64,000 nucleotides of DNA from Acinetobacter lanii (lineage in GTDB: Bacteria; Pseudomonadota; Gammaproteobacteria; Pseudomonadales; Moraxellaceae). Below are positions 1 through 64,000 of this stretch, piece after piece. The stretch is taken from positions 1,364,001 through 1,428,000 of the forward strand of contig NZ_CP049916.1 of NCBI RefSeq assembly GCF_011578285.1, given 5' to 3'. Position numbers and translations under genes: made by a program. The stretch's first letter is position 1. Every line of letters starts with the position of its first letter. The notes beneath the pieces were generated by a model, which was not told the DNA's origin, ran no database searches, and was given only the letters and a program-made list of their open reading frames with translations.

Positions 1-1
1 A

Positions 2-277
2 ACCACGCTCGATGATTGGATCCTGATCGAACAGCAGACTGGTCAACTCAAACAACCTAAGTCTCCAAATGTAGGACGTCCCTCAAAGATTCTGGACCTG
101 CAAGCTTTTGAAGCATTTGTAAAAACAACGCCATTTACCCAAGCTAAAGATCTTATTCATTTGTTTGAACAGAAATTCGGTTATAGCGTTGGCTATCATG
201 TCATTTTAAAAGCTCTAAATAAGATGGGTTGGACGCGTAAAAAAAGAGTTTTCTCTACAAACAAGCCTGCAAGTTAA
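2..277 (+). CDS. IS630-family transposase, N-terminal frame (partial)
   Basis: This is the 3' part of the helix-turn-helix DNA-binding frame of the IS630-type transposase; its start is outside the window. The frame ends at TAA 275-277. It overlaps the second frame, which is open from 241, across a run of seven A (239-245). That run is a likely slippage site allowing a -1 shift to make the full transposase. The same arrangement in the second copy argues for programmed frameshifting rather than decay. Confidence 0.75.
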   Translation, partial: TTLDDWILIEQQTGQLKQPKSPNVGRPSKILDLQAFEAFVKTTPFTQAKDLIHLFEQKFGYSVGYHVILKALNKMGWTRKKRVFSTNKPAS

Positions 278-300
278 GCCGTGCTGTATTTGAATGGTGT

Positions 301-819
301 TTGCCTCAGTGGAAGCAGCAATATGGTGAAGATCACATTCTTTATATCGATGAATCAGGCATCAATACCAATGAAACCGCAGAATATGGTTGGTCTCCAA
401 AAGGTCAACGTTGTCATGCATTTAAGTCAGGTGGGCATGGCACGAGACTCAGTATGATCAGTGCGGTCAGATCAAATGCACCATTCAAGTTTACTCAACC
501 TTTAGTTTTTCACGGTTCGTGTGATCGGAATATTTTTGTCTGTTGGTTGGAATATTTGTTGCAGGATTTAAAGCAAAAGGATGATCAGACTAAGAGTTAT
601 TTGCTGATTCTAGATAATGCATCCATTCATAAAGGTCGAGTAATTGATGACTTGGCAGCACGATATCAGATAAGAATTGTTTATCTACCTGCATATAGTC
701 CTGATCTAAATCCTATTGAGAGAGCATGGTCTGTCCTAAAAAGTAAAGTCAGACATATGGTTGCCCATAGCAATAAAACACTTCCCGACGCTTTGGATAT
801 TGCATTCAAGATGATGTAG
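301..819 (+). CDS. IS630-family transposase, catalytic DDE frame
   Basis: This is the catalytic part of an IS630/Tc1-mariner-like transposase. It carries the three acidic motifs in order: YIDESG near residue 16, LILDNASIHK near residue 102 and SPDLNPIERAW near residue 135, where the final E completes the DDE triad. The TTG at 301 is unlikely to be a true start, because the frame is open from 241 and probably joins the upstream frame by a -1 slip on the A7 run. The last residues differ slightly from copy 2 (HSNKTLPDA against QNNKTFQEA). Confidence 0.8.
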   Translation: MPQWKQQYGEDHILYIDESGINTNETAEYGWSPKGQRCHAFKSGGHGTRLSMISAVRSNAPFKFTQPLVFHGSCDRNIFVCWLEYLLQDLKQKDDQTKSYLLILDNASIHKGRVIDDLAARYQIRIVYLPAYSPDLNPIERAWSVLKSKVRHMVAHSNKTLPDALDIAFKMM

Positions 820-842
820 CTTATATTCTATACTTAGCTATA

Positions 843-976
843 TTTGGCGTGTACGATGGCAGGGAGCAATCCAAGTCCAAACCTTATGGCGACGGGCTTT
901 TACGAAACTCCATAACTCATCAAGCTCAAGGACATCTGTTGGATGAGCATCAAGTAATTCGTCACTCAGTTTCCTG
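843..976 (-). pseudogene. IS1-family InsB transposase fragment
   Basis: In the frame after InsA, the - strand reads DELLDAHPTDVLELDELWSF and then KARRHKVWTWIAPCHRT. This is recognisable as the N-terminal catalytic region of an IS1 transposase; the ELDELWSF stretch holds an acidic catalytic motif. The frame stops abruptly at the IS630 junction (843), so the product is non-functional here. The 5' limit is approximate because it depends on the frameshift site. Confidence 0.65.
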
Positions 977-1243
977 CTGTTTACTTTTTTTTATCCAGCC
1001 CATCAGTGTTTCAGGTGCAACACCGAATAGACGCTGCATGCCTCTCAAACTGCCTCGTTCAAGATAGGTACTGATAATGAGTTCTTTCTGTTCTTCGGTA
1101 TATTTAATTTTGGGTTTGAGTACACTAGAGCGCCCACAATCTTTACATCTGAACTGTGCATTTCCACTTTTGTTGTGACCATTCTTATGGATATTGGGTG
1201 ATTGGCAACGGGTGCAGACATAAGTTGTCTTTTCTATGATCAT
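962..1243 (-). CDS. insA: IS1-family InsA-like protein
   Basis: The 93-residue product starts with a CxxC...CxxC zinc-binding pattern (CTRCQSPN and CKDCGRSS, residues ~11-38) and continues with a helix-turn-helix region. This is the layout of IS1 InsA, which binds the terminal repeats. An A-rich stretch near the end (AAAAAAAAG, complement of ~985-994) could support the -1 frameshift that makes InsAB' in this family. Confidence 0.8.
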   Translation of the reverse strand: MIIEKTTYVCTRCQSPNIHKNGHNKSGNAQFRCKDCGRSSVLKPKIKYTEEQKELIISTYLERGSLRGMQRLFGVAPETLMGWIKKSKQQETE

Positions 1244-1322
1244 GTTAAAGGTTTATTGCTCAGACATTTTCACGTCTATTCTAAATTAAAACACGTTGTT
1301 TTTGTACACTACCAGTTTGTTA

Positions 1323-3932
1323 ATGATGGTGAGACTCATCAATATTATTGAGTTTGAAACTCAAAGCGAAAGGCGTCAGGGAGAAAAAAGGCTAGTTCAG
1401 CTTATAGAGTCTATCGATGCTCAAAATGGTGAAGGCTTTGATCGATATATTGATTTGGCTATATTGGATGTCGATCAAAATAGCATGTTATGTAATTATT
1501 TTAAAAAGGAAAAATATAAATTATTTGAGCATGTCGATTACGTGCAATATTTTAGTCAAAAGAATACGCTTGACGGTTTTACAACGGCATTATCTATGGG
1601 GACGTTAGACAGCGCTGCACTATCATTGTCAACCTTAAAAATGCTTGAGACATTTGTTGCATTTAAAGACAAGAAATCTTTAAAAAAGAAATTTATTACT
1701 TCCGAAAATGCATTTGATGATCCAAACGGGAGTTTTCGAAAGCCTAAGTCTGAAAATATCCAAAAACTGAGTACGGAATATCATTGTGCCGCAGAAATTA
1801 AAAAAGGATTGATAGGGCAATTTAAAGATAAAGAAAAACCCGAGATCATTAGGCAATTCTCTGAAGATATTAAGTCGCTTAAAGAAAGCTATAGTAATCA
1901 TAAATATAGCTTAGCTAAAGATATTTCGCTTGTGAGTGTTCAGATTGCGTTGATGACATGGTATCGGGAGTATCTTGTAGGCGGTCAATCTTCAAATTTT
2001 TCTAAAGTAAAAGATGGTATTGCTCTGAGCTCCTTGGATACTTATAAATCCTCTTTCGCTGAAGATCTTTTTATGTATGTTGTTATTCATGACCTTGATA
2101 TCTTTAAGATGGATGAAGAACAATTTGAGGGGGCGTATGAATATATTTTAAGCGAAAAATTGATTACTGATAAACATCGAAAAAATAAAGCATTTAAAAA
2201 TAATATTAGGGAGGTGAAATATGATAGCTATGGTAAAGCTGTAGAAAATTTAAAAAAATTTCATAACAGTTTAATTCGTAATTTTGGTGCTCCCCGAGTA
2301 GGTTTTTTAGATCAGTTAAAGTCTGAGGGTCTTCAGATGTGTAGAGCATCATATGTTACCCCAGTGATGTGGGCTCATTTTAATAATTTAATTGGTCGCC
2401 AAGCTGATCTGAGTAAAGAACAAAAAAATATATTCAAAACAATTTGTATGATTGCTTACCGCACAGGTTTAAGAATTGGTGAAATTCTTGGGCTAAGGTT
2501 AAGCGACTTAGGCATGATTGAACTTGATGTTAAAACAATTGGCTATGAACGATATTATTTTTTAACAGCCAGTAATCCTCAATTTATCAAAATCTTTATT
2601 CATAATAACTATCATCGTCAGGTTAAAACGAAGAATGCAAAACGAGGAATACGCCTTGATGAATTGCTAACTGAATGTGAATTGAATGAATTTATTGGCC
2701 TAATCAAAAAGCATCTTAATGTAAAAGTTGGTCAAAAATGGTTGGGGGGAGAAGATTGTTTTATCTTCCAAGATGAATTTGGTCAAATTTTTTCATCTCG
2801 TTTTATTAGTGCTAAGACAAAGGAAATTTTTGATACTTTATTTAATAATCCACACGATTACTCCTTTCATAGTTTTAGACACACTGCTACCAACAATTTA
2901 GCTTTAATTTTGAAAGGAAGTGACACATTAATTAAAAGTTGGATCGGCTATTCACCCGATCATATTGTCAAAATTAAGAATTATTTACTGGGTAATACGG
3001 ACAGTATTGCTGGACGTCAGGATGTTTGGAAGATTTTGGCACATTTTGTAGGTCATTCATCAATTGAGATGACAGCCAATCATTACCTACATTTGGGTTC
3101 AATGTTAGTCGGGGATGCATTATGTCCAGATGAAAGTAAAATATCAGCAAATATTGTAAGAGCTTTACTCTCTTGCAGAGTATTCAAGAAACAATTGAAT
3201 ACGTCTCAAATGAAAGAAAAGCTTGAATTAAAAGAAATCTTAGAGAAGATAGCTCCCAATTCAAAGATTATTCAAGACGCAATATTTCCTGATCGGTGGC
3301 ATACTCAGATATTAAAATGTGAAGATGTAGAGCAAACTGATAATGTAACCGAAAGGCTCAAACTGAAATCAGAATTGAATAATATTATAGATGTACTTTC
3401 AGGAAAAAATGAAAATCTGAAGTTGAAAGAAATTGGGAGAGACTTGGCCTCAAACCTGTATAAAAATAGACACTTTCAACACAAAAATGATATTTCTAAA
3501 AGTAATCCTTTAGACATGCTGTTAAAGCATATCAATAGAAATAAGTCTGGAAATGTATTTAGCGAAGCTGATTTTGAAATTTTCACAGCTGTGCTGGATA
3601 GTAACTTTACGTTAGATTATTTTGAGCGCCGTATTCGTCTTATAGATGCTCGTATGGAGGTGTATATCCAAAGCGAAGTAGAGTATCAGGAGTTTGATAA
3701 ATTTTGTCGTGAGTTAAAATTTATATACAAGCAGTTTAAAGAAAAAATTAAAATATCAAAACTGTCCTGGAAGGAAATTGAAGCTGAACTTGGAGCGGCT
3801 AAAAGTAAGAAAGGGGTAAGCTTAACAATTAGTAATGACAACTATAAAGATAATACCTGCCAAAAAATCTTGAGTGACTTATTTTTAGCAGTCATCTATC
3901 GCCGTTGGAGTTTAGCTCAGATTAATAATTAG
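1323..3932 (+). CDS. large tyrosine recombinase / site-specific integrase, 5' end cut by IS1
   Basis: The product is a ~869-residue tyrosine recombinase. The catalytic core is complete: RTGLRIGE near residue 380 (first Arg), HSFRHT near 516 (His-x-x-Arg-His) and GHSSIEMTANHY near 577 (Gly-His and the nucleophile Tyr). Most integrases have 300-450 residues; this one has a ~370-residue N-terminal region and a ~280-residue C-terminal tail that I do not recognise. The frame is open back into the IS1 terminal repeat (ending 1313), and no good ribosome site precedes ATG 1323 or 1326. The natural start was therefore probably removed by the IS1 insertion. It may have mobilised the accessory region. 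Confidence 0.7.
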   Translation: MMVRLINIIEFETQSERRQGEKRLVQLIESIDAQNGEGFDRYIDLAILDVDQNSMLCNYFKKEKYKLFEHVDYVQYFSQKNTLDGFTTALSMGTLDSAALSLSTLKMLETFVAFKDKKSLKKKFITSENAFDDPNGSFRKPKSENIQKLSTEYHCAAEIKKGLIGQFKDKEKPEIIRQFSEDIKSLKESYSNHKYSLAKDISLVSVQIALMTWYREYLVGGQSSNFSKVKDGIALSSLDTYKSSFAEDLFMYVVIHDLDIFKMDEEQFEGAYEYILSEKLITDKHRKNKAFKNNIREVKYDSYGKAVENLKKFHNSLIRNFGAPRVGFLDQLKSEGLQMCRASYVTPVMWAHFNNLIGRQADLSKEQKNIFKTICMIAYRTGLRIGEILGLRLSDLGMIELDVKTIGYERYYFLTASNPQFIKIFIHNNYHRQVKTKNAKRGIRLDELLTECELNEFIGLIKKHLNVKVGQKWLGGEDCFIFQDEFGQIFSSRFISAKTKEIFDTLFNNPHDYSFHSFRHTATNNLALILKGSDTLIKSWIGYSPDHIVKIKNYLLGNTDSIAGRQDVWKILAHFVGHSSIEMTANHYLHLGSMLVGDALCPDESKISANIVRALLSCRVFKKQLNTSQMKEKLELKEILEKIAPNSKIIQDAIFPDRWHTQILKCEDVEQTDNVTERLKLKSELNNIIDVLSGKNENLKLKEIGRDLASNLYKNRHFQHKNDISKSNPLDMLLKHINRNKSGNVFSEADFEIFTAVLDSNFTLDYFERRIRLIDARMEVYIQSEVEYQEFDKFCRELKFIYKQFKEKIKISKLSWKEIEAELGAAKSKKGVSLTISNDNYKDNTCQKILSDLFLAVIYRRWSLAQINN

Positions 3933-3994
3933 TTACTGCGTTAAATAATTTAACAAGTTTAAGAATGTGATTTCAAAAAATGGAAGTGGACTAA

Positions 3995-4285
3995 ATGAAG
4001 TATACTTATATAGATGTAGATCATTGTATTTAAGAAGCTTTACAAGGGAATATCGTTTATTTAGACGATAATTGATATTTTGTAAGTGCTGAAACAGCCT
4101 TACAGCAAGTCCTTATACCTGAGCATATTTTCTGTACCGCACCATATTGGGTCATTGGATATAAGTTGCCTAAACCGATTCAAACCCAAAAGGAATTAGA
4201 GTCATTATTTACATGGCATAATTTTTTTACTGAATTTGCTAGCAATGCTGATGAATTTAAAGATTTTAACCCTAGGGGCGAGTAA
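3995..4285 (+). pseudogene. small gene with two in-frame stops, family unknown
   Basis: From ATG 3995 a single frame reads 97 codons to TAA 4285, interrupted only by TAA at codon 13 and TGA at codon 27. The readable body includes TALQQVLIPEHIFCTAPYW and KPIQTQKELESLF. It has normal amino-acid composition and no other stops over 70 codons, so it is a recently inactivated gene rather than chance. I do not recognise the family. It lies between the integrase and two small ORFs on the same strand. Confidence 0.55.
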
Positions 4286-4378
4286 TGAAACTTTATAGTG
4301 TCAGCTCTTATAGTTTTTAAACTCATCAGCGTGAGTAGATAATAATTTCAGTATTGACTGCATCTTAAAGGATTGTTT

Positions 4379-4672
4379 ATGAGCAAAAGTATAAAGAGGC
4401 AACTCAGTTTCTTTTTAATCGTACTTTTCGGAGTAAATGCCTATAATTATGTGGCTACTCGTCAAATAGAACATACGGTGGTGAATTCTAGCGTTCAAGA
4501 GCGAGCATTTATGCAAAAACGAGCTGAATACATAAAAAATCACGGTGAGACCAGTATGGCTGATAAAGAAATTAAGCAAGAACTGGCATTTAGAAGTAGG
4601 CATGCTTTAATGAATAGTTCATCTTTGTATCAGCGTGTTGAAGAGCAAGATCTTGAAAAATTTGTAAAGTGA
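4379..4672 (+). CDS. small membrane-anchored hypothetical protein
   Basis: The 97-residue product has a basic start (MSKSIKRQ) and one hydrophobic stretch (residues ~9-22, LSFFLIVLFGVNAYNY), followed by a charged, probably periplasmic helix-rich region. ATG 4379 is chosen over the upstream TTG 4373 because AAAGGA lies 8-10 bases before it. It is followed 10 bases later by another small ORF, suggesting a two-gene unit. The family is not recognised; such proteins are common accessory genes in integrated elements. Confidence 0.5.
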   Translation: MSKSIKRQLSFFLIVLFGVNAYNYVATRQIEHTVVNSSVQERAFMQKRAEYIKNHGETSMADKEIKQELAFRSRHALMNSSSLYQRVEEQDLEKFVK

Positions 4673-4682
4673 GGTACATATA

Positions 4683-4868
4683 ATGCAAGATAGAACTAGA
4701 TTTATGCAAGATGGGTCTATTGTTCAATCCAGCTTATCTTCCACAAGCAATAGTAGGTATCCTGCATGTGATGTACTATCAATGGAAACGGATGATAGTG
4801 ATGTGTTGAAAGAAACTGCTGAAGCTATGTACGCATCTACAGGTGATACAATTTGGTTAAGCTTTTAA
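4683..4868 (+). CDS. small hypothetical protein
   Basis: The 61-residue product is polar, rich in Ser, Thr and Asp, and has no membrane segment. A GAGG lies eight bases before ATG 4683, and the gene follows the 97-residue ORF after 10 bases, so the two are probably co-transcribed. No motif or family is recognised. The call rests on the ribosome site and context only. Confidence 0.4.
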   Translation: MQDRTRFMQDGSIVQSSLSSTSNSRYPACDVLSMETDDSDVLKETAEAMYASTGDTIWLSF

Positions 4869-4910
4869 ATATAAAATTCAAGCGCTTTATATCGTTTCAA
4901 TGAGCAGAGT

Positions 4911-4985
4911 TCAAAATTGCTTGAGTACGTCGTCAATTGATATTTCTTCTTCTACATAGAAAATACCATTTTGATCTGCTTTCAT
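4911..4985 (-). CDS. possible 24-residue leaderless-size peptide ORF
   Basis: This - strand ORF encodes MKADQNGIFYVEEEISIDDV followed by LKQF. Its ATG overlaps the stop of the 36-residue ORF at 4982-5092 by four bases (ATGA), the usual sign of translational coupling. It resembles the short partner proteins found with small antitoxin-like genes, but no family is recognised and chance cannot be excluded at this size. Confidence 0.3.
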   Translation of the reverse strand: MKADQNGIFYVEEEISIDDVLKQF

Positions 4986-5092
4986 TTTTTAATAGTCATA
5001 CCTTCAAGCTTTGCAATCTCGATTAAATCGTCAAGTATTTGATCTGCAATTTTATTTTTCCAATCATTTTCTGGGTCTAAAGGATTCGACAT
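4982..5092 (-). CDS. possible 36-residue small protein
   Basis: The ORF begins MSNPLDPENDWKNKIADQIL and continues as an amphipathic helix ending in KK. AGGAAAAA lies about 6-13 bases upstream of the ATG. It is coupled by ATGA overlap to the 24-residue ORF downstream. It could be a small DNA-binding or antitoxin-like peptide; this is only inferred from size and pairing. Confidence 0.35.
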   Translation of the reverse strand: MSNPLDPENDWKNKIADQILDDLIEIAKLEGMTIKK

Positions 5093-5191
5093 GAGTTTTT
5101 CCTAGTTCATGGTGTAGAAGCTAAGTCAACAGTACTAAAGGATGTATGATATTAGAGTTGGTTTAAATTGCTTCAATACGAGTATGACTAC

Positions 5192-5941
5192 TTAAACTTC
5201 GATGATCAAATTTTCTCTAAAACCATTTTTCCCTTGTTCTTCCGGATAACCTAAAGGATTAATCAATAATCTACATCCATCAACTACAGTATCCACTGAT
5301 GTATGCGTATGTCCAGATATCCAAAGCTTGAATCCTTTCACATCTAAGTCATTGATGAAATAGGGATTGAGAATTGAAGCAATAGGGTGATTACCCCAAT
5401 ATGGATCAAGACAGGCTAAATGTGGTGGAAAGTGTGTAATCACGATCACATTATCTTGCTGTCTAAACTGCATAATATTTTGATGATATTTTTTAAATAG
5501 TTCTATGTAGTCATCGGCGGTTATAGGTCTATTTACATTGCTAATCATGATTTGATCAAAATCATAAATCGATTGTTCAGCATCTTTTTGGGACTGTAAA
5601 AGTACCTCAGGAGATGTAAGTAGTGAATTGGAGCGAAAGTTCGTAAACAGCGTGCCACCTACAAATATTTTATCTTGAATTTTGATATGGTTGTCATCAA
5701 GTAGTGCATTTTTTGGGTAGTTTTCTTTCAAGAAATTCACGACTGAACTGTAGTTAGAGCTGTAGTAATCATGATTACCTAAAACAAAGATAAATTTTTT
5801 ATTCAGAGATTTACATTTTTCGGCAAACTCAATTGCACCACTTAAGCGATTAGAAAAATCGCCAGCGTGAATAATGACATCAGCTTGCTCTGATATTGAA
5901 TATTTGGAATTGTGAGTATCCGATAAAATTTGCAGTTTCAA
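5192..5941 (-). CDS. calcineurin-like metallophosphoesterase
   Basis: The 249-residue protein has the full di-metal phosphoesterase motif set in order: LSDTHN (residues 6-11), HAGDFSN (~25-31), LGNHDYY (~54-60), VITHFPPH (~171-178) and SGHTHTS (~209-215). It is therefore probably a soluble Mn/Fe phosphoesterase acting on a phosphomonoester or phosphodiester; the substrate cannot be read from sequence. The length fits a single-domain family member. It stands alone on the - strand, next to the putative P4-like immunity region, and may be island cargo. Confidence 0.85.
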   Translation of the reverse strand: MKLQILSDTHNSKYSISEQADVIIHAGDFSNRLSGAIEFAEKCKSLNKKFIFVLGNHDYYSSNYSSVVNFLKENYPKNALLDDNHIKIQDKIFVGGTLFTNFRSNSLLTSPEVLLQSQKDAEQSIYDFDQIMISNVNRPITADDYIELFKKYHQNIMQFRQQDNVIVITHFPPHLACLDPYWGNHPIASILNPYFINDLDVKGFKLWISGHTHTSVDTVVDGCRLLINPLGYPEEQGKNGFRENLIIEV

Positions 5942-6169
5942 TCTACTTCCTTTATTAAATCACGCTGCTTAAATATATAGTGTTTCATTGCGATCAGTTT
6001 ACAGCAACTAAATATTGTAGAAATTATAAGATACTTATCTGTATTCTTAAGCCTCTAGAAATATAGGTAATTATTTTTGCATAGATTGATTAAATATTAA
6101 TCATAAAATTTGACCATTTAAATTTATGCACATAAGATAAAGATGTTACAGCAAAATCTGTGACCAGGC

Positions 6170-6195
6170 GTGGAAACCTGAATTTACTACAGAAG
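6170..6195 (+). promoter_or_regulatory. upstream target sequence complementary to the C4/CI-like RNA
   Basis: GTGGAAA (6170-6176) and TACTACAGAAG (6185-6195) are exact reverse complements, in reverse order, of TTTCCAC (6299-6305) and CTTCTGTAGTA (6283-6293). This bipartite complementarity ahead of a terminator is how the seqA target is arranged relative to the CI antisense RNA in phage P4 immunity. Confidence 0.55.
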
Positions 6196-6199
6196 CAGT

Positions 6200-6220
6200 A
6201 AACCGCTTTGGCGGTTTTTT
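6200..6220 (+). terminator. rho-independent terminator in the immunity-like leader
   Basis: AAACCGC, loop TTTG, GCGGTTT followed by TTT. It lies just after the complementary target sequence. In P4-type immunity, pairing of the antisense RNA with this upstream target triggers premature termination, so its position fits that model. Confidence 0.7.
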
Positions 6221-6244
6221 GCATTAACTATGTTTAGTCTATCG

Positions 6245-6309
6245 TAATGGTAGGCCAAGCAGGGCAGTCTATGACTGGCCGTCTTCTGTAGTACGGTATT
6301 TCCACCCCT
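6245..6309 (+). ncRNA. C4/CI-type antisense RNA (phage immunity RNA)
   Basis: The stretch holds GGCCAAGCAGGGCAGTC, a short loop and GACTGGCC, followed by a tail complementary to 6170-6195 and ending in CCACCCCTT. As I remember the family, the GGCCAAGC-GGGCAGT / ACTGGCC core and CCACCCC tail are features of phage P1 C4 and P4 CI immunity RNAs. Here it is cut exactly at its 3' end by an IS3-family element (from 6310). A covariance search against the C4 family would settle this. Confidence 0.55.
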
Positions 6310-6348
6310 TGAACCGTACCGGGTTTGTCGGAGACTTTTTTATTTAAG

Positions 6349-7251
6349 TTAGGCCACCTGACCTAACGGGTTAATCTTATCATAGTACATTGCTTCAAAC
6401 TCAAAAGGCGACTTGTAACCCAGTGCACTGTGTACACGCTTTTTATTGAACCAATCTACCCAGTTTAGTGTCGCAAGTTGTACATCTGCTAAACCTTGCC
6501 AATCTGCTTTTAAATATTCAATCACCTCTGTTTTGTATAAGCCATTCACCGTTTCAGCCAAAGCATTATCGTATGAATCACCAGTCGTACCGACTGATGC
6601 TCGTAAATTTGCTGCTTCTAAACGATTGGTATAGCGAATAGAAAGATATTGAACACCTCTATCGGAATGATGAATTACATTCTTTGGCTTACCTCGATCA
6701 TGCAATGCTTGCTCCAGTGCATCAAGTACCATATCTGTATTCATCCGTGTAGATACTTTCCATCCAACAATTGCTCGTGAAAACACATCAATAATAAAGG
6801 CGGTATAGACCCAGCCTGAATGAGTTTGAATATACGTAAAGTCACCGACCCATAGTTGGTTTGGATGATCAGCACTAAAATTACGTTTCACTAAATCATC
6901 TGCCCGTTTTTGGTCATCTCGGCTACGGGTAGTTTGTTTATTCTTACCACGCCAAATACCTTGTATACCTAGCTTCTGCATCAATCGAGCAACTGTACAA
7001 CGTGCAATCACATAGCCTTCACGTTTCAGTTGTTGCCAGACCTTACGCACACCGTATCGACCTGAACTTTCTTTCCAAATTCGCTTAATCTCCTCAGCAT
7101 GATGCAAGTCATGTAAATCTCGTTTCGCTCGATGTTCTGGATTTACTGTGAGATCTAAAGTCCGGTAATAGGTTGAAGGTGCGATCGGTAAAATTCTACA
7201 AATCGCCTCGACTCCGTACAGCTCTTTATTATTATGGATAAAATCCACCAT
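6349..7251 (-). CDS. IS3-family transposase OrfB (DDE integrase domain)
   Basis: The 300-residue product has an HTH_21-like N-terminus (ELYGVEAICRIL, SGRYGVRKVW) and an rve integrase core. The catalytic triad lies in VGDFTYIQT (~D137), HHSDRGVQY (~D198) and NALAETVNGL (~E232). The ATG overlaps the stop of OrfA. A T6C run in the OrfA 3' end (complement of ~7284-7290) could serve as the -1 frameshift site for an OrfAB fusion. Confidence 0.9.
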   Translation of the reverse strand: MVDFIHNNKELYGVEAICRILPIAPSTYYRTLDLTVNPEHRAKRDLHDLHHAEEIKRIWKESSGRYGVRKVWQQLKREGYVIARCTVARLMQKLGIQGIWRGKNKQTTRSRDDQKRADDLVKRNFSADHPNQLWVGDFTYIQTHSGWVYTAFIIDVFSRAIVGWKVSTRMNTDMVLDALEQALHDRGKPKNVIHHSDRGVQYLSIRYTNRLEAANLRASVGTTGDSYDNALAETVNGLYKTEVIEYLKADWQGLADVQLATLNWVDWFNKKRVHSALGYKSPFEFEAMYYDKINPLGQVA

Positions 7252-7568
7252 TATTTGTGTGGGCGGTCGAGCTCCGCCTGGGCGAAAAAAGCGGCTGCTT
7301 TACGTAGAATCTCATTGGCGCGTTGCAGTTCTTTATTTTCGCGTTCGAGTTGTTTGATACGTTCTTGGTCTGAAAGCTGCTGTACTTTAACTGGATTTTG
7401 TTTATCTAAATATTTTTGATACCAAACACGTAGTGTTTCAGGAGTACAACCTATCTTGGGAGCAATAGCGGTGATCGCAGCCCAATTCGATGGATAATCT
7501 TTTTCAGATTCAATCAATAATTGAACCGCTCTTTCTCTGATTTCAGGGGTATATTTTAATTTTGTCAT
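7251..7568 (-). CDS. IS3-family transposase OrfA (helix-turn-helix)
   Basis: The 105-residue product has a homeodomain-like HTH (RERAVQLL ... CTPETLRVWYQKY) followed by a leucine-zipper-like coiled coil (RIKQLERENKELQRANEILR). This is the usual OrfA layout for binding the terminal repeats and dimerising. It is nearly identical to the copy at 15399-15716. Confidence 0.9.
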   Translation of the reverse strand: MTKLKYTPEIRERAVQLLIESEKDYPSNWAAITAIAPKIGCTPETLRVWYQKYLDKQNPVKVQQLSDQERIKQLERENKELQRANEILRKAAAFFAQAELDRPHK

Positions 7569-7618
7569 CGGGATAGTCTCTCAGAATATTGACTCTCCGA
7601 CAAACCCGGTACGGTTCA

Positions 7619-8524
7619 ATACTTTTAGAGCCGGATTTAACACACGGAAAAAAAATCGGCTTGGTCAATGAACTCCTGAATATCATGTTTGGTGATATTT
7701 GTCAGAATACTGTGAGTATAGAGCAAGGTCAGCGTGTAGAAAATTTAATGCTAAAACTTAGAGTTGTGCTGTGTCGTATCGCTACACCAGCAGTTAGTAT
7801 TCGAATTCCAAGTTTGGGTTTACACCCAAAACTATATTTTTATAAAGATCATCGTTTTCAAGTGACATCCTTTTTGGCTTGGTTCTCTATCGTCTGCGAA
7901 ATTGAAGAAGATTGTTTTGAAATACAGAATAAAAAGTTAGATTTTATTGGTTTTACCCGAGCACGCCGTGGTGTTGAAAGTTTAATTGAAAAAATTCCTG
8001 TGGCCATCAAAGAAACTGTCGGTAAGTTTGGTAGCGGGATCAGATCACATGAGCGATTGAAGAACGTGTATCAAGCCTTTATCTGTATTGGACTCAATAT
8101 AGATTTAGATTTTGAAGACGAAGTTTGTTTGAACACCGTCATTCTTTCGATGAGTCAATCATTTGATTATATTAATTTTAATGATTTTTACCTTGAACGT
8201 TTTGGTGGTGATTATGATGAGAGCATTGTTGATGATGTTGTGAGCTTTGTGAAATCAGTAAGACCATCAAAGAAGAAAAAACCTCTAAATTTTTCAATCG
8301 CTACTAAAAGAAATCTGTATCAACGTGAGGAAAAGAAAACATGGAGCTATTGCGAAGTATGTGATAGCGCTCTATACCTTGAATCGACTGAAGTAGATCA
8401 TCGAGAATCGAAAGCAGAAGGTGGTTACGGTATTATAGAAAATGGAGCAATTATTCATCCTATATGTAATCGTTTCAAGTCGGATCGTGATTTGGATGAA
8501 GTAAGGGCTGATTTATTTGAATAA
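7619..8524 (+). pseudogene. HNH endonuclease domain protein, 5' end removed by IS3-family insertion
   Basis: The frame is open from the IS junction at 7619 to TAA 8524 (~301 codons). The C-terminus carries an HNH nuclease fold: CEVC (residues ~248-251 counted from 7619), VDHRESKAEGG, ENGAIIHPICNRFKSD. These supply the CxxC, the DH pair, the central Asn and the distal His. The N-terminal ~200 residues are unrecognised. The first internal ATG is 7685, but the frame continues upstream of it into the IS, so the original start is lost. It could be cargo of the P4-like element or a nuclease attached to the Ssp locus 200 bases downstream. Confidence 0.6.
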
Positions 8525-8541
8525 TTTGATGTATACAAAAT

Positions 8542-8565
8542 GATAGAGAGCTTTTGCTTTCTATC
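8542..8565 (+). terminator. possible weak terminator after the HNH gene
   Basis: GATAGAGAGC, loop TTTT, GCTTTCTATC forms a 10-bp stem with one G-U pair, 18 bases after the stop codon. The run of T after it is poor (AGTATATTT), so termination strength is uncertain. Confidence 0.4.
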
Positions 8566-8650
8566 AGTATATTTAAATATTATTAAAAACGATTGTGTTT
8601 TCTGTATATCATTTAAATTTAACAATAATTTAAAATATTTAGTGTTAATT

Positions 8651-8679
8651 TTTTCAATCAATTGAATATCATCTACAAT
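8651..8679 (+). promoter_or_regulatory. candidate sigma-70 promoter for sspBCD
   Basis: TTTTCA (8651-8656), 17 bases, TACAAT (8674-8679) match the -35 and -10 consensus at 4/6 and 5/6. Predicted transcription would begin near 8686, just before the palindrome at 8693. Confidence 0.45.
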
Positions 8680-8692
8680 AATAGTACTCTCC

Positions 8693-8710
8693 CTGGAGAA
8701 ATTTCTCCAG
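8693..8710. promoter_or_regulatory. perfect 18-bp palindrome upstream of sspB (operator candidate)
   Basis: CTGGAGAAATTTCTCCAG is a perfect inverted repeat 15 bases before the sspB ATG and just downstream of the candidate -10. It could be an operator for an unlinked regulator, or form a hairpin in the mRNA 5' end. No regulator gene is adjacent. Confidence 0.5.
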
Positions 8711-8725
8711 TGAATCTTTGTTGCA

Positions 8726-9625
8726 ATGAAATCTGATATTTTTAATTTACATTTTTCGGGTCATGAAACCTTTGCACTACGCTATGGTTGGCTAAATAAA
8801 GCATATAATAATTTTAGTTTAAATGAAAAAGATATTGAAAAACAAGTTGTTGAGCTTGGTGTTGGTAAAAATATGGTTAACAGTATTAAATACTGGGCTG
8901 AAGTTTCAGGGTTGGTGCCGCTCAAAGATTCTGAGAATAGTAAACAAAACTATAAAACTGCAATAAGTGAAATTTTTGCAAAATATGATACTTACTTAGA
9001 GTTGAATGAATCTACTTGGTTACTACACTATTTTATTCAAAAAAACTTTACTGATCTAACACTTGCTCGCTGGTATTTTAATTATTGTAATAAACAAGTC
9101 TTTGAGAAATCTGAATTACTTAGTGATCTTATATTTTGGCTTGAAACAAACGGTTTGAAGCTACCTTCGGAAGCGACTTTGCAGAAAGATTTAGATTGTT
9201 TCATTCTTTGTTACTCAAAAAAACTAAGTAAGAAACAGCTTAATGAAGATGCTTTTATTTCGCCATTAAATGAACTAAATCTAATTTATCAGGTGGATTC
9301 TCATAAGTTTAAAGCTGATCTACTTGAGCAAAAAAATCTTTCAGTGGATATATTTTTATATTGCTTAACAGATTTTTGGCAAACACATTTCTCGGAAGCT
9401 CCTTCACTAAGTGTAGATATGATTTCGACTTATCCGGGAAGCCCTGGTCGTTTATTTCGTTTAAATAATGCATCGGTTGATTATTTCTTAAATCAATGTG
9501 CAGTTATTGACGATCGTTTTAACTGGACTGATACATTAGGAATGCGAAGCTTATCTTGCTTGGATATCAAAAATGTAAATTTAAACGAACTACTGGCTAA
9601 TATTTATCGTGAGTATCAGAAATGA
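8726..9625 (+). CDS. sspB: SspB-like DUF4007 protein (DNA phosphorothioation)
   Basis: The 299-residue protein starts with the DUF4007 signature FSGHETFALRYGWL (residues 10-23). In Ssp systems DUF4007 protein SspB acts with SspC and SspD to place a phosphorothioate in one DNA strand, and SspB of Vibrio was reported to nick DNA. Its ATG has no clear ribosome site, so it may be read from a leader or use an unusual site. It overlaps sspC by four bases (ATGA). The gene order DUF4007, large ATPase, PAPS-reductase-like is diagnostic. It is full-length and intact. Confidence 0.85.
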   Translation: MKSDIFNLHFSGHETFALRYGWLNKAYNNFSLNEKDIEKQVVELGVGKNMVNSIKYWAEVSGLVPLKDSENSKQNYKTAISEIFAKYDTYLELNESTWLLHYFIQKNFTDLTLARWYFNYCNKQVFEKSELLSDLIFWLETNGLKLPSEATLQKDLDCFILCYSKKLSKKQLNEDAFISPLNELNLIYQVDSHKFKADLLEQKNLSVDIFLYCLTDFWQTHFSEAPSLSVDMISTYPGSPGRLFRLNNASVDYFLNQCAVIDDRFNWTDTLGMRSLSCLDIKNVNLNELLANIYREYQK

Positions 9626-12600
9626 ATCAAAACTATAAATTAAATCATTACTATGAAATTCACGTAAACCATCTACTTTCGACACGACTTGATAGTGACA
9701 TATCGAAGGAATTTTTTGAGCGAGTAATTTTTCATGGAACAGCGTACAACTCATTGAAAACAATAGTTGATTCTTTTTATGAAAACACTCAATCCGCTTT
9801 TACTTTGACAGGTGGATATGGAACGGGTAAATCTACTTTAGCAGCGATTTTATCAGGGCTTTTACATCCAAATGATGAAATTAGAGTGGCTGCTAGAGCC
9901 CTAGTACAAGATTCTGATTTACTTAAGCAAATTGATAAAAATTTCAAGTTATCTAGTGATAAACCTTGGTTGATTATTAAAGCAGTCGGAGGGGTAACTT
10001 CACCTGTTGAGCTATTTTATAAATCCATCCTAAAAGCACTTCAAGATGCTAATCTTATGGATGTGTTTGAAAGTGACTTATTTTTTCTGCCAGATCAGAT
10101 AGATAGCGATCATCAATTAATTGAATGGATTGATGAAGTATTTAGAGCATTAGATGGAAGAATTTCGGGTAGTTTACTTATCTTAGATGAGATGGGTAAG
10201 CTTTTAGACCATATTGCTAGAAATAATGGTGATCTACATTTATTCCAGGATTTATCTGAGAGAATCAATAGACTTTCTACTAAGCAGTGTCCTTTTATCT
10301 TTTTAGGGATTTTGCATCAGGCGTTTGCTGACTATGCAAGAGGAATGAGTCATCATATCGCTTTAGAATGGACTAAAATTCAAGGTCGTTATGTTGATAT
10401 CTCATATCGAATTTCATTGGATGAATCGGTCGCACTTGTTTCTAAAACAATAAAAGCAAGAGAAACTCAAATTCCAGAAGCTATTACTGCTGTAAATAAT
10501 GCCTTAGTAACTAAAGTTGTAGGTTCTATTAAATCTCGATTGACAGAGAATAGTCCAAAACTGAATGTATATCTGCAAGAGGCATTGCCACTACATCCAT
10601 TAACTACGGTACTTCTGGGGATTATTTCTAAAAGTAGCTTTAGTCAAAATGAACGTAGTATTTTTAGTTTTCTTTTGTCAGTTGAACCTTTTAGTTTTAG
10701 AAAGTTTCTAGAGTCAGAAGTTAATCTAAACTCAACTTACACGATTGTTGATTTATGGGATTACTTAAGTCAAAACTTGCAACACCAAATCCTAAGTTCT
10801 AAAGAAGGGCATTTATGGGCAATCGTTGAAGAAACTCTAACTTTACTTAGTAAAAATCTAAGTAAAAAAGAGGGTTTAACTCCGGAAAGTGAAGAGTTAT
10901 ATCCTAACGTTATTAAAGCAATTGCAATGCTTAATATGTTTGGTAAGTCTTTAGGTATTTATCCGTCAGTAGATTTAATTGCTCACGCATTACCATCTTC
11001 ATCAAAAAACCTAGAAATTCTCCCTATATGTTTAAAGAATCTAGAAGATTGGGGAGTGATTACTTATTGGAATCGTACAAAGTCTTATGAAGTTGTTGAG
11101 ACATCTGAACTCAATATTCAGCAATTGTTACAAGAGAAGTTAGAGGCATTAAGTAACCAACAAAATTATTTTGAGCACATCAACTATAAGGGCAATTCAG
11201 TACTTGCAAAACGCCACTACCATGAAAGGGGTGTAATGCGTTGGATGGATCAGCATCTAGTAAATGATCTTCCTGGACTAGAACGTCTCATAAGTAAATC
11301 TGAATTTATTAAGTCAAAAGCTTTTGCGCACTTTGTTTTAATAACAGATCAAGCTCTTAATTCAACGAAACTAATTGAATTATCAAAGGAACATTCTCGT
11401 ATTGTTATTGCTAAGTTAGATAAAATTAGTGAATTATTAAGCTGGTCCAAAGAAATTTATGCACTAAATGAAATTTTTAGAGAATTGCCAAAACTGATGC
11501 TGGACACTGTTGCGAAAAAAGAATATGAGCAACGGTTAAATTATGCATATCAACAGGTCGATGATCTATTTAGTCAGTCATTTGAATCAGTGGAATGGTA
11601 CTGTAAGGGAAACCTTTTAAAGGGTAAGTCTTTATCCATTATTGTCTCTGATTTGGCTGATGAGCTATATCAATCATGTCCGAAAATCCTAAACGAATTG
11701 GTTGTTCGACATGATGTTTCTAGCTCTGCAGCTGCTGGTCGTAAAAAACTATTAGAAAATATGTTGGAGAATTCGAATCAAGAAAATTTAGGTATCGAAA
11801 AGTTCCCACCAGAAAAAGCAATTTATTTGTCTTGTATTAAACAATTAGGCTTACATCAGTTTAATGTGGAGAAGATGGAATGGGTATTTGATTTTCCTGT
11901 CTTAGATGAATCTAATAGAGATCAAAGTGAAAATTTAGAGCGTGTTTCGAAATTATTTCAACATGGATATAAAATTTTCACAGATACAAAGTCTTTAGTT
12001 CCTTTAACAGAGCTTTATAAAGTATGGTCAGATACGCCATTCGGTATTCCTCAAGGTGTATTACCAATATTTGCTTTAACCCTTTTGTTGGCTAAAGAAA
12101 AGAGCCTTGCTTTTTATGATAAAGATGTAACTCAAGAATTTAAGTTTATTAGTGAAATTGATGATGAGTACATCAATAAGCTGGTTAAGCGACCTCATGA
12201 GATTGCGGTTAAATATATTAAAGAGCCTGCTGAAAAAAATAGGTTTATCAATCTTCTAGCAAATAGCATTAAAGATATTTTTGACAAAAATATAGAGGCT
12301 ACCCCTTTAGCTGTAGCACGCTTTCTAGTTTCATACACTGTGAAGCAGTCTAGTTGGGCTAAGTTTTCTAAGGATAAAGAATATTTTGACGAGAAGGTAC
12401 AGTTATTAAGATCATTCCTTGTTAAGGCAGATGATCCTTACAAATTGCTTTTTGAAGACTTGTATGATGTGCTTGAGGTTTCTACAAGATCTGATGATCT
12501 AGTTCTTGCAGATCTATCAAATTTACTTGGTAGTTTTATGGGTGCAAAGCCAAATCTACTTAAAAATTTTGAAGGTAGATTACGTAAAGAACTCGGTAAT

Positions 12601-13095
12601 ATCACACCCGAAATCATTCAAGAAGCAGATGCAGTGAGCAAGTTTGCAGCTGATTGGAAAATGAAAAAATTTGCGGAACATCTATCTAGAAGCTCAAAAG
12701 AGTCCACTCAATGGTTGTCAAATTTAATTACATTGCTGGGTCAGATACCAGAAAAAGATTGGACAGATGATAGTCTGAAAAAAGCTTTTGAAGCTCTGCC
12801 TGGTTATGTCCAAAGATTTAAGCAACTAAGCTTTTTTGCTAGAAATGCTGAGAAATCAGAACAAATTTCATCTAATAAGCGATCCTTAGCAGTAATTATT
12901 AACACGGATCAAGGTCTTGAAGAATATAACCGAGACGTCATTGTAGATTCGACTATTGAGGATGATTTAAAAAAATTGCAAAAAGAGCTACTTAAAAAGG
13001 TGAATACTTTTGACCTAAGTGACGATGCTAAAGCAATGGTATTATATGGGTTGCTTAAAGATTATTTACATCCGATTGGTGAGGACAAAGCATGA
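9622..13095 (+). CDS. sspC: SspC-like large P-loop ATPase (DNA phosphorothioation)
   Basis: The 1157-residue protein has a Walker A GGYGTGKST (residues 64-72) and a Walker B LLILDEMGK (near residue 190). The rest is long, mainly helical and without recognised domains. In Ssp systems the ATPase SspC powers the sulfur-for-oxygen exchange together with SspB and SspD. ATGA overlaps with both neighbours imply translational coupling and a fixed complex. No frameshift or IS interrupts it. Confidence comes mainly from position between DUF4007 and the DndC-like gene. Confidence 0.85.
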   Translation: MNQNYKLNHYYEIHVNHLLSTRLDSDISKEFFERVIFHGTAYNSLKTIVDSFYENTQSAFTLTGGYGTGKSTLAAILSGLLHPNDEIRVAARALVQDSDLLKQIDKNFKLSSDKPWLIIKAVGGVTSPVELFYKSILKALQDANLMDVFESDLFFLPDQIDSDHQLIEWIDEVFRALDGRISGSLLILDEMGKLLDHIARNNGDLHLFQDLSERINRLSTKQCPFIFLGILHQAFADYARGMSHHIALEWTKIQGRYVDISYRISLDESVALVSKTIKARETQIPEAITAVNNALVTKVVGSIKSRLTENSPKLNVYLQEALPLHPLTTVLLGIISKSSFSQNERSIFSFLLSVEPFSFRKFLESEVNLNSTYTIVDLWDYLSQNLQHQILSSKEGHLWAIVEETLTLLSKNLSKKEGLTPESEELYPNVIKAIAMLNMFGKSLGIYPSVDLIAHALPSSSKNLEILPICLKNLEDWGVITYWNRTKSYEVVETSELNIQQLLQEKLEALSNQQNYFEHINYKGNSVLAKRHYHERGVMRWMDQHLVNDLPGLERLISKSEFIKSKAFAHFVLITDQALNSTKLIELSKEHSRIVIAKLDKISELLSWSKEIYALNEIFRELPKLMLDTVAKKEYEQRLNYAYQQVDDLFSQSFESVEWYCKGNLLKGKSLSIIVSDLADELYQSCPKILNELVVRHDVSSSAAAGRKKLLENMLENSNQENLGIEKFPPEKAIYLSCIKQLGLHQFNVEKMEWVFDFPVLDESNRDQSENLERVSKLFQHGYKIFTDTKSLVPLTELYKVWSDTPFGIPQGVLPIFALTLLLAKEKSLAFYDKDVTQEFKFISEIDDEYINKLVKRPHEIAVKYIKEPAEKNRFINLLANSIKDIFDKNIEATPLAVARFLVSYTVKQSSWAKFSKDKEYFDEKVQLLRSFLVKADDPYKLLFEDLYDVLEVSTRSDDLVLADLSNLLGSFMGAKPNLLKNFEGRLRKELGNITPEIIQEADAVSKFAADWKMKKFAEHLSRSSKESTQWLSNLITLLGQIPEKDWTDDSLKKAFEALPGYVQRFKQLSFFARNAEKSEQISSNKRSLAVIINTDQGLEEYNRDVIVDSTIEDDLKKLQKELLKKVNTFDLSDDAKAMVLYGLLKDYLHPIGEDKA

Positions 13096-13964
13096 CCCTT
13101 GAAAAACCAGTAAAACATGTCCTAGGGCTTTCTGGTGGTAAGGATAGTGCTGCGCTTGCTGTCTACATGCGAGACCACTATCCTGAGTTAGATATTGAGT
13201 ATTTTTTCACTGATACTGGTAAAGAATTGCCTGAAGTCATGGATTATCTAAACCAATTAGAATCTTACCTAGGTAAACCAATTTTGCGCTTAGGTTCAGA
13301 TAAAGATTTCGATTACTGGTTGAAGGAATATAATCATTTTCTTCCGTCTGGCCATCAACGCTGGTGTACTGTACAGATGAAACTAGTACCATTCGAGAAA
13401 TGGGTTAAACCCTTTCTTGATGAAGGGTATGAAATCATCAGTTACGTTGGAATTCGTGCAGATGAGCCTTGGCGTGAAGGTTATGTACCAACTCAAAAAT
13501 TTTTAACGACCAAAATGCCATTTGCTCAAGATGGTCTAGTCAAAGAGGATATTATTAATATTCTAGAAGGGACTGGATTAGGCCTTCCTAAATATTATGA
13601 ATGGCGCTCTAGGAGTGGATGTACTTTCTGTTTTTATCAAAGAAAGATTGAGTGGGTACGTTTGATGGAACGACATCCTACTAAATTTGAAGAAGCGAAA
13701 GCTTATGAAAAGCAACTTAATGATGAGAAGTCTACTAATGGTGAAACATATTACTGGATGGGTAAGAATACTCCTCTAAGTACCTTAGAGGATCCAGTAC
13801 GTGTAGCCCAAATAAAATCTGATCATGAGAAAAAACTCGAACGATTTAAGAAAAAGCGCCGTCGTAATGCTCTATATGATGATCAGTTGATTGAGATGAT
13901 TGATTTAGATGCTCTGTATGATGACATAGAGGGTGGTGGTGCTTGTGTGACGTGTTATAAATAA
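13092..13964 (+). CDS. sspD: SspD-like PAPS-reductase family ATP pyrophosphatase
   Basis: The 290-residue protein has the PP-loop SGGKDS (residues 14-19) of ATP pyrophosphatases. It has Cys in RWCTVQMK (~94), a CxxC in SGCTFCFYQ (~175-180) and a second CxxC at the extreme C-terminus (ACVTCYK, ~285-288). These fit the DndC/SspD branch, which activates the DNA phosphate with ATP and may hold an Fe-S cluster supplied through the cysteine desulfurase SspA. It ends the sspBCD operon and is followed at once by a terminator. Confidence 0.88.
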   Translation: MTLEKPVKHVLGLSGGKDSAALAVYMRDHYPELDIEYFFTDTGKELPEVMDYLNQLESYLGKPILRLGSDKDFDYWLKEYNHFLPSGHQRWCTVQMKLVPFEKWVKPFLDEGYEIISYVGIRADEPWREGYVPTQKFLTTKMPFAQDGLVKEDIINILEGTGLGLPKYYEWRSRSGCTFCFYQRKIEWVRLMERHPTKFEEAKAYEKQLNDEKSTNGETYYWMGKNTPLSTLEDPVRVAQIKSDHEKKLERFKKKRRRNALYDDQLIEMIDLDALYDDIEGGGACVTCYK

Positions 13965-13966
13965 AA

Positions 13967-13997
13967 AATAACTCGCTTTTAGGCGAGTTATTCTTTT
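13967..13997 (+). terminator. rho-independent terminator of sspBCD
   Basis: AATAACTCGC, loop TTTTAG, GCGAGTTATT then CTTTT: a perfect 10-bp stem starting three bases after the sspD stop. Confidence 0.85.
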
Positions 13998-14006
13998 AAA
14001 GTTGGT

Positions 14007-14102
14007 GGTAATCCTCTAAAAGTAGAATTTTTCTTAATATCCAAAAAGGAGGTTATGAATGAGAATATCTAAATTTATTAACATTCAGATCATGGCCATT
14101 TT
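14007..14102 (+). mobile_element. relic of the left end of an IS3-family element related to 'B'
   Basis: GGTAATCC, then CTAAAAGTAGAATTTTTCTTAA, a GGAGG ribosome site and an ATG reading MRISKFINIQIMAIF followed by a stop align along their whole length with the start of element B (18868 downward; orfA start [15 protein letters not shown]). Identity is only moderate, so this is an old fragment of a relative. It abuts the stop codon of the next - strand gene and may have trimmed it. Confidence 0.65.
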
Positions 14103-14540
14103 CTAAGAATGTTCTTCAATGGTATCTAATAGATTAAATAGAGGTTTTCCTTCTTCTATATCATTAAGAATTTGTAAAACATGCGGTATTCCTGCATTTG
14201 CTAAAGCAGAAACATAATTAAACATTTCACGGGCTTCATCTAATTTTTCAATATCCTGGTTATCGGCTAAATATACCATTTGCATATGTTTGACATGATA
14301 ATCTTCTAATATACTTGCAGCTGTAATATTGCTTACATCATTTGTACTAAAGTGTTGTGGTTTAATGTTTGTTTTTACAGCATAAATAAAGGCAAAATAC
14401 CAAAGGTCTACTTGTCGATTAAAAGGAGTAAATTCTCCTTGAGCTCTAGGTTCAGATTGTTTACAGAACTTTTTAACTTCTTCAGCATATTGTTTAGGTA
14501 TAGCAATTTGGTAGTTACTAAAAGGATTGTAAATTGACAT
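14103..14540 (-). CDS. unrecognised 145-residue protein of the Ssp-linked - strand operon
   Basis: The start is set at ATG 14540 (MSIYNPFSNYQ) because the stop codon of the upstream ATPase gene, restored without the IS66-type element, ends two bases earlier (TAA at 14542-14544). The longer frame to 14606 only overlaps that gene. The protein is soluble, with FTPFNRQVDLWYFAFIYAVK near residue 38 and an acidic helical C-terminus. I do not recognise the family; it recalls the small accessory proteins linked to dnd loci but that is not established. Its last residues abut an IS relic, so the C-terminus may be altered. Confidence 0.6.
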   Translation of the reverse strand: MSIYNPFSNYQIAIPKQYAEEVKKFCKQSEPRAQGEFTPFNRQVDLWYFAFIYAVKTNIKPQHFSTNDVSNITAASILEDYHVKHMQMVYLADNQDIEKLDEAREMFNYVSALANAGIPHVLQILNDIEEGKPLFNLLDTIEEHS

Positions 14541-14541
14541 T

Positions 14542-14664
14542 TTAGATAGCCTCTTGGTAATCAATGCGTTGACATATATCACAAGACTGCTTGTGATTAC
14601 ATTCACATCTTAAAATTCTTGTGTCTGAAATTTCAGGTTTATTAGCTAGCATTAAAGGATAGTG
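14542..14664 (-). pseudogene. displaced C-terminal tail of the SMC/DndD-like ATPase
   Basis: Joining this segment to 16766 and upward, after removing the IS66-type element and one copy of its 8-bp duplication, continues the ATPase frame without a break. The tail reads PLMLANKPEISDTRILRC, then ECNHKQSCDICQRIDYQEAI and stop. It has two cysteine pairs (CEC and CDIC) suggesting a metal site. The stop TAA at 14542-14544 is two bases from the next start, the normal tight operon spacing. This strongly supports the reconstruction. Confidence 0.75.
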
Positions 14665-14822
14665 GTAAGCGTCCGCTGAATCCCATGCCTATTTTTTAAT
14701 TTTGGTCGGATTTCCAGCGGTGTGGCAGTAATTCTGATGTGGTTCTAGGATTTTAGACCACGCCTATAAGTGATAATCTACTCCCCAATAAGCATGGGAA
14801 ATGCTTGTTTTTGGAGTCAACC

Positions 14823-15128
14823 ATGACACGAAGAAAACGTCGTAATCATTCAGCAGAGTTTAAAGTTAAAGTTGCTCTCGCAGCAATTAAAGGCGACCAC
14901 ACACTCGCTGAACTTTCTACTCAATTCGATTTACATCAAAACCAAATCATCGATTGGAAAAATCAACTGCTTGAGCAATCAGTCAATATTTTTTCACGAC
15001 CAACAGCACAACAAGAACCAGAGATTGACCTCAAAGCTCTACATGCCAAGATAGGACATCAGGCATTGCAAATTGATTTTTTAGAAGGTGCGCTCAGAAA
15101 AATAGGGCAGCTGAGCGGCAAAAAATGA
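14823..15128 (+). CDS. IS3-family transposase OrfA (element A, copy 1)
   Basis: The ATG at 14823 (MTRRKRRNHSAEFKVKVAL) is preferred over the upstream TTG. The product is a ~101-residue HTH protein with a short coiled coil. Its stop overlaps the orfB start (ATGA, 15125-15128). It is identical in sequence to the copy at 19481-19786. The downstream OrfB is truncated, so this copy cannot transpose by itself. Confidence 0.85.
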   Translation: MTRRKRRNHSAEFKVKVALAAIKGDHTLAELSTQFDLHQNQIIDWKNQLLEQSVNIFSRPTAQQEPEIDLKALHAKIGHQALQIDFLEGALRKIGQLSGKK

Positions 15129-15348
15129 TCGATAAGACCCATCAACTTTCGGTACGACAACAATCGCAATTGATTCAAATCAATCGCAGTACGTTGTATT
15201 ACAAGCCCAAAGAGATTTCATCAACTGATTTGAGTTGGATGCGTCTAATCGATGAAATTCATCTCGACTACCCATTTATGGGCAGTCGAATGATACGAGA
15301 TATGCTACAGCGTCAAGGACATCAAATAGGTCGGCGTAAAGTCCGACG
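15125..15348 (+). pseudogene. IS3-family OrfB fragment (element A, copy 1)
   Basis: The frame reads MIDKTHQLSVRQQSQLIQIN to GRRKVRR and then runs into element C. The catalytic domain is missing entirely. The intact part matches residues 1-75 of the copy at 18869-19484. Confidence 0.85.
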
Positions 15349-15398
15349 TGAACCGTACCGGGTTTGTCGGAGACCAACTTTCTTGAGAGAATGTCCCA

Positions 15399-15716
15399 AT
15401 GACAAAACCAAAATATACCCCTGAAATCAGAGAAAGAGCGGTTCAATTATTGATTGAATCTGAAAAAGATTATCCTTCTACTTGGGCTGCAATCACAGCA
15501 ATTGCACCTAAGATTGGCTGTACTCCTGAAACACTACGTTCCTGGCATCAGAAGTATTTGAATCAACAGAATCCAATCAAAGTACAGCAGCTTTCAGACC
15601 AAGAACGCATTAAACAACTTGAACGCGAAAATAAAGAACTGCAACGAGCCAATGAAATTCTACGCAAAGCAGCCGCTTTTTTCGCCCAGGCGGAGCTCGA
15701 CCGCCCACACAAATAA
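15399..15716 (+). CDS. IS3-family transposase OrfA (element C, copy 2)
   Basis: The 105-residue HTH and coiled-coil protein differs from copy 1 at a few residues (for example STWAAI against SNWAAI, RSWHQKYLNQQ against RVWYQKYLDKQ). It shares the overlap with OrfB. Both frames are intact, so this copy could be active. Confidence 0.9.
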   Translation: MTKPKYTPEIRERAVQLLIESEKDYPSTWAAITAIAPKIGCTPETLRSWHQKYLNQQNPIKVQQLSDQERIKQLERENKELQRANEILRKAAAFFAQAELDRPHK

Positions 15717-16618
15717 TGGTGGATTTTATCCATAATAATAAAGAGCTGTACGGAGTCGAGGCGATTTGTAGAATTTTACCTATCGCACCTTCAACCTATT
15801 ACCGAACTTTAGACCTCGCGGACAATCCAGAACATCGAGCGAAACGAGATTTACATGACTTGCATCATGCTGAACAAATTAAACGAATTTGGAAGGAAAG
15901 TTCAGGTCGATATGGTGTACGTAAAGTTTGGCAAAAACTGAAACGTGAAGGCTATATTATTGCGCGCTGTACAGTTGCTCGATTGATGCAAAAGCTAGGT
16001 ATACAAGGTGTTTGGCGAGGTAAGAATAAACAAACGACCCGTAGCCGGGATGATCAAAAACGAGCAGATGACTTGGTGAAACGCAATTTTAGTGCTGATC
16101 AGCCTGACCAGCTGTGGGTCGCTGACTTCACGTATATTCAAACAAATTCAGGCTGGGTCTATACCGCCTTTATTATTGATGTGTTCTCACGAGCAATTGT
16201 TGGATGGAAAGTATCAACACGTATGAATACAGACATGGTGCTCGATGCACTGGAGCAAGCATTGCATGATCGAGGCATGCCAAAGAACGTGATTCATCAT
16301 AGTGACAGAGGCGTGCAATATCTTTCCATTCGTTATACCAATCGTTTAGAAGCAGCAAATTTACGAGCATCAGTCGGTACGACCGGTGATTCATACGATA
16401 ATGCTTTGGCTGAAACGATGAATGGCTTATACAAAACAGAGGTGATTGAATATTTAAAAGCAGATTGGCAAGGTTTAGCGGATGTACAACTTGCGACACT
16501 AAATTGGGTAGATTGGTTCAATAAAGAACGTGTACATAGTGCACTGGGTTATGTATCACCTTTTGATTTTGAAGTAATCTACTATGATAAGATTAACCCG
16601 TTAGGTCAGGTGGCCTAA
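15716..16618 (+). CDS. IS3-family transposase OrfB (element C, copy 2)
   Basis: The 300-residue protein has an intact catalytic triad (VADFTYIQT, HHSDRGVQY, NALAETMNGL). It differs from copy 1 at around a dozen positions, including the C-terminal YVSPFDFEVIYYD. The divergence shows that the two copies did not arise from one very recent duplication. Confidence 0.9.
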   Translation: MVDFIHNNKELYGVEAICRILPIAPSTYYRTLDLADNPEHRAKRDLHDLHHAEQIKRIWKESSGRYGVRKVWQKLKREGYIIARCTVARLMQKLGIQGVWRGKNKQTTRSRDDQKRADDLVKRNFSADQPDQLWVADFTYIQTNSGWVYTAFIIDVFSRAIVGWKVSTRMNTDMVLDALEQALHDRGMPKNVIHHSDRGVQYLSIRYTNRLEAANLRASVGTTGDSYDNALAETMNGLYKTEVIEYLKADWQGLADVQLATLNWVDWFNKERVHSALGYVSPFDFEVIYYDKINPLGQVA

Positions 16619-16690
16619 CTTAAATAAAAAGTCTCCGACAAACCCGGTACGGTTCACAGTGTCTATAACTGTCTTTAAATCCATAAATAG

Positions 16691-16716
16691 GTGTCCACTT
16701 AAATTTTAGTGGACAC
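16691..16716. repeat. 9-bp inverted repeat near the IS66 right end
   Basis: GTGTCCACT, eight bases, AGTGGACAC. It may be two abutting ends of a lost small element or a hairpin in the IS66 remnant. Confidence 0.45.
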
Positions 16717-16761
16717 TATCGCGGTATTAATGAGTCAGGAAAAGTGGGGCTCAGCGGACGC

Positions 16762-17682
16762 TTACGGATAGTGAGCCGGGTTAGTTAATGTAAAAATTCT
16801 ATCCGCATAATTGTCTATTATTTTCTCTACACCATGAATCTCATCATGAGTTAGAAAAAGGATGATTTGACTACCGTCTTTAATCATCTGTTTCAATACA
16901 GACTGCTTTACATATCCTGACATCATACCTAAAGGAGTATCAATTACATTTGGAGCTTCAACTTCTGAAACCTTAGTCAGTGCAAGAATAAATGCTAATG
17001 TGATTGCCCGTCGAGATGCGCCATTTAGATCTTGGTCTGGATCAATTCTAATGCCATTTATACCGTATACCATGATTTCATAATCTGTACTTAAGGCTGC
17101 TTTTGTAATTGAGGAAAAGTCATTTTCATTAGGTGAGGAACCAATCATTTCTAAGAAAATCCTATTCATTTCACTACTAACACGCTGTATTTCTTCATGT
17201 TGTAATTTATCTAAAATATTTTTAAAACCATTCTTAAGTGTTTCAGATAATAAAACCCGATTAGTATTTTTATCATTTTTACCTAGTTTCTTTTGAACTT
17301 TTTCTCTGTCTTCATTAAGTTCTTTAATTTTTATTTCTGAATTTTCCAGTAATGCTTGTTTACGACTTAATTCATTTGAGGCATCTATAAAATTATTATC
17401 GTGTTGTTTGAATATCGAGCGATATAGTTGTAAAGAATCATCATTAATACCATTTATCAGTTCATTTTTTTCGTTAATTTTTGATTGATTGTCAGCAAAA
17501 GACTTTAGACAGCAAGTATATTGATGCATCCTATCGTTATAAACACTATTCCAAGTATCACTAGCAATACTAGGGTTGGTACTAACTACTTGGAAATGTA
17601 AGCTAGTTGCAAGCTCAGTTTTTCTATCAGAATCTTGGCTATCTTGAATAATCTTTCTAATATGTTGAATATGATTATGGCC
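16762..17682 (-). pseudogene. SMC/DndD-like AAA ATPase, both ends disrupted by ISs
   Basis: The frame is open from the element B junction (17682) to a stop created by the IS66 end (16762-16764), so the ATG at 17529 is internal. The segment has a coiled-coil stretch (ELSRKQALLENSEIKIKEL ...), an ABC-signature-like LNGASRRAI, a Walker B PNVIDTPLGM and an H-loop-like ILFLTHDE. These are the C-terminal half of an SMC/RecF/DndD-type ATPase. The Walker A half is missing. The true C-terminus is at 14542-14664. It lies in the - strand operon downstream of sspA and is presumably a lost partner of the Ssp system. Confidence 0.7.
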
Positions 17683-17721
17683 GGTAATCCTCCCATAAAT
17701 AACCGAAGTTAAAAGTAGAGG

Positions 17722-18537
17722 TTAAGCAGCCATTAGAGGTGGCTTTCCTTTGTTTGCTTGATGTGGTCTTTCATGGTTGTAATGCCACAGCCAACTCGTT
17801 GCATAATCTTGTACTTCATCCAAAGTATCAAATAAATGTTTACTCAGCCAGCTATAACGTATGGTCCGATTATAACGTTCAATATATGCATTCTGTTGTG
17901 GCTTACCCGGTTGAATATATTCAATACGAATGCCGTGCTCAGTAGCCCAACGTACAAATTCATGACTGATAAACTCCGGGCCATTGTCACACCGAATAAC
18001 TAACGGTTTTTCTCGCCATTCCAATAGCTGATTCAACGTACGAATAACCCTGATTGTGGGCAATGAGAATCCTGCTTCAATGGCTAGGCCTTCGCGGCGG
18101 TAATCATCAATTACATTCAATAGCCGATACTTTCGACCATCGGAAAGCTGATCATGCATAAAATCTAATGACCAAACTTGATTTTCTCGGATTGGTTCCT
18201 TTAGTGGTTCTGGTGCATGTCTTTTTAGTCTTCTTCTTGGCTTAATACGCAGATTCAGTGCCAACTCACAGTAAATGCGATAAACCCGCTTGTGATTCCA
18301 GCAGTGATTCTCAACATGTCGTAAATATGAGAAGCACAGACCAAATCCCCAATCTGTATTTTCTTCAGTGAGTTCAATGAGCTGTTCAGCAATTAATGCA
18401 TTGTCATCGCTGAGTTTGGCTTGATAGCGGTAGCAGGTTTCACTAATGCCAAATGCTTTACAAGCCAAACGAATACTAATGGCATGCTGGGCAACTACCT
18501 GATGTGCCATCTTACGCCGGCAAGATGGCTTCACCAC
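17722..18537 (-). CDS. IS3-family transposase OrfB (element B, intact)
   Basis: The 271-residue product has an rve core with the triad in [18 protein letters not shown] and [10 protein letters not shown]. It is intact here, in contrast to copy 2. It is normally made as an OrfAB fusion by a -1 slip at A AAA AAG near the end of OrfA (reads GTA AAA AAG TGG). Confidence 0.9.
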
Positions 18538-18797
18538 TTTTTTACCATCGCTTCCTGGATGATCTCTGCCTTTAATCGTTCTTCCGCATACATCTTTTTA
18601 AGTCTGGTATTTTCTGCTTCCAGCTCTTTCAGTCGAGCCATCAATGAGGTATCCATACCGCCATATTTGGCACGCCATTTATAAAACGTGGCATTACTCA
18701 TGCCGTGTTCACGACAAAGGGCGGCTACAGGTGTGCCAGATTCCGCCTGCTTCAAGATGGACATGATCTGACTGTCAGTAAATTTCGATGTTTTCAT
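18531..18797 (-). CDS. IS3-family transposase OrfA (element B, copy 1)
   Basis: The 88-residue product has an HTH ([16 protein letters not shown] ... [13 protein letters not shown]) and a leucine-zipper-like helix ([15 protein letters not shown]). AGGAGA lies upstream of its ATG. It is identical to the copy at 47283-47549. Confidence 0.9.
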
Positions 18798-18868
18798 GCA
18801 GAATCTCCTGCTTGTATCTTAAGAGAAAATTCTACTTTTAGATCCTTTTATTTTTAGGGGGGATTACC

Positions 18869-19484
18869 GTCCTTTCCCATCCATACTGATACGGATATTT
18901 CGCAATTTTAACTCATTCAAAAATGCCTCGCTTGTGAATTGACTGCCTTGGTCTGTATTAAACACCTCTGGACAACCATATTTCACAATTGCTTCTTGCA
19001 ACGCATCTATGCAAAAGTCTGTTTCCATACTGATCGATACTCGATGAGCCAGTACTTTACGACTATGCCAATCTATAATTGCACACAGATAGACAAAGCC
19101 TTTAGCCATAGGAATGTACGTGATATCTGTACACCAGACTTGATTAGAGTGATCGATGACCATGTTTTTCAACAGATATGGGAAAATACGGTGTGCAAGA
19201 TTAGGCTTACTGGTATTGGGTTTTGGATACAAGGCATGTATTCCCATCAAGCGCATTAAACGTCGGACTTTACGCCGACCTATTTGATGTCCTTGACGCT
19301 GTAGCATATCTCGTATCATTCGACTGCCCATAAATGGGTAGTCGAGATGAATTTCATCGATTAGACGCATCCAACTCAAATCAGTTGATGAAATCTCTTT
19401 GGGCTTGTAATACAACGTACTGCGATTGATTTGAATCAATTGCGATTGTTGTCGTACCGAAAGTTGATGGGTCTTATCGATCAT
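18869..19484 (-). pseudogene. IS3-family OrfB, truncated (element A, copy 2)
   Basis: About 205 residues remain: the HTH_21 region and most of the rve core (WCTDITYIPMAKG, FNTDQGSQFTSE). The frame ends at SMDGKGR where element B starts, so the third catalytic residue (Glu) is lost. The element cannot move by itself. Confidence 0.85.
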
Positions 19485-19786
19485 TTTTTGCCGCTCAGCT
19501 GCCCTATTTTTCTGAGCGCACCTTCTAAAAAATCAATTTGCAATGCCTGATGTCCTATCTTGGCATGTAGAGCTTTGAGGTCAATCTCTGGTTCTTGTTG
19601 TGCTGTTGGTCGTGAAAAAATATTGACTGATTGCTCAAGCAGTTGATTTTTCCAATCGATGATTTGGTTTTGATGTAAATCGAATTGAGTAGAAAGTTCA
19701 GCGAGTGTGTGGTCGCCTTTAATTGCTGCGAGAGCAACTTTAACTTTAAACTCTGCTGAATGATTACGACGTTTTCTTCGTGTCAT
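19481..19786 (-). CDS. IS3-family transposase OrfA (element A, copy 2)
   Basis: It is the same ~101-residue HTH protein as at 14823-15128, with an ATGA overlap to OrfB. The start is set at the ATG for MTRRKRRN rather than the upstream TTG. Confidence 0.85.
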   Translation of the reverse strand: MTRRKRRNHSAEFKVKVALAAIKGDHTLAELSTQFDLHQNQIIDWKNQLLEQSVNIFSRPTAQQEPEIDLKALHAKIGHQALQIDFLEGALRKIGQLSGKK

Positions 19787-19874
19787 GGTTGACTCCAAAA
19801 ACAAGCATTTCCCATGCTTATTGGGGAGTAGATTATCACTTATAGGCGTGGTCTAAAATCCTAGAACCACATCA

Positions 19875-20147
19875 TTTAGGATCTTTGTACCATTTTAAGA
19901 TAATTTGAAGGTCATCTTTACTAAGGTTAGGGCTTACTATAAAGCGCATTTTAGTATCTAAATTAGACTTTAAAAAAATTAGTAAAGATTTAGCAATAAT
20001 TTGAAATGAGGAGCTGTTGAAATAACCAATCATACAATCATAGCTAATAGCATTTCTTAGTGCAGGATTAAAAAACACATCATCTATATCACTTGTAAAG
20101 GTATTTACAACTGAGTGCACTAAAGAGCTTGTATTTTCGCTTTGCAT
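19875..20147 (-). pseudogene. PLD-like N-terminus of a helicase-type protein, truncated by IS
   Basis: The 91 codons begin at ATG 20147, with AAGGA eight bases upstream and 17 bases after sspA. The segment includes ISYDCMIGYFNSSSFQIIAK and MRFIVSPNLSKDDLQII. This is the style of the phospholipase-D-like domain that precedes a DEAD/SNF2 helicase in many defence proteins, including restriction partners reported with phosphorothioation systems. The frame is ended by a stop in element A. The helicase body is absent from the window. The family call is tentative. Confidence 0.55.
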
Positions 20148-20164
20148 ATCATTCCTTGATATTT

Positions 20165-21265
20165 TTATTTACTTAAATTAATTAATAATTTATCAATTAT
20201 ATTGGGTGAAACTTGATGATCAAGACTTAATCTTAAACTCGAGAGTGCGTCGGTAGTACTTAAACCAATTTCCATAAGTACATGAGACATTTCAATTGTT
20301 ATTGAAGAACAGGCAGAACCTTGGGAACATAAAAAGTCTGAATTTCCTACAAAAAGTGAGGCATCAAACTTTGGTAAGCGGATATTTAAGATATGAGGTA
20401 TATGATTTTCAGTTGGAGTATTTAATGCTCCGCCAATTTCGGAAACCCTTAATCTTACTAAGGAGTTTATTTTACTCACTTTTTCAAAACTATTTTCAAT
20501 AGTTTGGTCTTGTACAGCAGTTCCAAAACCTAAAATTAATGGTGTAGCCAAAGTACCACCTCTTAAACCGTATTCTTGACCAGCTCCATGAATAACTGCT
20601 TGAATTTTAGTTTCTCGTAAGTCTCTAATATAAAGTGCACCAATTCCTTTAGGACCATAAATTTTGTGTGATGAAATAGAAAGGAAATCAATGTTGAGCT
20701 CGTCAACATCAATAGCAATTTTCTTATAGGACTGAGCTGCATCAACATGGAATTTGATGTCTTTTTCAAAACAAACTTTTCCAATCTTTTCGATAGGTTG
20801 AATAGTTCCGAGTTCATTATTAACATGCATAATGCTAATAAGAACTGTATCTGGCCTGATCGCTTTAATTACATCCTCTGCATCAATAACTCCATCATTT
20901 TTTGGAGAAATATAACTAACTTCATAACCGTGTTCTTTTTCTAAGAAAGTGCAAATGGAAAGGATACATTTATGTTCTATAGAAGAAGTAATGATATGTT
21001 TACCTTTCTTTTGATTAGCTAGTACATATCCTTTGATTGCTAAATTGTTAGACTCGGAAGCTCCACTTGTGAAGATGATTTCACTTTTATAGGATCCGAT
21101 CGAATCTGCAATTTTTTCTCTCACATTCTCTATTTTTTCTGCTGAAGAACGACCTAATTTGTGAGCAGAAGATGGGTTTGAGTATTCTTCTTCAAATGCT
21201 CGAAATAATTCTTTTTTAACAGATGGTAGAAGTGGCGTAGATGCTGCGAAATCTAAATAAATCAT
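20165..21265 (-). CDS. sspA: SspA-like cysteine desulfurase
   Basis: The PLP-dependent NifS/IscS-family enzyme has 366 residues from the ATG at 21265 (MIYLDFAASTPLLP, the usual family start). The longer frame to 21358 adds an atypical lysine-rich lead. The PLP lysine lies in SISSHKIYGPKG (~200) and the catalytic cysteine in QGSACSS (~317). It takes sulfur from cysteine and would pass it to SspD for DNA phosphorothioation; a housekeeping IscS role is less likely given the location between sspBCD and sspFGH. It is followed at 17 bases by the truncated helicase gene, forming a - strand operon. Confidence 0.85.
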   Translation of the reverse strand: MIYLDFAASTPLLPSVKKELFRAFEEEYSNPSSAHKLGRSSAEKIENVREKIADSIGSYKSEIIFTSGASESNNLAIKGYVLANQKKGKHIITSSIEHKCILSICTFLEKEHGYEVSYISPKNDGVIDAEDVIKAIRPDTVLISIMHVNNELGTIQPIEKIGKVCFEKDIKFHVDAAQSYKKIAIDVDELNIDFLSISSHKIYGPKGIGALYIRDLRETKIQAVIHGAGQEYGLRGGTLATPLILGFGTAVQDQTIENSFEKVSKINSLVRLRVSEIGGALNTPTENHIPHILNIRLPKFDASLFVGNSDFLCSQGSACSSITIEMSHVLMEIGLSTTDALSSLRLSLDHQVSPNIIDKLLINLSK

Positions 21266-21380
21266 CTTTGATCTAATAAAAAACAGATATTTCAAGCATC
21301 TCTTTTTTTTTAGATTTAAGCAAATATTCTTACTCATAAATTCGAAAATTCTTATCAATATAATGTTTGTTCAAAAAAAA

Positions 21381-21415
21381 CAATTAGTTTAGTACAATTA
21401 GTTAATTGTTATAAT
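21381..21415 (+). promoter_or_regulatory. divergent sspA/sspF promoter region with repeats
   Basis: CAATTAG occurs at 21381 and 21395. The second copy begins the inverted repeat CAATTA-GT-TAATTG (21395-21408). A perfect -10 TATAAT follows at 21410-21415, 40 bases before sspF; its -35 is weak, which suits a regulated promoter with the repeat as operator. Confidence 0.45.
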
Positions 21416-21454
21416 AAATTTATATACTTATCAGATATAACTGAGGGGCAATTT

Positions 21455-23320
21455 ATGTCAGAATTACAATATAAGCCATCTGCGAGATGGATACGTTATT
21501 TGCGTAGTTACGGTCCGACTCCAAATAATGCAGTTATGTTTGATGAACATGTTACGAAAGCAGCGCGTCTAGCTAAAATTGATCCAATAGAATTACCTAT
21601 CCCATTGCTACCTAATATTTTAGAAGCAGTACATGCAGAGGGCGGCGGATCTATTATCATTGCAGGAACAGCTGGAGATGGGAAAACTTATCACTGTCGT
21701 GCATTATGGGAAGCAATAGGAGGAGATCCTTCTGAGTGGAATGATTCACACGCAGCAATTAAAAGTTTAAATATTAATAATGATAAAAAAATATATTTTG
21801 TAAAAGATTTAAGTGAATTAAATGAACAAGATGGAAAATTTGTTCTTGAACTATTAGAGAGATCCGTTTTAGAAAACGACAATAAACATATTCTAGTAAT
21901 TGCTGCCAATCATGGGCAAATTTTAGAACGTTTACGAAAACGATCATACAAAGAATTTTCTACCCACCCAATACGAGAAACTTTAGAGCAAGTTTTTCTG
22001 CAAACTGGTGAAGGGCTTTCAAGGTTACATGTATTTGACTTAAGCCGTAGTACTCATCGTAAGTCATTAACTGATGTGCTAGATATATTAATTACCCATC
22101 CTGAATGGGAAAAATGTTCAAATTGTTATTTTCAAAGTAGTGGGAAAGGCTGCCCAATCAGTGAAAATCGTCAACGCTTACTTGGTGCAACATTCGAATC
22201 TGAACAGTTACGCTCACGTTTATCCGATTTAATTGATATTGCTAGGTTAAATGGCTCGCATTTACCTGTTCGTGATGTACTTGCTTTATGTGCAAATATT
22301 TTGCTTGGTCATGCTGAGGTTAAAGATGGACTGATGCGTTGTGATGATATTGAGAAAATACTAAATGATGGAACATTTTCTAAGGGAAGTTTGTATGACA
22401 ATATCATGGCAAAAAATTTACCTAATCAGAGAGTAGGAGAACGCCCTGTTTTTAAAGCTTTATCTTCTTTTCAAATAGGTGAAGAAACAACAAATGAAAT
22501 TGATGGGTTATTAATTTATGGTCGCTACGATAGTGAATTATCTCCAATCTATGAAGACCTTATCGAAAATGATAAACAGTATGGTGGTTCAGCATATTTT
22601 AAAAAAGCCCAAGAAGCTTATTTAGAAGGTGATGAATACCAAAAAGATAATATTAATCAAAAGCTTATTCAGTTGTTAGAAAGCCAACGCCGTCGATTGT
22701 TCTTTACATTGCCTGATAGTGGTTTAGGTAAAAACTATTTTTGGAATCTAAGTGCATACAAATATGCTGCTTCTTATTTAGATCTTATTAAAAATCTCAA
22801 AAATAATCAGCCCATTCCTGAGGATATACGTCAATTAATTACATTGGGTATTAATCGTATTATGACGGGAATTTTAGTGGAAGAAGTAGAAAATATTATA
22901 GTTGCAACATCTGGAGGCTTTACAGAATCAAAAGTAAGCGTACTAACTAAAGAAGAAATACCAGCGCGTCCTACAAGAAGAAACACAGAGGGGATGCTGA
23001 TCAGATTGAATCATAATAATAGGCCATTAATTGATTTCCATATGGAAGATGATAAGGATGGTGTTCCTTTTGAGTTAACACCAATTAGATTCGAATTTCT
23101 GGCGAGAGTTGCCAATGGAATCTTACCTAATAGTTTTTCTAGTGAGTGTTTGGAAGATCTATTAGCTTTAAAGTCAAAACTCTTACGAAGAGTTGAGCAA
23201 ATACAACTCGAGTTTGGTGATAGCTACATAGCTTATAACATTAATACGCTGTCTTTAAAATTTGTGAATGATGGGTTTAGTCATGGTTCTAAACATATAT
23301 CAGTGAGATTAGATAAATGA
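21455..23320 (+). CDS. sspF: SspF/DndF-like P-loop ATPase (phosphorothioation-linked restriction)
   Basis: The 621-residue protein has a Walker A GTAGDGKT (residues ~71-78) and a later VIAANHGQIL that looks like a sensor strand. A Cys cluster (CSNCYFQSSGKGC, ~222-234) may bind zinc. GAGGGG precedes the ATG. It heads a three-gene operon with the size order ~620/500/1800 residues seen in DndFGH and SspFGH modules, which attack DNA lacking the phosphorothioate mark. It overlaps the next gene by ATGA. I favour SspF over DndF because the modification genes here are of the Ssp type. Confidence 0.75.
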   Translation: MSELQYKPSARWIRYLRSYGPTPNNAVMFDEHVTKAARLAKIDPIELPIPLLPNILEAVHAEGGGSIIIAGTAGDGKTYHCRALWEAIGGDPSEWNDSHAAIKSLNINNDKKIYFVKDLSELNEQDGKFVLELLERSVLENDNKHILVIAANHGQILERLRKRSYKEFSTHPIRETLEQVFLQTGEGLSRLHVFDLSRSTHRKSLTDVLDILITHPEWEKCSNCYFQSSGKGCPISENRQRLLGATFESEQLRSRLSDLIDIARLNGSHLPVRDVLALCANILLGHAEVKDGLMRCDDIEKILNDGTFSKGSLYDNIMAKNLPNQRVGERPVFKALSSFQIGEETTNEIDGLLIYGRYDSELSPIYEDLIENDKQYGGSAYFKKAQEAYLEGDEYQKDNINQKLIQLLESQRRRLFFTLPDSGLGKNYFWNLSAYKYAASYLDLIKNLKNNQPIPEDIRQLITLGINRIMTGILVEEVENIIVATSGGFTESKVSVLTKEEIPARPTRRNTEGMLIRLNHNNRPLIDFHMEDDKDGVPFELTPIRFEFLARVANGILPNSFSSECLEDLLALKSKLLRRVEQIQLEFGDSYIAYNINTLSLKFVNDGFSHGSKHISVRLDK

Positions 23321-24807
23321 AATTCCTAGAAGATGTTGATTTTGTTGTTGATGAAAAAATTTGGGGACATCGTTTATATGATGAGCAGTTACCTCATTTA
23401 ATCTTATTAGAATTTCTAGGAATATTAGCTTCACATCGAGATGATCCATTAAATGAAGTAGATGATAAAGTAATTTATAAGCCGCAGCGTCAGCTTCGAT
23501 TGCGCGGTGTATTATTTAATAATCCATATATAAATATAATCGCATCTTCTAATAGGTCTGACGAAAAAAAATGGCAAGAATGGTTTGAGGAATATCAAAA
23601 AGGTGCATATGCAGAAGAAGATATGACTTATTTGAAAGAGGTCTTTAGTTCATTTGATGATTTTGCACGTGTTGTTGAATTGTTGCGATCTTCGTCTTTT
23701 GAGATAAATAGTAATAAAAGATGGAGTTCAAAATTTGTCTTCCCATTCGGGCCTGATGCCTTATATGAAGATTTGCGCATTGATAAATCTGAAACGAATG
23801 ATAGACGATTTTTTGCACGAACAGGTGAGATTTTGTATTTAATGCTTTGTCGTGCTGAGAATAAAAATGAATTGGGAGAGCTGTTAGTCAAACGTCTTTT
23901 AGAATCTGATCTATCTCTAAATCGATTAGTGAAAGCTATTCAAGGTGATAGACAAGAGGCAAAACTAGCTAAAGAGATTAGTAGTTTGCAATTACCAATC
24001 CTTAAACATGATCGTTTCGATCAGCTCTGCCGTGATTGGATTCATATCCTAAAGCAAGATATTCCCTCCTATGATGCAATTTCATACTTAATGTTTTCAG
24101 CTGGTTTGAACATGTTGTTGTATTTTCTTGAGCGCTCGAAAGAAGTTTTATCTGAAGAAAAGCCTATAAGATTAGTCTGTGAAATCATTTCTAAAAATCG
24201 AACTAAAATAAGAGCAATTTCTGCGGATGATTATCAACATAATCAGAATTTGTCTATACGCTCCATTGCTGCAGAAATTGAAAATATTCAGCAAAATGAA
24301 GAGTGGATGTCCGCATCTTCACAACTTTATCCTGAGTCAGAATATATACGTTTAATGCAGAAGCAATTTAAATGGCCAAGTGAAGATGAAGAAAGTTCAG
24401 ACTGGTCAGCTGATTCACTTATTGAAAAGTTAATTGATAAAGCTCAACTCAGACATAAGCAACATTTAGCAAAAGTCCACTCAGCTTGGTCTAAGGCTAT
24501 TGGTTTAAGTTCTCGTCGCTTATCTAGAAGAATGCGTTATGCGCCTAATGATCATTTTTTGAAATCGCTTGTTATTACAGTAGTTGATAAACGCATGCCT
24601 TTTGATGATTTCTTAGAAGTAATTAAAAATAGGTATGGTTTAGTGGTTGGTGAGGCACAAGCTCAAGAGCTTATTACTAGTAATCAAGTGGATCAGGAAG
24701 CTTTCAGTAAAAATAGTGAATATCTAGCTGAACGTTTAATGAGTTTAGGTTTAGTTAGGCAATTGTCTGATGGATGTGCTTTTGTAGAGAACCCATTTAA
24801 TATTTAA
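23317..24807 (+). CDS. sspG: SspG/DndG-like restriction partner
   Basis: The 496-residue protein has no enzymatic motif that I recognise. The N-terminal part has RVRGVLFNNPYINII and then FPFGPDALYEDLRI, and the C-terminal half is helical and basic. Assignment depends on position: translationally coupled (ATGA) to the ATPase upstream, and followed four bases later by a ribosome site for the large FtsK-like gene. In DndFGH/SspFGH the middle gene of this size is structural or assists the ATPases. Confidence 0.65.
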   Translation: MKFLEDVDFVVDEKIWGHRLYDEQLPHLILLEFLGILASHRDDPLNEVDDKVIYKPQRQLRLRGVLFNNPYINIIASSNRSDEKKWQEWFEEYQKGAYAEEDMTYLKEVFSSFDDFARVVELLRSSSFEINSNKRWSSKFVFPFGPDALYEDLRIDKSETNDRRFFARTGEILYLMLCRAENKNELGELLVKRLLESDLSLNRLVKAIQGDRQEAKLAKEISSLQLPILKHDRFDQLCRDWIHILKQDIPSYDAISYLMFSAGLNMLLYFLERSKEVLSEEKPIRLVCEIISKNRTKIRAISADDYQHNQNLSIRSIAAEIENIQQNEEWMSASSQLYPESEYIRLMQKQFKWPSEDEESSDWSADSLIEKLIDKAQLRHKQHLAKVHSAWSKAIGLSSRRLSRRMRYAPNDHFLKSLVITVVDKRMPFDDFLEVIKNRYGLVVGEAQAQELITSNQVDQEAFSKNSEYLAERLMSLGLVRQLSDGCAFVENPFNI

Positions 24808-24817
24808 GGAAATGAAT

Positions 24818-27800
24818 ATGAAAGAAAATAAAATTATTGGATGGGTTGGTGCTGTATATTTTGAAAATTACCTGCAGCAAATAAATGATTCTCAGCTAAC
24901 AAACGAACCATTAAATATTGAAACTGCGTTATTTAGACTAGACCAATTAACGGCAGGCCAAATTGCTACAATTGTAAAGGAAATATTGTCGAGGCCATCT
25001 TTAGAACAGTATATTTCACTTAAAATTCCAAGAGCTTTAATTGGAGATGAAGTATTACCAAATGAAGTATTGATTGATGATAATGCTGCTAGTGTTCGAA
25101 ATCAGAGTATTGAAAAACAGATATTAATAACAGCAAGCTCTAGAAATGACATTGGAGATACTCTTGCGCATATTACTATCGTCAGTGCGAAAGAGTTAAA
25201 GGCAAATAGTGATCCGTGGGTTCAAGCATGTTGTCAATTAGGGAATTTAGTCCTTACTCCAGATGATGAAAAAACTTTTGCAAAAGCACTAGAAGCACTG
25301 ATTGATTCTATTGAGCTTTCATTGGTACAAATTGCTAATTTTTGTCTTAGTATTATTGAGGCAAATAATATTCATGGATTAGCGATAAGACAGGCAATCG
25401 GATGGGCTCTACCAAGTATAGGGTTGCCTCGAGATACTTACTTTTTTAGTAATGCTAAAGCATTTTCACATGCTAATCGTCCTTGGAAAAATGCCTTTGA
25501 TAAATTAGCGACGCATCGATATCCCTTATTAAAGTATCAAAAAGCAAATGGTCAACCGTTAGATCCTGCAGAAATGGAAAATCGTCTGAATGATAATTTG
25601 GAAGATATAGATGAAGACATTATTCCTGTTTTGCAACGATTTATAAAGGGGTCTATTAATGATGTTGAAGCTATTCAAGCACTCGCAGAATTAGAATGGG
25701 AACAAGATAAAGTTTATCTTATTTTTGACCGGCCGAAAGAAAAACAAAGTGGTTTAGCTGAATCTACTTTGCAATTTTTCTCAGATATTTGTGACCCAGA
25801 TGATGCTTTAACTGAAGAGTGGTGCAATCACTTAACTGAGTTAAAAACACGAGAAAAAAGAGGCGAATGGATTGATGAAGATAAAATTTTCTTTGATCTA
25901 CATCGTTATTTCTTAGAGCAAGATACAAAATTATTAGCACGTTGGGAAAAAGTCATCTTTGGGCAGGCTATAGAGTGTCAGGACTTTTTAGAGGGATTAG
26001 TTTTCGCAACTTATCAATTACTTGCTGGATCAGAAGATTTTAATGGTGAGCGTTACTTAAAAATCTCAGTCAACAAGGGGAGAAAAGCTTGGCTTGATCA
26101 GTTTAATCATGATGCAGTGACATTCTTTTGTGTAATGTATCGTGGTTTATATAAGGCGATGGGATCCAGAATTATTTGGGAAATTCCAAATCAAAAAACT
26201 CAATTACCAGATATCTTATTTGATTATGAAGCTTTCTTAAATAAACAAAAAGAACGTCTAGGAAAGAAATTTAAATCAATAAAATCTCTATCACGAGCTG
26301 CATTGCAAATTAAATTTGAAGTTGCACTAGTTGAACGTCAATCAAGTAATCAAGAAGTTATTTTGAAGAAAAATCAACTGATATGGAATTACTCAGCTAA
26401 TTCTATTGGGCTTGCTCTTGCTGATGACTTAGGGCGAATACTTGAGAAAGGGGGGATTGCTTGTACACAAGTCAGTCGGAAAATAGTGAGCAAAAAAGGG
26501 GGAGTGCAAAGTGTTTCTCTTGAAAATGTTGGTAGTTTAGAAGCTACATTTTCAAATGATCCAGGCTCTCTTATCCCATCAGCTAGTAAATTAAAAAGTC
26601 AACGTCATCAAATTAAACAATCTCTTGAAGAGTTATTTAAAGATGGATTTATAAATGACGTAGCGTATAGGAAGATAAAAGAAAGCTGGGAAAAATTTGA
26701 AAAAGTTTATCCTTTTGCACTTCAAAATTTTAAACAACATGGATTAAATCAACCAAGTATATTTGATCAAGCCGATGCATATGCTGAATTATTAGATACG
26801 CTATTAACTTATGCATGTAACGATGTTAGCCGGGAAAAACTTGTATCCAAGGTAATGTCTATTGGAACCGTTATAGTCTCAGGAGAGCAATCTACTTTAA
26901 TAATTCCACCTTGGCACCCTGAACGTTTAAAGGCATTAGCTGTTAAAACTAAACGAACAACTGCGTTGCTAACCCATTTATTGACAGCTGATAGTATTAA
27001 ATTTGGTGATAGAAATATTTTCTTTAAAGAGTTTTTTGATGAACTTAAACATCCTTTCTATCCAGAAGTAGCGATACTTCAAAAGAAAAATGTTGCGGAG
27101 CCCGAGCTAGTTACAGTTACTAGTACAGTGAATGGCTATAGCCTTCTAGAAACTCCTATGAATTCGGGGCAGACACTTAGTGATACTTCCCCGCAAATAG
27201 CAGCTAAACAAATTAATGAGCTTATAGAACGCTATATAGGGTTGCAACCTCATAAAATTCGCAATTTAAATATTTTATTGTATAACTCTGATGCAGCAGA
27301 CTTACCATTAGCTGTGGTTAAAGAACTCTCTAATCTGTATGAAACGGAACAAGCTGAGATGAAATGTAATGTCATGGTTCGACATACAGAACCAAGACAT
27401 TTAGCTTCTATTTATGCAGAATTAGTGAATAGAGCTGCAGAAGATGAAGATTTACCACTCGTAAGTGAAATATCTGATAATTTTATTTCTAAATTAAGGA
27501 TAGGTGTCTCTAAATCTGCAGGAGTGGACAGCAATTCTCTTTTAGGATCCAAGCCATTTGATATCGCTTTTTTACATGATGTTGTAGCAAGGACTGCTAC
27601 AATAGAATGGATTCCTGCTCCTTGGAGTGAGAATCGTCAGAATTTAGAACACGCTCCCTCACGCTGGTCTTATAGGCGTGTAGCAAAAGATGGTGAGCTT
27701 AAATCAACCAGTTTTCTAACTTGCCCATGGCAGACTGAAACCGGTTGGAGCTATTTGGCTGCAGTAGCTGCTCTCGCGAAAAAAGATGCAATTAATAAAC

Positions 27801-30292
27801 ATGACCGCTTGCTTCCGGCTCGTCAGATTTCATTACAGCATCAACGTTTAGCTGAAATAATGGATGATGCCCATCAGCAAGCAGAATGGGTTGCCACATA
27901 TGATGAACTTTTAGATAAAAAACAATTGCAAAATCAAAATATTACAGTTGTTCGATATCGTAGAAATTCAACGAATGGTCGTAATATGATTGTTAGCTCT
28001 ACTGCTGATTTAAGATTATTAAATGGACTTACGTATCGTCGTTTAGAAGCTCTATCATTATCTTTCAATCAATCGGAATTGAACGATCTTACTAAACTAA
28101 TTAAAAAAGATGCTTTATCTATTTCTGGACAGATTGTATTGCGTGCTGCACGCCGTGGTATATCTGCTGGTGAAATGTTAGGGTTAGTACTGAGTCGTTA
28201 TTTAATCTCTAATGAATTTGAACATTTAAATAATAATCGTGACGCAATTAGTGTCTATTTCTTACTAGATGACTATGCATCTTGGTTATCTCAAAAAGAA
28301 AGTCGAATCGCTGATTTACTTGCTCTGTCTATAATTGATTGTGATGATGAAATTCATTTGCACATTGCAATTGTTGAATCTAAATATGTCTCATATGAAG
28401 GCGTCGCAGATGCAAGACGCTCATCAAAAGCACAGTTGATGGCGACATTAACATCTTTTAGAGATGCTTTATTTGGAGACCCGAGTCGATTAGATAGAGA
28501 CGTCTGGTTATCACGTATTTCTGATCTACTTGTAGATGCTGATGTAGGAATTGGCCAAACTGATTTACTTGAAAGAGCACGAATAGCGATTCGTGAAGGA
28601 ATAGTTAATATCTCTTTACGAGGGTACTCTCATGTGTTCGTTCACAGTAATGATGTATCAGCTACTAATTCTCTGTCAGAACAGTTAGAAATCGATAGCT
28701 CAAATATTTTCCAAGCATGGCAGGAAGTATTTGATCGGAAGGAGCTTCGTGCTCTAGTCGAAGCATATGCTAAACAAGAAGATTCTTTATATGTTAGATC
28801 CGTATTAGGTATAACAGAGCCATGGAAAAATATCATTCTTAATAAGCCTGCTCCTCAAGTGAATTGGACATCACAGGTTGATGAATTACATGGTTTTGGA
28901 CCTAAAGATGCATTACCAAACACTTTAGAAGAAACACAAGTTCCAGAAAAAAGTGATCAGATACAGATAGAGTTTAATGATGTAAATTCTGAAGAGGTTA
29001 TTCATTTATCTGACCAAATATTAGGTGAAACATCTAAGATCAGTGAATCTACGATTGATTTAGTTCGAACAGATATAGCTAAATCTAATTTAGCTGAGTT
29101 AATTCATTCAAATAATTCTTCACAAAATCAGAAAGATGCATCTAAAGAAGAATGGGCAGAAAAAATTACTAAAGATTTAAGAAAAGCTTTAAATGGATGG
29201 GGTTTCCAAGTAAATCTACTAGGAACAAGAATCACTCCAAACGGATGTCTAGTTCGTTTAGCTGGCTCAGATCGTTTACGAGTTGAGGATATTGAAGCTA
29301 AGCGAACTCAATTGTTAACCACACACGCTATAAATATTATAACTGTACAACCTAAACCTGGTGAAATTGTTGTAACAATTTCAAGCGATATACGACAAGC
29401 TGTTTCAATATGGGATTTATGGCAACGTCGTTTAATAAATCGTAATAAAGCTGGGATTAACGTTTCTTTTGTAATAGGAATACAAGAGCTTAATGGCGAG
29501 TTACTATATTTGAATTTAGGTGGAGATTTTTCAGGATTACCTGGACATGAGCCACATACTCTAGTAGCTGGTGCTACAGGAAGTGGTAAATCAGTATTAC
29601 TACAAGTATTACTTCTTGATATAGCAGCAACAAATTCTAAAGATTTAGCTCAGATTATTCTTATCGATCCTAAAATGGGGGTCGATTATGCAGCTTTAGA
29701 AGATTTACCACATATGCGTGAACGAATTATTACAACTAAAGAGAGAGCAACTGAAGTTCTTGCAAATTTAGTTGATGAAATGGAAAATCGCTATCAGTTA
29801 TTTGCTCAAGCTAGAGCAAGAGATTTAGCAACTTATAATTCAAAAGTTGCTGAAAGTGATAGGCTACCTATGGTGTTTCTAGTACATGATGAATTTGCTG
29901 ATTGGATGTTTGATGATACTTACAAAGCGGACGTAGGTTCGGCTGTTCAGAGATTGGGTGTGAAAGCTCGAGCAGCAGGTATCCACTTAATATTTGCTGC
30001 ACAAAGACCAGATAAGGATGTTATGCCAATGCAACTACGAGAAAATTTGGGTAATCGCCTAATCTTAAAAGTTGCTAGTGAGGCGACTTCCAAGATTGCC
30101 CTTGATCGTCCAGGGGCTGAGAGATTATTAGGTAAAGGACATCTAGCCGCTAAATTAAATGGGGATTTGATATATGCTCAGGTACCCTTTGTTTCTGATG
30201 ATGAGATAAATCAAATCGTAGAAACGATAGTCAGAGATAATGGTACTCCCCAACACTTATCTAGTCTTGAAAACAAAGAAATTACTTGTTAG
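24818..30292 (+). CDS. sspH: SspH/DndH-like giant protein with C-terminal FtsK/HerA ATPase
   Basis: The start is set at ATG 24818 because AAGGA (24806-24810) is seven bases before it but only one base before ATG 24812. The ~1824-residue protein ends in an FtsK/HerA-type motor: Walker A AGATGSGKS (~1585-1593), LIDPKMGVDYAALEDLPHM, Walker B MVFLVHDEFADWM (~1683) and AAQRPDKDVMPMQLRENL. The first 1500 residues are unrecognised. It resembles DptH/DndH in size and layout. It likely moves on DNA and, with SspF and SspG, damages or blocks unmodified phage DNA. The gene is intact and followed by a terminator. Confidence 0.78.
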   Translation: MKENKIIGWVGAVYFENYLQQINDSQLTNEPLNIETALFRLDQLTAGQIATIVKEILSRPSLEQYISLKIPRALIGDEVLPNEVLIDDNAASVRNQSIEKQILITASSRNDIGDTLAHITIVSAKELKANSDPWVQACCQLGNLVLTPDDEKTFAKALEALIDSIELSLVQIANFCLSIIEANNIHGLAIRQAIGWALPSIGLPRDTYFFSNAKAFSHANRPWKNAFDKLATHRYPLLKYQKANGQPLDPAEMENRLNDNLEDIDEDIIPVLQRFIKGSINDVEAIQALAELEWEQDKVYLIFDRPKEKQSGLAESTLQFFSDICDPDDALTEEWCNHLTELKTREKRGEWIDEDKIFFDLHRYFLEQDTKLLARWEKVIFGQAIECQDFLEGLVFATYQLLAGSEDFNGERYLKISVNKGRKAWLDQFNHDAVTFFCVMYRGLYKAMGSRIIWEIPNQKTQLPDILFDYEAFLNKQKERLGKKFKSIKSLSRAALQIKFEVALVERQSSNQEVILKKNQLIWNYSANSIGLALADDLGRILEKGGIACTQVSRKIVSKKGGVQSVSLENVGSLEATFSNDPGSLIPSASKLKSQRHQIKQSLEELFKDGFINDVAYRKIKESWEKFEKVYPFALQNFKQHGLNQPSIFDQADAYAELLDTLLTYACNDVSREKLVSKVMSIGTVIVSGEQSTLIIPPWHPERLKALAVKTKRTTALLTHLLTADSIKFGDRNIFFKEFFDELKHPFYPEVAILQKKNVAEPELVTVTSTVNGYSLLETPMNSGQTLSDTSPQIAAKQINELIERYIGLQPHKIRNLNILLYNSDAADLPLAVVKELSNLYETEQAEMKCNVMVRHTEPRHLASIYAELVNRAAEDEDLPLVSEISDNFISKLRIGVSKSAGVDSNSLLGSKPFDIAFLHDVVARTATIEWIPAPWSENRQNLEHAPSRWSYRRVAKDGELKSTSFLTCPWQTETGWSYLAAVAALAKKDAINKHDRLLPARQISLQHQRLAEIMDDAHQQAEWVATYDELLDKKQLQNQNITVVRYRRNSTNGRNMIVSSTADLRLLNGLTYRRLEALSLSFNQSELNDLTKLIKKDALSISGQIVLRAARRGISAGEMLGLVLSRYLISNEFEHLNNNRDAISVYFLLDDYASWLSQKESRIADLLALSIIDCDDEIHLHIAIVESKYVSYEGVADARRSSKAQLMATLTSFRDALFGDPSRLDRDVWLSRISDLLVDADVGIGQTDLLERARIAIREGIVNISLRGYSHVFVHSNDVSATNSLSEQLEIDSSNIFQAWQEVFDRKELRALVEAYAKQEDSLYVRSVLGITEPWKNIILNKPAPQVNWTSQVDELHGFGPKDALPNTLEETQVPEKSDQIQIEFNDVNSEEVIHLSDQILGETSKISESTIDLVRTDIAKSNLAELIHSNNSSQNQKDASKEEWAEKITKDLRKALNGWGFQVNLLGTRITPNGCLVRLAGSDRLRVEDIEAKRTQLLTTHAINIITVQPKPGEIVVTISSDIRQAVSIWDLWQRRLINRNKAGINVSFVIGIQELNGELLYLNLGGDFSGLPGHEPHTLVAGATGSGKSVLLQVLLLDIAATNSKDLAQIILIDPKMGVDYAALEDLPHMRERIITTKERATEVLANLVDEMENRYQLFAQARARDLATYNSKVAESDRLPMVFLVHDEFADWMFDDTYKADVGSAVQRLGVKARAAGIHLIFAAQRPDKDVMPMQLRENLGNRLILKVASEATSKIALDRPGAERLLGKGHLAAKLNGDLIYAQVPFVSDDEINQIVETIVRDNGTPQHLSSLENKEITC

Positions 30293-30301
30293 TAGTTAGT
30301 A

Positions 30302-30330
30302 AAAGAAGAGGGCATTAAGTCCTCTTCTTT
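30302..30330 (+). terminator. rho-independent terminator of sspFGH
   Basis: AAAGAAGAGG, loop GCATTAAGT, CCTCTTCTTT: a perfect 10-bp stem ten bases after the sspH stop. The symmetry means it may work in both directions. Confidence 0.75.
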
Positions 30331-30344
30331 ATGGGAGGATTACC
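30328..30344. repeat. 17-bp solo match to an end of IS3-family element B
   Basis: TTTATGGGAGGATTACC is identical to the last 17 bases of element B (48289-48305; reverse complement of 17683-17699). No other part of the element is present. It marks a likely old recombination or deletion scar at the right edge of the Ssp locus. Confidence 0.6.
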
Positions 30345-30620
30345 AGGCCAGTGTCTATTTTGATTATCAAGAAATTGTAGACTAGCATAAAAAGCAACTT
30401 AAATTGAGATAATTGTTTTAAACAGCTAGTCTAGTAGAGCTAAAGATTATGGTAGTAACCTTTAGTTTATTTAGAGGTATAAAAAATATATCTTAATCAC
30501 AAGTTTTTTAAAGGAAACTATTATTCACTTAAGTTATTACTCTTTCAATAGCTTCTTTCAGTTCATATCAAAAAATTTGAGAAACTGAAAGATCGCTATA
30601 GGTAACTTTGGATTTAATAA
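30345..30620. other. AT-rich spacer, no gene seen
   Basis: No convincing ORF, hairpin or repeat is seen. It lies between the Ssp locus scar and the convergent end of the monooxygenase gene. Confidence 0.6.
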
Positions 30621-32024
30621 TTAAGCTATTTTTGATTCAAATTCTATTTTATTCTCTTGAGGTTTATAACGGAAGCTAGCTCCTCTATGAGTGTTAGGTA
30701 ACAACGGTCCTTGTCCAAACAGTTTCTCACGCAGTGTGCCTTCGGCATACTCAGTTTGATACACACCGCGGCGCTGCAGTTCAGGAACAACATATTCCAC
30801 GATATCCTCAAAGCTCTTGTGCGCCAAAATGTAGGCCAAGTTAAAGCCGTCAATGCCGGTATTTTCAATCCATTCCTGAAGGCGGTCAGCGACAGTGGAC
30901 GGTGAGCCGACAATTACAGGACCGTTGCCGCCAACACTGGTCCAATTGGCGATTTCCTCAATCGTCCAGACTTTGTTTGGATCAGCTTCGACATAAGACT
31001 GCAGCATCGACTGAATTGCATTGGTTTGGATATATTCTACTTGATCAGTAGGCTTGAATTGCGAGAAGTCAACGCCTGACCAGCCGGAAGCTAATGTTAA
31101 ACCGCCGTCATAGCTGCCGTACTGCTGATATTCACGGAATTTCGCCTGCGCTTTTTCATCTGTTTCATCGACGACAATCGCCAGCATGGTGTAGATCAGC
31201 ACAGAATTCGGGTCTTTGCCTTCTTTGACCAGATTGCTGCGCACGCCGTCTGCCAATTTTTTCACTGCAACCTGAGTCGGCGCAGAGATAAATACGCATT
31301 CAGCATTTTGGCTGGCAAATTTTTGGCCGCGTGCAGAAGCGCCTGCTTGATACAGAACAGGCGTACGCTGCGGCGACGGTTCACAAATGTGGATGCCCGG
31401 CACAGTAAAGTATTGGCCATCATGATTGATTGGATGGACTTTAGTGTGATCTGCGAATACGCCTTTATGCTTATCGCGTACCACTGCATCATCTTCCCAT
31501 GAACCTTCCCAAAGCTTGTAGAGCACTTCAAGATATTCATCCGCGATGTCATAGCGGTTGTCGTGGCTGACTTGAGTTTTTAAGCCCAGATTTTTAGAAC
31601 CGCTTTCCAAATAAGAAGTCACAATATTCCAGCCGGCGCGGCCTTTGGTCAAATGATCCAGCGTGCTCATGCGGCGGGCAAATGGATAAGGGTGCTCAAA
31701 AGAGATAGAGGTTGTGACACCAAAGCCTAAATGCTTAGTCACAGCGGCCATTGCCGGCACGATTTGCAGCGGGTCATTGACAGGCACTTGCACAGCGCCA
31801 GTCAGGGCGTGTTCTGCTGAGCCGTGATAAACATCATAGATGCCCAGTACATCGGCAATGAATACGCCGTCAAATTTTCCGAGTTCAAGGATCTTGGCAA
31901 GATCTGTCCAATATTCTAAGTCTTTGTATTCTGTTGAACGGTCTTCAGGATGGCGCCACAAGCCCGGAGACTGGTGAGCGATACAATTCATTTCAAAGGC
32001 GTTAAATCTAATTTGCTTAGTCAT
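30621..32024 (-). CDS. LLM-class FMN-dependent monooxygenase (NtaA/SnaA/DszA type)
   Basis: The 467-residue protein belongs to the bacterial luciferase-like fold: TSISFEHPYPFARRMSTLDHLTKGRAGWNIVTS (read in parts, ~105-140) is the typical flavin-binding and family core, and PSPQRTPVLYQAG lies near residue 215. The length fits the NtaA/SnaA/DszA subfamily, which uses FMNH2 from a partner reductase to cleave C-S or C-N bonds. With SfnB-like flavoproteins and MetNIQ transporters around it, a role in taking sulfur from organosulfur compounds is likely. No flavin reductase gene is in the window. Confidence 0.85.
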   Translation of the reverse strand: MTKQIRFNAFEMNCIAHQSPGLWRHPEDRSTEYKDLEYWTDLAKILELGKFDGVFIADVLGIYDVYHGSAEHALTGAVQVPVNDPLQIVPAMAAVTKHLGFGVTTSISFEHPYPFARRMSTLDHLTKGRAGWNIVTSYLESGSKNLGLKTQVSHDNRYDIADEYLEVLYKLWEGSWEDDAVVRDKHKGVFADHTKVHPINHDGQYFTVPGIHICEPSPQRTPVLYQAGASARGQKFASQNAECVFISAPTQVAVKKLADGVRSNLVKEGKDPNSVLIYTMLAIVVDETDEKAQAKFREYQQYGSYDGGLTLASGWSGVDFSQFKPTDQVEYIQTNAIQSMLQSYVEADPNKVWTIEEIANWTSVGGNGPVIVGSPSTVADRLQEWIENTGIDGFNLAYILAHKSFEDIVEYVVPELQRRGVYQTEYAEGTLREKLFGQGPLLPNTHRGASFRYKPQENKIEFESKIA

Positions 32025-32597
32025 ATCGTCGCTTTACATCTGCATTTAATACTGACTTCATCTTAAGAAAAAAACCTTAATACTTTTAATAATAAAAAAC
32101 TCAATCTTTAGCAGATATGTTTTAAATGAAAATAATAGATTTGCTTATGTAAAATAATAACTTAAATATTTTCTTAATGGCTGCGCCTGAGAGGCTGGAT
32201 GGATGCTGCATATGTAAAATATCAAGACAATCGTTAGCGCTTTTAATGTCAGGCTTTTATGCGGTCTTGAGCAGCATTGGTATTCATCGCATTTGAAATA
32301 AGGCCACAGCTGCATCATTAAGTTTTTAAATTTAATTCATAATCAGTGCGAGTACGAAGGGAACAGCATGCCCAAGAAGAAAATGCTCAAGCCAATTCAA
32401 AGGGCGTGATGCTGTTTATTTTACTTTTATTATTCTTTGTTTGCCGGAATTTCACTTCAGATTGATGTTAGGCGAATAAGGGTAAATTCTTTAGATGCGG
32501 CTTTATGTAATCAATTTTCTAGCCGTACATTTATCTTATTTTCCTCTCTATGCATTCGCTGCAGCTGCTATTTATTTCAGTGAATACAAAAAATAAA
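32025..32597. other. 573-base intergenic stretch, no supported gene
   Basis: The stretch separates the monooxygenase gene from the terminator of the metQ-type gene. Stops occur in all frames and no long ORF or strong repeat is seen. The first ~130 bases are AT-rich and probably hold the promoter of the monooxygenase gene. GCTGC-rich traces near 32200-32300 and 32550 look like decayed coding sequence but could not be assigned. Confidence 0.5.
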
Positions 32598-32616
32598 GGG
32601 AACTCAAACGGTTCCC
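32598..32616 (-). terminator. terminator of the - strand MetNIQ-type operon
   Basis: GGGAAC, loop TCAAAC, GGTTCCC; on the - strand it is followed by TTTATTTTTT. It lies 22 bases past the end of the substrate-binding protein gene. Confidence 0.75.
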
Positions 32617-32637
32617 TATATTTTGTCTAAAAGCAGA

Positions 32638-33522
32638 TCAGTCTTGAGATACTGGCGTTAAGATGCCTTTGACGTTCAGATCATCGGTTGTTTTCAGATA
32701 TTCAGCAATGCGCGGATCAGCAAAGATCTTTTGCAGTTTCACAATTTGCGGATCATCTTTTTTCGCCTCAGCAATAACTAGGCGGCTGTCGAAAGTACGC
32801 GGTGCTGCCGGGAACAGAATGCCTTTGCTGCGCGGGATTTTTCCGGCATCGAACTGCGCGACATAGCCAATTGCAGCATCCACAGAGTCCAGCGTGCGCG
32901 CCATAGACAGCAGGTCAATTTCGGTAAATTTATATTGGTGTGGATTTTCCTTAATGTCTTTTATCTTCGCTGTACGCGGTTCAATCGCAGGATTCAGTTT
33001 AATCAAGCCTTCACGCTGCAGCAGCCACAGCGCTTGGCCTTGGTTGGCTAAATCGCTTGGAATCGCAAATACAGCATTTTGCGGCAGTTCATTAATATTT
33101 TTATAGCGGTCTGAATAAATGCCGAATGCCCATTGGAAGACTTCAGCTGTCGGCAGCAGTTTAAAGCCGTTGGCGTCAGCCACTTGTTTCAGCCACCATT
33201 GGTGCTGATAGATGGTGCCGGCAAATTCACCGTCATTGACTGCGCGGTTGGCTTGAACTGGATCTTGTACGCCCACCGCTTCCAGTGTGACGCCGTAATC
33301 AGGCGCGATATGCTGGCTGGCATATTCGATCAGGCTTTTTTCTCCGATCATGGTTGGTTCATAATGAACTTTCAGCACATTGCTTGCTGCCGAGGAAGGA
33401 TCAGAAGACGTTTGCTTGAACAATGCAAATCCAGCGATGACTGCAATGACAATGATGGCGCCAATGATTAAAGGCAGTTTGGATTTTTTCTTCAGTTCAA
33501 AGGGATGCTGCGGGGAAGTCAT
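32638..33522 (-). CDS. MetQ/NlpA-family substrate-binding protein, membrane-anchored
   Basis: The 294-residue protein has a single N-terminal transmembrane segment (~16-34, LPLIIGAIIVIAVIAGFALF) in place of the lipobox Cys typical of MetQ. The mature part is NlpA-like (YEPTMIGEKSLIEYA, GTIYQHQWWLKQVAD, FAIPSDLANQGQALWLLQ, LDSVDAAIGY). It is last in a metN-metI-metQ type operon on the - strand. The substrate may be methionine or another small sulfur compound; the cluster context favours an alternative sulfur source. Confidence 0.85.
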   Translation of the reverse strand: MTSPQHPFELKKKSKLPLIIGAIIVIAVIAGFALFKQTSSDPSSAASNVLKVHYEPTMIGEKSLIEYASQHIAPDYGVTLEAVGVQDPVQANRAVNDGEFAGTIYQHQWWLKQVADANGFKLLPTAEVFQWAFGIYSDRYKNINELPQNAVFAIPSDLANQGQALWLLQREGLIKLNPAIEPRTAKIKDIKENPHQYKFTEIDLLSMARTLDSVDAAIGYVAQFDAGKIPRSKGILFPAAPRTFDSRLVIAEAKKDDPQIVKLQKIFADPRIAEYLKTTDDLNVKGILTPVSQD

Positions 33523-33542
33523 AACAAGGTCCGTATGTTGAA

Positions 33543-34229
33543 TTAAGCATGTTTCAATGAAGCGCTGATGCGGTTGCCGATAAACTGCACCGCTTGAATG
33601 GTCACGATCAGTGTGACGATTGTGGCGATCATGATGTGATGGTCAAAGCGCTGATAGCCATAAAGCACGGCCAAATAGCCAATGCCGCCAGCGCCGATGG
33701 TGCCTGCAATCGCAGAGTATTCAATCATGGCGATCAAATTCAGCGTGGCCGCTGAAATCAGGCTTGGCAGCGACTCTTTCAGCTGTACCTGATGAATAAT
33801 CTGAAGGGAGGTGCCGCCGGATACGCGCCCGACTGAGGTGATTTCAGGCGGCAGTTCATTCAGCGCGTTTTCAACCAAGCGGGCAAAGAAAGGAATGCCT
33901 GCGATCGTCATGGGTACGACGGCTGCGGCAATGCCGATGGTTGTGCCAGTCAGCCATTTGGTCAAAGGAATAATGGCCGCCATCAGTACCAGAAAGGGTA
34001 ATGAACGCCCGACATTGACAATCGAGCTTAACGTCCCGTAAAGCTTGCGGTTTTCGAATAAGCCCCGGTCAGAACTGTTGAATAAGGCGATGCCAGTAAT
34101 GCTGCCAATAATAATCACCAGCGTCATGACGATGCCGACCATAATCCATGTTTCCAAATAGGCAGGCAGCAGCATGTCAGGGATTTCCGCCCAAGGCGTA
34201 TTTTGATCAAGTATGATATCTTTAGACAT
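33543..34229 (-). CDS. MetI-type ABC transporter permease
   Basis: The 228-residue protein has about five hydrophobic spans. The central stretch RSLPFLVLMAAIIPLTKWLTGTTIG and the GAGGIGYLAVLYGYQRFD C-terminal loop are typical of MetI permeases. The EAA-type coupling loop lies near residues 115-150 (ALNELPPEITSVGRVSGGTS). It sits 12 bases after the ATPase gene and 20 bases before the binding protein gene, so one operon. Confidence 0.9.
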   Translation of the reverse strand: MSKDIILDQNTPWAEIPDMLLPAYLETWIMVGIVMTLVIIIGSITGIALFNSSDRGLFENRKLYGTLSSIVNVGRSLPFLVLMAAIIPLTKWLTGTTIGIAAAVVPMTIAGIPFFARLVENALNELPPEITSVGRVSGGTSLQIIHQVQLKESLPSLISAATLNLIAMIEYSAIAGTIGAGGIGYLAVLYGYQRFDHHIMIATIVTLIVTIQAVQFIGNRISASLKHA

Positions 34230-34241
34230 GGGATTTATTCC

Positions 34242-35273
34242 TTAGGCCGCTGCATGCTGCGGGCAGGGATGAGCAGATTGAATGATGCTGTACTGTACAT
34301 TCCAGCTCACCAGCTGACGTTCAAGCTGTGTCTTGTGCTGACAGTAGACCGCATCAGGCAGGCTGAAAATAAGCTTTCCAACCGTGGCATGACTGATCAC
34401 TTCTACCGTTGAAGCGTGTACATCCAAGCCATAACCGGTTTGAATGCTTAACTGGCTGAGCCAATTCAGCGGCGTATTTTTCGCTGAGGAATATGTTGCG
34501 GAAAATACAGTGTGGTCGGCTGGCAATGAGGAAGGAATATGCAAAGGCAGAATTTTTGATCCAATCGTTGATTCAGGATTTAAGATCAAATCCAGCACGC
34601 TGCCTTGCTCAGCAATTTCACCGTGAGAGAGCATGGCAACATCGTCAGCAATCTGACGCACCACATCCATTTCATGGGTAATTAAAATTACCGACAGCCC
34701 AAGTTCATCACGCAGTTCAGTCAGCAGTTTTAAAATAGATTGCGTTGAATCCGGATCTAGACCGGAAGTGGCTTCATCTGCAATGACAATGCTGGGCTGA
34801 AGCGCTAGAGCGCGTGCAATGCCGACACGCTGCTGCTGTCCGCCGGAAAGCTGTGCAGGGTAATGATTCGCGCGGTCAGAGAGTTTGACGTTTTCCAGCA
34901 GGTAAGCCACCCGTTCTTGAATTTGATGATCCACTACGCCGAGGAATTCCAGAGGAAGCGCAATATTTTCAGCAGCTGTGCGGCGCTTGAGCAGCGCTGA
35001 AGACTGGAAAATCAGTCCGATTTTCTGGCGCTGCTGTCGGAGCGCTTCAGCATTCAGTGTATTCAGTACTGTGCCGTCTAAAATCAGCTCGCCGGAGCTT
35101 GGATGTTCTAGCAGGCTTAAGCATTTTGAGAGTGTGGATTTTCCTGAGCCGCTGGGGCCGACAATAGCGGTAATTTTGCCTTTTGCAATGCTGAGATTGA
35201 TATCTTTCAGCACCTGCGCTTGGCCGCCGTTTTTCAGCGGATAGCTTTTATAAAGATTTCGAATTTCATACAT
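34242..35273 (-). CDS. MetN-type ABC transporter ATPase
   Basis: The 343-residue ATPase has Walker A GPSGSGKST (~39-47), signature LSGGQQQRV (~142-150), Walker B IVIADEAT and H-loop ITHEMDV. A ~90-residue C-terminal domain is of the NIL type found in MetN, which senses methionine and inhibits transport. First gene of the - strand operon; the 236-base gap to the + strand SfnB-like gene should hold divergent promoters. Confidence 0.9.
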   Translation of the reverse strand: MYEIRNLYKSYPLKNGGQAQVLKDINLSIAKGKITAIVGPSGSGKSTLSKCLSLLEHPSSGELILDGTVLNTLNAEALRQQRQKIGLIFQSSALLKRRTAAENIALPLEFLGVVDHQIQERVAYLLENVKLSDRANHYPAQLSGGQQQRVGIARALALQPSIVIADEATSGLDPDSTQSILKLLTELRDELGLSVILITHEMDVVRQIADDVAMLSHGEIAEQGSVLDLILNPESTIGSKILPLHIPSSLPADHTVFSATYSSAKNTPLNWLSQLSIQTGYGLDVHASTVEVISHATVGKLIFSLPDAVYCQHKTQLERQLVSWNVQYSIIQSAHPCPQHAAA

Positions 35274-35509
35274 TGTGCAAAAACTTCAGCTTTAACATGA
35301 GCTGAAATTTAATCTGAATTTAATATGTTTATTAAATATAAATTTCTGCATTTTATATGCAATTAAAGGCATATATAAATAAATAAATAGTTAATCAGAT
35401 TTAATTAAAACTATTTTAAATAAAACGATTTCGTTGTCGGATTAATGTATAAAAAACTGCGGAAAATGATGCTAGCGTAGATTTATAACAAACAAGAGAG
35501 CATTTTATA

Positions 35510-36757
35510 ATGACTTCGAAAATCGAAATAAAATTGAAAGATGCGCAGAATATCCCGCGGGATTTTTATCAGCATGATCCTTTGGCTCATGTGATACGGT
35601 CAGATGAAGAAGCCATTCAAATAGCACAACAATTAGCGCATGAATTTGCAAAGGAAGCATCAGCACGTGATTATGAGCGTCGTTTACCTTTAAAAGAAAT
35701 AGAGCAATATTCAGCTTCCGGCTTATGGGGCATTACCATTCCAAAAGCATTTGGCGGTGCTGGTGTCAGCTATAGGACATTGGCGGAAGTGGTCAAAATT
35801 ATTTCCAGTGCAGATTCTTCTTTGGGTCAGATTGCGCAGAACCATTGGGCATTTTTAGAACATATCCGTTTGGATGCATCGCCGCAGCAACAGGAATTTT
35901 TCTTTGATCAGGTGCTGCAGGGCAAGCGTTTCGGCAATGCATTTTCAGAAAAAGGCTCGAAAACCGTGGCGGATTTAACCACTGTGATTGAGTTTGAATC
36001 GGATCATGCTGTGATTAATGGCCAAAAGTTTTTTGCCACCGGCGCGCTGCTGGCGCACTGGGTGCCCGTCGTTGCAGTGAATGACGGCAAGCCTTATGCC
36101 GCTTTAGTCCCGCAGCATACGCCTGGACTGACCATCATTAATGACTGGAGCGGATTTGGTCAGCGCACTACAGTCAGCGGTTCAGTGCTTTTAGATAATG
36201 TGAAGGTCGATCTGAAATATATCGTGCCGATTCATCAGGCCTTTGAACGTCCAACAGCGGCAGGCGCAATTTCCCAGTTTATTCAGTCTGCCGTTGATGC
36301 AGGCATTGCGCGCGGCGCAATTCAGGAAACCATTGATTATGTGCGCCAGCATGCGCGTCCATGGATTGATTCAGGTTTGGAGCAGGCATCACAAGACCCT
36401 TACACCATTTCCAATATCGGTGAGCTGAAAATCAAGCTCCGCGCGGCTGAAGCTGTGCTGGATTTGGCGGCTGAGGCGATCGACCGCGCTGTAGAACATG
36501 CCACAGAAGAAACAGTCTCGGAAGCGACGCTGCTCACGGCAGAATCCAAGGTGCTGACCACTGAAATTGCGCTGCTGGCTGCCAACAAGCTGTTTGAACT
36601 GTCCGGCACGCGTTCGACACTTTCTGAGCTGAATTTAGACCGGCACTGGCGCAATGCGCGTACCCATACGCTGCATGATCCTGTGCGCTGGAAACTGAAT
36701 TTAGTTGGCAATTACTACTTAAATGATATACCGCTGCCGCGCCATGCGTGGAGCTGA
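35510..36757 (+). CDS. SfnB-like acyl-CoA dehydrogenase-fold flavoprotein, 1
   Basis: The 415-residue protein has the acyl-CoA dehydrogenase fold (IEQYSASGLWGITIPKAFGG, NDWSGFGQRTTVSGSV, LNLDRHWRNARTHTLHDP). The conserved HWRNARTHTLHD end is characteristic of the SfnB/DszC/SoxC sulfur monooxygenases rather than true acyl-CoA dehydrogenases, which end with a catalytic YEGT-type segment. It probably oxidises an organosulfur compound with reduced flavin. It is closely related to 39219-40487. It heads a + strand operon. Confidence 0.8.
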   Translation: MTSKIEIKLKDAQNIPRDFYQHDPLAHVIRSDEEAIQIAQQLAHEFAKEASARDYERRLPLKEIEQYSASGLWGITIPKAFGGAGVSYRTLAEVVKIISSADSSLGQIAQNHWAFLEHIRLDASPQQQEFFFDQVLQGKRFGNAFSEKGSKTVADLTTVIEFESDHAVINGQKFFATGALLAHWVPVVAVNDGKPYAALVPQHTPGLTIINDWSGFGQRTTVSGSVLLDNVKVDLKYIVPIHQAFERPTAAGAISQFIQSAVDAGIARGAIQETIDYVRQHARPWIDSGLEQASQDPYTISNIGELKIKLRAAEAVLDLAAEAIDRAVEHATEETVSEATLLTAESKVLTTEIALLAANKLFELSGTRSTLSELNLDRHWRNARTHTLHDPVRWKLNLVGNYYLNDIPLPRHAWS

Positions 36758-36769
36758 GAGGGAAAGATT

Positions 36770-38026
36770 ATGACCATTCAAAATAAACAGAATTTATCGC
36801 TTGGCGCCAATTATGAACAGGTGGCCGGCAAATTCCGTCCGGTATTCCAGCGCATTGCTGAAGGCGCGCTTCAACGTGAAAAAAACCGTGAACTGCCGCG
36901 TGAACCGATTCAATGGCTGAAACAGGCTGGCTTTGGCGCAGTGCGTGTGCCTTCAGCTTTCGGCGGTGACGGGGTATCACAAAAACAGCTGTTTCAGCTG
37001 CTGATTGAGCTGGCCAAAGCGGATTCTAACATCGTGCAGGCATTGCGCGGGCATTTCGCTTTCGTTGAAGACCGTTTGAATGCGCATAAAACCGAAGATC
37101 AAAGCCTATGGTTTCAGCGTTTTGTCGAAGGCGATCTGGTCGGCAACGCATGGACGGAAATCGGTAAAGTGGAAATTGGCGATGTCGTGACCCGTGTGAC
37201 GGAAAATGCTCAAGGCCAGCTTGAAGTCAATGGGCGTAAATATTATTCAACGGGCACCATTTTTGCGGACTGGATTGACTTGTTCGCGCTGGATGAAACC
37301 ACCAATCAGCATGTAATCGCTGCGGTTTCAACGCATTCATCCGGCATTAAAATCAGTGATGACTGGCATGGCTTTGGCCAGAAAACCACAGGCAGCGGTA
37401 CGCTGGTGATTGAGCATGTTCCTGTCACCCGTGACTATATTTTGCCGTTTGATCAGCGCTTTAAATATCAAACCGCGTTCTATCAGGTGGTGCATTTGGC
37501 GACGCTGGCAGGTATTGCGCAAAGCGCTGTTACAGCTTTCAGTAACGAAGTTCGCAAGCGCACACGTATTTACAGTCACGGCAATGCAGAGCTGGTGCGC
37601 GACGATGCTCAAATTCTGCAAGTGATCGGTAAAGCATCTGCGCAAGCTTATGCTAGCGAATCTATTGCGCTGCGGTCAGCAGAAGCATTGGATAGGGCTT
37701 ACCTTAGTCATTTTCAAAATGATGCTGCGCTGGATCAGAAAGCCAATGACCTTGCTGAGCTGGAATCTTCTCAGGGGCAGGTGGTGATATCTGAACTGGT
37801 TCTGAATTTGACGACTGAATTGTTCAATGCGCTCGGCGCATCTGCAAGTACAACCGAGAAGCAGCTGGACCGTTTCTGGCGCAATGCGCGTGTGGTGTCC
37901 TCACATAATCCGCTGATCTATAAGCAAAAAGTCATTGGCGATTGGGAGATCAATAAGGCGCCATTGCCTTATGTGTGGCAAATTGGAAACAGCCCGGCAG
38001 CTAAGCAGCAGGAGATCGCGGCTTAA
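36770..38026 (+). CDS. SfnB/DszC-like flavoprotein, 2
   Basis: The 418-residue protein follows the previous gene by 12 bases with GAGGGAAAG as ribosome site. It has the same fold but is of another subgroup (FRPVFQRIAEGALQREKNREL, DDWHGFGQKTTGSGT, DRFWRNARVVSSHNPLIYK). The closest relative in the window is 43714-44997. A hetero-oligomer with gene 1 or a different organosulfur substrate is possible. It is the last gene before a strong terminator. Confidence 0.8.
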   Translation: MTIQNKQNLSLGANYEQVAGKFRPVFQRIAEGALQREKNRELPREPIQWLKQAGFGAVRVPSAFGGDGVSQKQLFQLLIELAKADSNIVQALRGHFAFVEDRLNAHKTEDQSLWFQRFVEGDLVGNAWTEIGKVEIGDVVTRVTENAQGQLEVNGRKYYSTGTIFADWIDLFALDETTNQHVIAAVSTHSSGIKISDDWHGFGQKTTGSGTLVIEHVPVTRDYILPFDQRFKYQTAFYQVVHLATLAGIAQSAVTAFSNEVRKRTRIYSHGNAELVRDDAQILQVIGKASAQAYASESIALRSAEALDRAYLSHFQNDAALDQKANDLAELESSQGQVVISELVLNLTTELFNALGASASTTEKQLDRFWRNARVVSSHNPLIYKQKVIGDWEINKAPLPYVWQIGNSPAAKQQEIAA

Positions 38027-38048
38027 AACGGATGCAGTATCTATTTTT

Positions 38049-38082
38049 AGAATTAAAACCGCACGATTGCGGTTTTAATTCT
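38049..38082 (+). terminator. strong rho-independent terminator
   Basis: AGAATTAAAACCGC, loop ACGATT, GCGGTTTTAATTCT: a perfect 14-bp stem with its own A/T-rich flanks, 22 bases after the stop of SfnB-like gene 2; likely works on both strands. Confidence 0.85.
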
Positions 38083-38249
38083 ATGGATATATTTAAAATT
38101 TATAATGACTGCTTATTTTATTTCGTGTTTTATAAATATATATAAATTCTAAAAGATTAAATAAATTGCTGATATTTTGAGGTGAATATATTGATATAGC
38201 TAAATTAAGAAGATGAGCTACAATAGAAAAAACACTCACCTTTAAAATT

Positions 38250-38627
38250 ATGCCAAAAACATATTCTGTCGATCTACGTGAAAAAGTCATGCAGTTTTAT
38301 AAAGAGTCAAAGCATAAATCTAAGACGTGCGAAATATTTAATATTGCCAGAACCACGCTCGATGATTGGATTCTGATCGAACAGCAGACTGGTCAACTCA
38401 AACAACCTAAGTCTCCAAATGTAGGACGTCCCTCAAAGATTCTGGACCTGCAAGCTTTTGAAGCATTTGTAAAAACAACGCCATTTACCCAAGCTAAAGA
38501 TCTTATTCCTTTGTTTGAACAGAAATTCGGTTATAGCGTTGGCTATCATGTCATTTTAAAAGCTCTAAATAAGATGGGTTGGACGCGTAAAAAAAGAGTT
38601 TTCTCTACAAACAAGCCTGCAAGTTAA
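38250..38627 (+). CDS. IS630-family transposase, N-terminal HTH frame
   Basis: The 125-residue product begins MPKTYSVDLREKVMQFYKES and has two helix-turn-helix regions (SKTCEIFNIARTTLDDWI; KDLIPLFEQKFGYSVGYHVI) for terminal repeat binding. The frame ends past an A7 run (38589-38595) where a -1 slip would join it to the catalytic frame. Confidence 0.85.
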   Translation: MPKTYSVDLREKVMQFYKESKHKSKTCEIFNIARTTLDDWILIEQQTGQLKQPKSPNVGRPSKILDLQAFEAFVKTTPFTQAKDLIPLFEQKFGYSVGYHVILKALNKMGWTRKKRVFSTNKPAS

Positions 38628-38650
38628 GCCGTGCTGTATTTGAATGGTGT

Positions 38651-39169
38651 TTGCCTCAGTGGAAGCAGCAATATGGTGAAGATCACATTCTTTATATCGA
38701 TGAATCAGGCATCAATACCAATGAAACCGCAGAATATGGTTGGTCTCCAAAAGGTCAACGTTGTCATGCATTTAAGTCAGGTGGGCATGGCACGAGACTC
38801 AGTATGATCAGTGCGGTCAGATCAAATGCACCATTCAAGTTTACTCAACCTTTAGTTTTTCACGGTTCGTGTGATCGGAATATTTTTGTCTGTTGGTTGG
38901 AATATTTGTTGCAGGATTTAAAGCAAAAGGATGATCAGACTAAGAGTTATTTGCTGATTCTAGATAATGCATCCATTCATAAAGGTCGAGTAATTGATGA
39001 TTTGGCAGCACGATATCAGATAAGAATTGTTTATCTACCGGCATATAGTCCTGATCTAAATCCTATTGAGAGAGCATGGTCTGTCCTAAAAAGTAAAGTC
39101 AGACATATGGTTGCTCAGAATAATAAAACCTTTCAGGAAGCTTTAGATATCGTCTTTAAAATGATGTAG
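38651..39169 (+). CDS. IS630-family transposase, catalytic DDE frame
   Basis: This is the catalytic half with YIDESG, LILDNASIHK and SPDLNPIERAW. It is open upstream to 38591, so the TTG start shown is nominal and the protein is probably made by frameshift from the previous frame. It is almost identical to 301-819 apart from the last ~15 residues. Confidence 0.85.
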   Translation: MPQWKQQYGEDHILYIDESGINTNETAEYGWSPKGQRCHAFKSGGHGTRLSMISAVRSNAPFKFTQPLVFHGSCDRNIFVCWLEYLLQDLKQKDDQTKSYLLILDNASIHKGRVIDDLAARYQIRIVYLPAYSPDLNPIERAWSVLKSKVRHMVAQNNKTFQEALDIVFKMM

Positions 39170-39218
39170 CTTATGTTTTTTATTTAGCTATATTAATCAC
39201 CCAGAGCTTTAAAAGATT

Positions 39219-40487
39219 ATGAATATTAAAATTCAAGACCTTCAAATTGAAAACCTGAAAATTGAAAATAACCAGGATATTCCAGATTCCGTTTTTGAAC
39301 AGCACCAGCCTGCACATATTATCCAAAATGATGCTGAAGCCATCGCTGCTGCCAAGAAGCTCGCAGAAATTTTCAGGCAACAGGCATCGCACCGTGATGC
39401 GAACCGTTTGCTGCCGCTGCAGGAAATCGTTGAATTTTCGCAAAGCGGTTTATGGTGCATCAATATTCCTAAACAGTATGGCGGCGCGCAAGTGAAGCAC
39501 CGCACACTGTCACAGGTGATCCGCATTTTAGCCAGCGCTGATCCTGCACTGACGCAGATTTCAGAAAATCATTTGTCCTTTTTGGAACAAGTGCGTTTAG
39601 ATGCAGCAGAAGAACAGAAGCAGCTGATTTTCGGCAATATCCTCAAAGGCCAGCGTTTGGGCAATGCACTGTCCGAACGGGGCGGCAGAACGGTCATTGA
39701 TTTAAAAACCCGGATTACACCGAATGCGCAAGGCTATGCGGTGAACGGCAAGAAATTCTATGCTACCGGTGCGATCTTAGCGCATTGGGTCTATGCAGTC
39801 GGTCTGGATGACGAGGGCAATGAACTTACTGCACTGATTCCGCATCATGCACCAGGGCTGAGCATTATCAATGACTGGTCCGGCTTTGGTCAGCGTTCCA
39901 CAGCGAGCGGCACAGTGATTCTGGACAACGTTCAAGTCGATGCTGCTTATGTCATCCCAACAGGAGCAGGCGGTGAAAGCATCAATCTTGTCGGAACAAT
40001 TTCACAGCTGATACATTCATCTATTGATGCCGGTATTGCTCATGCTGCTATTGAAGATGCGATTGAGTTTGTACAGAAATATACACGTCCTTGGATAGAT
40101 GCAGATCAAGAACATGCGGTGGATGATCAATTCACACAAGCCGCAGTCGCTGAGCTGAAAATAAAATTGCATGCGGCTGAAGCGCTGTTGGACCGCGCGG
40201 GAGATTTTGTTGATGCAGCCTTGGAAAATTTAACTGAAGACAATGCCAATGCAGCTACTTTAGCTGTGGCGGAAGCCAAAGTGCTGAGTGCGGAAATCGC
40301 CATTTTAGCGTCGAATAAACTGTTTGAACTGGCTGGAACACGCGCGGCGCTGTCAGAGCTGAATTTAGACCGCCATTGGCGTAATGCGCGCATCCATACG
40401 CTGCATGATCCTGTGCGCTGGAAGTATAAGCTGATTGGCGAATATTATTTAAAAGGCAAGCATTTGCCCCGCCATCCTTGGAGCTGA
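39219..40487 (+). CDS. SfnB-like acyl-CoA dehydrogenase-fold flavoprotein, 3
   Basis: The 422-residue protein is collinear with 35510-36757 and shares long blocks (FSQSGLWCINIPKQYGGAQV, INDWSGFGQRSTASGTV, LNLDRHWRNARIHTLHDP), so the two are paralogs. Its ATG is only 27 bases after the IS630 copy, with no clear ribosome site; the original leader is lost or displaced by the insertion. It may now depend on transcription from inside the element. Predicted role: sulfur-compound monooxygenase. Confidence 0.8.
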   Translation: MNIKIQDLQIENLKIENNQDIPDSVFEQHQPAHIIQNDAEAIAAAKKLAEIFRQQASHRDANRLLPLQEIVEFSQSGLWCINIPKQYGGAQVKHRTLSQVIRILASADPALTQISENHLSFLEQVRLDAAEEQKQLIFGNILKGQRLGNALSERGGRTVIDLKTRITPNAQGYAVNGKKFYATGAILAHWVYAVGLDDEGNELTALIPHHAPGLSIINDWSGFGQRSTASGTVILDNVQVDAAYVIPTGAGGESINLVGTISQLIHSSIDAGIAHAAIEDAIEFVQKYTRPWIDADQEHAVDDQFTQAAVAELKIKLHAAEALLDRAGDFVDAALENLTEDNANAATLAVAEAKVLSAEIAILASNKLFELAGTRAALSELNLDRHWRNARIHTLHDPVRWKYKLIGEYYLKGKHLPRHPWS

Positions 40488-40631
40488 TCGGCAGGTTTTG
40501 TTATACGAAAAAGTAATAATCAATGCAGCCTTTGTTAATTCTATTTTTTGCATATAAAAATAATATTTAAATTATTTTTTAAATAAGCATTTTTGTATAT
40601 TTTTGCAGAATTGAAATATAGAACTGCTGCC

Positions 40632-41654
40632 ATGATTAATATTGAAAATGCTGATAAGTATTTTAATGCAAAGAATAATAAAATCTTTGCATTAAAAAAT
40701 ATTTCCCTGCAGATTGACGCATCGAAAATCGTTGGAATTATCGGATATTCCGGTGCGGGAAAATCAACATTATTAAGACTGATGAATGGGCTGGAAAAGG
40801 CGGATGCGGGTCAAGTTGAGGTGCTGGGCCAGTCTATTCAGCATGCCTCTGAAAATGAGCTGAAAGCACTTCGTAAACAGATTTCCATGATTTTTCAGCA
40901 TTTCAATTTGCTGAAAACCATAACCGTTTTTGACAATATTGCCTTTCCGCTGCGCTTAGACGGCAGTTTAAGTAAAAAACAGTTGCAGCAGCGCGTTGAG
41001 GACTTAGCGCATCAAGTCGGTTTAAGCGAGCATTTGCATAAGTATCCTAAGCAGCTCTCAGGCGGTCAAAAACAGCGTGTCGGCATTGCCCGCGCATTGG
41101 CGAATTCACCGAAGATTCTGCTGTGCGATGAAGCGACCAGCGCGCTTGATCCGATCACCACACATGAAATTCTCAATCTGCTGCTGCAAATCAATCGGGA
41201 TTTGGGTATTACGATTGTGCTGATCACGCATGAAATTGATGTTATCCGCCGTATTTGCGATGACGTTGTGGTGCTGGAAAAAGGCCAAATTGCAGAGCAG
41301 GGGCCAGTCGATCAAGTGTTGCTGCATCCTGTGCATGACATTTCCCGCTCCTTGATCTTGGAAAATACCGATATTGATGAAGCGATTCTGCTGCCAAATT
41401 CGCAGATCCTCCGTGTCACTGCAATCGGTGAACTGGCGCAGCGTCCAGTCTATGAAACGCTAGCGCTGAAGCATCAAGTGAATTATCAGATTCTGCATTC
41501 AAAAGTCGAACGGACGAAAACCTCGCTGTACAGCCAGTCCATCCTGTCGATTCAAGGGCTGAACACGGCCAATTATCTGCAGCAGCTGGAACAGCTGGGC
41601 GCACATATCGAAATTATTCAAGGCGCCGCGCCGCGCATTACAGAGGCAGCCTAA
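40632..41654 (+). CDS. MetN-type ABC transporter ATPase, second set
   Basis: The start at ATG 40632 (MINIENADKYF) fits the family; the longer TTG frame adds 13 atypical residues. About 340 residues: Walker A GYSGAGKST (~38-46), signature LSGGQKQRV, Walker B ILLCDEAT, H-loop ITHEIDV and a C-terminal NIL-like domain. Its stop touches the permease start. It forms a metN-metI-metQ operon on the + strand, the second full MetNIQ-type system in 10 kb. Confidence 0.9.
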   Translation: MINIENADKYFNAKNNKIFALKNISLQIDASKIVGIIGYSGAGKSTLLRLMNGLEKADAGQVEVLGQSIQHASENELKALRKQISMIFQHFNLLKTITVFDNIAFPLRLDGSLSKKQLQQRVEDLAHQVGLSEHLHKYPKQLSGGQKQRVGIARALANSPKILLCDEATSALDPITTHEILNLLLQINRDLGITIVLITHEIDVIRRICDDVVVLEKGQIAEQGPVDQVLLHPVHDISRSLILENTDIDEAILLPNSQILRVTAIGELAQRPVYETLALKHQVNYQILHSKVERTKTSLYSQSILSIQGLNTANYLQQLEQLGAHIEIIQGAAPRITEAA

Positions 41655-42326
41655 ATGCTCGAACTTATTGCAAATCTGGATTATCAAGAACTCTGGGATG
41701 CAGCCAAAGCCACATTGCTGATGCTGTCATTGTCACTGCTGTTTATAGTTGTGCTTGGGCTGCCTTTAGGCGTGGCGATATATTCCTTTGCCAACAGCAG
41801 GATTAAGAAGCATCCTGTGCTTTATTCCATCCTGTCATTCTTTATTAATATTATCCGCTCAATCCCATTCATTATTTTAATGATTCTGCTGATGCCGCTA
41901 ACGGCGCTCATTACAGGGACAACTATTGATGTTGCAGGCGTGATTCCGCCAATTACTGTTGCAGGCATTGCATTCTTTGCGCGCTTAACGGAAACCGCGC
42001 TGCATGAAGTCGATAGCGGCGTGATCGAAGCGGCCCAGTCTATGGGCGCCAGTTACTGGCAGATGGTCAAAGGCGTGCTGCTGCCGGAAGCGCGTGCTCC
42101 GATTATTGCCGCAATTACCGTGACCAGTATCGCGCTGGTGGACTATACAGCCGTATCCGGTGTGATTGGCGGCGGCGGTTTAGGGGACTTGGCGATCCGT
42201 TACGGCTATCAGCGCTATCAGACTGAAATCATGCTGGTTACTGTGTTTTTGTTGATCGTGATTGTGCAAATCATGCAGTTTATTGGCAATAAAGCAGTGC
42301 TGTATTTTTCCAAGAATTACACCTAA
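41655..42326 (+). CDS. MetI-type ABC transporter permease, second set
   Basis: The 223-residue permease has about five spans (MLSLSLLFIVVLGLPLGVAI, SIPFIILMILLMPLTALITG), a coupling loop VIEAAQSMGASYWQMVKGVLLPEAR (~120-145, an EAA motif) and the GGGGLGDLAIRYGYQRY end. It starts directly after the ATPase stop, with no gap. Closely similar in layout to 33543-34229. Confidence 0.92.
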   Translation: MLELIANLDYQELWDAAKATLLMLSLSLLFIVVLGLPLGVAIYSFANSRIKKHPVLYSILSFFINIIRSIPFIILMILLMPLTALITGTTIDVAGVIPPITVAGIAFFARLTETALHEVDSGVIEAAQSMGASYWQMVKGVLLPEARAPIIAAITVTSIALVDYTAVSGVIGGGGLGDLAIRYGYQRYQTEIMLVTVFLLIVIVQIMQFIGNKAVLYFSKNYT

Positions 42327-42377
42327 GGCACTCAAAAATTCAGAGACACCAAATTGAATGTTTAACTTGAAGGAACA

Positions 42378-43193
42378 ATGATGAACACTTTAAAAAAATT
42401 AGCGGCCGTGATCAGTATCGCTGCGGTATCTGCTGGGGTTTGGGCAAATCAAACGGTTACGGTTGGCGCCAGCGCAACACCGCATGCCGTGATCTTAGAG
42501 CATATTAAGCCTGAGCTGGCGAAGCAGGGCATTGATTTGAAAATCAAAATCTATTCAGATTATGTGCAGCCGAATACACAGCTAGTATCGAAAAAACTGG
42601 ATGCCAATTATTTCCAGTACCGCCCATTTCTGAATGATTTTAATGCCAAAACCAAATCAAATTTAGTGCCTGTGGTGCCTGTGCATATAGAGCCATTTTT
42701 GCTGTATTCCTCAAAAATCACCAATTTAAAGCAGTTGAAAGACGGCGCTACAGTTGCGATTCCGAGCGATCCGGTCAATGGCGGACGCGGTCTGCTGCTT
42801 TTGGCGAAACTGAATTTGATTACGCTGAAACCAGGATTTAAACAGCTGGCGCTGCCGACCGATAAACTGCTGTCAGTACGCGATATCGCATCTAATCCAA
42901 AGAAACTGAAAATTAAAGAGCTGGACTCTGCAATGCTGCCGCGCACTTTGTCTCAAGTGGATTTGGCGGCATTAAACTGCAACTATGTGCTTGAAGCGAA
43001 ATTGGATATTAAAAAGTCGCTGTATATTGAAAGCGGTCAGGACGGTAAAAATATCTGGGCTGAATATTTAGTCGTGCGCCCAGGCGATCAAAAGAAACCT
43101 GAGATCCAAAAAGTAGCTAAAGCGCTGAACAGCGATTCAACCCGCCAGTTTATCAAGCAGCACTTTAAAGGCGAAATTTATACCGCCTTCTAA
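42378..43193 (+). CDS. MetQ/NlpA-family periplasmic binding protein, second set
   Basis: The 271-residue protein has a cleavable signal peptide (MNTLKKLAAVISIAAVSAGVWA-N) without a lipobox, so it is probably soluble in the periplasm, unlike the membrane-anchored one at 32638. NlpA family motifs: GASATPHAVILEHIKPEL, SKKLDANYFQYRPFLND, VAIPSDPVNGGRGLLLLAK. GAAGGAAC precedes the ATG pair at 42378/42381. The terminator after it closes the operon. Confidence 0.9.
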   Translation: MMNTLKKLAAVISIAAVSAGVWANQTVTVGASATPHAVILEHIKPELAKQGIDLKIKIYSDYVQPNTQLVSKKLDANYFQYRPFLNDFNAKTKSNLVPVVPVHIEPFLLYSSKITNLKQLKDGATVAIPSDPVNGGRGLLLLAKLNLITLKPGFKQLALPTDKLLSVRDIASNPKKLKIKELDSAMLPRTLSQVDLAALNCNYVLEAKLDIKKSLYIESGQDGKNIWAEYLVVRPGDQKKPEIQKVAKALNSDSTRQFIKQHFKGEIYTAF

Positions 43194-43209
43194 TGCGCTG
43201 ACGAAATTT

Positions 43210-43238
43210 AAAAAGGCATTGTCATCAATGCCTTTTTT
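43210..43238 (+). terminator. rho-independent terminator of the second MetNIQ operon
   Basis: AAAAAGGCATTG, loop TCAT, CAATGCCTTTTTT: a 12-bp stem with a T-run, 17 bases after the stop. Confidence 0.9.
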
Positions 43239-43713
43239 ATTGGCTGCAGTTTTTTTAGTTAGGGATTAAGTTGTCTGTTGTCCTATCAACAGATATAAAC
43301 AGTTTTTGAATTCTGCACTTATTCATTCGATCAGCATGTTCAATGAATTGAATAGCTGCATTGATTTTTTATTAAAATTTCTTGCACCATGCAGGCTGGA
43401 AAATTGCATTAAATCAATAATAACTCCATTTAAAGATGAAACTGAGGCTAGCTTAGGCCTGAAATGTATTTTGCGCATAATCATTGTTAATGAAAGCTGT
43501 CGAGCTTATTCGTTTTTATGAAAAATACTGAATTATAAAAATTGACTGGGATATAGGATGCTGCATGCAGACCTAAGCTTTCTGCATGAGAAACCGCCAG
43601 TAAAAAGCCTATAAACTCAATGAATACTTCCCTTTGAAATTTAAGATTAAAAAAAGCGCTTGAAAATTAATCCAAGCGCATGCTGAAAAGTCAAAATGAT
43701 TATTTTATAGAGC
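43239..43713. other. 475-base spacer, no supported gene
   Basis: The only ORF (71 codons, 43306-43521, +) lacks a ribosome site and has cysteine-rich, non-protein-like composition. The region separates two convergent genes. No clear repeat is seen apart from the terminator at its left edge. Confidence 0.5.
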
Positions 43714-44997
43714 TTAGACCTGACCGATGCGCCATTGGTATGGAGGCAAGGTGCCATTCACGCTGAAGTCACCTACAATGCGGTCTTTGTAAATGCGCGG
43801 ATTATGTGACGCCAATGTGCGGATATTGCGCCAGTAGCGGTCTAATGCAAGATCTTTATCCGTTGCGGATGCGCCAAGCGCATCAAAAATAATCGTTGAC
43901 GCATTTAAAGCCAAATCAGAAATAATGGTTTGCGATTGCGCAATTTCCAGTTCTGCAATGGCATTCTGATCAGCTTCTTCCGCTGGATTATTTAAGAATG
44001 CTGACTCATAAGCGCGCTGCAAAGCCTGCGCATTTTTTTCAATAATCGCGCCTGATGTGTAAGCTGCGCCGCGGATTTTACCCACAACCTGCAGTACTTG
44101 CGGATCATGGCGGACATAGGCCGCATTTGAATGGGTATAGTTGCGTGTCCGTTTTTCCACGGCTTTGGATACGTCATAAGCCGCTGCACGGTTCAGGCCA
44201 GCAATAATGGATAATTGAATCAGCTGATAAAAGCCCGCAGAATATTTAAAGCGGTCATCATCTGGAAGGACATCTGCGGGATTGACTTCAACATTGCTGA
44301 AAATAGACGTGCCGCTGGCGGTCAGGACTTGGCCAAAACCGTTCCAGTCATCAATCACTTCAACCCCGGCCGCATTGCGCGGAATGATGATCGAAGCTGA
44401 GTTGCCGTCCAAGTCTGTAATGCCGACATCAATCCATTCTGCGTAAAGGCTGCCTGTTGTATAGTATTTTTGCCCATTCAGCAGCACACGGCCATCTTCT
44501 GTTTTAGACAGATGCGTACTGAATTGGCCAATCGACTCTTTTCCGCCTTCAGACCAAGCGCTGCCCACAGTTTGGCCTTGACCAATGCGTTCCAGCCATA
44601 GGTTTTTAAATGCGCCGTCTTGGCTGAGCAAAATGTCTTCGGTAAAGCCGAAATGCACCCGCAGCGCTTGCGGCAAGTTGGCATCTGCCTGAGCGAGTTC
44701 AATCAGTAGCGCAAACAGTTCTGGAATAGTCGCATCGAAACCATGATGGCTTTTTGGCAGGCGCAGGCGGGTAAAGCCGGCATCCTTCAACCATTGCAGC
44801 TGTTCAAACGGCAGAATATGGTTTTTTTCCCGCTCATTGGTGGTTTCTCGAATTTTGTCAAAAATCGGACGGAAGTTTGAAGCCAGTTCATCATAGCGCG
44901 CAGAAGGCCCTTGTCCCCATACTTGATAAATCGAAGACTCTTGTGAACGCTGATGTTTTAATTGGGTTGGCTGTTGCAAATCAGTAAGCGCAGTCAT
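43714..44997 (-). CDS. SfnB/DszC-like flavoprotein, 4
   Basis: The 427-residue protein has the acyl-CoA dehydrogenase fold of the DszC/SfnB group. It shares with 36770-38026 the blocks FRPIFDKIRETTNEREKNHIL, DDWNGFGQVLTASGTS and DRYWRNIRTLASHNPRIYKD. Divergent from the MFS transporter gene at 45222 across an AT-rich 224-base region. Probably desulfurises or oxidises an organosulfur substrate imported by that transporter. Confidence 0.8.
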   Translation of the reverse strand: MTALTDLQQPTQLKHQRSQESSIYQVWGQGPSARYDELASNFRPIFDKIRETTNEREKNHILPFEQLQWLKDAGFTRLRLPKSHHGFDATIPELFALLIELAQADANLPQALRVHFGFTEDILLSQDGAFKNLWLERIGQGQTVGSAWSEGGKESIGQFSTHLSKTEDGRVLLNGQKYYTTGSLYAEWIDVGITDLDGNSASIIIPRNAAGVEVIDDWNGFGQVLTASGTSIFSNVEVNPADVLPDDDRFKYSAGFYQLIQLSIIAGLNRAAAYDVSKAVEKRTRNYTHSNAAYVRHDPQVLQVVGKIRGAAYTSGAIIEKNAQALQRAYESAFLNNPAEEADQNAIAELEIAQSQTIISDLALNASTIIFDALGASATDKDLALDRYWRNIRTLASHNPRIYKDRIVGDFSVNGTLPPYQWRIGQV

Positions 44998-45221
44998 AAT
45001 AATATTGGCAAACGAATAAAGATAAAATATTAAATGAGCTGCATGATTTATAAACTAATTAATATAGATAATAAAATGAGAAAAACATATTAAATGATTT
45101 TATTTTAAATATATCAAAAAATACTATTTAGTAAAAAATCAGATATTAAAAATAAAATAATATTTATTTGGAATTAAAACAGCCGCTAGTCTATTCCCCA
45201 TAAATTTAATCGGGATTCGAT

Positions 45222-46682
45222 ATGACTCAAACAGCCAGTGCTGAAAATAAATATGTGATACAGCGGCCGGAAGATGTTTCTCAGCTCATTTCAAAATATG
45301 CGGGATCGGGCAAGACCAATAAAGTGATTTGGCTTGCCCTGATCGGGGTTTTTATTGATGCTTATGATTTGACGACATTGTCATTCGGCATTGAACAGGT
45401 TATTTCTGATTTTTCTCTTAGCCCCGTGATGACAGGTGTGGTGGCATCGGCAATTGTGGTCGGCACAATTGTCGGCAATTTATTGGGCGGCTGGCTGACA
45501 GATAAAATCGGCCGCTACCGTGTCTTTATGGCTGATATGGTGCTTTTTGTGATCGCGGCGATCGTAGCAGGATTAGCGCCGAATGTGTGGGTGCTGATTG
45601 CAGCACGCTTTGTGATGGGCATCAGCGTCGGCATCGACTTGCCTGTGGCGATGTCTTATTTGGCGGAATTTTCTAAATTCAACGGCAAGAGCAGCAAAGC
45701 TGCGCGTTTAGCCGCATGGTGCCCAATGTGGTATGCGGCTTCAAGTGTATGTTTTGCCATTGTGCTGGCGCTGTATTTTATCTTGCCGCCGGAATATGCC
45801 AATTGGCTCTGGCGCATATCGCTGATTTTTGGCGCGGTTCCGGCCTTGCTGATTATTTTTATCCGCGGGAAATATTTAACCGAATCGCCGATTTGGCTGG
45901 CGAATCAAGGCGACTTGAAGGGTGCAGCAAAAATTCTGCGTGAGTCCTATGATATTAACGCGCATGCGCAGGTTGATCATGTGCAGAAAGTGGAACAGAA
46001 GCATGCTCAAGCCAGCTATAGTGTGTTGTTCAATAAAACCTATTTGCCGAGAACAATCGTTGCGCTGGTGATTCATATTTCCGTGGCATTTCAATACACG
46101 ACAATTGCATTTTTCCTGCCGTCGATTCTGACACGCTTTTTCCATACGGATACATTGACCACGATTACGACAACATTGGGACTGAATTTGGCCTTTGCAT
46201 TCACAGGAGGCTTGCTGGGTGTTTATATGGCCAGCCGATTGAGTTCGCGTTTTATCTTGCTCAGCGGCTTTATCCTGCAGTTTGCGGCGCTGGTGCTGCT
46301 TGGCGTAGTCGGAGAGCCGGGAAGCAGCTTGCTGTTGTACTTTGCGATCGCGATGCTCGGCTTATGGCTGTTTGCTGAAGGTTTTGGCCCAGGTGCACAG
46401 ATGATGGTTTATCCGACGATGGCTTATCCTGCTTCAATTCGCGGTGTAGGTGTGGGTATGAACCGCGCAATATCTGGTGTGGCGCAAGCCATTGCACTTT
46501 TTGTATTGCCTATTTGGATGTCTAAATTTAATACAGATGTTTTCTTAATTATTTCGATTTTTGCCTTCGTACCAATTATAGTTATTGGTTTTTTAATTAA
46601 GTTTGAACCGACAAAATTTGATGTTGACTCGATAGATTTAGATATAGAAATTAATAAGACTGTTGCCTCCAAAATGATTTAA
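45222..46682 (+). CDS. MFS transporter (sugar/aromatic acid porter-like)
   Basis: The 486-residue protein has about 12 hydrophobic spans. MFS signatures follow span 2 (GGWLTDKIGRYRVF) and span 4 (ARFVMGISVGIDLPVAMSYLAEF). D34 in FIDAYDLTTLSFG at span 1 resembles AAHS/sugar porter types. Neighbouring SfnB-like genes suggest import of an organosulfur compound, such as a sulfonate or sulfone, but the substrate is not readable. A degraded second copy of its N-terminus is at 48958-49180. Confidence 0.8.
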   Translation: MTQTASAENKYVIQRPEDVSQLISKYAGSGKTNKVIWLALIGVFIDAYDLTTLSFGIEQVISDFSLSPVMTGVVASAIVVGTIVGNLLGGWLTDKIGRYRVFMADMVLFVIAAIVAGLAPNVWVLIAARFVMGISVGIDLPVAMSYLAEFSKFNGKSSKAARLAAWCPMWYAASSVCFAIVLALYFILPPEYANWLWRISLIFGAVPALLIIFIRGKYLTESPIWLANQGDLKGAAKILRESYDINAHAQVDHVQKVEQKHAQASYSVLFNKTYLPRTIVALVIHISVAFQYTTIAFFLPSILTRFFHTDTLTTITTTLGLNLAFAFTGGLLGVYMASRLSSRFILLSGFILQFAALVLLGVVGEPGSSLLLYFAIAMLGLWLFAEGFGPGAQMMVYPTMAYPASIRGVGVGMNRAISGVAQAIALFVLPIWMSKFNTDVFLIISIFAFVPIIVIGFLIKFEPTKFDVDSIDLDIEINKTVASKMI

Positions 46683-46713
46683 AATTTATTTTCTTCAGCT
46701 GATAAAATTTGGC

Positions 46714-47211
46714 TTAAAGTTTAATTTTATCAGCTAATGTAGTGTGAAGTATCCAATCTTCATATTTTTGTAATGTTTCTCGTAGCATATCCATTGGCCT
46801 TACTGTGTAATGCCTTTCAACTAAAGCACTAGGCTTGTGTCCTGAAATTTGTGCTAAAGATCCTTCATTGATATTTTCCCAAATAGCTAAAGTTTTATAA
46901 GATCTTCTTAAACCATGAGGCGTAAGATGAATATTTAACCGCTTACATATTTTATTTAAACTATCATAAGGATTAATAATATGGCCACATGCAGAATCTT
47001 TACTACTAAAGACAAACTCAGAATCAGAACCTTTCTTAAGCTCCAATAAGAGACTTTCAACATGTGTAGTTAATGGGATTAAGCGCCCAGAATCTTCAAT
47101 CTTATCTTTTACTTTAGCTGTTTTCCAACGGAAATCGATGTCCTTCCACTTTAATGAAAGCAATTCATTCTTCCTACAACCTGTAATTAGACTACATATT
47201 AAGAAGATTGG
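46714..47211 (-). pseudogene. tyrosine recombinase, C-terminal part, 5' end cut by IS3-family element
   Basis: The frame is open from the element B junction (47211) to TAA 46714. It carries TGCRKNELLSLKW (first Arg), HGLRRSYKTLA (His/Arg), ISGHKPSALVERHYT (His and Tyr nucleophile). All catalytic residues are present but the N-terminal DNA-binding arm is lost. It resembles phage or island integrases of ~400 residues. The ATG at 47163 is internal. It marks the edge of a former integrated element. Confidence 0.8.
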
Positions 47212-47282
47212 GGTAATCCCCCCTAAAAATAAAAGGATCTAAAAGTAGAATTTTCTCTTAAGATACAAGCAGGAGATTCTGC

Positions 47283-47549
47283 ATGAAAACATCGAAATTT
47301 ACTGACAGTCAGATCATGTCCATCTTGAAGCAGGCGGAATCTGGCACACCTGTAGCCGCCCTTTGTCGTGAACACGGCATGAGTAATGCCACGTTTTATA
47401 AATGGCGTGCCAAATATGGCGGTATGGATACCTCATTGATGGCTCGACTGAAAGAGCTGGAAGCAGAAAATACCAGACTTAAAAAGATGTATGCGGAAGA
47501 ACGATTAAAGGCAGAGATCATCCAGGAAGCGATGGTAAAAAAGTGGTGA
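47283..47549 (+). CDS. IS3-family transposase OrfA (element B, copy 2)
   Basis: The 88-residue HTH/coiled-coil product is identical to that of copy 1, with the same A AAA AAG slippery site before its stop. It is followed by a broken OrfB. Confidence 0.85.
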   Translation: MKTSKFTDSQIMSILKQAESGTPVAALCREHGMSNATFYKWRAKYGGMDTSLMARLKELEAENTRLKKMYAEERLKAEIIQEAMVKKW

Positions 47550-48266
47550 AGCCATCTTGCCGGCGTAAGATGGCACATCAGGTAGTTGCCCAGCATGCCA
47601 TTAGTATTCGTTTGGCTTGTAAAGCATTTGGCATTAGTGAAACCTGCTACCGCTATCAAGCCAAACTCAGCGATGACAATGCATTAATTGCTGAACAGCT
47701 CATTGAACTCACTGAAGAAAATACAGATTGGGGATTCGGTCTGTGCTTCATATTTACGACATGTTGAGAATCACTGCTGGAATCACAAGCGGGTTTATCG
47801 CATTTACTGTGAGTTGGCACTGAATCTGCGTATTAAGCCAAGAAGAAGACTAAAAAGACATGCACCAGAACCACTAAAGGAACCAATCCGAGAAAATCAA
47901 GTTTGGTCATTAGATTTTATGCATGATCAGCTTTCCGATGGTCGAAAGTATCGGCTATTGAATGTAATTGATGATTACCGCCGCGAAGGCCTAGCCATTG
48001 AAGCAGGATTCTCATTGCCCACAATCAGGGTTATTCGTACGTTGAATCAGCTATTGGAATGGCGAGAAAAACCGTTAGTTATTCGGTGTGACAATGGCCC
48101 GGAGTTTATCAGTCATGAATTTGTACGTTGGGCTACTGAGCACGGCATTCGTATATTTGATACTTTGGATGAAGTACAAGATTATGCAACGAGTTGGCTG
48201 TGGCATTACAACCATGAAAGACCACATCAAGCAAACAAAGGAAAGCCACCTCTAATGGCTGCTTAA
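47543..48266 (+). pseudogene. IS3-family OrfB with frameshift and catalytic deletion (element B, copy 2)
   Basis: Relative to copy 1, a CT loss after GGTCTGTGCTT shifts the frame (product ends GLCFIFTTC). The downstream frame resumes with [12 protein letters not shown] later 90-base deletion joins HGIRI directly to FDTLDEV and removes the ERYNRT segment with the catalytic Glu. The transposase is dead. Confidence 0.85.
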
Positions 48267-48305
48267 CCTCTACTTTTAACTTCGGTTATTTATGGGAGGA
48301 TTACC

Positions 48306-48917
48306 CAACAAGTTATGGTGTGTCAGAGCCGACTGCTTCAAGAATTGTCCGTCATGTAGAGGACTGCCTGATCAAGTCTAATCTATTTAATTTACCGAAG
48401 CATTTGCCTGAGGGCGAAGGTATTGACTGGAATGTGGTGATCGTAGATGCCACAGAAATTCCAATACAAAGACCTAAAAAAACAGAAGAAAAGCTATAGT
48501 GGAAAGAAGAAGACACATACTTTTAAAGTTCAAGCCATTATCCATTATAGAACTCAGCAAGTTCTGAGTTTATGCACGAGTCGTGGTGCAGTACATGATT
48601 TCGAGCTCTTCAAAGGTAACTTGAATCAGATTCCTAAAGGGTCTTTTATTCTTGCAGATAAAGGCTATCAAGGGATGTATACAGTGTATCCAAATAGTTT
48701 ATTGCCATTAAAAGCAAAAAAGCGCTGCAAATTAGATCCTGAGCTAAAAGTTTACAATCAAGAAATCAATAAAAGAAGAATTGTAATTGAGCATGTATTT
48801 GGCAGTTTGAAAACCTTCAAAATCCTTACCGAGCGATATCGCAACCGCGGCAAAAGACTAGGCTTAAGATTCAATTTAATTGCTGGAATCTATAACATAG
48901 AGCTGATTAAAAAATGA
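48306..48917 (+). mobile_element. IS5-family element fragment, left part cut by element B
   Basis: From the IS junction the frame reads TSYGVSEPTASRIVRHVED and continues to VVIVDATEIPIQRP, then shifts on an A7 run into the frame KKQKKSYSGKKKTHTFK. This two-frame DDE_4 organisation fits IS5-family elements (IS427/IS1031-like). The first ORF half and left terminus are missing. Confidence 0.75.
48447..48917 (+). CDS. IS5-family transposase, C-terminal frame
   Basis: The real coding part starts near KKQKKSYSGKKKTH, where it would be joined to the upstream frame; the ATG at 48447 only reads the wrong frame across VDATEIP. It has the second and third catalytic motifs: ILADKGYQG (Asp) and RIVIEHVFGSLKTFKIL (Glu), then RYRNRGKRLGLRFNLIAGIYN. 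The first Asp lies in VDATEIP in the upstream frame. Probably inactive because the 5' part is missing. Confidence 0.75.
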   Translation: MPQKFQYKDLKKQKKSYSGKKKTHTFKVQAIIHYRTQQVLSLCTSRGAVHDFELFKGNLNQIPKGSFILADKGYQGMYTVYPNSLLPLKAKKRCKLDPELKVYNQEINKRRIVIEHVFGSLKTFKILTERYRNRGKRLGLRFNLIAGIYNIELIKK

Positions 48918-48957
48918 TTTATGAAAGAACTCTAATATTTATTTAAATCGATGACAC

Positions 48958-49180
48958 TCGCTAGGCTATTTCCGATGTTTTCACTCAGATATTACTGATG
49001 ATTTAATTTTTCAGACTTGCATTCGGATTAAGTCATGACCTTAGTTACTCAAGCACAACCATGGCATTTAATCCATAGGACAGAAGATGTCTCCAATTTA
49101 ATTTTCTAGTATGCAGGCTCAGGTAAAACCAATAAGGTGATTTGACTTCCTTTGAGCTGTATTCCTTATTTAAATGAAGG
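48958..49180 (+). pseudogene. relic of an MFS transporter gene start (copy of 45222 gene)
   Basis: From ATG 49035 the frame reads MTLVTQAQPWHLIHRTEDVS, NLIF-stop-YAGSGKTNKVI-stop. The intact gene reads RPEDVSQLISKYAGSGKTNKVIWL at the same place. Similarity extends upstream (CTCGCTAGGCTATTTCC against CCGCTAGTCTATTCCCC). Two stops and a lost body show that it is an old, decayed paralog or the edge of a duplication. Confidence 0.75.
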
Positions 49181-49390
49181 CTAAAGAGTGATTGATTTTT
49201 AAGTCATGGAAAATTGAACAAATAAAGTGGGACATCCCAAATTTTATTAAGATAAATTATATTTAGATCAATCGGTAAATAATTAAATCTAAATTTATGG
49301 TTTAAATGGTTATTTTTTATATTTATTAAATTATTAATATATGAAAATTCAACTATTATATGCCGAACCTTAATGATTAGAGAGTAAAAA

Positions 49391-52300
49391 GTGTCAAAGT
49401 TATTTCCTTCTTTTTCAAAAAACAATCAAACACTGACAGGCAAAACCGAGGCTGGAGCAATCGTCACTGCGAGCTTTAATGGTCAAGTGATTGGAACAGC
49501 AGTTGCAGATCAAAAAGGTAAATATAGCCTTCAACTGGATAATGCTTATCTGAACGGAGAAGAAATTAAAGTTGTTGCTCAGGATTCATCAGGCAATAGC
49601 AGCGTAGCCCATGTGGTTAAAGCCAAAGATAAGACAGCTCCAACACTTTTAACAGAAGAATTAGATGAAACAGGTCAATTGATCAAGGGTGTTTCTGAAG
49701 CAGGAGCAACGATTACAGCAACATTGAATGGCAAAGTCATTGGTAAGGGTATTGCAGATGATCAAGGTGCCTATCAACTTACGTTAAATAAAGCCTATGT
49801 GAATGGTGAAACCATTCAGGTGACTGCTAAAGATCAAGCGGGCAATACAATGTCACCACATACGGTGACGACCTTAGATATCACTGCACCTACACAGCTG
49901 AGTCAATCTATTTCAAAAGACAATCAAACAGTGACAGGAAAAACTGAAGCTGGAGCAACCGTTATTGCGAGCTTTAATGGTCAAGTGATTGGAACAGCGG
50001 TTGCTGATCAAAAAGGTAAATATAGTCTTCAACTGGATAAAGCTTATCTAAACGGAGAAGAAATTAAAGTTGTTGCTCAGGATTCATCAGGCAATAGCAG
50101 CGTAGCCCATGTGGTTAAAGCCAAAGATAAGACAGCTCCAACACTTTTAACAGAAGAATTAGATGAAACAGGTCAATTGATCAAGGGTGTTTCTGAAGCA
50201 GGAGCAACGATTACAGCAACATTGAATGGCAAAGTCATTGGTAAGGGTATTGCAGATGATCAAGGTGCCTATCAACTTACGTTAAATAAAGCCTATGTGA
50301 ATGGTGAAACCATTCAGGTGACTGCTAAAGATCAAGCGGGCAATACAATGTCACCACATACGGTGACGACCTTAGATATCACTGCACCTACACAGCTGAG
50401 TCAATCTATTTCAAAAGACAATCAAACAGTGACAGGAAAAACTGAAGCTGGAGCAACCGTTATTGCGAGCTTTAATGGTCAAGTGATTGGAACAGCGGTT
50501 GCTGATCAAAAAGGTAAATATAGTCTTCAACTGGATAAAGCTTATCTAAACGGAGAAGAAATTAAAGTTGTTGCTCAGGATTCATCAGGCAATAGCAGCG
50601 TAGCCCATGTGGTTAAAGCCAAAGATAAGACAGCGCCAACACTTTTAACAGAAGAATTAGATGAAACAGGTCAATTGATCAAGGGTGTTTCTGAAGCAGG
50701 AGCAACGATTACAGCAACATTGAATGGCAAAGTCATTGGTAAGGGTATTGCAGATGATCAAGGTGCCTATCAACTTACGTTAAATAAAGCCTATGTGAAT
50801 GGTGAAACCATTCAGGTGACTGCTAAAGATCAAGCGGGCAATACAATGTCACCACATACGGTGACGACCTTAGATATCACTGCACCTACACAGCTGAGTC
50901 AATCTATTTCAAAAGACAATCAAACAGTGACAGGAAAAACTGAAGCTGGAGCAACCGTTATTGCGAGCTTTAATGGTCAAGTGATTGGAACAGCGGTTGC
51001 TGATCAAAAAGGTAAATATAGTCTTCAACTGGATAAAGCTTATCTAAACGGAGAAGAAATAAAAGTTGTTGCTCAGGATCAATCAGGCAATAGCAGCGTA
51101 GCCCATGTGGTTAAAGCCAAAGATAAGACAGCGCCAACGGTTTTGACAGAAGAATTAGATGAAACAGGTCAATTGATCAAGGGTGTTTCTGAAGCAGGAG
51201 CAACGATTACAGCAACATTGAATGGCAAAGTCATTGGTAAAGGTATTGCAGATGATCAAGGTGTATATCAATTAAATCTCAACAAAATTTATAATCATGG
51301 TGAGACAATATATGTTGCTGCTAAAGATAAAGCTGGCAATGCTAGTAAAAGTCATGAAATTAAAGTATTTGATATTGATGCCCCTGATACCACAGCACCT
51401 GAGAGCTTAACGCAAGAACTAGGTACTGATAACCAAACAATTACAGGATCAACTGAAAAAAGTGCAACGATCACTGTAAGTCATGATGGTAAAGTGGTAG
51501 GTACAGCCGTTGCTGATGCAAATGGAAAGTACAGCGTGAGCCTAGACAAAGCGTATAACAATGGTGAAAAGCTTGAAGTTGTTGCCAAAGATCAGGCAGG
51601 TAATGCAACGCAGCCAAATCAAATTACGGCACCAGATACCACAGCACCATCAAGCTTAACGCAAGCGATCAGTACTGATGGACAAACGATTATAGGAAGT
51701 ACTGAATCGGGTGCAACAGTCACCGCAATGTATGAAGGTAAAGTGGTGGGTACAGCAGTTGCAGGTACTGATGGTCACTACACATTGACTCTTAATCCAG
51801 CATTCACCAATGGTGAAAGCATACAAGTCACAGCAACAGACAAAGTCAATAACAGCACCCAACCAACGACCATTACAGCTCCGGATACCACAGCACCTGC
51901 GGCCTTGATGCAAGAACTAGGTACTGATAACCAAACAATTACAGGATCAACTGAAAAAAGTGCAACGATCACTGTAAGTCATGATGGTAAAGTGGTAGGT
52001 ACAGCCGTTGCTGATGCAAATGGAAAGTACAGCGTGAGCCTAGACAAAGCGTATAACAATGGTGAAAAGCTTGAAGTTGTTGCCAAAGATCAGGCAGGTA
52101 ATGCAACGCAGCCAAATCAAATTACGGCACCAGATACCACAGCACCATCAAGCTTAACGCAAGCGATCAGTACTGATGGACAAACGATTATAGGAAGTAC
52201 TGAATCGGGTGCAACAGTCACCGCAATGTATGAAGGTAAAGTGGTGGGTACAGCAGTTGCAGGTACTGATGGTCACTACACATTGACTCTTAATCCAGCA

Positions 52301-53095
52301 TTCACCAATGGTGAAAGCTTACAAGTCACAGCAACAGACAAAGTCAATAACAGCACCCAACCAACGACGATTACAGCTCCGGATACCACAGCACCTGAGA
52401 GCTTAACGCAAGAACTAGGTGCCGATAACCGAACAATTACAGGATCAACCGAAAAAGGTGCAACGATCACTGTAAGTCATAACGGTAAAGTTGTGGGTAC
52501 TGCCGTTGCTGATGCGAATGGTCAGTATAGTTTGAGTTTAGATAAAGCCTATAGCAATGTTGAAAAGCTTGAAGTTATTGCTAAAGATGCGGCTCATAAC
52601 AGTACAGCACCAATAACCATTATTGCTCCTGACACTACAGCACCAATTGTTTTTACGCAAGTCATCAGTAAAGATGGACAAACGATTACAGGAAGTACTG
52701 AAGCGGGTGCAACAGTCACAGCAGAGTACAATGGAAAAGTTGTCGGCACAGCGACAGCAGGAACAGATGGTCACTATACACTGAGCTTAACTCCAGCTTT
52801 TAGCAATGGTGAGAGCTTAAGAGTCACAGCAACAGACAAAGTCAATAACAGCACCCAACCAACGACGATTACAGCTCCGGATACCACAGCACCTGCGACC
52901 TTGACGCAAGAACTAGATACTGATAACCAAACAATGACAGGATCAACCGAACAAGGTGCAACAGTCACTGTAAGTCATCATGGTAAAGTTGTGGGTACTG
53001 CCGTTGCTGATGCGAATGGTCAGTATAGTTTGAGTTTAGATAAAGCCTACAACAATGGTGAGAAACTGGCAGTTACTGCTCAAGATCCAAGTGAT
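49391..53095 (+). repeat. 498-bp tandem repeats inside the adhesin gene
   Basis: The same sequence recurs at exactly 498-base spacing: TCACTGCACC at 49881, 50379, 50877, and GATACCACAGCACCT at 51386, 51884, 52382, 52880. Each unit codes for two Ig-like domains (166 residues). Units in the first block are nearly identical at base level; the second block is a related but separate family. Copy number is likely to vary by recombination. Confidence 0.9.
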
Positions 53096-54268
53096 AATGC
53101 TTTAACCCACAATTTATATGCACCCATGGCTGAGATTCAAAGTGGTAATATTCATTTTGCTTTAAGTAAACATTTTATCACGCACGTTGACAATCAAACA
53201 CAAACTATTGACCATTATGATTTAAATTCATCCCTAACCAATTTTAATTTTGAGGTCACAGGTAACAATGGTCTAATAACGGTTGATCTGACGAATAACT
53301 CTCGCGTCATTCAAGGAAGCTACACTTATACTCTATCTGGTAATGGACGTAACTCTAGTGGTTCTTCCTCCATTTCAAGTGTTGGATCAACCTATAAAGA
53401 ATTAGTGATTGCTGAAAACTTATCACCTGGGTTCTACTCATTAAAGTTAAATGTAAATTCAAGTTCTATGGCGAGTCTAAATATTCAGCAAGACATAGAA
53501 GTTACTTCACTTACATTTAATGGGTATGAAGTTACTACAGGAAATATATTTATAGATAGTAATGGCATTGTTTCCGCACCAGAAAACTATATTTTAAAAT
53601 TAGGTAATCAAGAAGTCAGTTTTGATGTTGATAAAGGAAATATAGAATCACTGGTATATGAAACCGAGCATGGGTATTTAACATTGAATGCCGATGGTTC
53701 ATATACATACGAATCTAATTGGGCTGAATCCAGTGTAGATGAAGAAAGTTTACATGATCAACTCAATATCGAAATTATGAGTATGGATGGTGAAACTCAA
53801 GGGAGTTATCAAATTGATATTACACCCGATATTAATTCAGTTGTAATTGATGAATTAAACTTTAACGAGGTTGAAGATGCTGATCTAGCTGAATTTAATG
53901 ATAGTACAGATGACTCATCATTTGAGCAGGACTTCATTTGGGATTATGAAGCGATTTTTAATCAAATGAATGTGAATGAGCCTTTACAGTTCTCAATGAA
54001 TGAAGACTCTTTATTTAACGTTCTAAATGTAGTGGAAGAAGATAGTGAGGATTCTCAATTTAATTTCACAGAAGAACAAGGTGTTTTAAGTAGTATTGAT
54101 CCATTGTTAGTGAATACATCAAGTAATGATATTCCTCTTTCAGAATTCTTAAGAGAAACACCTACAAAATCTACTGCCCTGATGAGTAATAAAGTACCAA
54201 CAGTATTGAGTAACTATGAAAATGATTTATTTAATGAACTTTTAACTCAAAATACAACATTGATTTAA
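49391..54268 (+). CDS. large repetitive Ig-like (Bap-type) adhesin
   Basis: The 1625-residue protein starts at GTG 49391, with an in-frame stop two codons upstream. Residues ~1-1235 are about 15 Ig-like domains of 83 residues, each with the pattern TAP..L...L...GQ.I.G..E.GATI....NGKV.G.A.AD..G.Y.L.L..AY.NGE...V.A.D..GN. Residues ~1240-1625 are an acidic, non-repeated end with a VCBS-like YLTLNADGSYTYESN. There is no N-terminal signal peptide, which suits type I secretion, but no secretion genes are nearby. The start lies in mid-domain, so it may be the 3' part of a longer biofilm adhesin. Confidence 0.75.
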   Translation: MSKLFPSFSKNNQTLTGKTEAGAIVTASFNGQVIGTAVADQKGKYSLQLDNAYLNGEEIKVVAQDSSGNSSVAHVVKAKDKTAPTLLTEELDETGQLIKGVSEAGATITATLNGKVIGKGIADDQGAYQLTLNKAYVNGETIQVTAKDQAGNTMSPHTVTTLDITAPTQLSQSISKDNQTVTGKTEAGATVIASFNGQVIGTAVADQKGKYSLQLDKAYLNGEEIKVVAQDSSGNSSVAHVVKAKDKTAPTLLTEELDETGQLIKGVSEAGATITATLNGKVIGKGIADDQGAYQLTLNKAYVNGETIQVTAKDQAGNTMSPHTVTTLDITAPTQLSQSISKDNQTVTGKTEAGATVIASFNGQVIGTAVADQKGKYSLQLDKAYLNGEEIKVVAQDSSGNSSVAHVVKAKDKTAPTLLTEELDETGQLIKGVSEAGATITATLNGKVIGKGIADDQGAYQLTLNKAYVNGETIQVTAKDQAGNTMSPHTVTTLDITAPTQLSQSISKDNQTVTGKTEAGATVIASFNGQVIGTAVADQKGKYSLQLDKAYLNGEEIKVVAQDQSGNSSVAHVVKAKDKTAPTVLTEELDETGQLIKGVSEAGATITATLNGKVIGKGIADDQGVYQLNLNKIYNHGETIYVAAKDKAGNASKSHEIKVFDIDAPDTTAPESLTQELGTDNQTITGSTEKSATITVSHDGKVVGTAVADANGKYSVSLDKAYNNGEKLEVVAKDQAGNATQPNQITAPDTTAPSSLTQAISTDGQTIIGSTESGATVTAMYEGKVVGTAVAGTDGHYTLTLNPAFTNGESIQVTATDKVNNSTQPTTITAPDTTAPAALMQELGTDNQTITGSTEKSATITVSHDGKVVGTAVADANGKYSVSLDKAYNNGEKLEVVAKDQAGNATQPNQITAPDTTAPSSLTQAISTDGQTIIGSTESGATVTAMYEGKVVGTAVAGTDGHYTLTLNPAFTNGESLQVTATDKVNNSTQPTTITAPDTTAPESLTQELGADNRTITGSTEKGATITVSHNGKVVGTAVADANGQYSLSLDKAYSNVEKLEVIAKDAAHNSTAPITIIAPDTTAPIVFTQVISKDGQTITGSTEAGATVTAEYNGKVVGTATAGTDGHYTLSLTPAFSNGESLRVTATDKVNNSTQPTTITAPDTTAPATLTQELDTDNQTMTGSTEQGATVTVSHHGKVVGTAVADANGQYSLSLDKAYNNGEKLAVTAQDPSDNALTHNLYAPMAEIQSGNIHFALSKHFITHVDNQTQTIDHYDLNSSLTNFNFEVTGNNGLITVDLTNNSRVIQGSYTYTLSGNGRNSSGSSSISSVGSTYKELVIAENLSPGFYSLKLNVNSSSMASLNIQQDIEVTSLTFNGYEVTTGNIFIDSNGIVSAPENYILKLGNQEVSFDVDKGNIESLVYETEHGYLTLNADGSYTYESNWAESSVDEESLHDQLNIEIMSMDGETQGSYQIDITPDINSVVIDELNFNEVEDADLAEFNDSTDDSSFEQDFIWDYEAIFNQMNVNEPLQFSMNEDSLFNVLNVVEEDSEDSQFNFTEEQGVLSSIDPLLVNTSSNDIPLSEFLRETPTKSTALMSNKVPTVLSNYENDLFNELLTQNTTLI

Positions 54269-54365
54269 TCTTAAGAAAGTTTTGAGTCATTTAAAGCTTT
54301 CTAAAATTTAGATTTAATTTAAGTTTTAATGATTTTTTACAGAAGTTGTATTTAGTAATTATCTC

Positions 54366-54395
54366 AAAAAAGCCCTGAATCATTCAGGGCTTTTT
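54366..54395. terminator. bidirectional rho-independent terminator
   Basis: AAAAAGCCCTGAAT, CA, TTCAGGGCTTTTT: a strong stem flanked by A and T runs, placed between the convergent adhesin and DUF2171 genes. Confidence 0.9.
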
Positions 54396-54441
54396 ATTCA
54401 AATTTTATGGGTATGACATGGCTGATCTAAGGCAATGAGCT

Positions 54442-54675
54442 TTATGCAGGTTTCCAATCACTTTTGACTTCTTCAGAATCTTTGGTTAAAAGTACTTGAT
54501 TATCTTTAACTTCTTTTACCCACGACACAGGAATCAAATGATGCAAACCGTCGCCGTGCTTGGTGAGTTTAATTTGATCTGAACCTTCCAAATGGTCAAC
54601 TTGACCCACTTTAGTTCCACAAGATGCAATGACATCAGCATGTTTAGTAATATCATTTACGTTAATCGTAGACAT
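54442..54675 (-). CDS. DUF2171 family protein
   Basis: The 77-residue protein begins MSTINVNDITKHADVIASCG and contains KVGQVDHLEGSDQIKLTK and HLIPVSWVKEV, the DUF2171 (PRC-barrel-like) pattern. GAGAAGAGG precedes the ATG. Such proteins are common, small and cytosolic in this genus; function unknown, possibly stress or dormancy related. Confidence 0.8.
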   Translation of the reverse strand: MSTINVNDITKHADVIASCGTKVGQVDHLEGSDQIKLTKHGDGLHHLIPVSWVKEVKDNQVLLTKDSEEVKSDWKPA

Positions 54676-54907
54676 TTAAACCTCTTCTCATTGCGTTGTA
54701 TTAAGTTTCTACCTTAGAGGGTTTTAGATCGTCTGTGGAGAAAAGATTCAGAACGCCAACAAAGCACAATATAAAATTACTTTAGGTTATTTGTGTAAAA
54801 GGATTTCAAAAATTTATTTCTATGTATTTTGAATAGATTCAATGTCCAATCTCTTTTATTTTAACGCCATGTTGAGGGCGTATTTCAAGAATAGCATTTT
54901 GATTTAC

Positions 54908-55789
54908 TTAATCCATCAACAGGGGTTGTTGGGTATCAACGTGTTTTCTTAAAAAATCCCAAACCAATTTAATCCGGGGTTCATGCTGTAAATCGACTAA
55001 AGTCAACATCCAAAAGGTGTGGGTAAAGCGCACTTGTTGTTCTAATACTTGTTGTAACTCAGGACGATTTTCCGCTAAAAACTTGGGTAATATCGCCAAC
55101 CCTGCATCGGCACTCACCGCCAGTTGTTGTGCCAGAATACTACTACTGCGAAAATTTGCAGTCAGCTGGATAGGCAGGCGTTCTAAACAATACAGCTCAG
55201 GGCTATAGACCAAATCATCAATATAATTGACAAAACGATGCTGTTTAAGATCTTCAATGCTATGAATTGATGGATTCGCTGCTAAATAACTTTTACTGCC
55301 ATAAATTTTTAAACAATAATCGGTTAGCCGAGTAATGATATAAGGACCTGATTTGGGGCGGTCAATCGAAATCACAATATCTGCTTCACGATGCGATAAC
55401 TTGAACATTTTCGGGACGGGAATAAGATCAATACTGATCAAGGGGTAGAGCTTGGAAAATTTCACCAACAATTGAGTGAGAAAAGCAGTACCAAAGCCTT
55501 CCGGTGTGCCAATTCGCACACGACCTTCTAATGGGTTATGGGGTTTCTCAATTTGTAAATAGGCTTGTTCCATATGTTCGATGCGCGGTACCAAAGCCAT
55601 GCCTTCCACCGTGAGTTCATAGCCGGTCGCTTCTCGTTTAAATAATGGTGTCCCTAGGGCACGCTCTAATGCCTGTACACGTCGTGCAACGGTACTATGT
55701 TCTACCCCAATAATTTTGGCAGCATTGGTTAAAGTTTTAGCCCGAGCCAAGACCAAGAAATACTGTAAGTGATCCCAATTTATTTTCAT
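54908..55789 (-). CDS. LysR-family transcriptional regulator of the mms operon
   Basis: From ATG 55789 the protein has 293 residues. The N-terminal winged HTH is typical (HLQYFLVLARAKTLTNAAKIIGVEHSTVARRVQALERALGTPLF, read in parts, ~6-50), followed by an effector domain starting near GRVRIGTPEGFG (~88). The longer TTG frame would run into the palindrome at 55805 and is rejected. It is divergent from mmsA with a shared 167-base promoter region, the classical arrangement for a LysR activator and its target. Confidence 0.85.
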   Translation of the reverse strand: MKINWDHLQYFLVLARAKTLTNAAKIIGVEHSTVARRVQALERALGTPLFKREATGYELTVEGMALVPRIEHMEQAYLQIEKPHNPLEGRVRIGTPEGFGTAFLTQLLVKFSKLYPLISIDLIPVPKMFKLSHREADIVISIDRPKSGPYIITRLTDYCLKIYGSKSYLAANPSIHSIEDLKQHRFVNYIDDLVYSPELYCLERLPIQLTANFRSSSILAQQLAVSADAGLAILPKFLAENRPELQQVLEQQVRFTHTFWMLTLVDLQHEPRIKLVWDFLRKHVDTQQPLLMD

Positions 55790-55804
55790 TGTTATGTTCA
55801 CGTC

Positions 55805-55822
55805 TTGTGCAAATTTGCACAA
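55805..55822. promoter_or_regulatory. perfect 18-bp palindrome, probable LysR operator
   Basis: TTGTGCAAATTTGCACAA is a perfect inverted repeat that contains the T-N11-A spacing expected for LysR-type boxes. It lies 15 bases upstream of the regulator ATG and ~135 bases upstream of mmsA, as expected for autoregulation and activation. Confidence 0.65.
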
Positions 55823-55956
55823 TGATCGTGCATGATTTCAGCTTGGTCGTCAAAGGGAATTTTGCTAGTTTGATTTCAGAATATGAAAAAAATGGAGATC
55901 TTAAAAACTCTTTAAGATCTTTGAAAAAGAACAAACAAAACACCCAAGGACAGGTT

Positions 55957-57474
55957 ATGAACGCATTAAATAATATTCAACTGAAGCAAGCGCAGTTATT
56001 GATTAACGGTGAATTTGTCGAATCTAAAACCACGCATTGGCAAGATATTGTCAATCCTGCAACGCAAGAAGTGCTTGGACAAGTCCCTTTTGCGACAACA
56101 GCTGAAGTGAATGCAGCGATTGCTGCGGCTCAAAATGCTTTTGAAACTTGGCGTCAAACCCCGATTCAGGCACGTATGCGCATCATGCTTAAGTTACAAG
56201 ATTTGATTCGTCAAAATGCCAAAGACATTGCGAAAGTACTGACTGCTGAACAAGGTAAAACCTTGGCAGATGCTGAGGGTGATATTCAACGTGGTTTGGA
56301 AGTCGTTGAACATGCTTGTTCTATCGGCAGTTTGCAGATGGGCGAATATATTGAAGGGGTAGCACGTGGTGTAGATACCTATACTTTACAACAGCCTTTA
56401 GGTGTCTGCGCAGGAATTACGCCATTTAACTTTCCTGCCATGATTCCACTTTGGATGTTCCCGATGGCAATCGTCTGTGGTAACACCTTTGTATTGAAGC
56501 CTTCTGAACAAGATCCATTGTCGACCATGATGTTGGTTGAGCTAGCTGTACAGGCAGGCGTTCCCGCAGGTGTACTGAATGTGGTTCATGGTGGTAAAGA
56601 TGTGGTGGATTTACTCTGTACGCATCAAGATATTAAAGCCATTTCATTTGTAGGCTCAACCCATGTCGGCACCCATGTTTATAATTTAGCAGGGCAACAT
56701 GGAAAACGTGTTCAGTCGATGATGGGCGCTAAAAACCATGTGGTGGTCATGCCAGATGCCAATAAAGAACAAACCTTAAATGCTTTAGTCGGTGCAGCGT
56801 TTGGTGCAGCAGGTCAGCGTTGTATGGCCTTGTCTGTTGCGGTGATGGTGGGCGAAGCAAAACATTGGGTTGAAGAATTGGCTGAAAAAGCCAAAACCCT
56901 CAAGGTCAATGCCGGACATGAACCGAATACGGACATTGGACCTGTTATATCGCCGCGTGCGAAAGCCCGTGTCCTAGATCTGATCAATAGTGGAGTTGAG
57001 GAAGGTGCAACCTTATTGCTTGATGGTCGTGATGTGAAAGTCAAAGGCTATGAGCAAGGCAATTTTGTCGGGCAGACCATTTTTACCCATGTTACGACCG
57101 ACATGCGTATTTATAAAGAAGAAATTTTTGGTCCAGTTTTGGCGATCATTACTGTAGATAGCTTAGAAGAAGCGATTGCGCTCATCAACGCTAATCCATT
57201 TGGGAATGGCGTGGGGTTATTCACTCAAAGTGGTGCAACTGCACGTACCTTCCAACATCAGATTAATATTGGTCAAGTGGGCATCAATATTCCCATTCCA
57301 GTGCCGGTACCATTCTTTAGCTTTACCGGTTCGCGCGGTTCTAAATTAGGTGATTTGGGCCCATATGGTAAGCAAGCTGTTCAGTTCTATACGCAAACCA
57401 AAACCATTACCAGTCGCTGGTTTGAAGATAGCCATCAATCGACAGGTGTAAATACCACGATTAACTTAGGTTAA
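55957..57474 (+). CDS. mmsA: methylmalonate-semialdehyde dehydrogenase (CoA-acylating)
   Basis: From ATG 55957 (AAGGACAGG upstream) the protein has 505 residues, the usual MmsA length; the longer frame to 55789 crosses the promoter. Aldehyde dehydrogenase features: PFNFPAMIPLWMFP (~155), SFVGSTHVGTHVY (~235) and the catalytic Cys in FGAAGQRCMALS (~285-290). NIPIPVPVPFFSFTGSRGS is typical of MmsA. It oxidises methylmalonate semialdehyde to propionyl-CoA, the last dedicated step of valine catabolism. First gene of the operon. Confidence 0.95.
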   Translation: MNALNNIQLKQAQLLINGEFVESKTTHWQDIVNPATQEVLGQVPFATTAEVNAAIAAAQNAFETWRQTPIQARMRIMLKLQDLIRQNAKDIAKVLTAEQGKTLADAEGDIQRGLEVVEHACSIGSLQMGEYIEGVARGVDTYTLQQPLGVCAGITPFNFPAMIPLWMFPMAIVCGNTFVLKPSEQDPLSTMMLVELAVQAGVPAGVLNVVHGGKDVVDLLCTHQDIKAISFVGSTHVGTHVYNLAGQHGKRVQSMMGAKNHVVVMPDANKEQTLNALVGAAFGAAGQRCMALSVAVMVGEAKHWVEELAEKAKTLKVNAGHEPNTDIGPVISPRAKARVLDLINSGVEEGATLLLDGRDVKVKGYEQGNFVGQTIFTHVTTDMRIYKEEIFGPVLAIITVDSLEEAIALINANPFGNGVGLFTQSGATARTFQHQINIGQVGINIPIPVPVPFFSFTGSRGSKLGDLGPYGKQAVQFYTQTKTITSRWFEDSHQSTGVNTTINLG

Positions 57475-57485
57475 GGAGGCTGACC

Positions 57486-58376
57486 ATGAAAATTGCATTT
57501 ATTGGTCTAGGCAATATGGGCGGTGCGATGGCACATAACCTCCTCAAAGCAGGACAAGAGGTTTATGGCTTTGACCTAAGTGAAAAGGCATTGCAGGCTT
57601 TTCAAGCGGCAGGTGGTCTCGTGGCTGAGAGCCCACAAGCGGCGGCGCAACATGCAGATGTCGTCATTACTATGTTGCCTGCAGCCAAGCATGTGCGTGA
57701 GGTTTATTTAGGGGAAAATGGTGTATTGGAGGTCTTAAAAGCGGGCAGTCTTTGTATTGATAGCAGTACCATCGATCCCAAAACCATTCAAGATTTAGCA
57801 CACGTGGCTCAAGACAAAGGCATTCAAATGTGTGATGCGCCTGTATCTGGTGGAACCATTGGTGCACAAGCAGGCACACTGACCTTTATGGTCGGTGCAG
57901 ACCAAACGACTTTTGATCGTGCTCAACCTATTTTGGCTTATATGGGCAAAAATACGGTGCATTGTGGGCAAGTGGGTGCAGGTCAAATTGCCAAGATATG
58001 TAATAATCTGATTTTGGGAATTTCTATGGCGGCGGTAGCTGAAGGCATGGCATTGGGCGCTAAACTGGGCATTGATGCACAGGCATTGGCCGGTGTGGTC
58101 AATACTTCAAGTGGTCGTTGTTGGAGTTCAGAAATCTGCAATCCATGGCCAGGCATCAGTCCAAATGCACCTGCTTCTCGTGACTATCATGATGGATTTG
58201 CCAATCAATTAATGTTGAAAGACTTAGGCTTGGCCGTGGAAGCTGCGGGACAAGTGCAACAACCGGTATTACTGGGTGGATTGGTGCAGCAGCTGTATCA
58301 GCAAATGTGCCTACAGGGCAAAAATCAGTTAGATTTCTCTAGCGTGATTCAACAGTATTTACCGCAAAACAATTAA
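57486..58376 (+). CDS. mmsB: 3-hydroxyisobutyrate dehydrogenase
   Basis: The 296-residue protein has a Rossmann start FIGLGNMGGAMAHNLLKAG (~5-23), substrate-binding DAPVSGGTIGAQAGTL (~119-134) and catalytic Lys in GAGQIAKICNNL (~167-178). It makes methylmalonate semialdehyde for MmsA using NAD. AAGGAGG (57474-57480) precedes the ATG and the gene follows mmsA by 11 bases. Confidence 0.95.
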   Translation: MKIAFIGLGNMGGAMAHNLLKAGQEVYGFDLSEKALQAFQAAGGLVAESPQAAAQHADVVITMLPAAKHVREVYLGENGVLEVLKAGSLCIDSSTIDPKTIQDLAHVAQDKGIQMCDAPVSGGTIGAQAGTLTFMVGADQTTFDRAQPILAYMGKNTVHCGQVGAGQIAKICNNLILGISMAAVAEGMALGAKLGIDAQALAGVVNTSSGRCWSSEICNPWPGISPNAPASRDYHDGFANQLMLKDLGLAVEAAGQVQQPVLLGGLVQQLYQQMCLQGKNQLDFSSVIQQYLPQNN

Positions 58377-58565
58377 AACAAGCGTTCATTCAGAAGTTGC
58401 TGCTTCAGGAAAACAAATAGGCTTTAACTAGATTTAAAGCTTTATTGAGATGATGGAGCAGCAACATCAATAACAACAGTGCACCAAGGGATGGGGCATC
58501 AGCCAATGACGATGTGAATACTACAAAATCATGGATAAGAACAAGACAGCATAGAGGATGACATC

Positions 58566-60227
58566 ATGTTGAATTATAAAAACGTTGCAGAACATTTTGA
58601 TTTAAAAGTGGCAGCAGATACGCTGTTGAACGGTTCTCTACAATCTTTAAATGCATGTGAAGAATGTTGTGACCGACATACGAATACCGATCGAGTAGCT
58701 TTATATTGGCAATCCAAAGAAGGTCAGAAAAAACAATATACTTTTAAGCAGTTAAAAGACTATTCAAGTCAATTTGCCAATTTTCTGAAAGCGCAAGGTG
58801 TTGGTCGTGGTGATCGTATTTCTGGGTTACTGCCACGTAATGTAGAGTTGTTGATTACGATTTTGGCAGCATGGCGTATTGGTGCAGTCTATCAACCTTT
58901 ATTCACTGCTTTCGGTCCTAAAGCGATTGAACACCGAGTACAGTTGGCAAAAAGTAAATTTGTGGTCACGGATTTAAACAACCGTCCTAAACTGGATGAA
59001 GTTCAGGAATGTCCGACCATTATTTCAATTGCAGATGCGAATGGGCCAGCTTTGGCTAAGGGGGATCTGAATTTTTGGGATGAGGTGAATGCCCAATCCG
59101 ATCAATGTGATGTGGTACGCCTGACGATTGATGACCCATTTTTGTTGATGTTTACTTCAGGAACCACAGGCTTAGCCAAACCATTAGAAGTGCCGTTAAA
59201 AGCATTAATTGCATTTGGTTTATATATGCAAAATGCAGTGGGTCTGACAGATGATGATGCGTTTTGGAATATTGCTGATCCCGGTTGGGCTTATGGATTG
59301 TACTATGCCATTACAGGGCCGTTGCTGTTGGGGCATGCAACCTTGTTCTATGAAGGTGGATTTAGCACAGACAGTCTGATTCAAATCGCTAAAGAATATA
59401 ACATTACCAATTTAGCTGGGGCACCGACGGCCTATCGCTTAATGATGGCCGCTGATCAGACACAAATGGCCAGTTTGCGTGGTCAATTCCGCAGAGTCAG
59501 TAGCGCAGGTGAGCCGTTAAATCCAGAAGTGATTCGTTGGTTTAAACAGGTCTTAGATGCACCGATTTACGATCACTATGGGCAAACCGAAGTTGGGATG
59601 GTGGTGTGTAATCATCATGCTTTAGAGCATGAAGTCCATGCTGGATCCGCAGGTTTTGCCAGCCCTGGTTATCATATTGCGGTGGTGGATGAACACGGCC
59701 AAGTTTTGCCTCAAGATACTCCAGGCATTTTAGCGATTGATTTAGAGAGATCACCGTTAATGTGGTTTGGCGGCTACAAAGAAAGTCGTAAATCACCATT
59801 TGTGGGCGGTTATTACCTTACGGGAGACACCGCAGAAATTCATGCCGATGGAAGCATGAGTTTTGTTGGGCGTAGTGATGATGTGATCACCACTTCAGGC
59901 TATCGGATTGGGCCGTTCGATGTTGAAAGTGCATTATTAGAACATGATGCAGTTATTGAGGCAGCGGTGGTGGGAGTGCCTGATCCGGAACGTACTGAAG
60001 TGGTCAAAGCCTTTATTGTTTTGGCACAAGACATTACGGCTTCTGACGAGCTGGCTGAAAGTTTAAGTTTATTTGTGAAAAAACGCTTGTCTGCGCATGC
60101 CTATCCGCGTTTAGTGGAATTTGTCACTGAACTTCCAAAGACTCCAAGTGGTAAGATTCAACGTTTCTTGTTACGTAATCAAGAAATCAATAAACAAAAA
60201 GAAGCGGCAGCGACTGCAGTTAATTAA
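58566..60227 (+). CDS. acyl-CoA synthetase (AMP-forming)
   Basis: The 553-residue ANL-family enzyme has the P-loop MFTSGTTGLAKP (~196-207), YGQTEVGM (~338), the hinge and adenine motif TGDTAEIHADGSMSFVGRSDDV (~420-441) and the catalytic Lys in TPSGKIQR (~530-537). It resembles acetyl/medium-chain acyl-CoA synthetases. In this operon it may activate isobutyrate or another short branched acid, giving entry to the pathway. A 189-base gap to mmsB lacks a clear terminator, so read-through is likely. Confidence 0.8.
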   Translation: MLNYKNVAEHFDLKVAADTLLNGSLQSLNACEECCDRHTNTDRVALYWQSKEGQKKQYTFKQLKDYSSQFANFLKAQGVGRGDRISGLLPRNVELLITILAAWRIGAVYQPLFTAFGPKAIEHRVQLAKSKFVVTDLNNRPKLDEVQECPTIISIADANGPALAKGDLNFWDEVNAQSDQCDVVRLTIDDPFLLMFTSGTTGLAKPLEVPLKALIAFGLYMQNAVGLTDDDAFWNIADPGWAYGLYYAITGPLLLGHATLFYEGGFSTDSLIQIAKEYNITNLAGAPTAYRLMMAADQTQMASLRGQFRRVSSAGEPLNPEVIRWFKQVLDAPIYDHYGQTEVGMVVCNHHALEHEVHAGSAGFASPGYHIAVVDEHGQVLPQDTPGILAIDLERSPLMWFGGYKESRKSPFVGGYYLTGDTAEIHADGSMSFVGRSDDVITTSGYRIGPFDVESALLEHDAVIEAAVVGVPDPERTEVVKAFIVLAQDITASDELAESLSLFVKKRLSAHAYPRLVEFVTELPKTPSGKIQRFLLRNQEINKQKEAAATAVN

Positions 60228-60246
60228 TTGATTCAAAGGATGAAAA

Positions 60247-61374
60247 ATGCAACTCACAGAAGAGCAAGTGCTGATTCAAGATATGGCAAAAAGTTTTGCC
60301 TTAGAGCAAATTAAACCTTTTGCTGCAGAATGGGATGAAAAAGGTATTTTTCCCAAACAAGCACTGAAACAAATGGGTGAATTAGGCTTTTTAGGCATGT
60401 TGGTGCCGGCTGAATGGGGCGGATCAGAAACAGGTAATCTGGCCTATGTGTTGGCACTTGAGGAAATAGCTGCTGCAGATGGTGCAACCTCAACCATCAT
60501 GAGTGTGCATAATTCTGTAGGCTGTGTGCCGATTTTAAATTTTGGTACAGATGAGCAAAAGCAGCAATATCTGACCCCTTTGGCTCAAGGTGAGATGATT
60601 GGCGCCTTTGCTTTAACTGAACCCCATACCGGTTCAGACGCTGCCGCGATTAAGACTCGGGCAGTGAAAGATGGTGATTATTACGTTTTAAATGGGGCCA
60701 AACAATTTATTACTTCAGGTCATAATGCGGGTGTCATCATTGTATTTGCGGTCACAGATCCAAATGCAGGTAAAAAAGGCATGAGCGCATTTTTAGTACC
60801 GCGTGATACTGAAGGTTACGAAGTGATTCGAGTCGAAGAAAAGCTGGGCTTACATGCATCGGATACCTGTCAAATTGCCTTAACCGATGTACGTTTGCAC
60901 AAAAGTATGTTGTTGGGCAAAGAAGGCGATGGTCTAAAAATTGCCTTGTCTAATTTAGAGGGTGGACGTATTGGTATTGCTGCTCAGGCGGTAGGTTTAG
61001 CGCGTGCAGCATTAGAAGAAGCGACACGCTATGCCAAAGAACGTATCGCATTTGGTAAACCGATTTTTGAACAACAAGCCATCTCATTTCGTTTGGCCAG
61101 CATGGCCACTGAAATTCATGCAGCGCGTCAAATGGTACATTATGCCGCGCGTTTGAAAGAAGCAGGACAAGCCTGTTTAACCGAAGCATCAATGGCTAAG
61201 CTGTTTTCTTCAGAAATGACCGAGCGTGTCTGTTCACAAGCATTACAAATCTTTGGGGGGTATGGTTATTTGAAAGACTTTCCGATTGAGCGGATTTATC
61301 GAGATGCACGAATTTGCCAAATTTATGAAGGCACTAGTGATATTCAACGCTTAGTGATTGCACGTAGTTTATAA
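60247..61374 (+). CDS. acyl-CoA dehydrogenase (probable isobutyryl-CoA dehydrogenase)
   Basis: The 375-residue protein is a true acyl-CoA dehydrogenase, unlike the SfnB-like genes: [17 protein letters not shown] (~120-136), [11 protein letters not shown], a [23 protein letters not shown] block and the catalytic Glu in YEGTSDIQ (~361-368). AAGGATG precedes the ATG. It should convert isobutyryl-CoA to methacrylyl-CoA with FAD; substrate is inferred from the operon. Confidence 0.88.
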
Positions 61375-61492
61375 GTTTAATTTCACTCAAGCGTGGATTA
61401 ACGTGTTGGGGTGGAACTTAAGAATAAATAGCAAGAAAGTCAAACGATTCAAACACAAAGCTCAATGATGGAAGAACAAAGGAAAAGACCAG

Positions 61493-62266
61493 ATGACTTG
61501 GCAAACGATTGTATTGGAAAAAAATAAAGGTGTGGGTCTGATTACTCTGAATCGACCTAAAGCCCTGAATGCATTAAATACAGAACTCATTACTGAATTG
61601 AACCTTGCATTAGATGAATTAGAAAAAGATGCTTCAATTGGTTGTATTGTGCTGACCGGTTCAGAAAAAGCGTTCGCTGCAGGTGCAGATATTAAAGAAA
61701 TGGCGGAACTCAATTTCCCCAATATCTATTTCGATGATTTCTTTAGTTTGGCAGATCGAATTGCACAGCGCCGTAAGCCTTTAATTGCAGCGGTCAGTGG
61801 ATATGCCTTGGGTGGTGGATGTGAGTTGGCACTGATGTGTGACTTTATTTACTGTGCTGATAATGCCAAATTCGCCTTACCTGAAGTGACTTTGGGTGTA
61901 CTCCCAGGGATTGGCGGTACACAGCGATTAACTTTAGCGGTAGGTAAAGCGAAAGCCATGGAAATGTGTCTGACTGCCCGTCAAATGGGTGCAGTTGAGG
62001 CTGAGCAAAGTGGCTTAGTTGCACGCGTATTTGCTCAAGCTGAGCTATTAGAACAGACCTTACAAGCAGCAGAAAAAATTGCGGAAAAATCCTTAACCGC
62101 AGTAATGATGATTAAGGAATCTATTAACCGTGCTTTTGAAGTGAGTCTCGCAGAAGGCTTACGCTTTGAGCGTCGGACTTTCCATTCGATTTTCGCAACT
62201 CAGGATCAAAAAGAAGGGATGCGTGCTTTTATTGAGAAGCGACCTGCACAGTTTAAAAATCAATAG
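61493..62266 (+). CDS. enoyl-CoA hydratase
   Basis: The 257-residue crotonase has the oxyanion-hole segment FAAGADIKEMAEL (~61-73), ALGGGCELALMCDF (~104-117) and the catalytic Glu residues in PEVTLGVLPGIGGTQRL (~131-147). It hydrates methacrylyl-CoA to 3-hydroxyisobutyryl-CoA, between the dehydrogenase and the hydrolase encoded on either side. Confidence 0.9.
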   Translation: MTWQTIVLEKNKGVGLITLNRPKALNALNTELITELNLALDELEKDASIGCIVLTGSEKAFAAGADIKEMAELNFPNIYFDDFFSLADRIAQRRKPLIAAVSGYALGGGCELALMCDFIYCADNAKFALPEVTLGVLPGIGGTQRLTLAVGKAKAMEMCLTARQMGAVEAEQSGLVARVFAQAELLEQTLQAAEKIAEKSLTAVMMIKESINRAFEVSLAEGLRFERRTFHSIFATQDQKEGMRAFIEKRPAQFKNQ

Positions 62267-62415
62267 TGAGAGAGGGAGCATGTGTAAATATGCAATCCCT
62301 CGTTGCAATACCCATTTATATGCGAGGTGTGATGGGTATAGGTCATGGATGAAAAACGTCAAGGTATGACGTTCATCCTAAAAAATGATGAAAACAAAAA
62401 TAAGGTGAAATCAAC

Positions 62416-63450
62416 ATGAGTTCTGACAATAATTTAATTTGCTCGAGCGAAGGTGTATTGGGCATCATTACCTTAGATCGTCCTACCCATTTAAACGCGT
62501 TATCTTTAGAAATGGTGCAAGGGATTCAAGCCCAGCTAGAGGCATGGCGCAATGACAGCACAGTTCAAGCGATTTTATTCAACTCTAGCAGTCCAAAAGC
62601 ATTTTGTGCAGGCGGTGATATTCGCTATCTGTACGATGCGTATAAAACTGGGCAGCATGATTACCGTGACTATTTTATCGCTGAGTATGAGATGCTGGAT
62701 AACATTCGAAACTATCCTAAACCGATTTTGATTGTGCTTGATGGTTATGTGCTCGGTGGTGGTTTGGGGCTAGCACAAGCCTGCCACATTTTAATCAGTA
62801 GCGAAAAATCACGTTTTGCTATGCCAGAAACAGCCATTGGATTTTTCCCGGATGTCGGTGCTACGCATTTCTTGTCCCGTTTAGATGATATAGGGGTGTA
62901 TTTGGCAGTTACGGGTGAACAGATCAGTAGCAGCGATGCCTTACATCTAGACTTAATTGATTATTATGTGCCCAGTGAGCGTTTAGCGGATTTGTTCAAT
63001 AGCATTCGCAGTAGTGAGATACTGGATAAACTTACGATTGAGCAGATCATCAGTCGTTTTATCACGGATCCGGATGTGAGTGAAATTAGAAACTTATCCA
63101 GTGTGATTCACCAACATTTTTCTCATGCCAGTATTGAACAGATTGAGGCCAGTTTAGCGGCTGAATCAGATGCTTTATATCAGCCTTGGGCGCATAAAGT
63201 ACTGAATGTTTTACAGCAACGCTCTTTGATTGCCAAAAAAACCAGTTTGACCTTACAGCACGTGGGGCGCGGTCTGTCCTTAAAGCAATGTATGCAACTT
63301 GAGCGTGACCTGCAAGACATTTGGTTTGAACATGGTGACTTGATGGAAGGCGTACGTGCATTATTGATTGATAAAGACAAACAGCCAAAGTGGCAAAGCC
63401 ATAATCCTCAGCTCGATCAGATCATTGAAGACTTGACCAAAGCCGCTTAA
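62416..63450 (+). CDS. 3-hydroxyisobutyryl-CoA hydrolase
   Basis: The 344-residue crotonase-fold protein is longer than hydratases and has the HIBCH pattern: FCAGGDIRYLYDAYK (~63-77), YVLGGGLGLAQACHIL (~112-127), PETAIGFFPDVGATHFLSRL (~138-157). It releases 3-hydroxyisobutyrate for MmsB. AAGGTGAAA precedes the ATG. The gene completes the valine branch from isobutyryl-CoA to propionyl-CoA. Confidence 0.9.
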   Translation: MSSDNNLICSSEGVLGIITLDRPTHLNALSLEMVQGIQAQLEAWRNDSTVQAILFNSSSPKAFCAGGDIRYLYDAYKTGQHDYRDYFIAEYEMLDNIRNYPKPILIVLDGYVLGGGLGLAQACHILISSEKSRFAMPETAIGFFPDVGATHFLSRLDDIGVYLAVTGEQISSSDALHLDLIDYYVPSERLADLFNSIRSSEILDKLTIEQIISRFITDPDVSEIRNLSSVIHQHFSHASIEQIEASLAAESDALYQPWAHKVLNVLQQRSLIAKKTSLTLQHVGRGLSLKQCMQLERDLQDIWFEHGDLMEGVRALLIDKDKQPKWQSHNPQLDQIIEDLTKAA

Positions 63451-63571
63451 TCCAGCGAAAGACTCAACTTTAAATCTTTATCAGATGTTAATTCAGGAGA
63501 AATCTTAGCCTTATTGATTCAACAGAAATTTATCAAAACAAAAAATGACTCCACATGGAAGAGAGGTCGAT

Positions 63572-64000
63572 ATGCAACAGGTGAATCAACAATATTCATC
63601 CGAGGAAAAGTCATCCCATCGCTTGGCGGGTATTTCGAGTATGGTGGGAACCACCATTGAATGGTATGACTTTTTTATCTATGGTGCTGCCGCAGCGCTG
63701 ATTTTCAATAAACTTTTTTTCCCGAATCTCGATGCATTAACAGGTGTATTGGCGGCCTTCGCCACCTACGCCGTCGGTTTTATTGGACGCCCTTTAGGGG
63801 GCATTGTTTTTGGACATTTTGGTGACAAAATTGGTCGAAAATCGATGTTGTTGCTGACCTTGATGATGATGGGTATTCCCACCGTCATGATTGGGTTATT
63901 GCCGACCTTTGAAACGATTGGGTATTGGGCGGCATTTGCACTGGTAGTGTTACGCTTTATTCAGGGTATGGCTATGGGCGGAGAATGGGGTGGCGCAGTC
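63572..64000 (+). CDS. MHS-family MFS transporter (partial, runs off the window)
   Basis: 143 codons are visible from ATG 63572 (GAGAGG upstream). The metabolite:H+ symporter family start is clear: [18 protein letters not shown] (~26-43), [25 protein letters not shown] (read in parts, ~66-90) and [16 protein letters not shown] (~128-143). Family members carry proline, ketoglutarate, shikimate and short acids; here uptake of a branched-chain acid feeding the operon is plausible. Confidence 0.9.

Follow-up and report, generated by a model that had tools for sequence, protein, structure and literature searches.

The 64,000-nucleotide stretch of Acinetobacter lanii DNA analyzed here (hereinafter referred to as the window) harbors an Ssp-type DNA phosphorothioation (PT) locus with an additional, interrupted operon between sspD and sspA. 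What this operon once encoded, and whether it belonged with the surrounding Ssp genes, is the question addressed here. Our main reading, with a probability of roughly 0.78, is that this is an SspABCD-SspFGH PT defence locus in which a second effector arm, PbeABCD, was destroyed by insertion sequences, and that the partner of the Pbe clade concerned is Ssp rather than Dnd.

Ssp genes of the window

The SspABCD module was represented by contiguous sspB, sspC, and sspD genes and a cysteine desulfurase gene. On the + strand, sspB (8726..9625; 299 aa) encoded a DUF4007 protein (Pfam DUF4007, 2e-65; PADLOC SspB, 6e-86), sspC (9622..13095; 1157 aa) an ATPase with the Walker A motif GGYGTGKS (PADLOC SspC, E-value 0, 2026 bits), and sspD (13092..13964; 290 aa) a PAPS-reductase-like protein with an SGGKDS motif (PADLOC, 4e-130). 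The cysteine desulfurase gene sspA (20165..21265; PADLOC SspA, 1e-132) was located on the - strand; its start was placed at 21265, giving 366 aa, and the 397-aa ORF of the ORF list uses an upstream TTG. The genes of the SspFGH effector were adjacent on the + strand: sspF (21455..23320; 621 aa, with a Walker A motif), sspG (23317..24807; 496 aa), and sspH (24812..30292; 1826 aa), with PADLOC matches of 5e-206, 3e-197, and E-value 0 (SspH, 2214 bits), respectively. The FtsK/HerA-like C-terminus of SspH matched FtsK structures (1e-36).

The initial annotation had described all seven ssp genes as intact, and each was indeed open, full-length, and matched in PADLOC; F, G, and H fell into their own families, a point it had proposed to check. 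The ATGA overlaps it had noted between sspB/sspC and sspC/sspD were confirmed, as was that between sspF/sspG. No match to DndC was found in the genome of the window.

SspABCD modification consists of PT at 5'-CpsCA-3' on one strand, and the SspFGH effector is toxic without PT and restricts phages. Attack of SspFGH on unmarked DNA was shown for the Vibrio system (PMC8092258). The window shares sspBCD, sspFGH, and a cysteine desulfurase, with full-length family matches, with SspABCD-SspFGH of Vibrio anguillarum FF-93 (PMC8092258), but differs in that sspA adjoins sspFGH, whereas the published system used iscS, and in that PbeABCD remains lie between sspD and sspA. SspABCD-SspE has the same modification genes, but no SspE match was found in the genome of the window.

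Remains of pbeABCD between sspD and sspA

The extra operon is the remnant of a PbeABCD cassette. The pbe remains share the - strand with sspA and begin 17 bp after it, counted from the sspA stop to the ATG of pbeA. The sole intact pbe gene in the window was pbeD (14103..14540, - strand), encoding a DndE-like protein of 145 aa (tblastn, 1e-55). Two pieces of pbeC were identified on the same strand. The larger one (16765..17682) covered residues 356-661, past the coiled-coil apex (tblastn, 1e-111), and was identical over 306 aa to a 697-aa protein (P0036). The C-terminal piece (14551..14664), carrying the motif RCECNHKQSCDIC, matched residues 659-696 of PbeC from a relative (L043; tblastn E-value, 1e-8). 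The N-terminal remnant of pbeA (19884..20147, - strand; PADLOC PbeA, 8e-18) comprised ~83 of about 720 residues, too short for the HKD motif or the helicase; its ORF started at 20147, and 20123-19884 matched an intact PbeA (tblastn, 3e-22). Chance matches were ruled out for the pbe fragments by the tblastn E-values. The initial annotation was thus right in placing remains of three further genes on the - strand with sspA, namely the pbeA start, pbeC, and the 145-aa pbeD; the C-terminal pbeC piece (14664-14551) was missing from its list.

Nested insertion sequences at 14665..16765, which we take to have IS66-like ends and IS3-like elements inside, split pbeC and were flanked by the 8-bp direct repeat GGATAGTG (14657-14664 and 16766-16773). 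Two elements at 17683..19874, both presumably IS3-like, replaced the 5' half of pbeC, pbeB, and most of pbeA; within them, 19260-19874 was identical, in inverted orientation, to 14735-15349. Insertion sequences have taken the place of PbeB, of nearly all of PbeA, and of the PbeC half that binds ATP (together with its apex), so that the Pbe arm is dead in the window. The small PbeB, otherwise encoded between pbeA and pbeC, is absent, and the replacement of its region means that the window holds Pbe remains rather than a working Pbe. Judging from the sequence, PbeA and PbeC of this genome cannot work, and SspFGH would be the remaining effector.

Pbe cassettes and Ssp genes in other genomes

PbeABCD has been published as a partner of Dnd (PMC6459918, PMC10853773). 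The loci of the clade described below share the pbeA-B-C-D order, a PLD and SF2 helicase PbeA, a CxC ABC ATPase PbeC, and a DndE-like PbeD with DndCDEA-PbeABCD (PMC6459918) and the CxC ABC-ATPase-DndE systems (PMC10853773). They differ in that the partner is Ssp, not Dnd, and in that their PbeC proteins form a clade of their own, marked by CxC...CxxC at the C-terminus. Of the Dnd modification genes, the typical but not universal partner of Pbe, DndC had no match in the genome, and the neighbour in the window is Ssp. The pbe genes are already known, and no description of PbeABCD paired with Ssp was found in the available parts of the literature on PbeABCD (PMC6459918, PMC10853773). The initial annotation had held the extra set to lie outside the known Ssp modules; this stands for the pairing, but the genes themselves belong to a named module.

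A PbeD profile search of genome contigs relied on short degenerate peptide patterns and therefore recovers close relatives only. It yielded eight loci, all with PbeA, PbeC, and PbeD; sspD was located within 10 kb in seven of them, and in the eighth sspA was next to pbeD. The initial annotation would have been refuted if related genomes never had these genes beside sspA; such genomes do carry the set near ssp genes, which supports its guess that a third arm, an effector or a modifier, was once present and has been lost. In a Sphingomonadaceae plasmid (CP099618) found via SspD, sspABCD-pbeABCD formed one co-directional run with an overlap of sspD and pbeA, and the same order in one co-directional run was present in a genome found via PbeA (G866). 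The sspBCD and pbe genes were convergent in Psychrobacter, as in the window. On a Rhizobium plasmid, Ssp and Pbe were paired a second time, independently. Between pbeA and pbeC, all 10 clade loci had an ORF of 62-78 aa, and DndC above the family cut-off was found on the Pbe contig in none of the nine clade genomes tested.

Psychrobacter submarinus and Idiomarina baltica each had SspE and Pbe together in one locus. None of the loci examined had an intact Pbe with SspFGH, and the window was the only case among them with this combination, so that Pbe may have been redundant there. The idea of sspA as the fixed head of the Pbe operon was discarded, as it heads pbe only in the window among the loci examined. 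One clade member (L049/L141) had sspA, but no match to SspB, SspC, or SspD on its 18.3-kb contig, which instead carried BrxC/SspC-like, PglZ, and BrxL genes. In an archaeal plasmid (L138), Pbe adjoined a methyltransferase.

The PbeD profile gave three matches among 299 genomes of the family to which the window belongs, corresponding to the genome of the window and two Psychrobacter. Two orders, represented by 151 and 197 genomes, gave three PbeC profile matches in all, each in a genome already known. Among 72,556 plasmid records, PbeD and the PbeC fragment each matched one record, which was the same. Viral contigs gave 18 pattern matches with the PbeD profile and 11 with the PbeC profile, none of them a relative. 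Since the PbeA scans scored at most two or three candidates per genome, their matches are lower bounds: at least 60 and at least 108 genomes were positive, most with partial helicase matches only. One partial PbeA match (G649) was excluded from the context count.

The Ssp-linked PbeC proteins, including the fragment of the window, formed one clade of 11 rows (support 100/99) apart from Dnd-linked PbeC, and this clade persisted in a DndD-rooted tree with the tail columns omitted. P0001, P0017, and P0025 of 26 homologs were left out of the alignments. All 10 PbeC clade loci had the C-terminal CxC...CxxC motif, whereas none of 11 others did, and it was absent from the five Dnd-linked PbeC tested; among the 120 listed of 726 homologs, 118 had it. 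Its four Cys residues were invariant across 29 aligned clade PbeC, and the apex CxC was found in all 10 clade relatives. SspC from these loci, by contrast, did not group as a clade (p-AU, 9e-89), and the cassette therefore seems to have been passed from one Ssp backbone to another. The PbeA tree placed L085, a 3.5-kb contig with no visible Ssp, within the clade, and a clade constrained to exclude it was rejected (p, 0.007).

PbeA of L043 contained PLDc_2, ResIII, and Helicase_C domains, and the structural model of its PbeC was Rad50-like; against PDB sequences, the PbeC profile hit myosin coiled coil only. PbeD is predicted to have a DndE-like fold. Foldseek gave no significant E-value for it, and the likeness to the DndE structure stood out by the second aligner only, with relaxosome chains close behind. 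Of three clade PbeD searched with the NCBIfam model TIGR04062, two had no match and one was below the cut-off, so annotation can miss the PbeD of this clade. With 346 and 352 bits, two clade PbeA fell short of the TIGR04095 cut-off (600); a low score was dropped as a clade marker because PbeA of Rhizobium was also below it (482).

Proposed role of Pbe and alternatives

SspA would supply sulfur and SspD would activate it, SspB and SspC would, by homology, mark the DNA of the host with single-stranded PT, and SspFGH would attack unmarked DNA. From the gene neighbourhood, we infer that clade Pbe is coupled to Ssp PT, and we read PbeABCD as a putative third Ssp effector type. In intact relatives, PbeC-PbeD (a Rad50-like CxC ATPase and a DndE-like protein) may search DNA for the Ssp mark and, at sites that lack it, bring in or license PbeA, the PLD-nuclease/helicase; the small PbeB is a possible regulator. 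The C-terminal CxC...CxxC may be what adapts clade PbeC to the marks or the proteins of Ssp. A broader proposal, which we put forward tentatively and at somewhat less than even odds, is that the whole clade is a dedicated third Ssp effector type, a portable cassette across divergent Ssp backbones whose PbeC C-terminal zinc element reads one-strand PT and not double-stranded Dnd marks.

The main reading is weakened by L049/L141, which has no SspB, SspC, or SspD match, and by L085 inside the PbeA clade. Pbe could instead be an independent defence module in the same island that does not read Ssp marks, its closeness reflecting the clustering of defence genes. In print, Pbe-like CxC systems either stand alone or are accompanied by Dnd or methyltransferases (PMC6459918, PMC10853773), and 320 of 553 published PbeAC lack dndCD (PMC6459918); with Pbe so common without Dnd, part of the pattern could come from defence genes gathering in islands. 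The methyltransferase beside Pbe in L138 and the BREX-like genes of L049/L141 also agree with such a module. We nevertheless consider it improbable, in view of the ssp neighbours of all eight PbeD-selected loci, the sspD/pbeA overlap within one run, a clade-wide pattern across several SspC backbones, and the lack of DndC above the family cut-off on the Pbe contigs of the clade genomes tested.

The extra arm could also have been a second modification arm, in which PbeC-PbeD, as homologues of DndD-DndE, would use the sulfur chemistry of SspA/SspD and write a second PT motif. PbeC and PbeD are related to DndD and DndE of the Dnd modification machinery (PMC10853773), DndC has no match in this genome, and sspA heads the operon in the window; yet in an archaeal system all four pbe genes were needed for virus protection, separate from the modification set (PMC6459918), and PbeA is by its domains a nuclease/helicase, not a modifier. 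An effector is the more likely role, and we regard a modifier as very unlikely. Least credible of all is that the fragments are decayed DndD/DndE of a lost Dnd system. The pbeC fragment also matched DndD (PADLOC, 9e-17; NCBIfam, 3e-15), but PbeC was the better match, a pbeA remnant stood at the expected end, the genome had no DndC match, and the fragment fell inside the Ssp-linked PbeC clade in the DndD-rooted tree, which refutes a Dnd origin unless the root is wrong.

If the Ssp-paired Pbe clade is real, Ssp loci would have a modular effector slot that takes SspE, SspFGH, a DndH-like FGH set, or Pbe, and one type of effector could be compared directly in its reading of double-strand (Dnd) and single-strand (Ssp) PT marks. 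Ssp-linked Pbe may also account for part of the published Pbe without dnd neighbours, because the survey looked for dnd and methyltransferase genes (PMC6459918).

The ssp genes and pbe remnants of the window

The locus at 8726-30292 is of a known kind, SspABCD-SspFGH, and carries the remains of a putative second effector. Each of the seven ssp genes was full-length and unbroken, as the initial annotation had stated. On the + strand, sspB, sspC and sspD were joined by the ATGA overlaps that it had described and were followed by a putative terminator hairpin, judged from sequence; sspA (start 21265, - strand) encoded 366 aa, and sspFGH were divergent from it. The window is part of a 3.41-Mb contig in a genome of 3.43 Mb. 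Directly upstream of sspB, an HNH endonuclease ORF was present (7589-8524), whose first residues resembled read-through from the adjoining IS end, so that its true start may have been lost. Upstream of the ssp locus, an 878-aa protein with a phage-integrase domain was encoded (1296-3932), possibly marking the defence island as an integrated element.

The extra genes between sspD and sspA had been tentatively interpreted as a lost third arm, effector or modifier, which agreed with their assignment to the PbeABCD cassette, published as a Dnd partner and here a candidate effector. By PADLOC, the fragments matched PbeA (8e-18) and PbeC (8e-20, then DndD at 9e-17). Relative to the intact locus L043, the window retained residues 4-83 of 721 of PbeA (PLD nuclease/helicase), residues 356-661 and 659-696 of 698 of PbeC (CxC ATPase), and the whole DndE-like PbeD; PbeB, PbeA past residue 83 and PbeC 1-355 were absent. 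The two PbeC pieces duplicate the residues HYP at their common edge and are kept apart by an element that has inverted ends and is bordered by an 8-bp direct repeat, GGATAGTG; the C-terminal piece reads RCECNHKQSCDIC. An element that we take to be IS3-like (all family labels of IS elements in the window are likewise presumptive) occurred twice, at 14735-15349 and 19260-19874, as inverted copies with 615 identical nucleotides, one interrupted by another IS and the other cut off. A public 697-aa PbeC (P0036) matched the window fragment without a single difference along 306 residues, indicating that intact copies exist and that the damage in the window is probably recent.

Genomic contexts of the Pbe cassette

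The genome_contigs collection (84,980 species per its description) was searched with PbeD alignment A1, comprising the window, 23 homologs and L040, a locus from the SspD search whose row is not matched by the patterns applied. The 32 stretches with a pattern match yielded eight loci encoding a relative, all of which contained PbeA, PbeC and PbeD. The initial annotation had proposed looking for such genes near ssp in related genomes, and SspD was indeed located within 10 kb in seven of the eight, while in the eighth (L049) sspA adjoins pbeD. The 18.3-kb contig of L049, from a Bathymodiolus endosymbiont (also L141), gave no tblastn match to SspB, SspC or SspD; besides PbeABCD and sspA, it harbored BrxL and PglZ-like genes, an ORF that matched SspC weakly, and a gene related to the TIGR04096 methyltransferase. 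Complete sspABCD was found upstream in the Caldilineaceae locus (L050; L143). SspE was encoded within the Psychrobacter submarinus and Idiomarina loci, so that Pbe there stands beside another effector on one Ssp system, as it once stood beside SspFGH in the window. In Psychrobacter luti, PbeA was split over two ORFs (L044, 5478-7677), and the Pbe arm may therefore be failing there too. Two of the loci encoded an NsnA-matching restriction-nuclease-like protein and a PD-T4-6-like protein between sspD and pbeA (L046, 3198-5407; L047, 3197-5442), the pairs being 65-69% identical.

Two more loci belong with these eight to the clade described below. A Sphingomonadaceae plasmid, found through SspD, carried sspA-B-C-D-pbeA-B-C-D as a single run with a 4-bp sspD/pbeA overlap, and G866, a genome found through PbeA, had the same gene order. 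On a Rhizobium indigoferae plasmid, pbeA, pbeD, pbeC and a 55-aa ORF lay opposite sspABCD; its PbeA and PbeC clustered with a Dnd-linked pair (100/100), making this a second, independent Ssp-Pbe pairing.

In samples of 369 and 398 genomes, where no more than two or three candidates were scored in each genome, the PbeA profile PDLC02707 recovered at least nine nearly full-length proteins. Among nine PbeA contexts, Ssp was present in one (G866) and DndC within about 10 kb in three (G634, G1050, G754); in G953 DndC was about 28 kb away on the same contig, neither Ssp nor DndC was seen around PbeA in G372 and G791, and the contigs of G693 and G948 were too short to judge. These mixed contexts indicate that Pbe overall is no Ssp module, and that one clade is. 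In the nine clade genomes tested for DndC (eight PbeD-found and G866), it exceeded the cut-off only once, on another contig (G1092); two more matches, below the cut-off, fell at sspD genes.

SspD scored above 400 bits in 5 of 175 genomes of the genus, and at 1e-60 in 10 of 369 genomes of the class, including the window. Around these ten, the fetched stretches contained SspFGH (three), an FGH-like set that includes a DndH-like protein (two) or SspE (one); no effector was recognised with the queries used at the other four, one of which had a weak PbeA-like helicase. The neighbourhood of genome G588 was read from plasmid record L042 at the same coordinates. Clade Pbe was found at one of the ten, as the remnant in the window.

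Phylogeny and a cysteine marker of the Ssp-linked clade

A branch of the PbeC tree (22 rows) separated the ten clade loci and the window fragment from all other rows (100/99), and the fragment neighboured Psychrobacter (100/100). The clade was kept with four DndD outgroup rows and the tail removed (26 rows); both trees gave long-branch warnings, outside the clade. In the PbeA tree (20 rows), the clade group (100/100) included L085, a 3.5-kb contig on which the context is not visible. The group without L085 was rejected (p 0.007), as was a single group of all Ssp-linked PbeA including Rhizobium (p 7e-63).

A C-terminal CxC...CxxC motif was present in 10/10 clade PbeC proteins versus 0/11 others (five Dnd-linked, that of Rhizobium, five of other context), and the apex CxC in 10/10 and 10/11, respectively. 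The tail motif occurred in 118 of the 120 listed among 726 PbeC homologs, the two exceptions being shorter and stopping before it. Two apex and four tail cysteines were invariant across 29 chosen clade proteins. The L043 PbeC model (pLDDT 80.5, pTM 0.55; residues 661-690 at 81-86) had Rad50 as its top match (E 1e-16, TM 0.38). Judging from the sequence pattern, the tail cysteines may bind zinc.

The SspC tree (26 rows, quick, no bootstrap) carried warnings about long branches, differing composition and incomplete rows. Monophyly of SspC from the nine SspC-bearing clade loci was rejected (p-AU 9e-89). The clade-locus label forced seven changes versus a label-shuffled mean of 7.6, and is thus not clustered at all on this tree. 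The nearest relatives of the window SspC were two from the same genus bearing the FGH-like set instead. These results suggest that the backbone stays while effector cassettes change, one Pbe clade being carried on several backbones.

Previous reports and other genes of Ssp loci

No description of Pbe adjoining Ssp was found in the searchable PT-system literature, which includes a minority of subscription papers and no bioRxiv preprints, nor was the combined name SspABCD-PbeABCD. An Ssp-adjacent Pbe was not met in the accessible parts of PMC6459918, PMC12421847, PMC10853773, PMC8092258, PMC7464106, PMC12707154, PMC9239217, PMC11662687, PMC11676413, PMC9252829, PMC8053081 and PMC9646914. As far as its accessible text goes, PMC7464106 tallies, genus by genus, PT modification genes of either the dnd or the ssp type together with pbeA-D, and this pooling may hide Ssp-Pbe co-occurrence in its figures. 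The accessible text of PMC6459918 reports PbeAC together with DndFGH in 25 bacterial loci, and 320 of 553 PbeAC without dndCD. The recurring pairing of Ssp with the predicted effector Pbe seems to be new, together with its clade and its marker.

Other gene sets were also observed in Ssp loci. A hybrid effector of SspF-like, SspG-like and DndH-like proteins was encoded in L033-L036 (G064, G037), L130 and L134. In L033 these were 566, 527 and 1746 aa, with relatives in L130 and L134 by tblastn; sspA stood at the head of the set and sspBCD opposite, and L033 further encoded a 290-aa protein that gave no match and one of 1485 aa that matched SspC weakly. The ORFs of L035 were similar in length and order. 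Opposite sspD on a Mesorhizobium plasmid (L039, 12816-17163), three genes, for a PLD nuclease, a GHKL ATPase and an SF2 helicase, resembled a PbeA split in two with a different ATPase. A protein in L045 (10584-13265) matched TIGR04096, 'DNA phosphorothioation-associated putative methyltransferase'; its BLAST relatives occurred in other Ssp loci, with Pbe (L046, 11168-13696; L047, 10392-13007; L049), with the FGH-like set (L130) and with SspE (L135).
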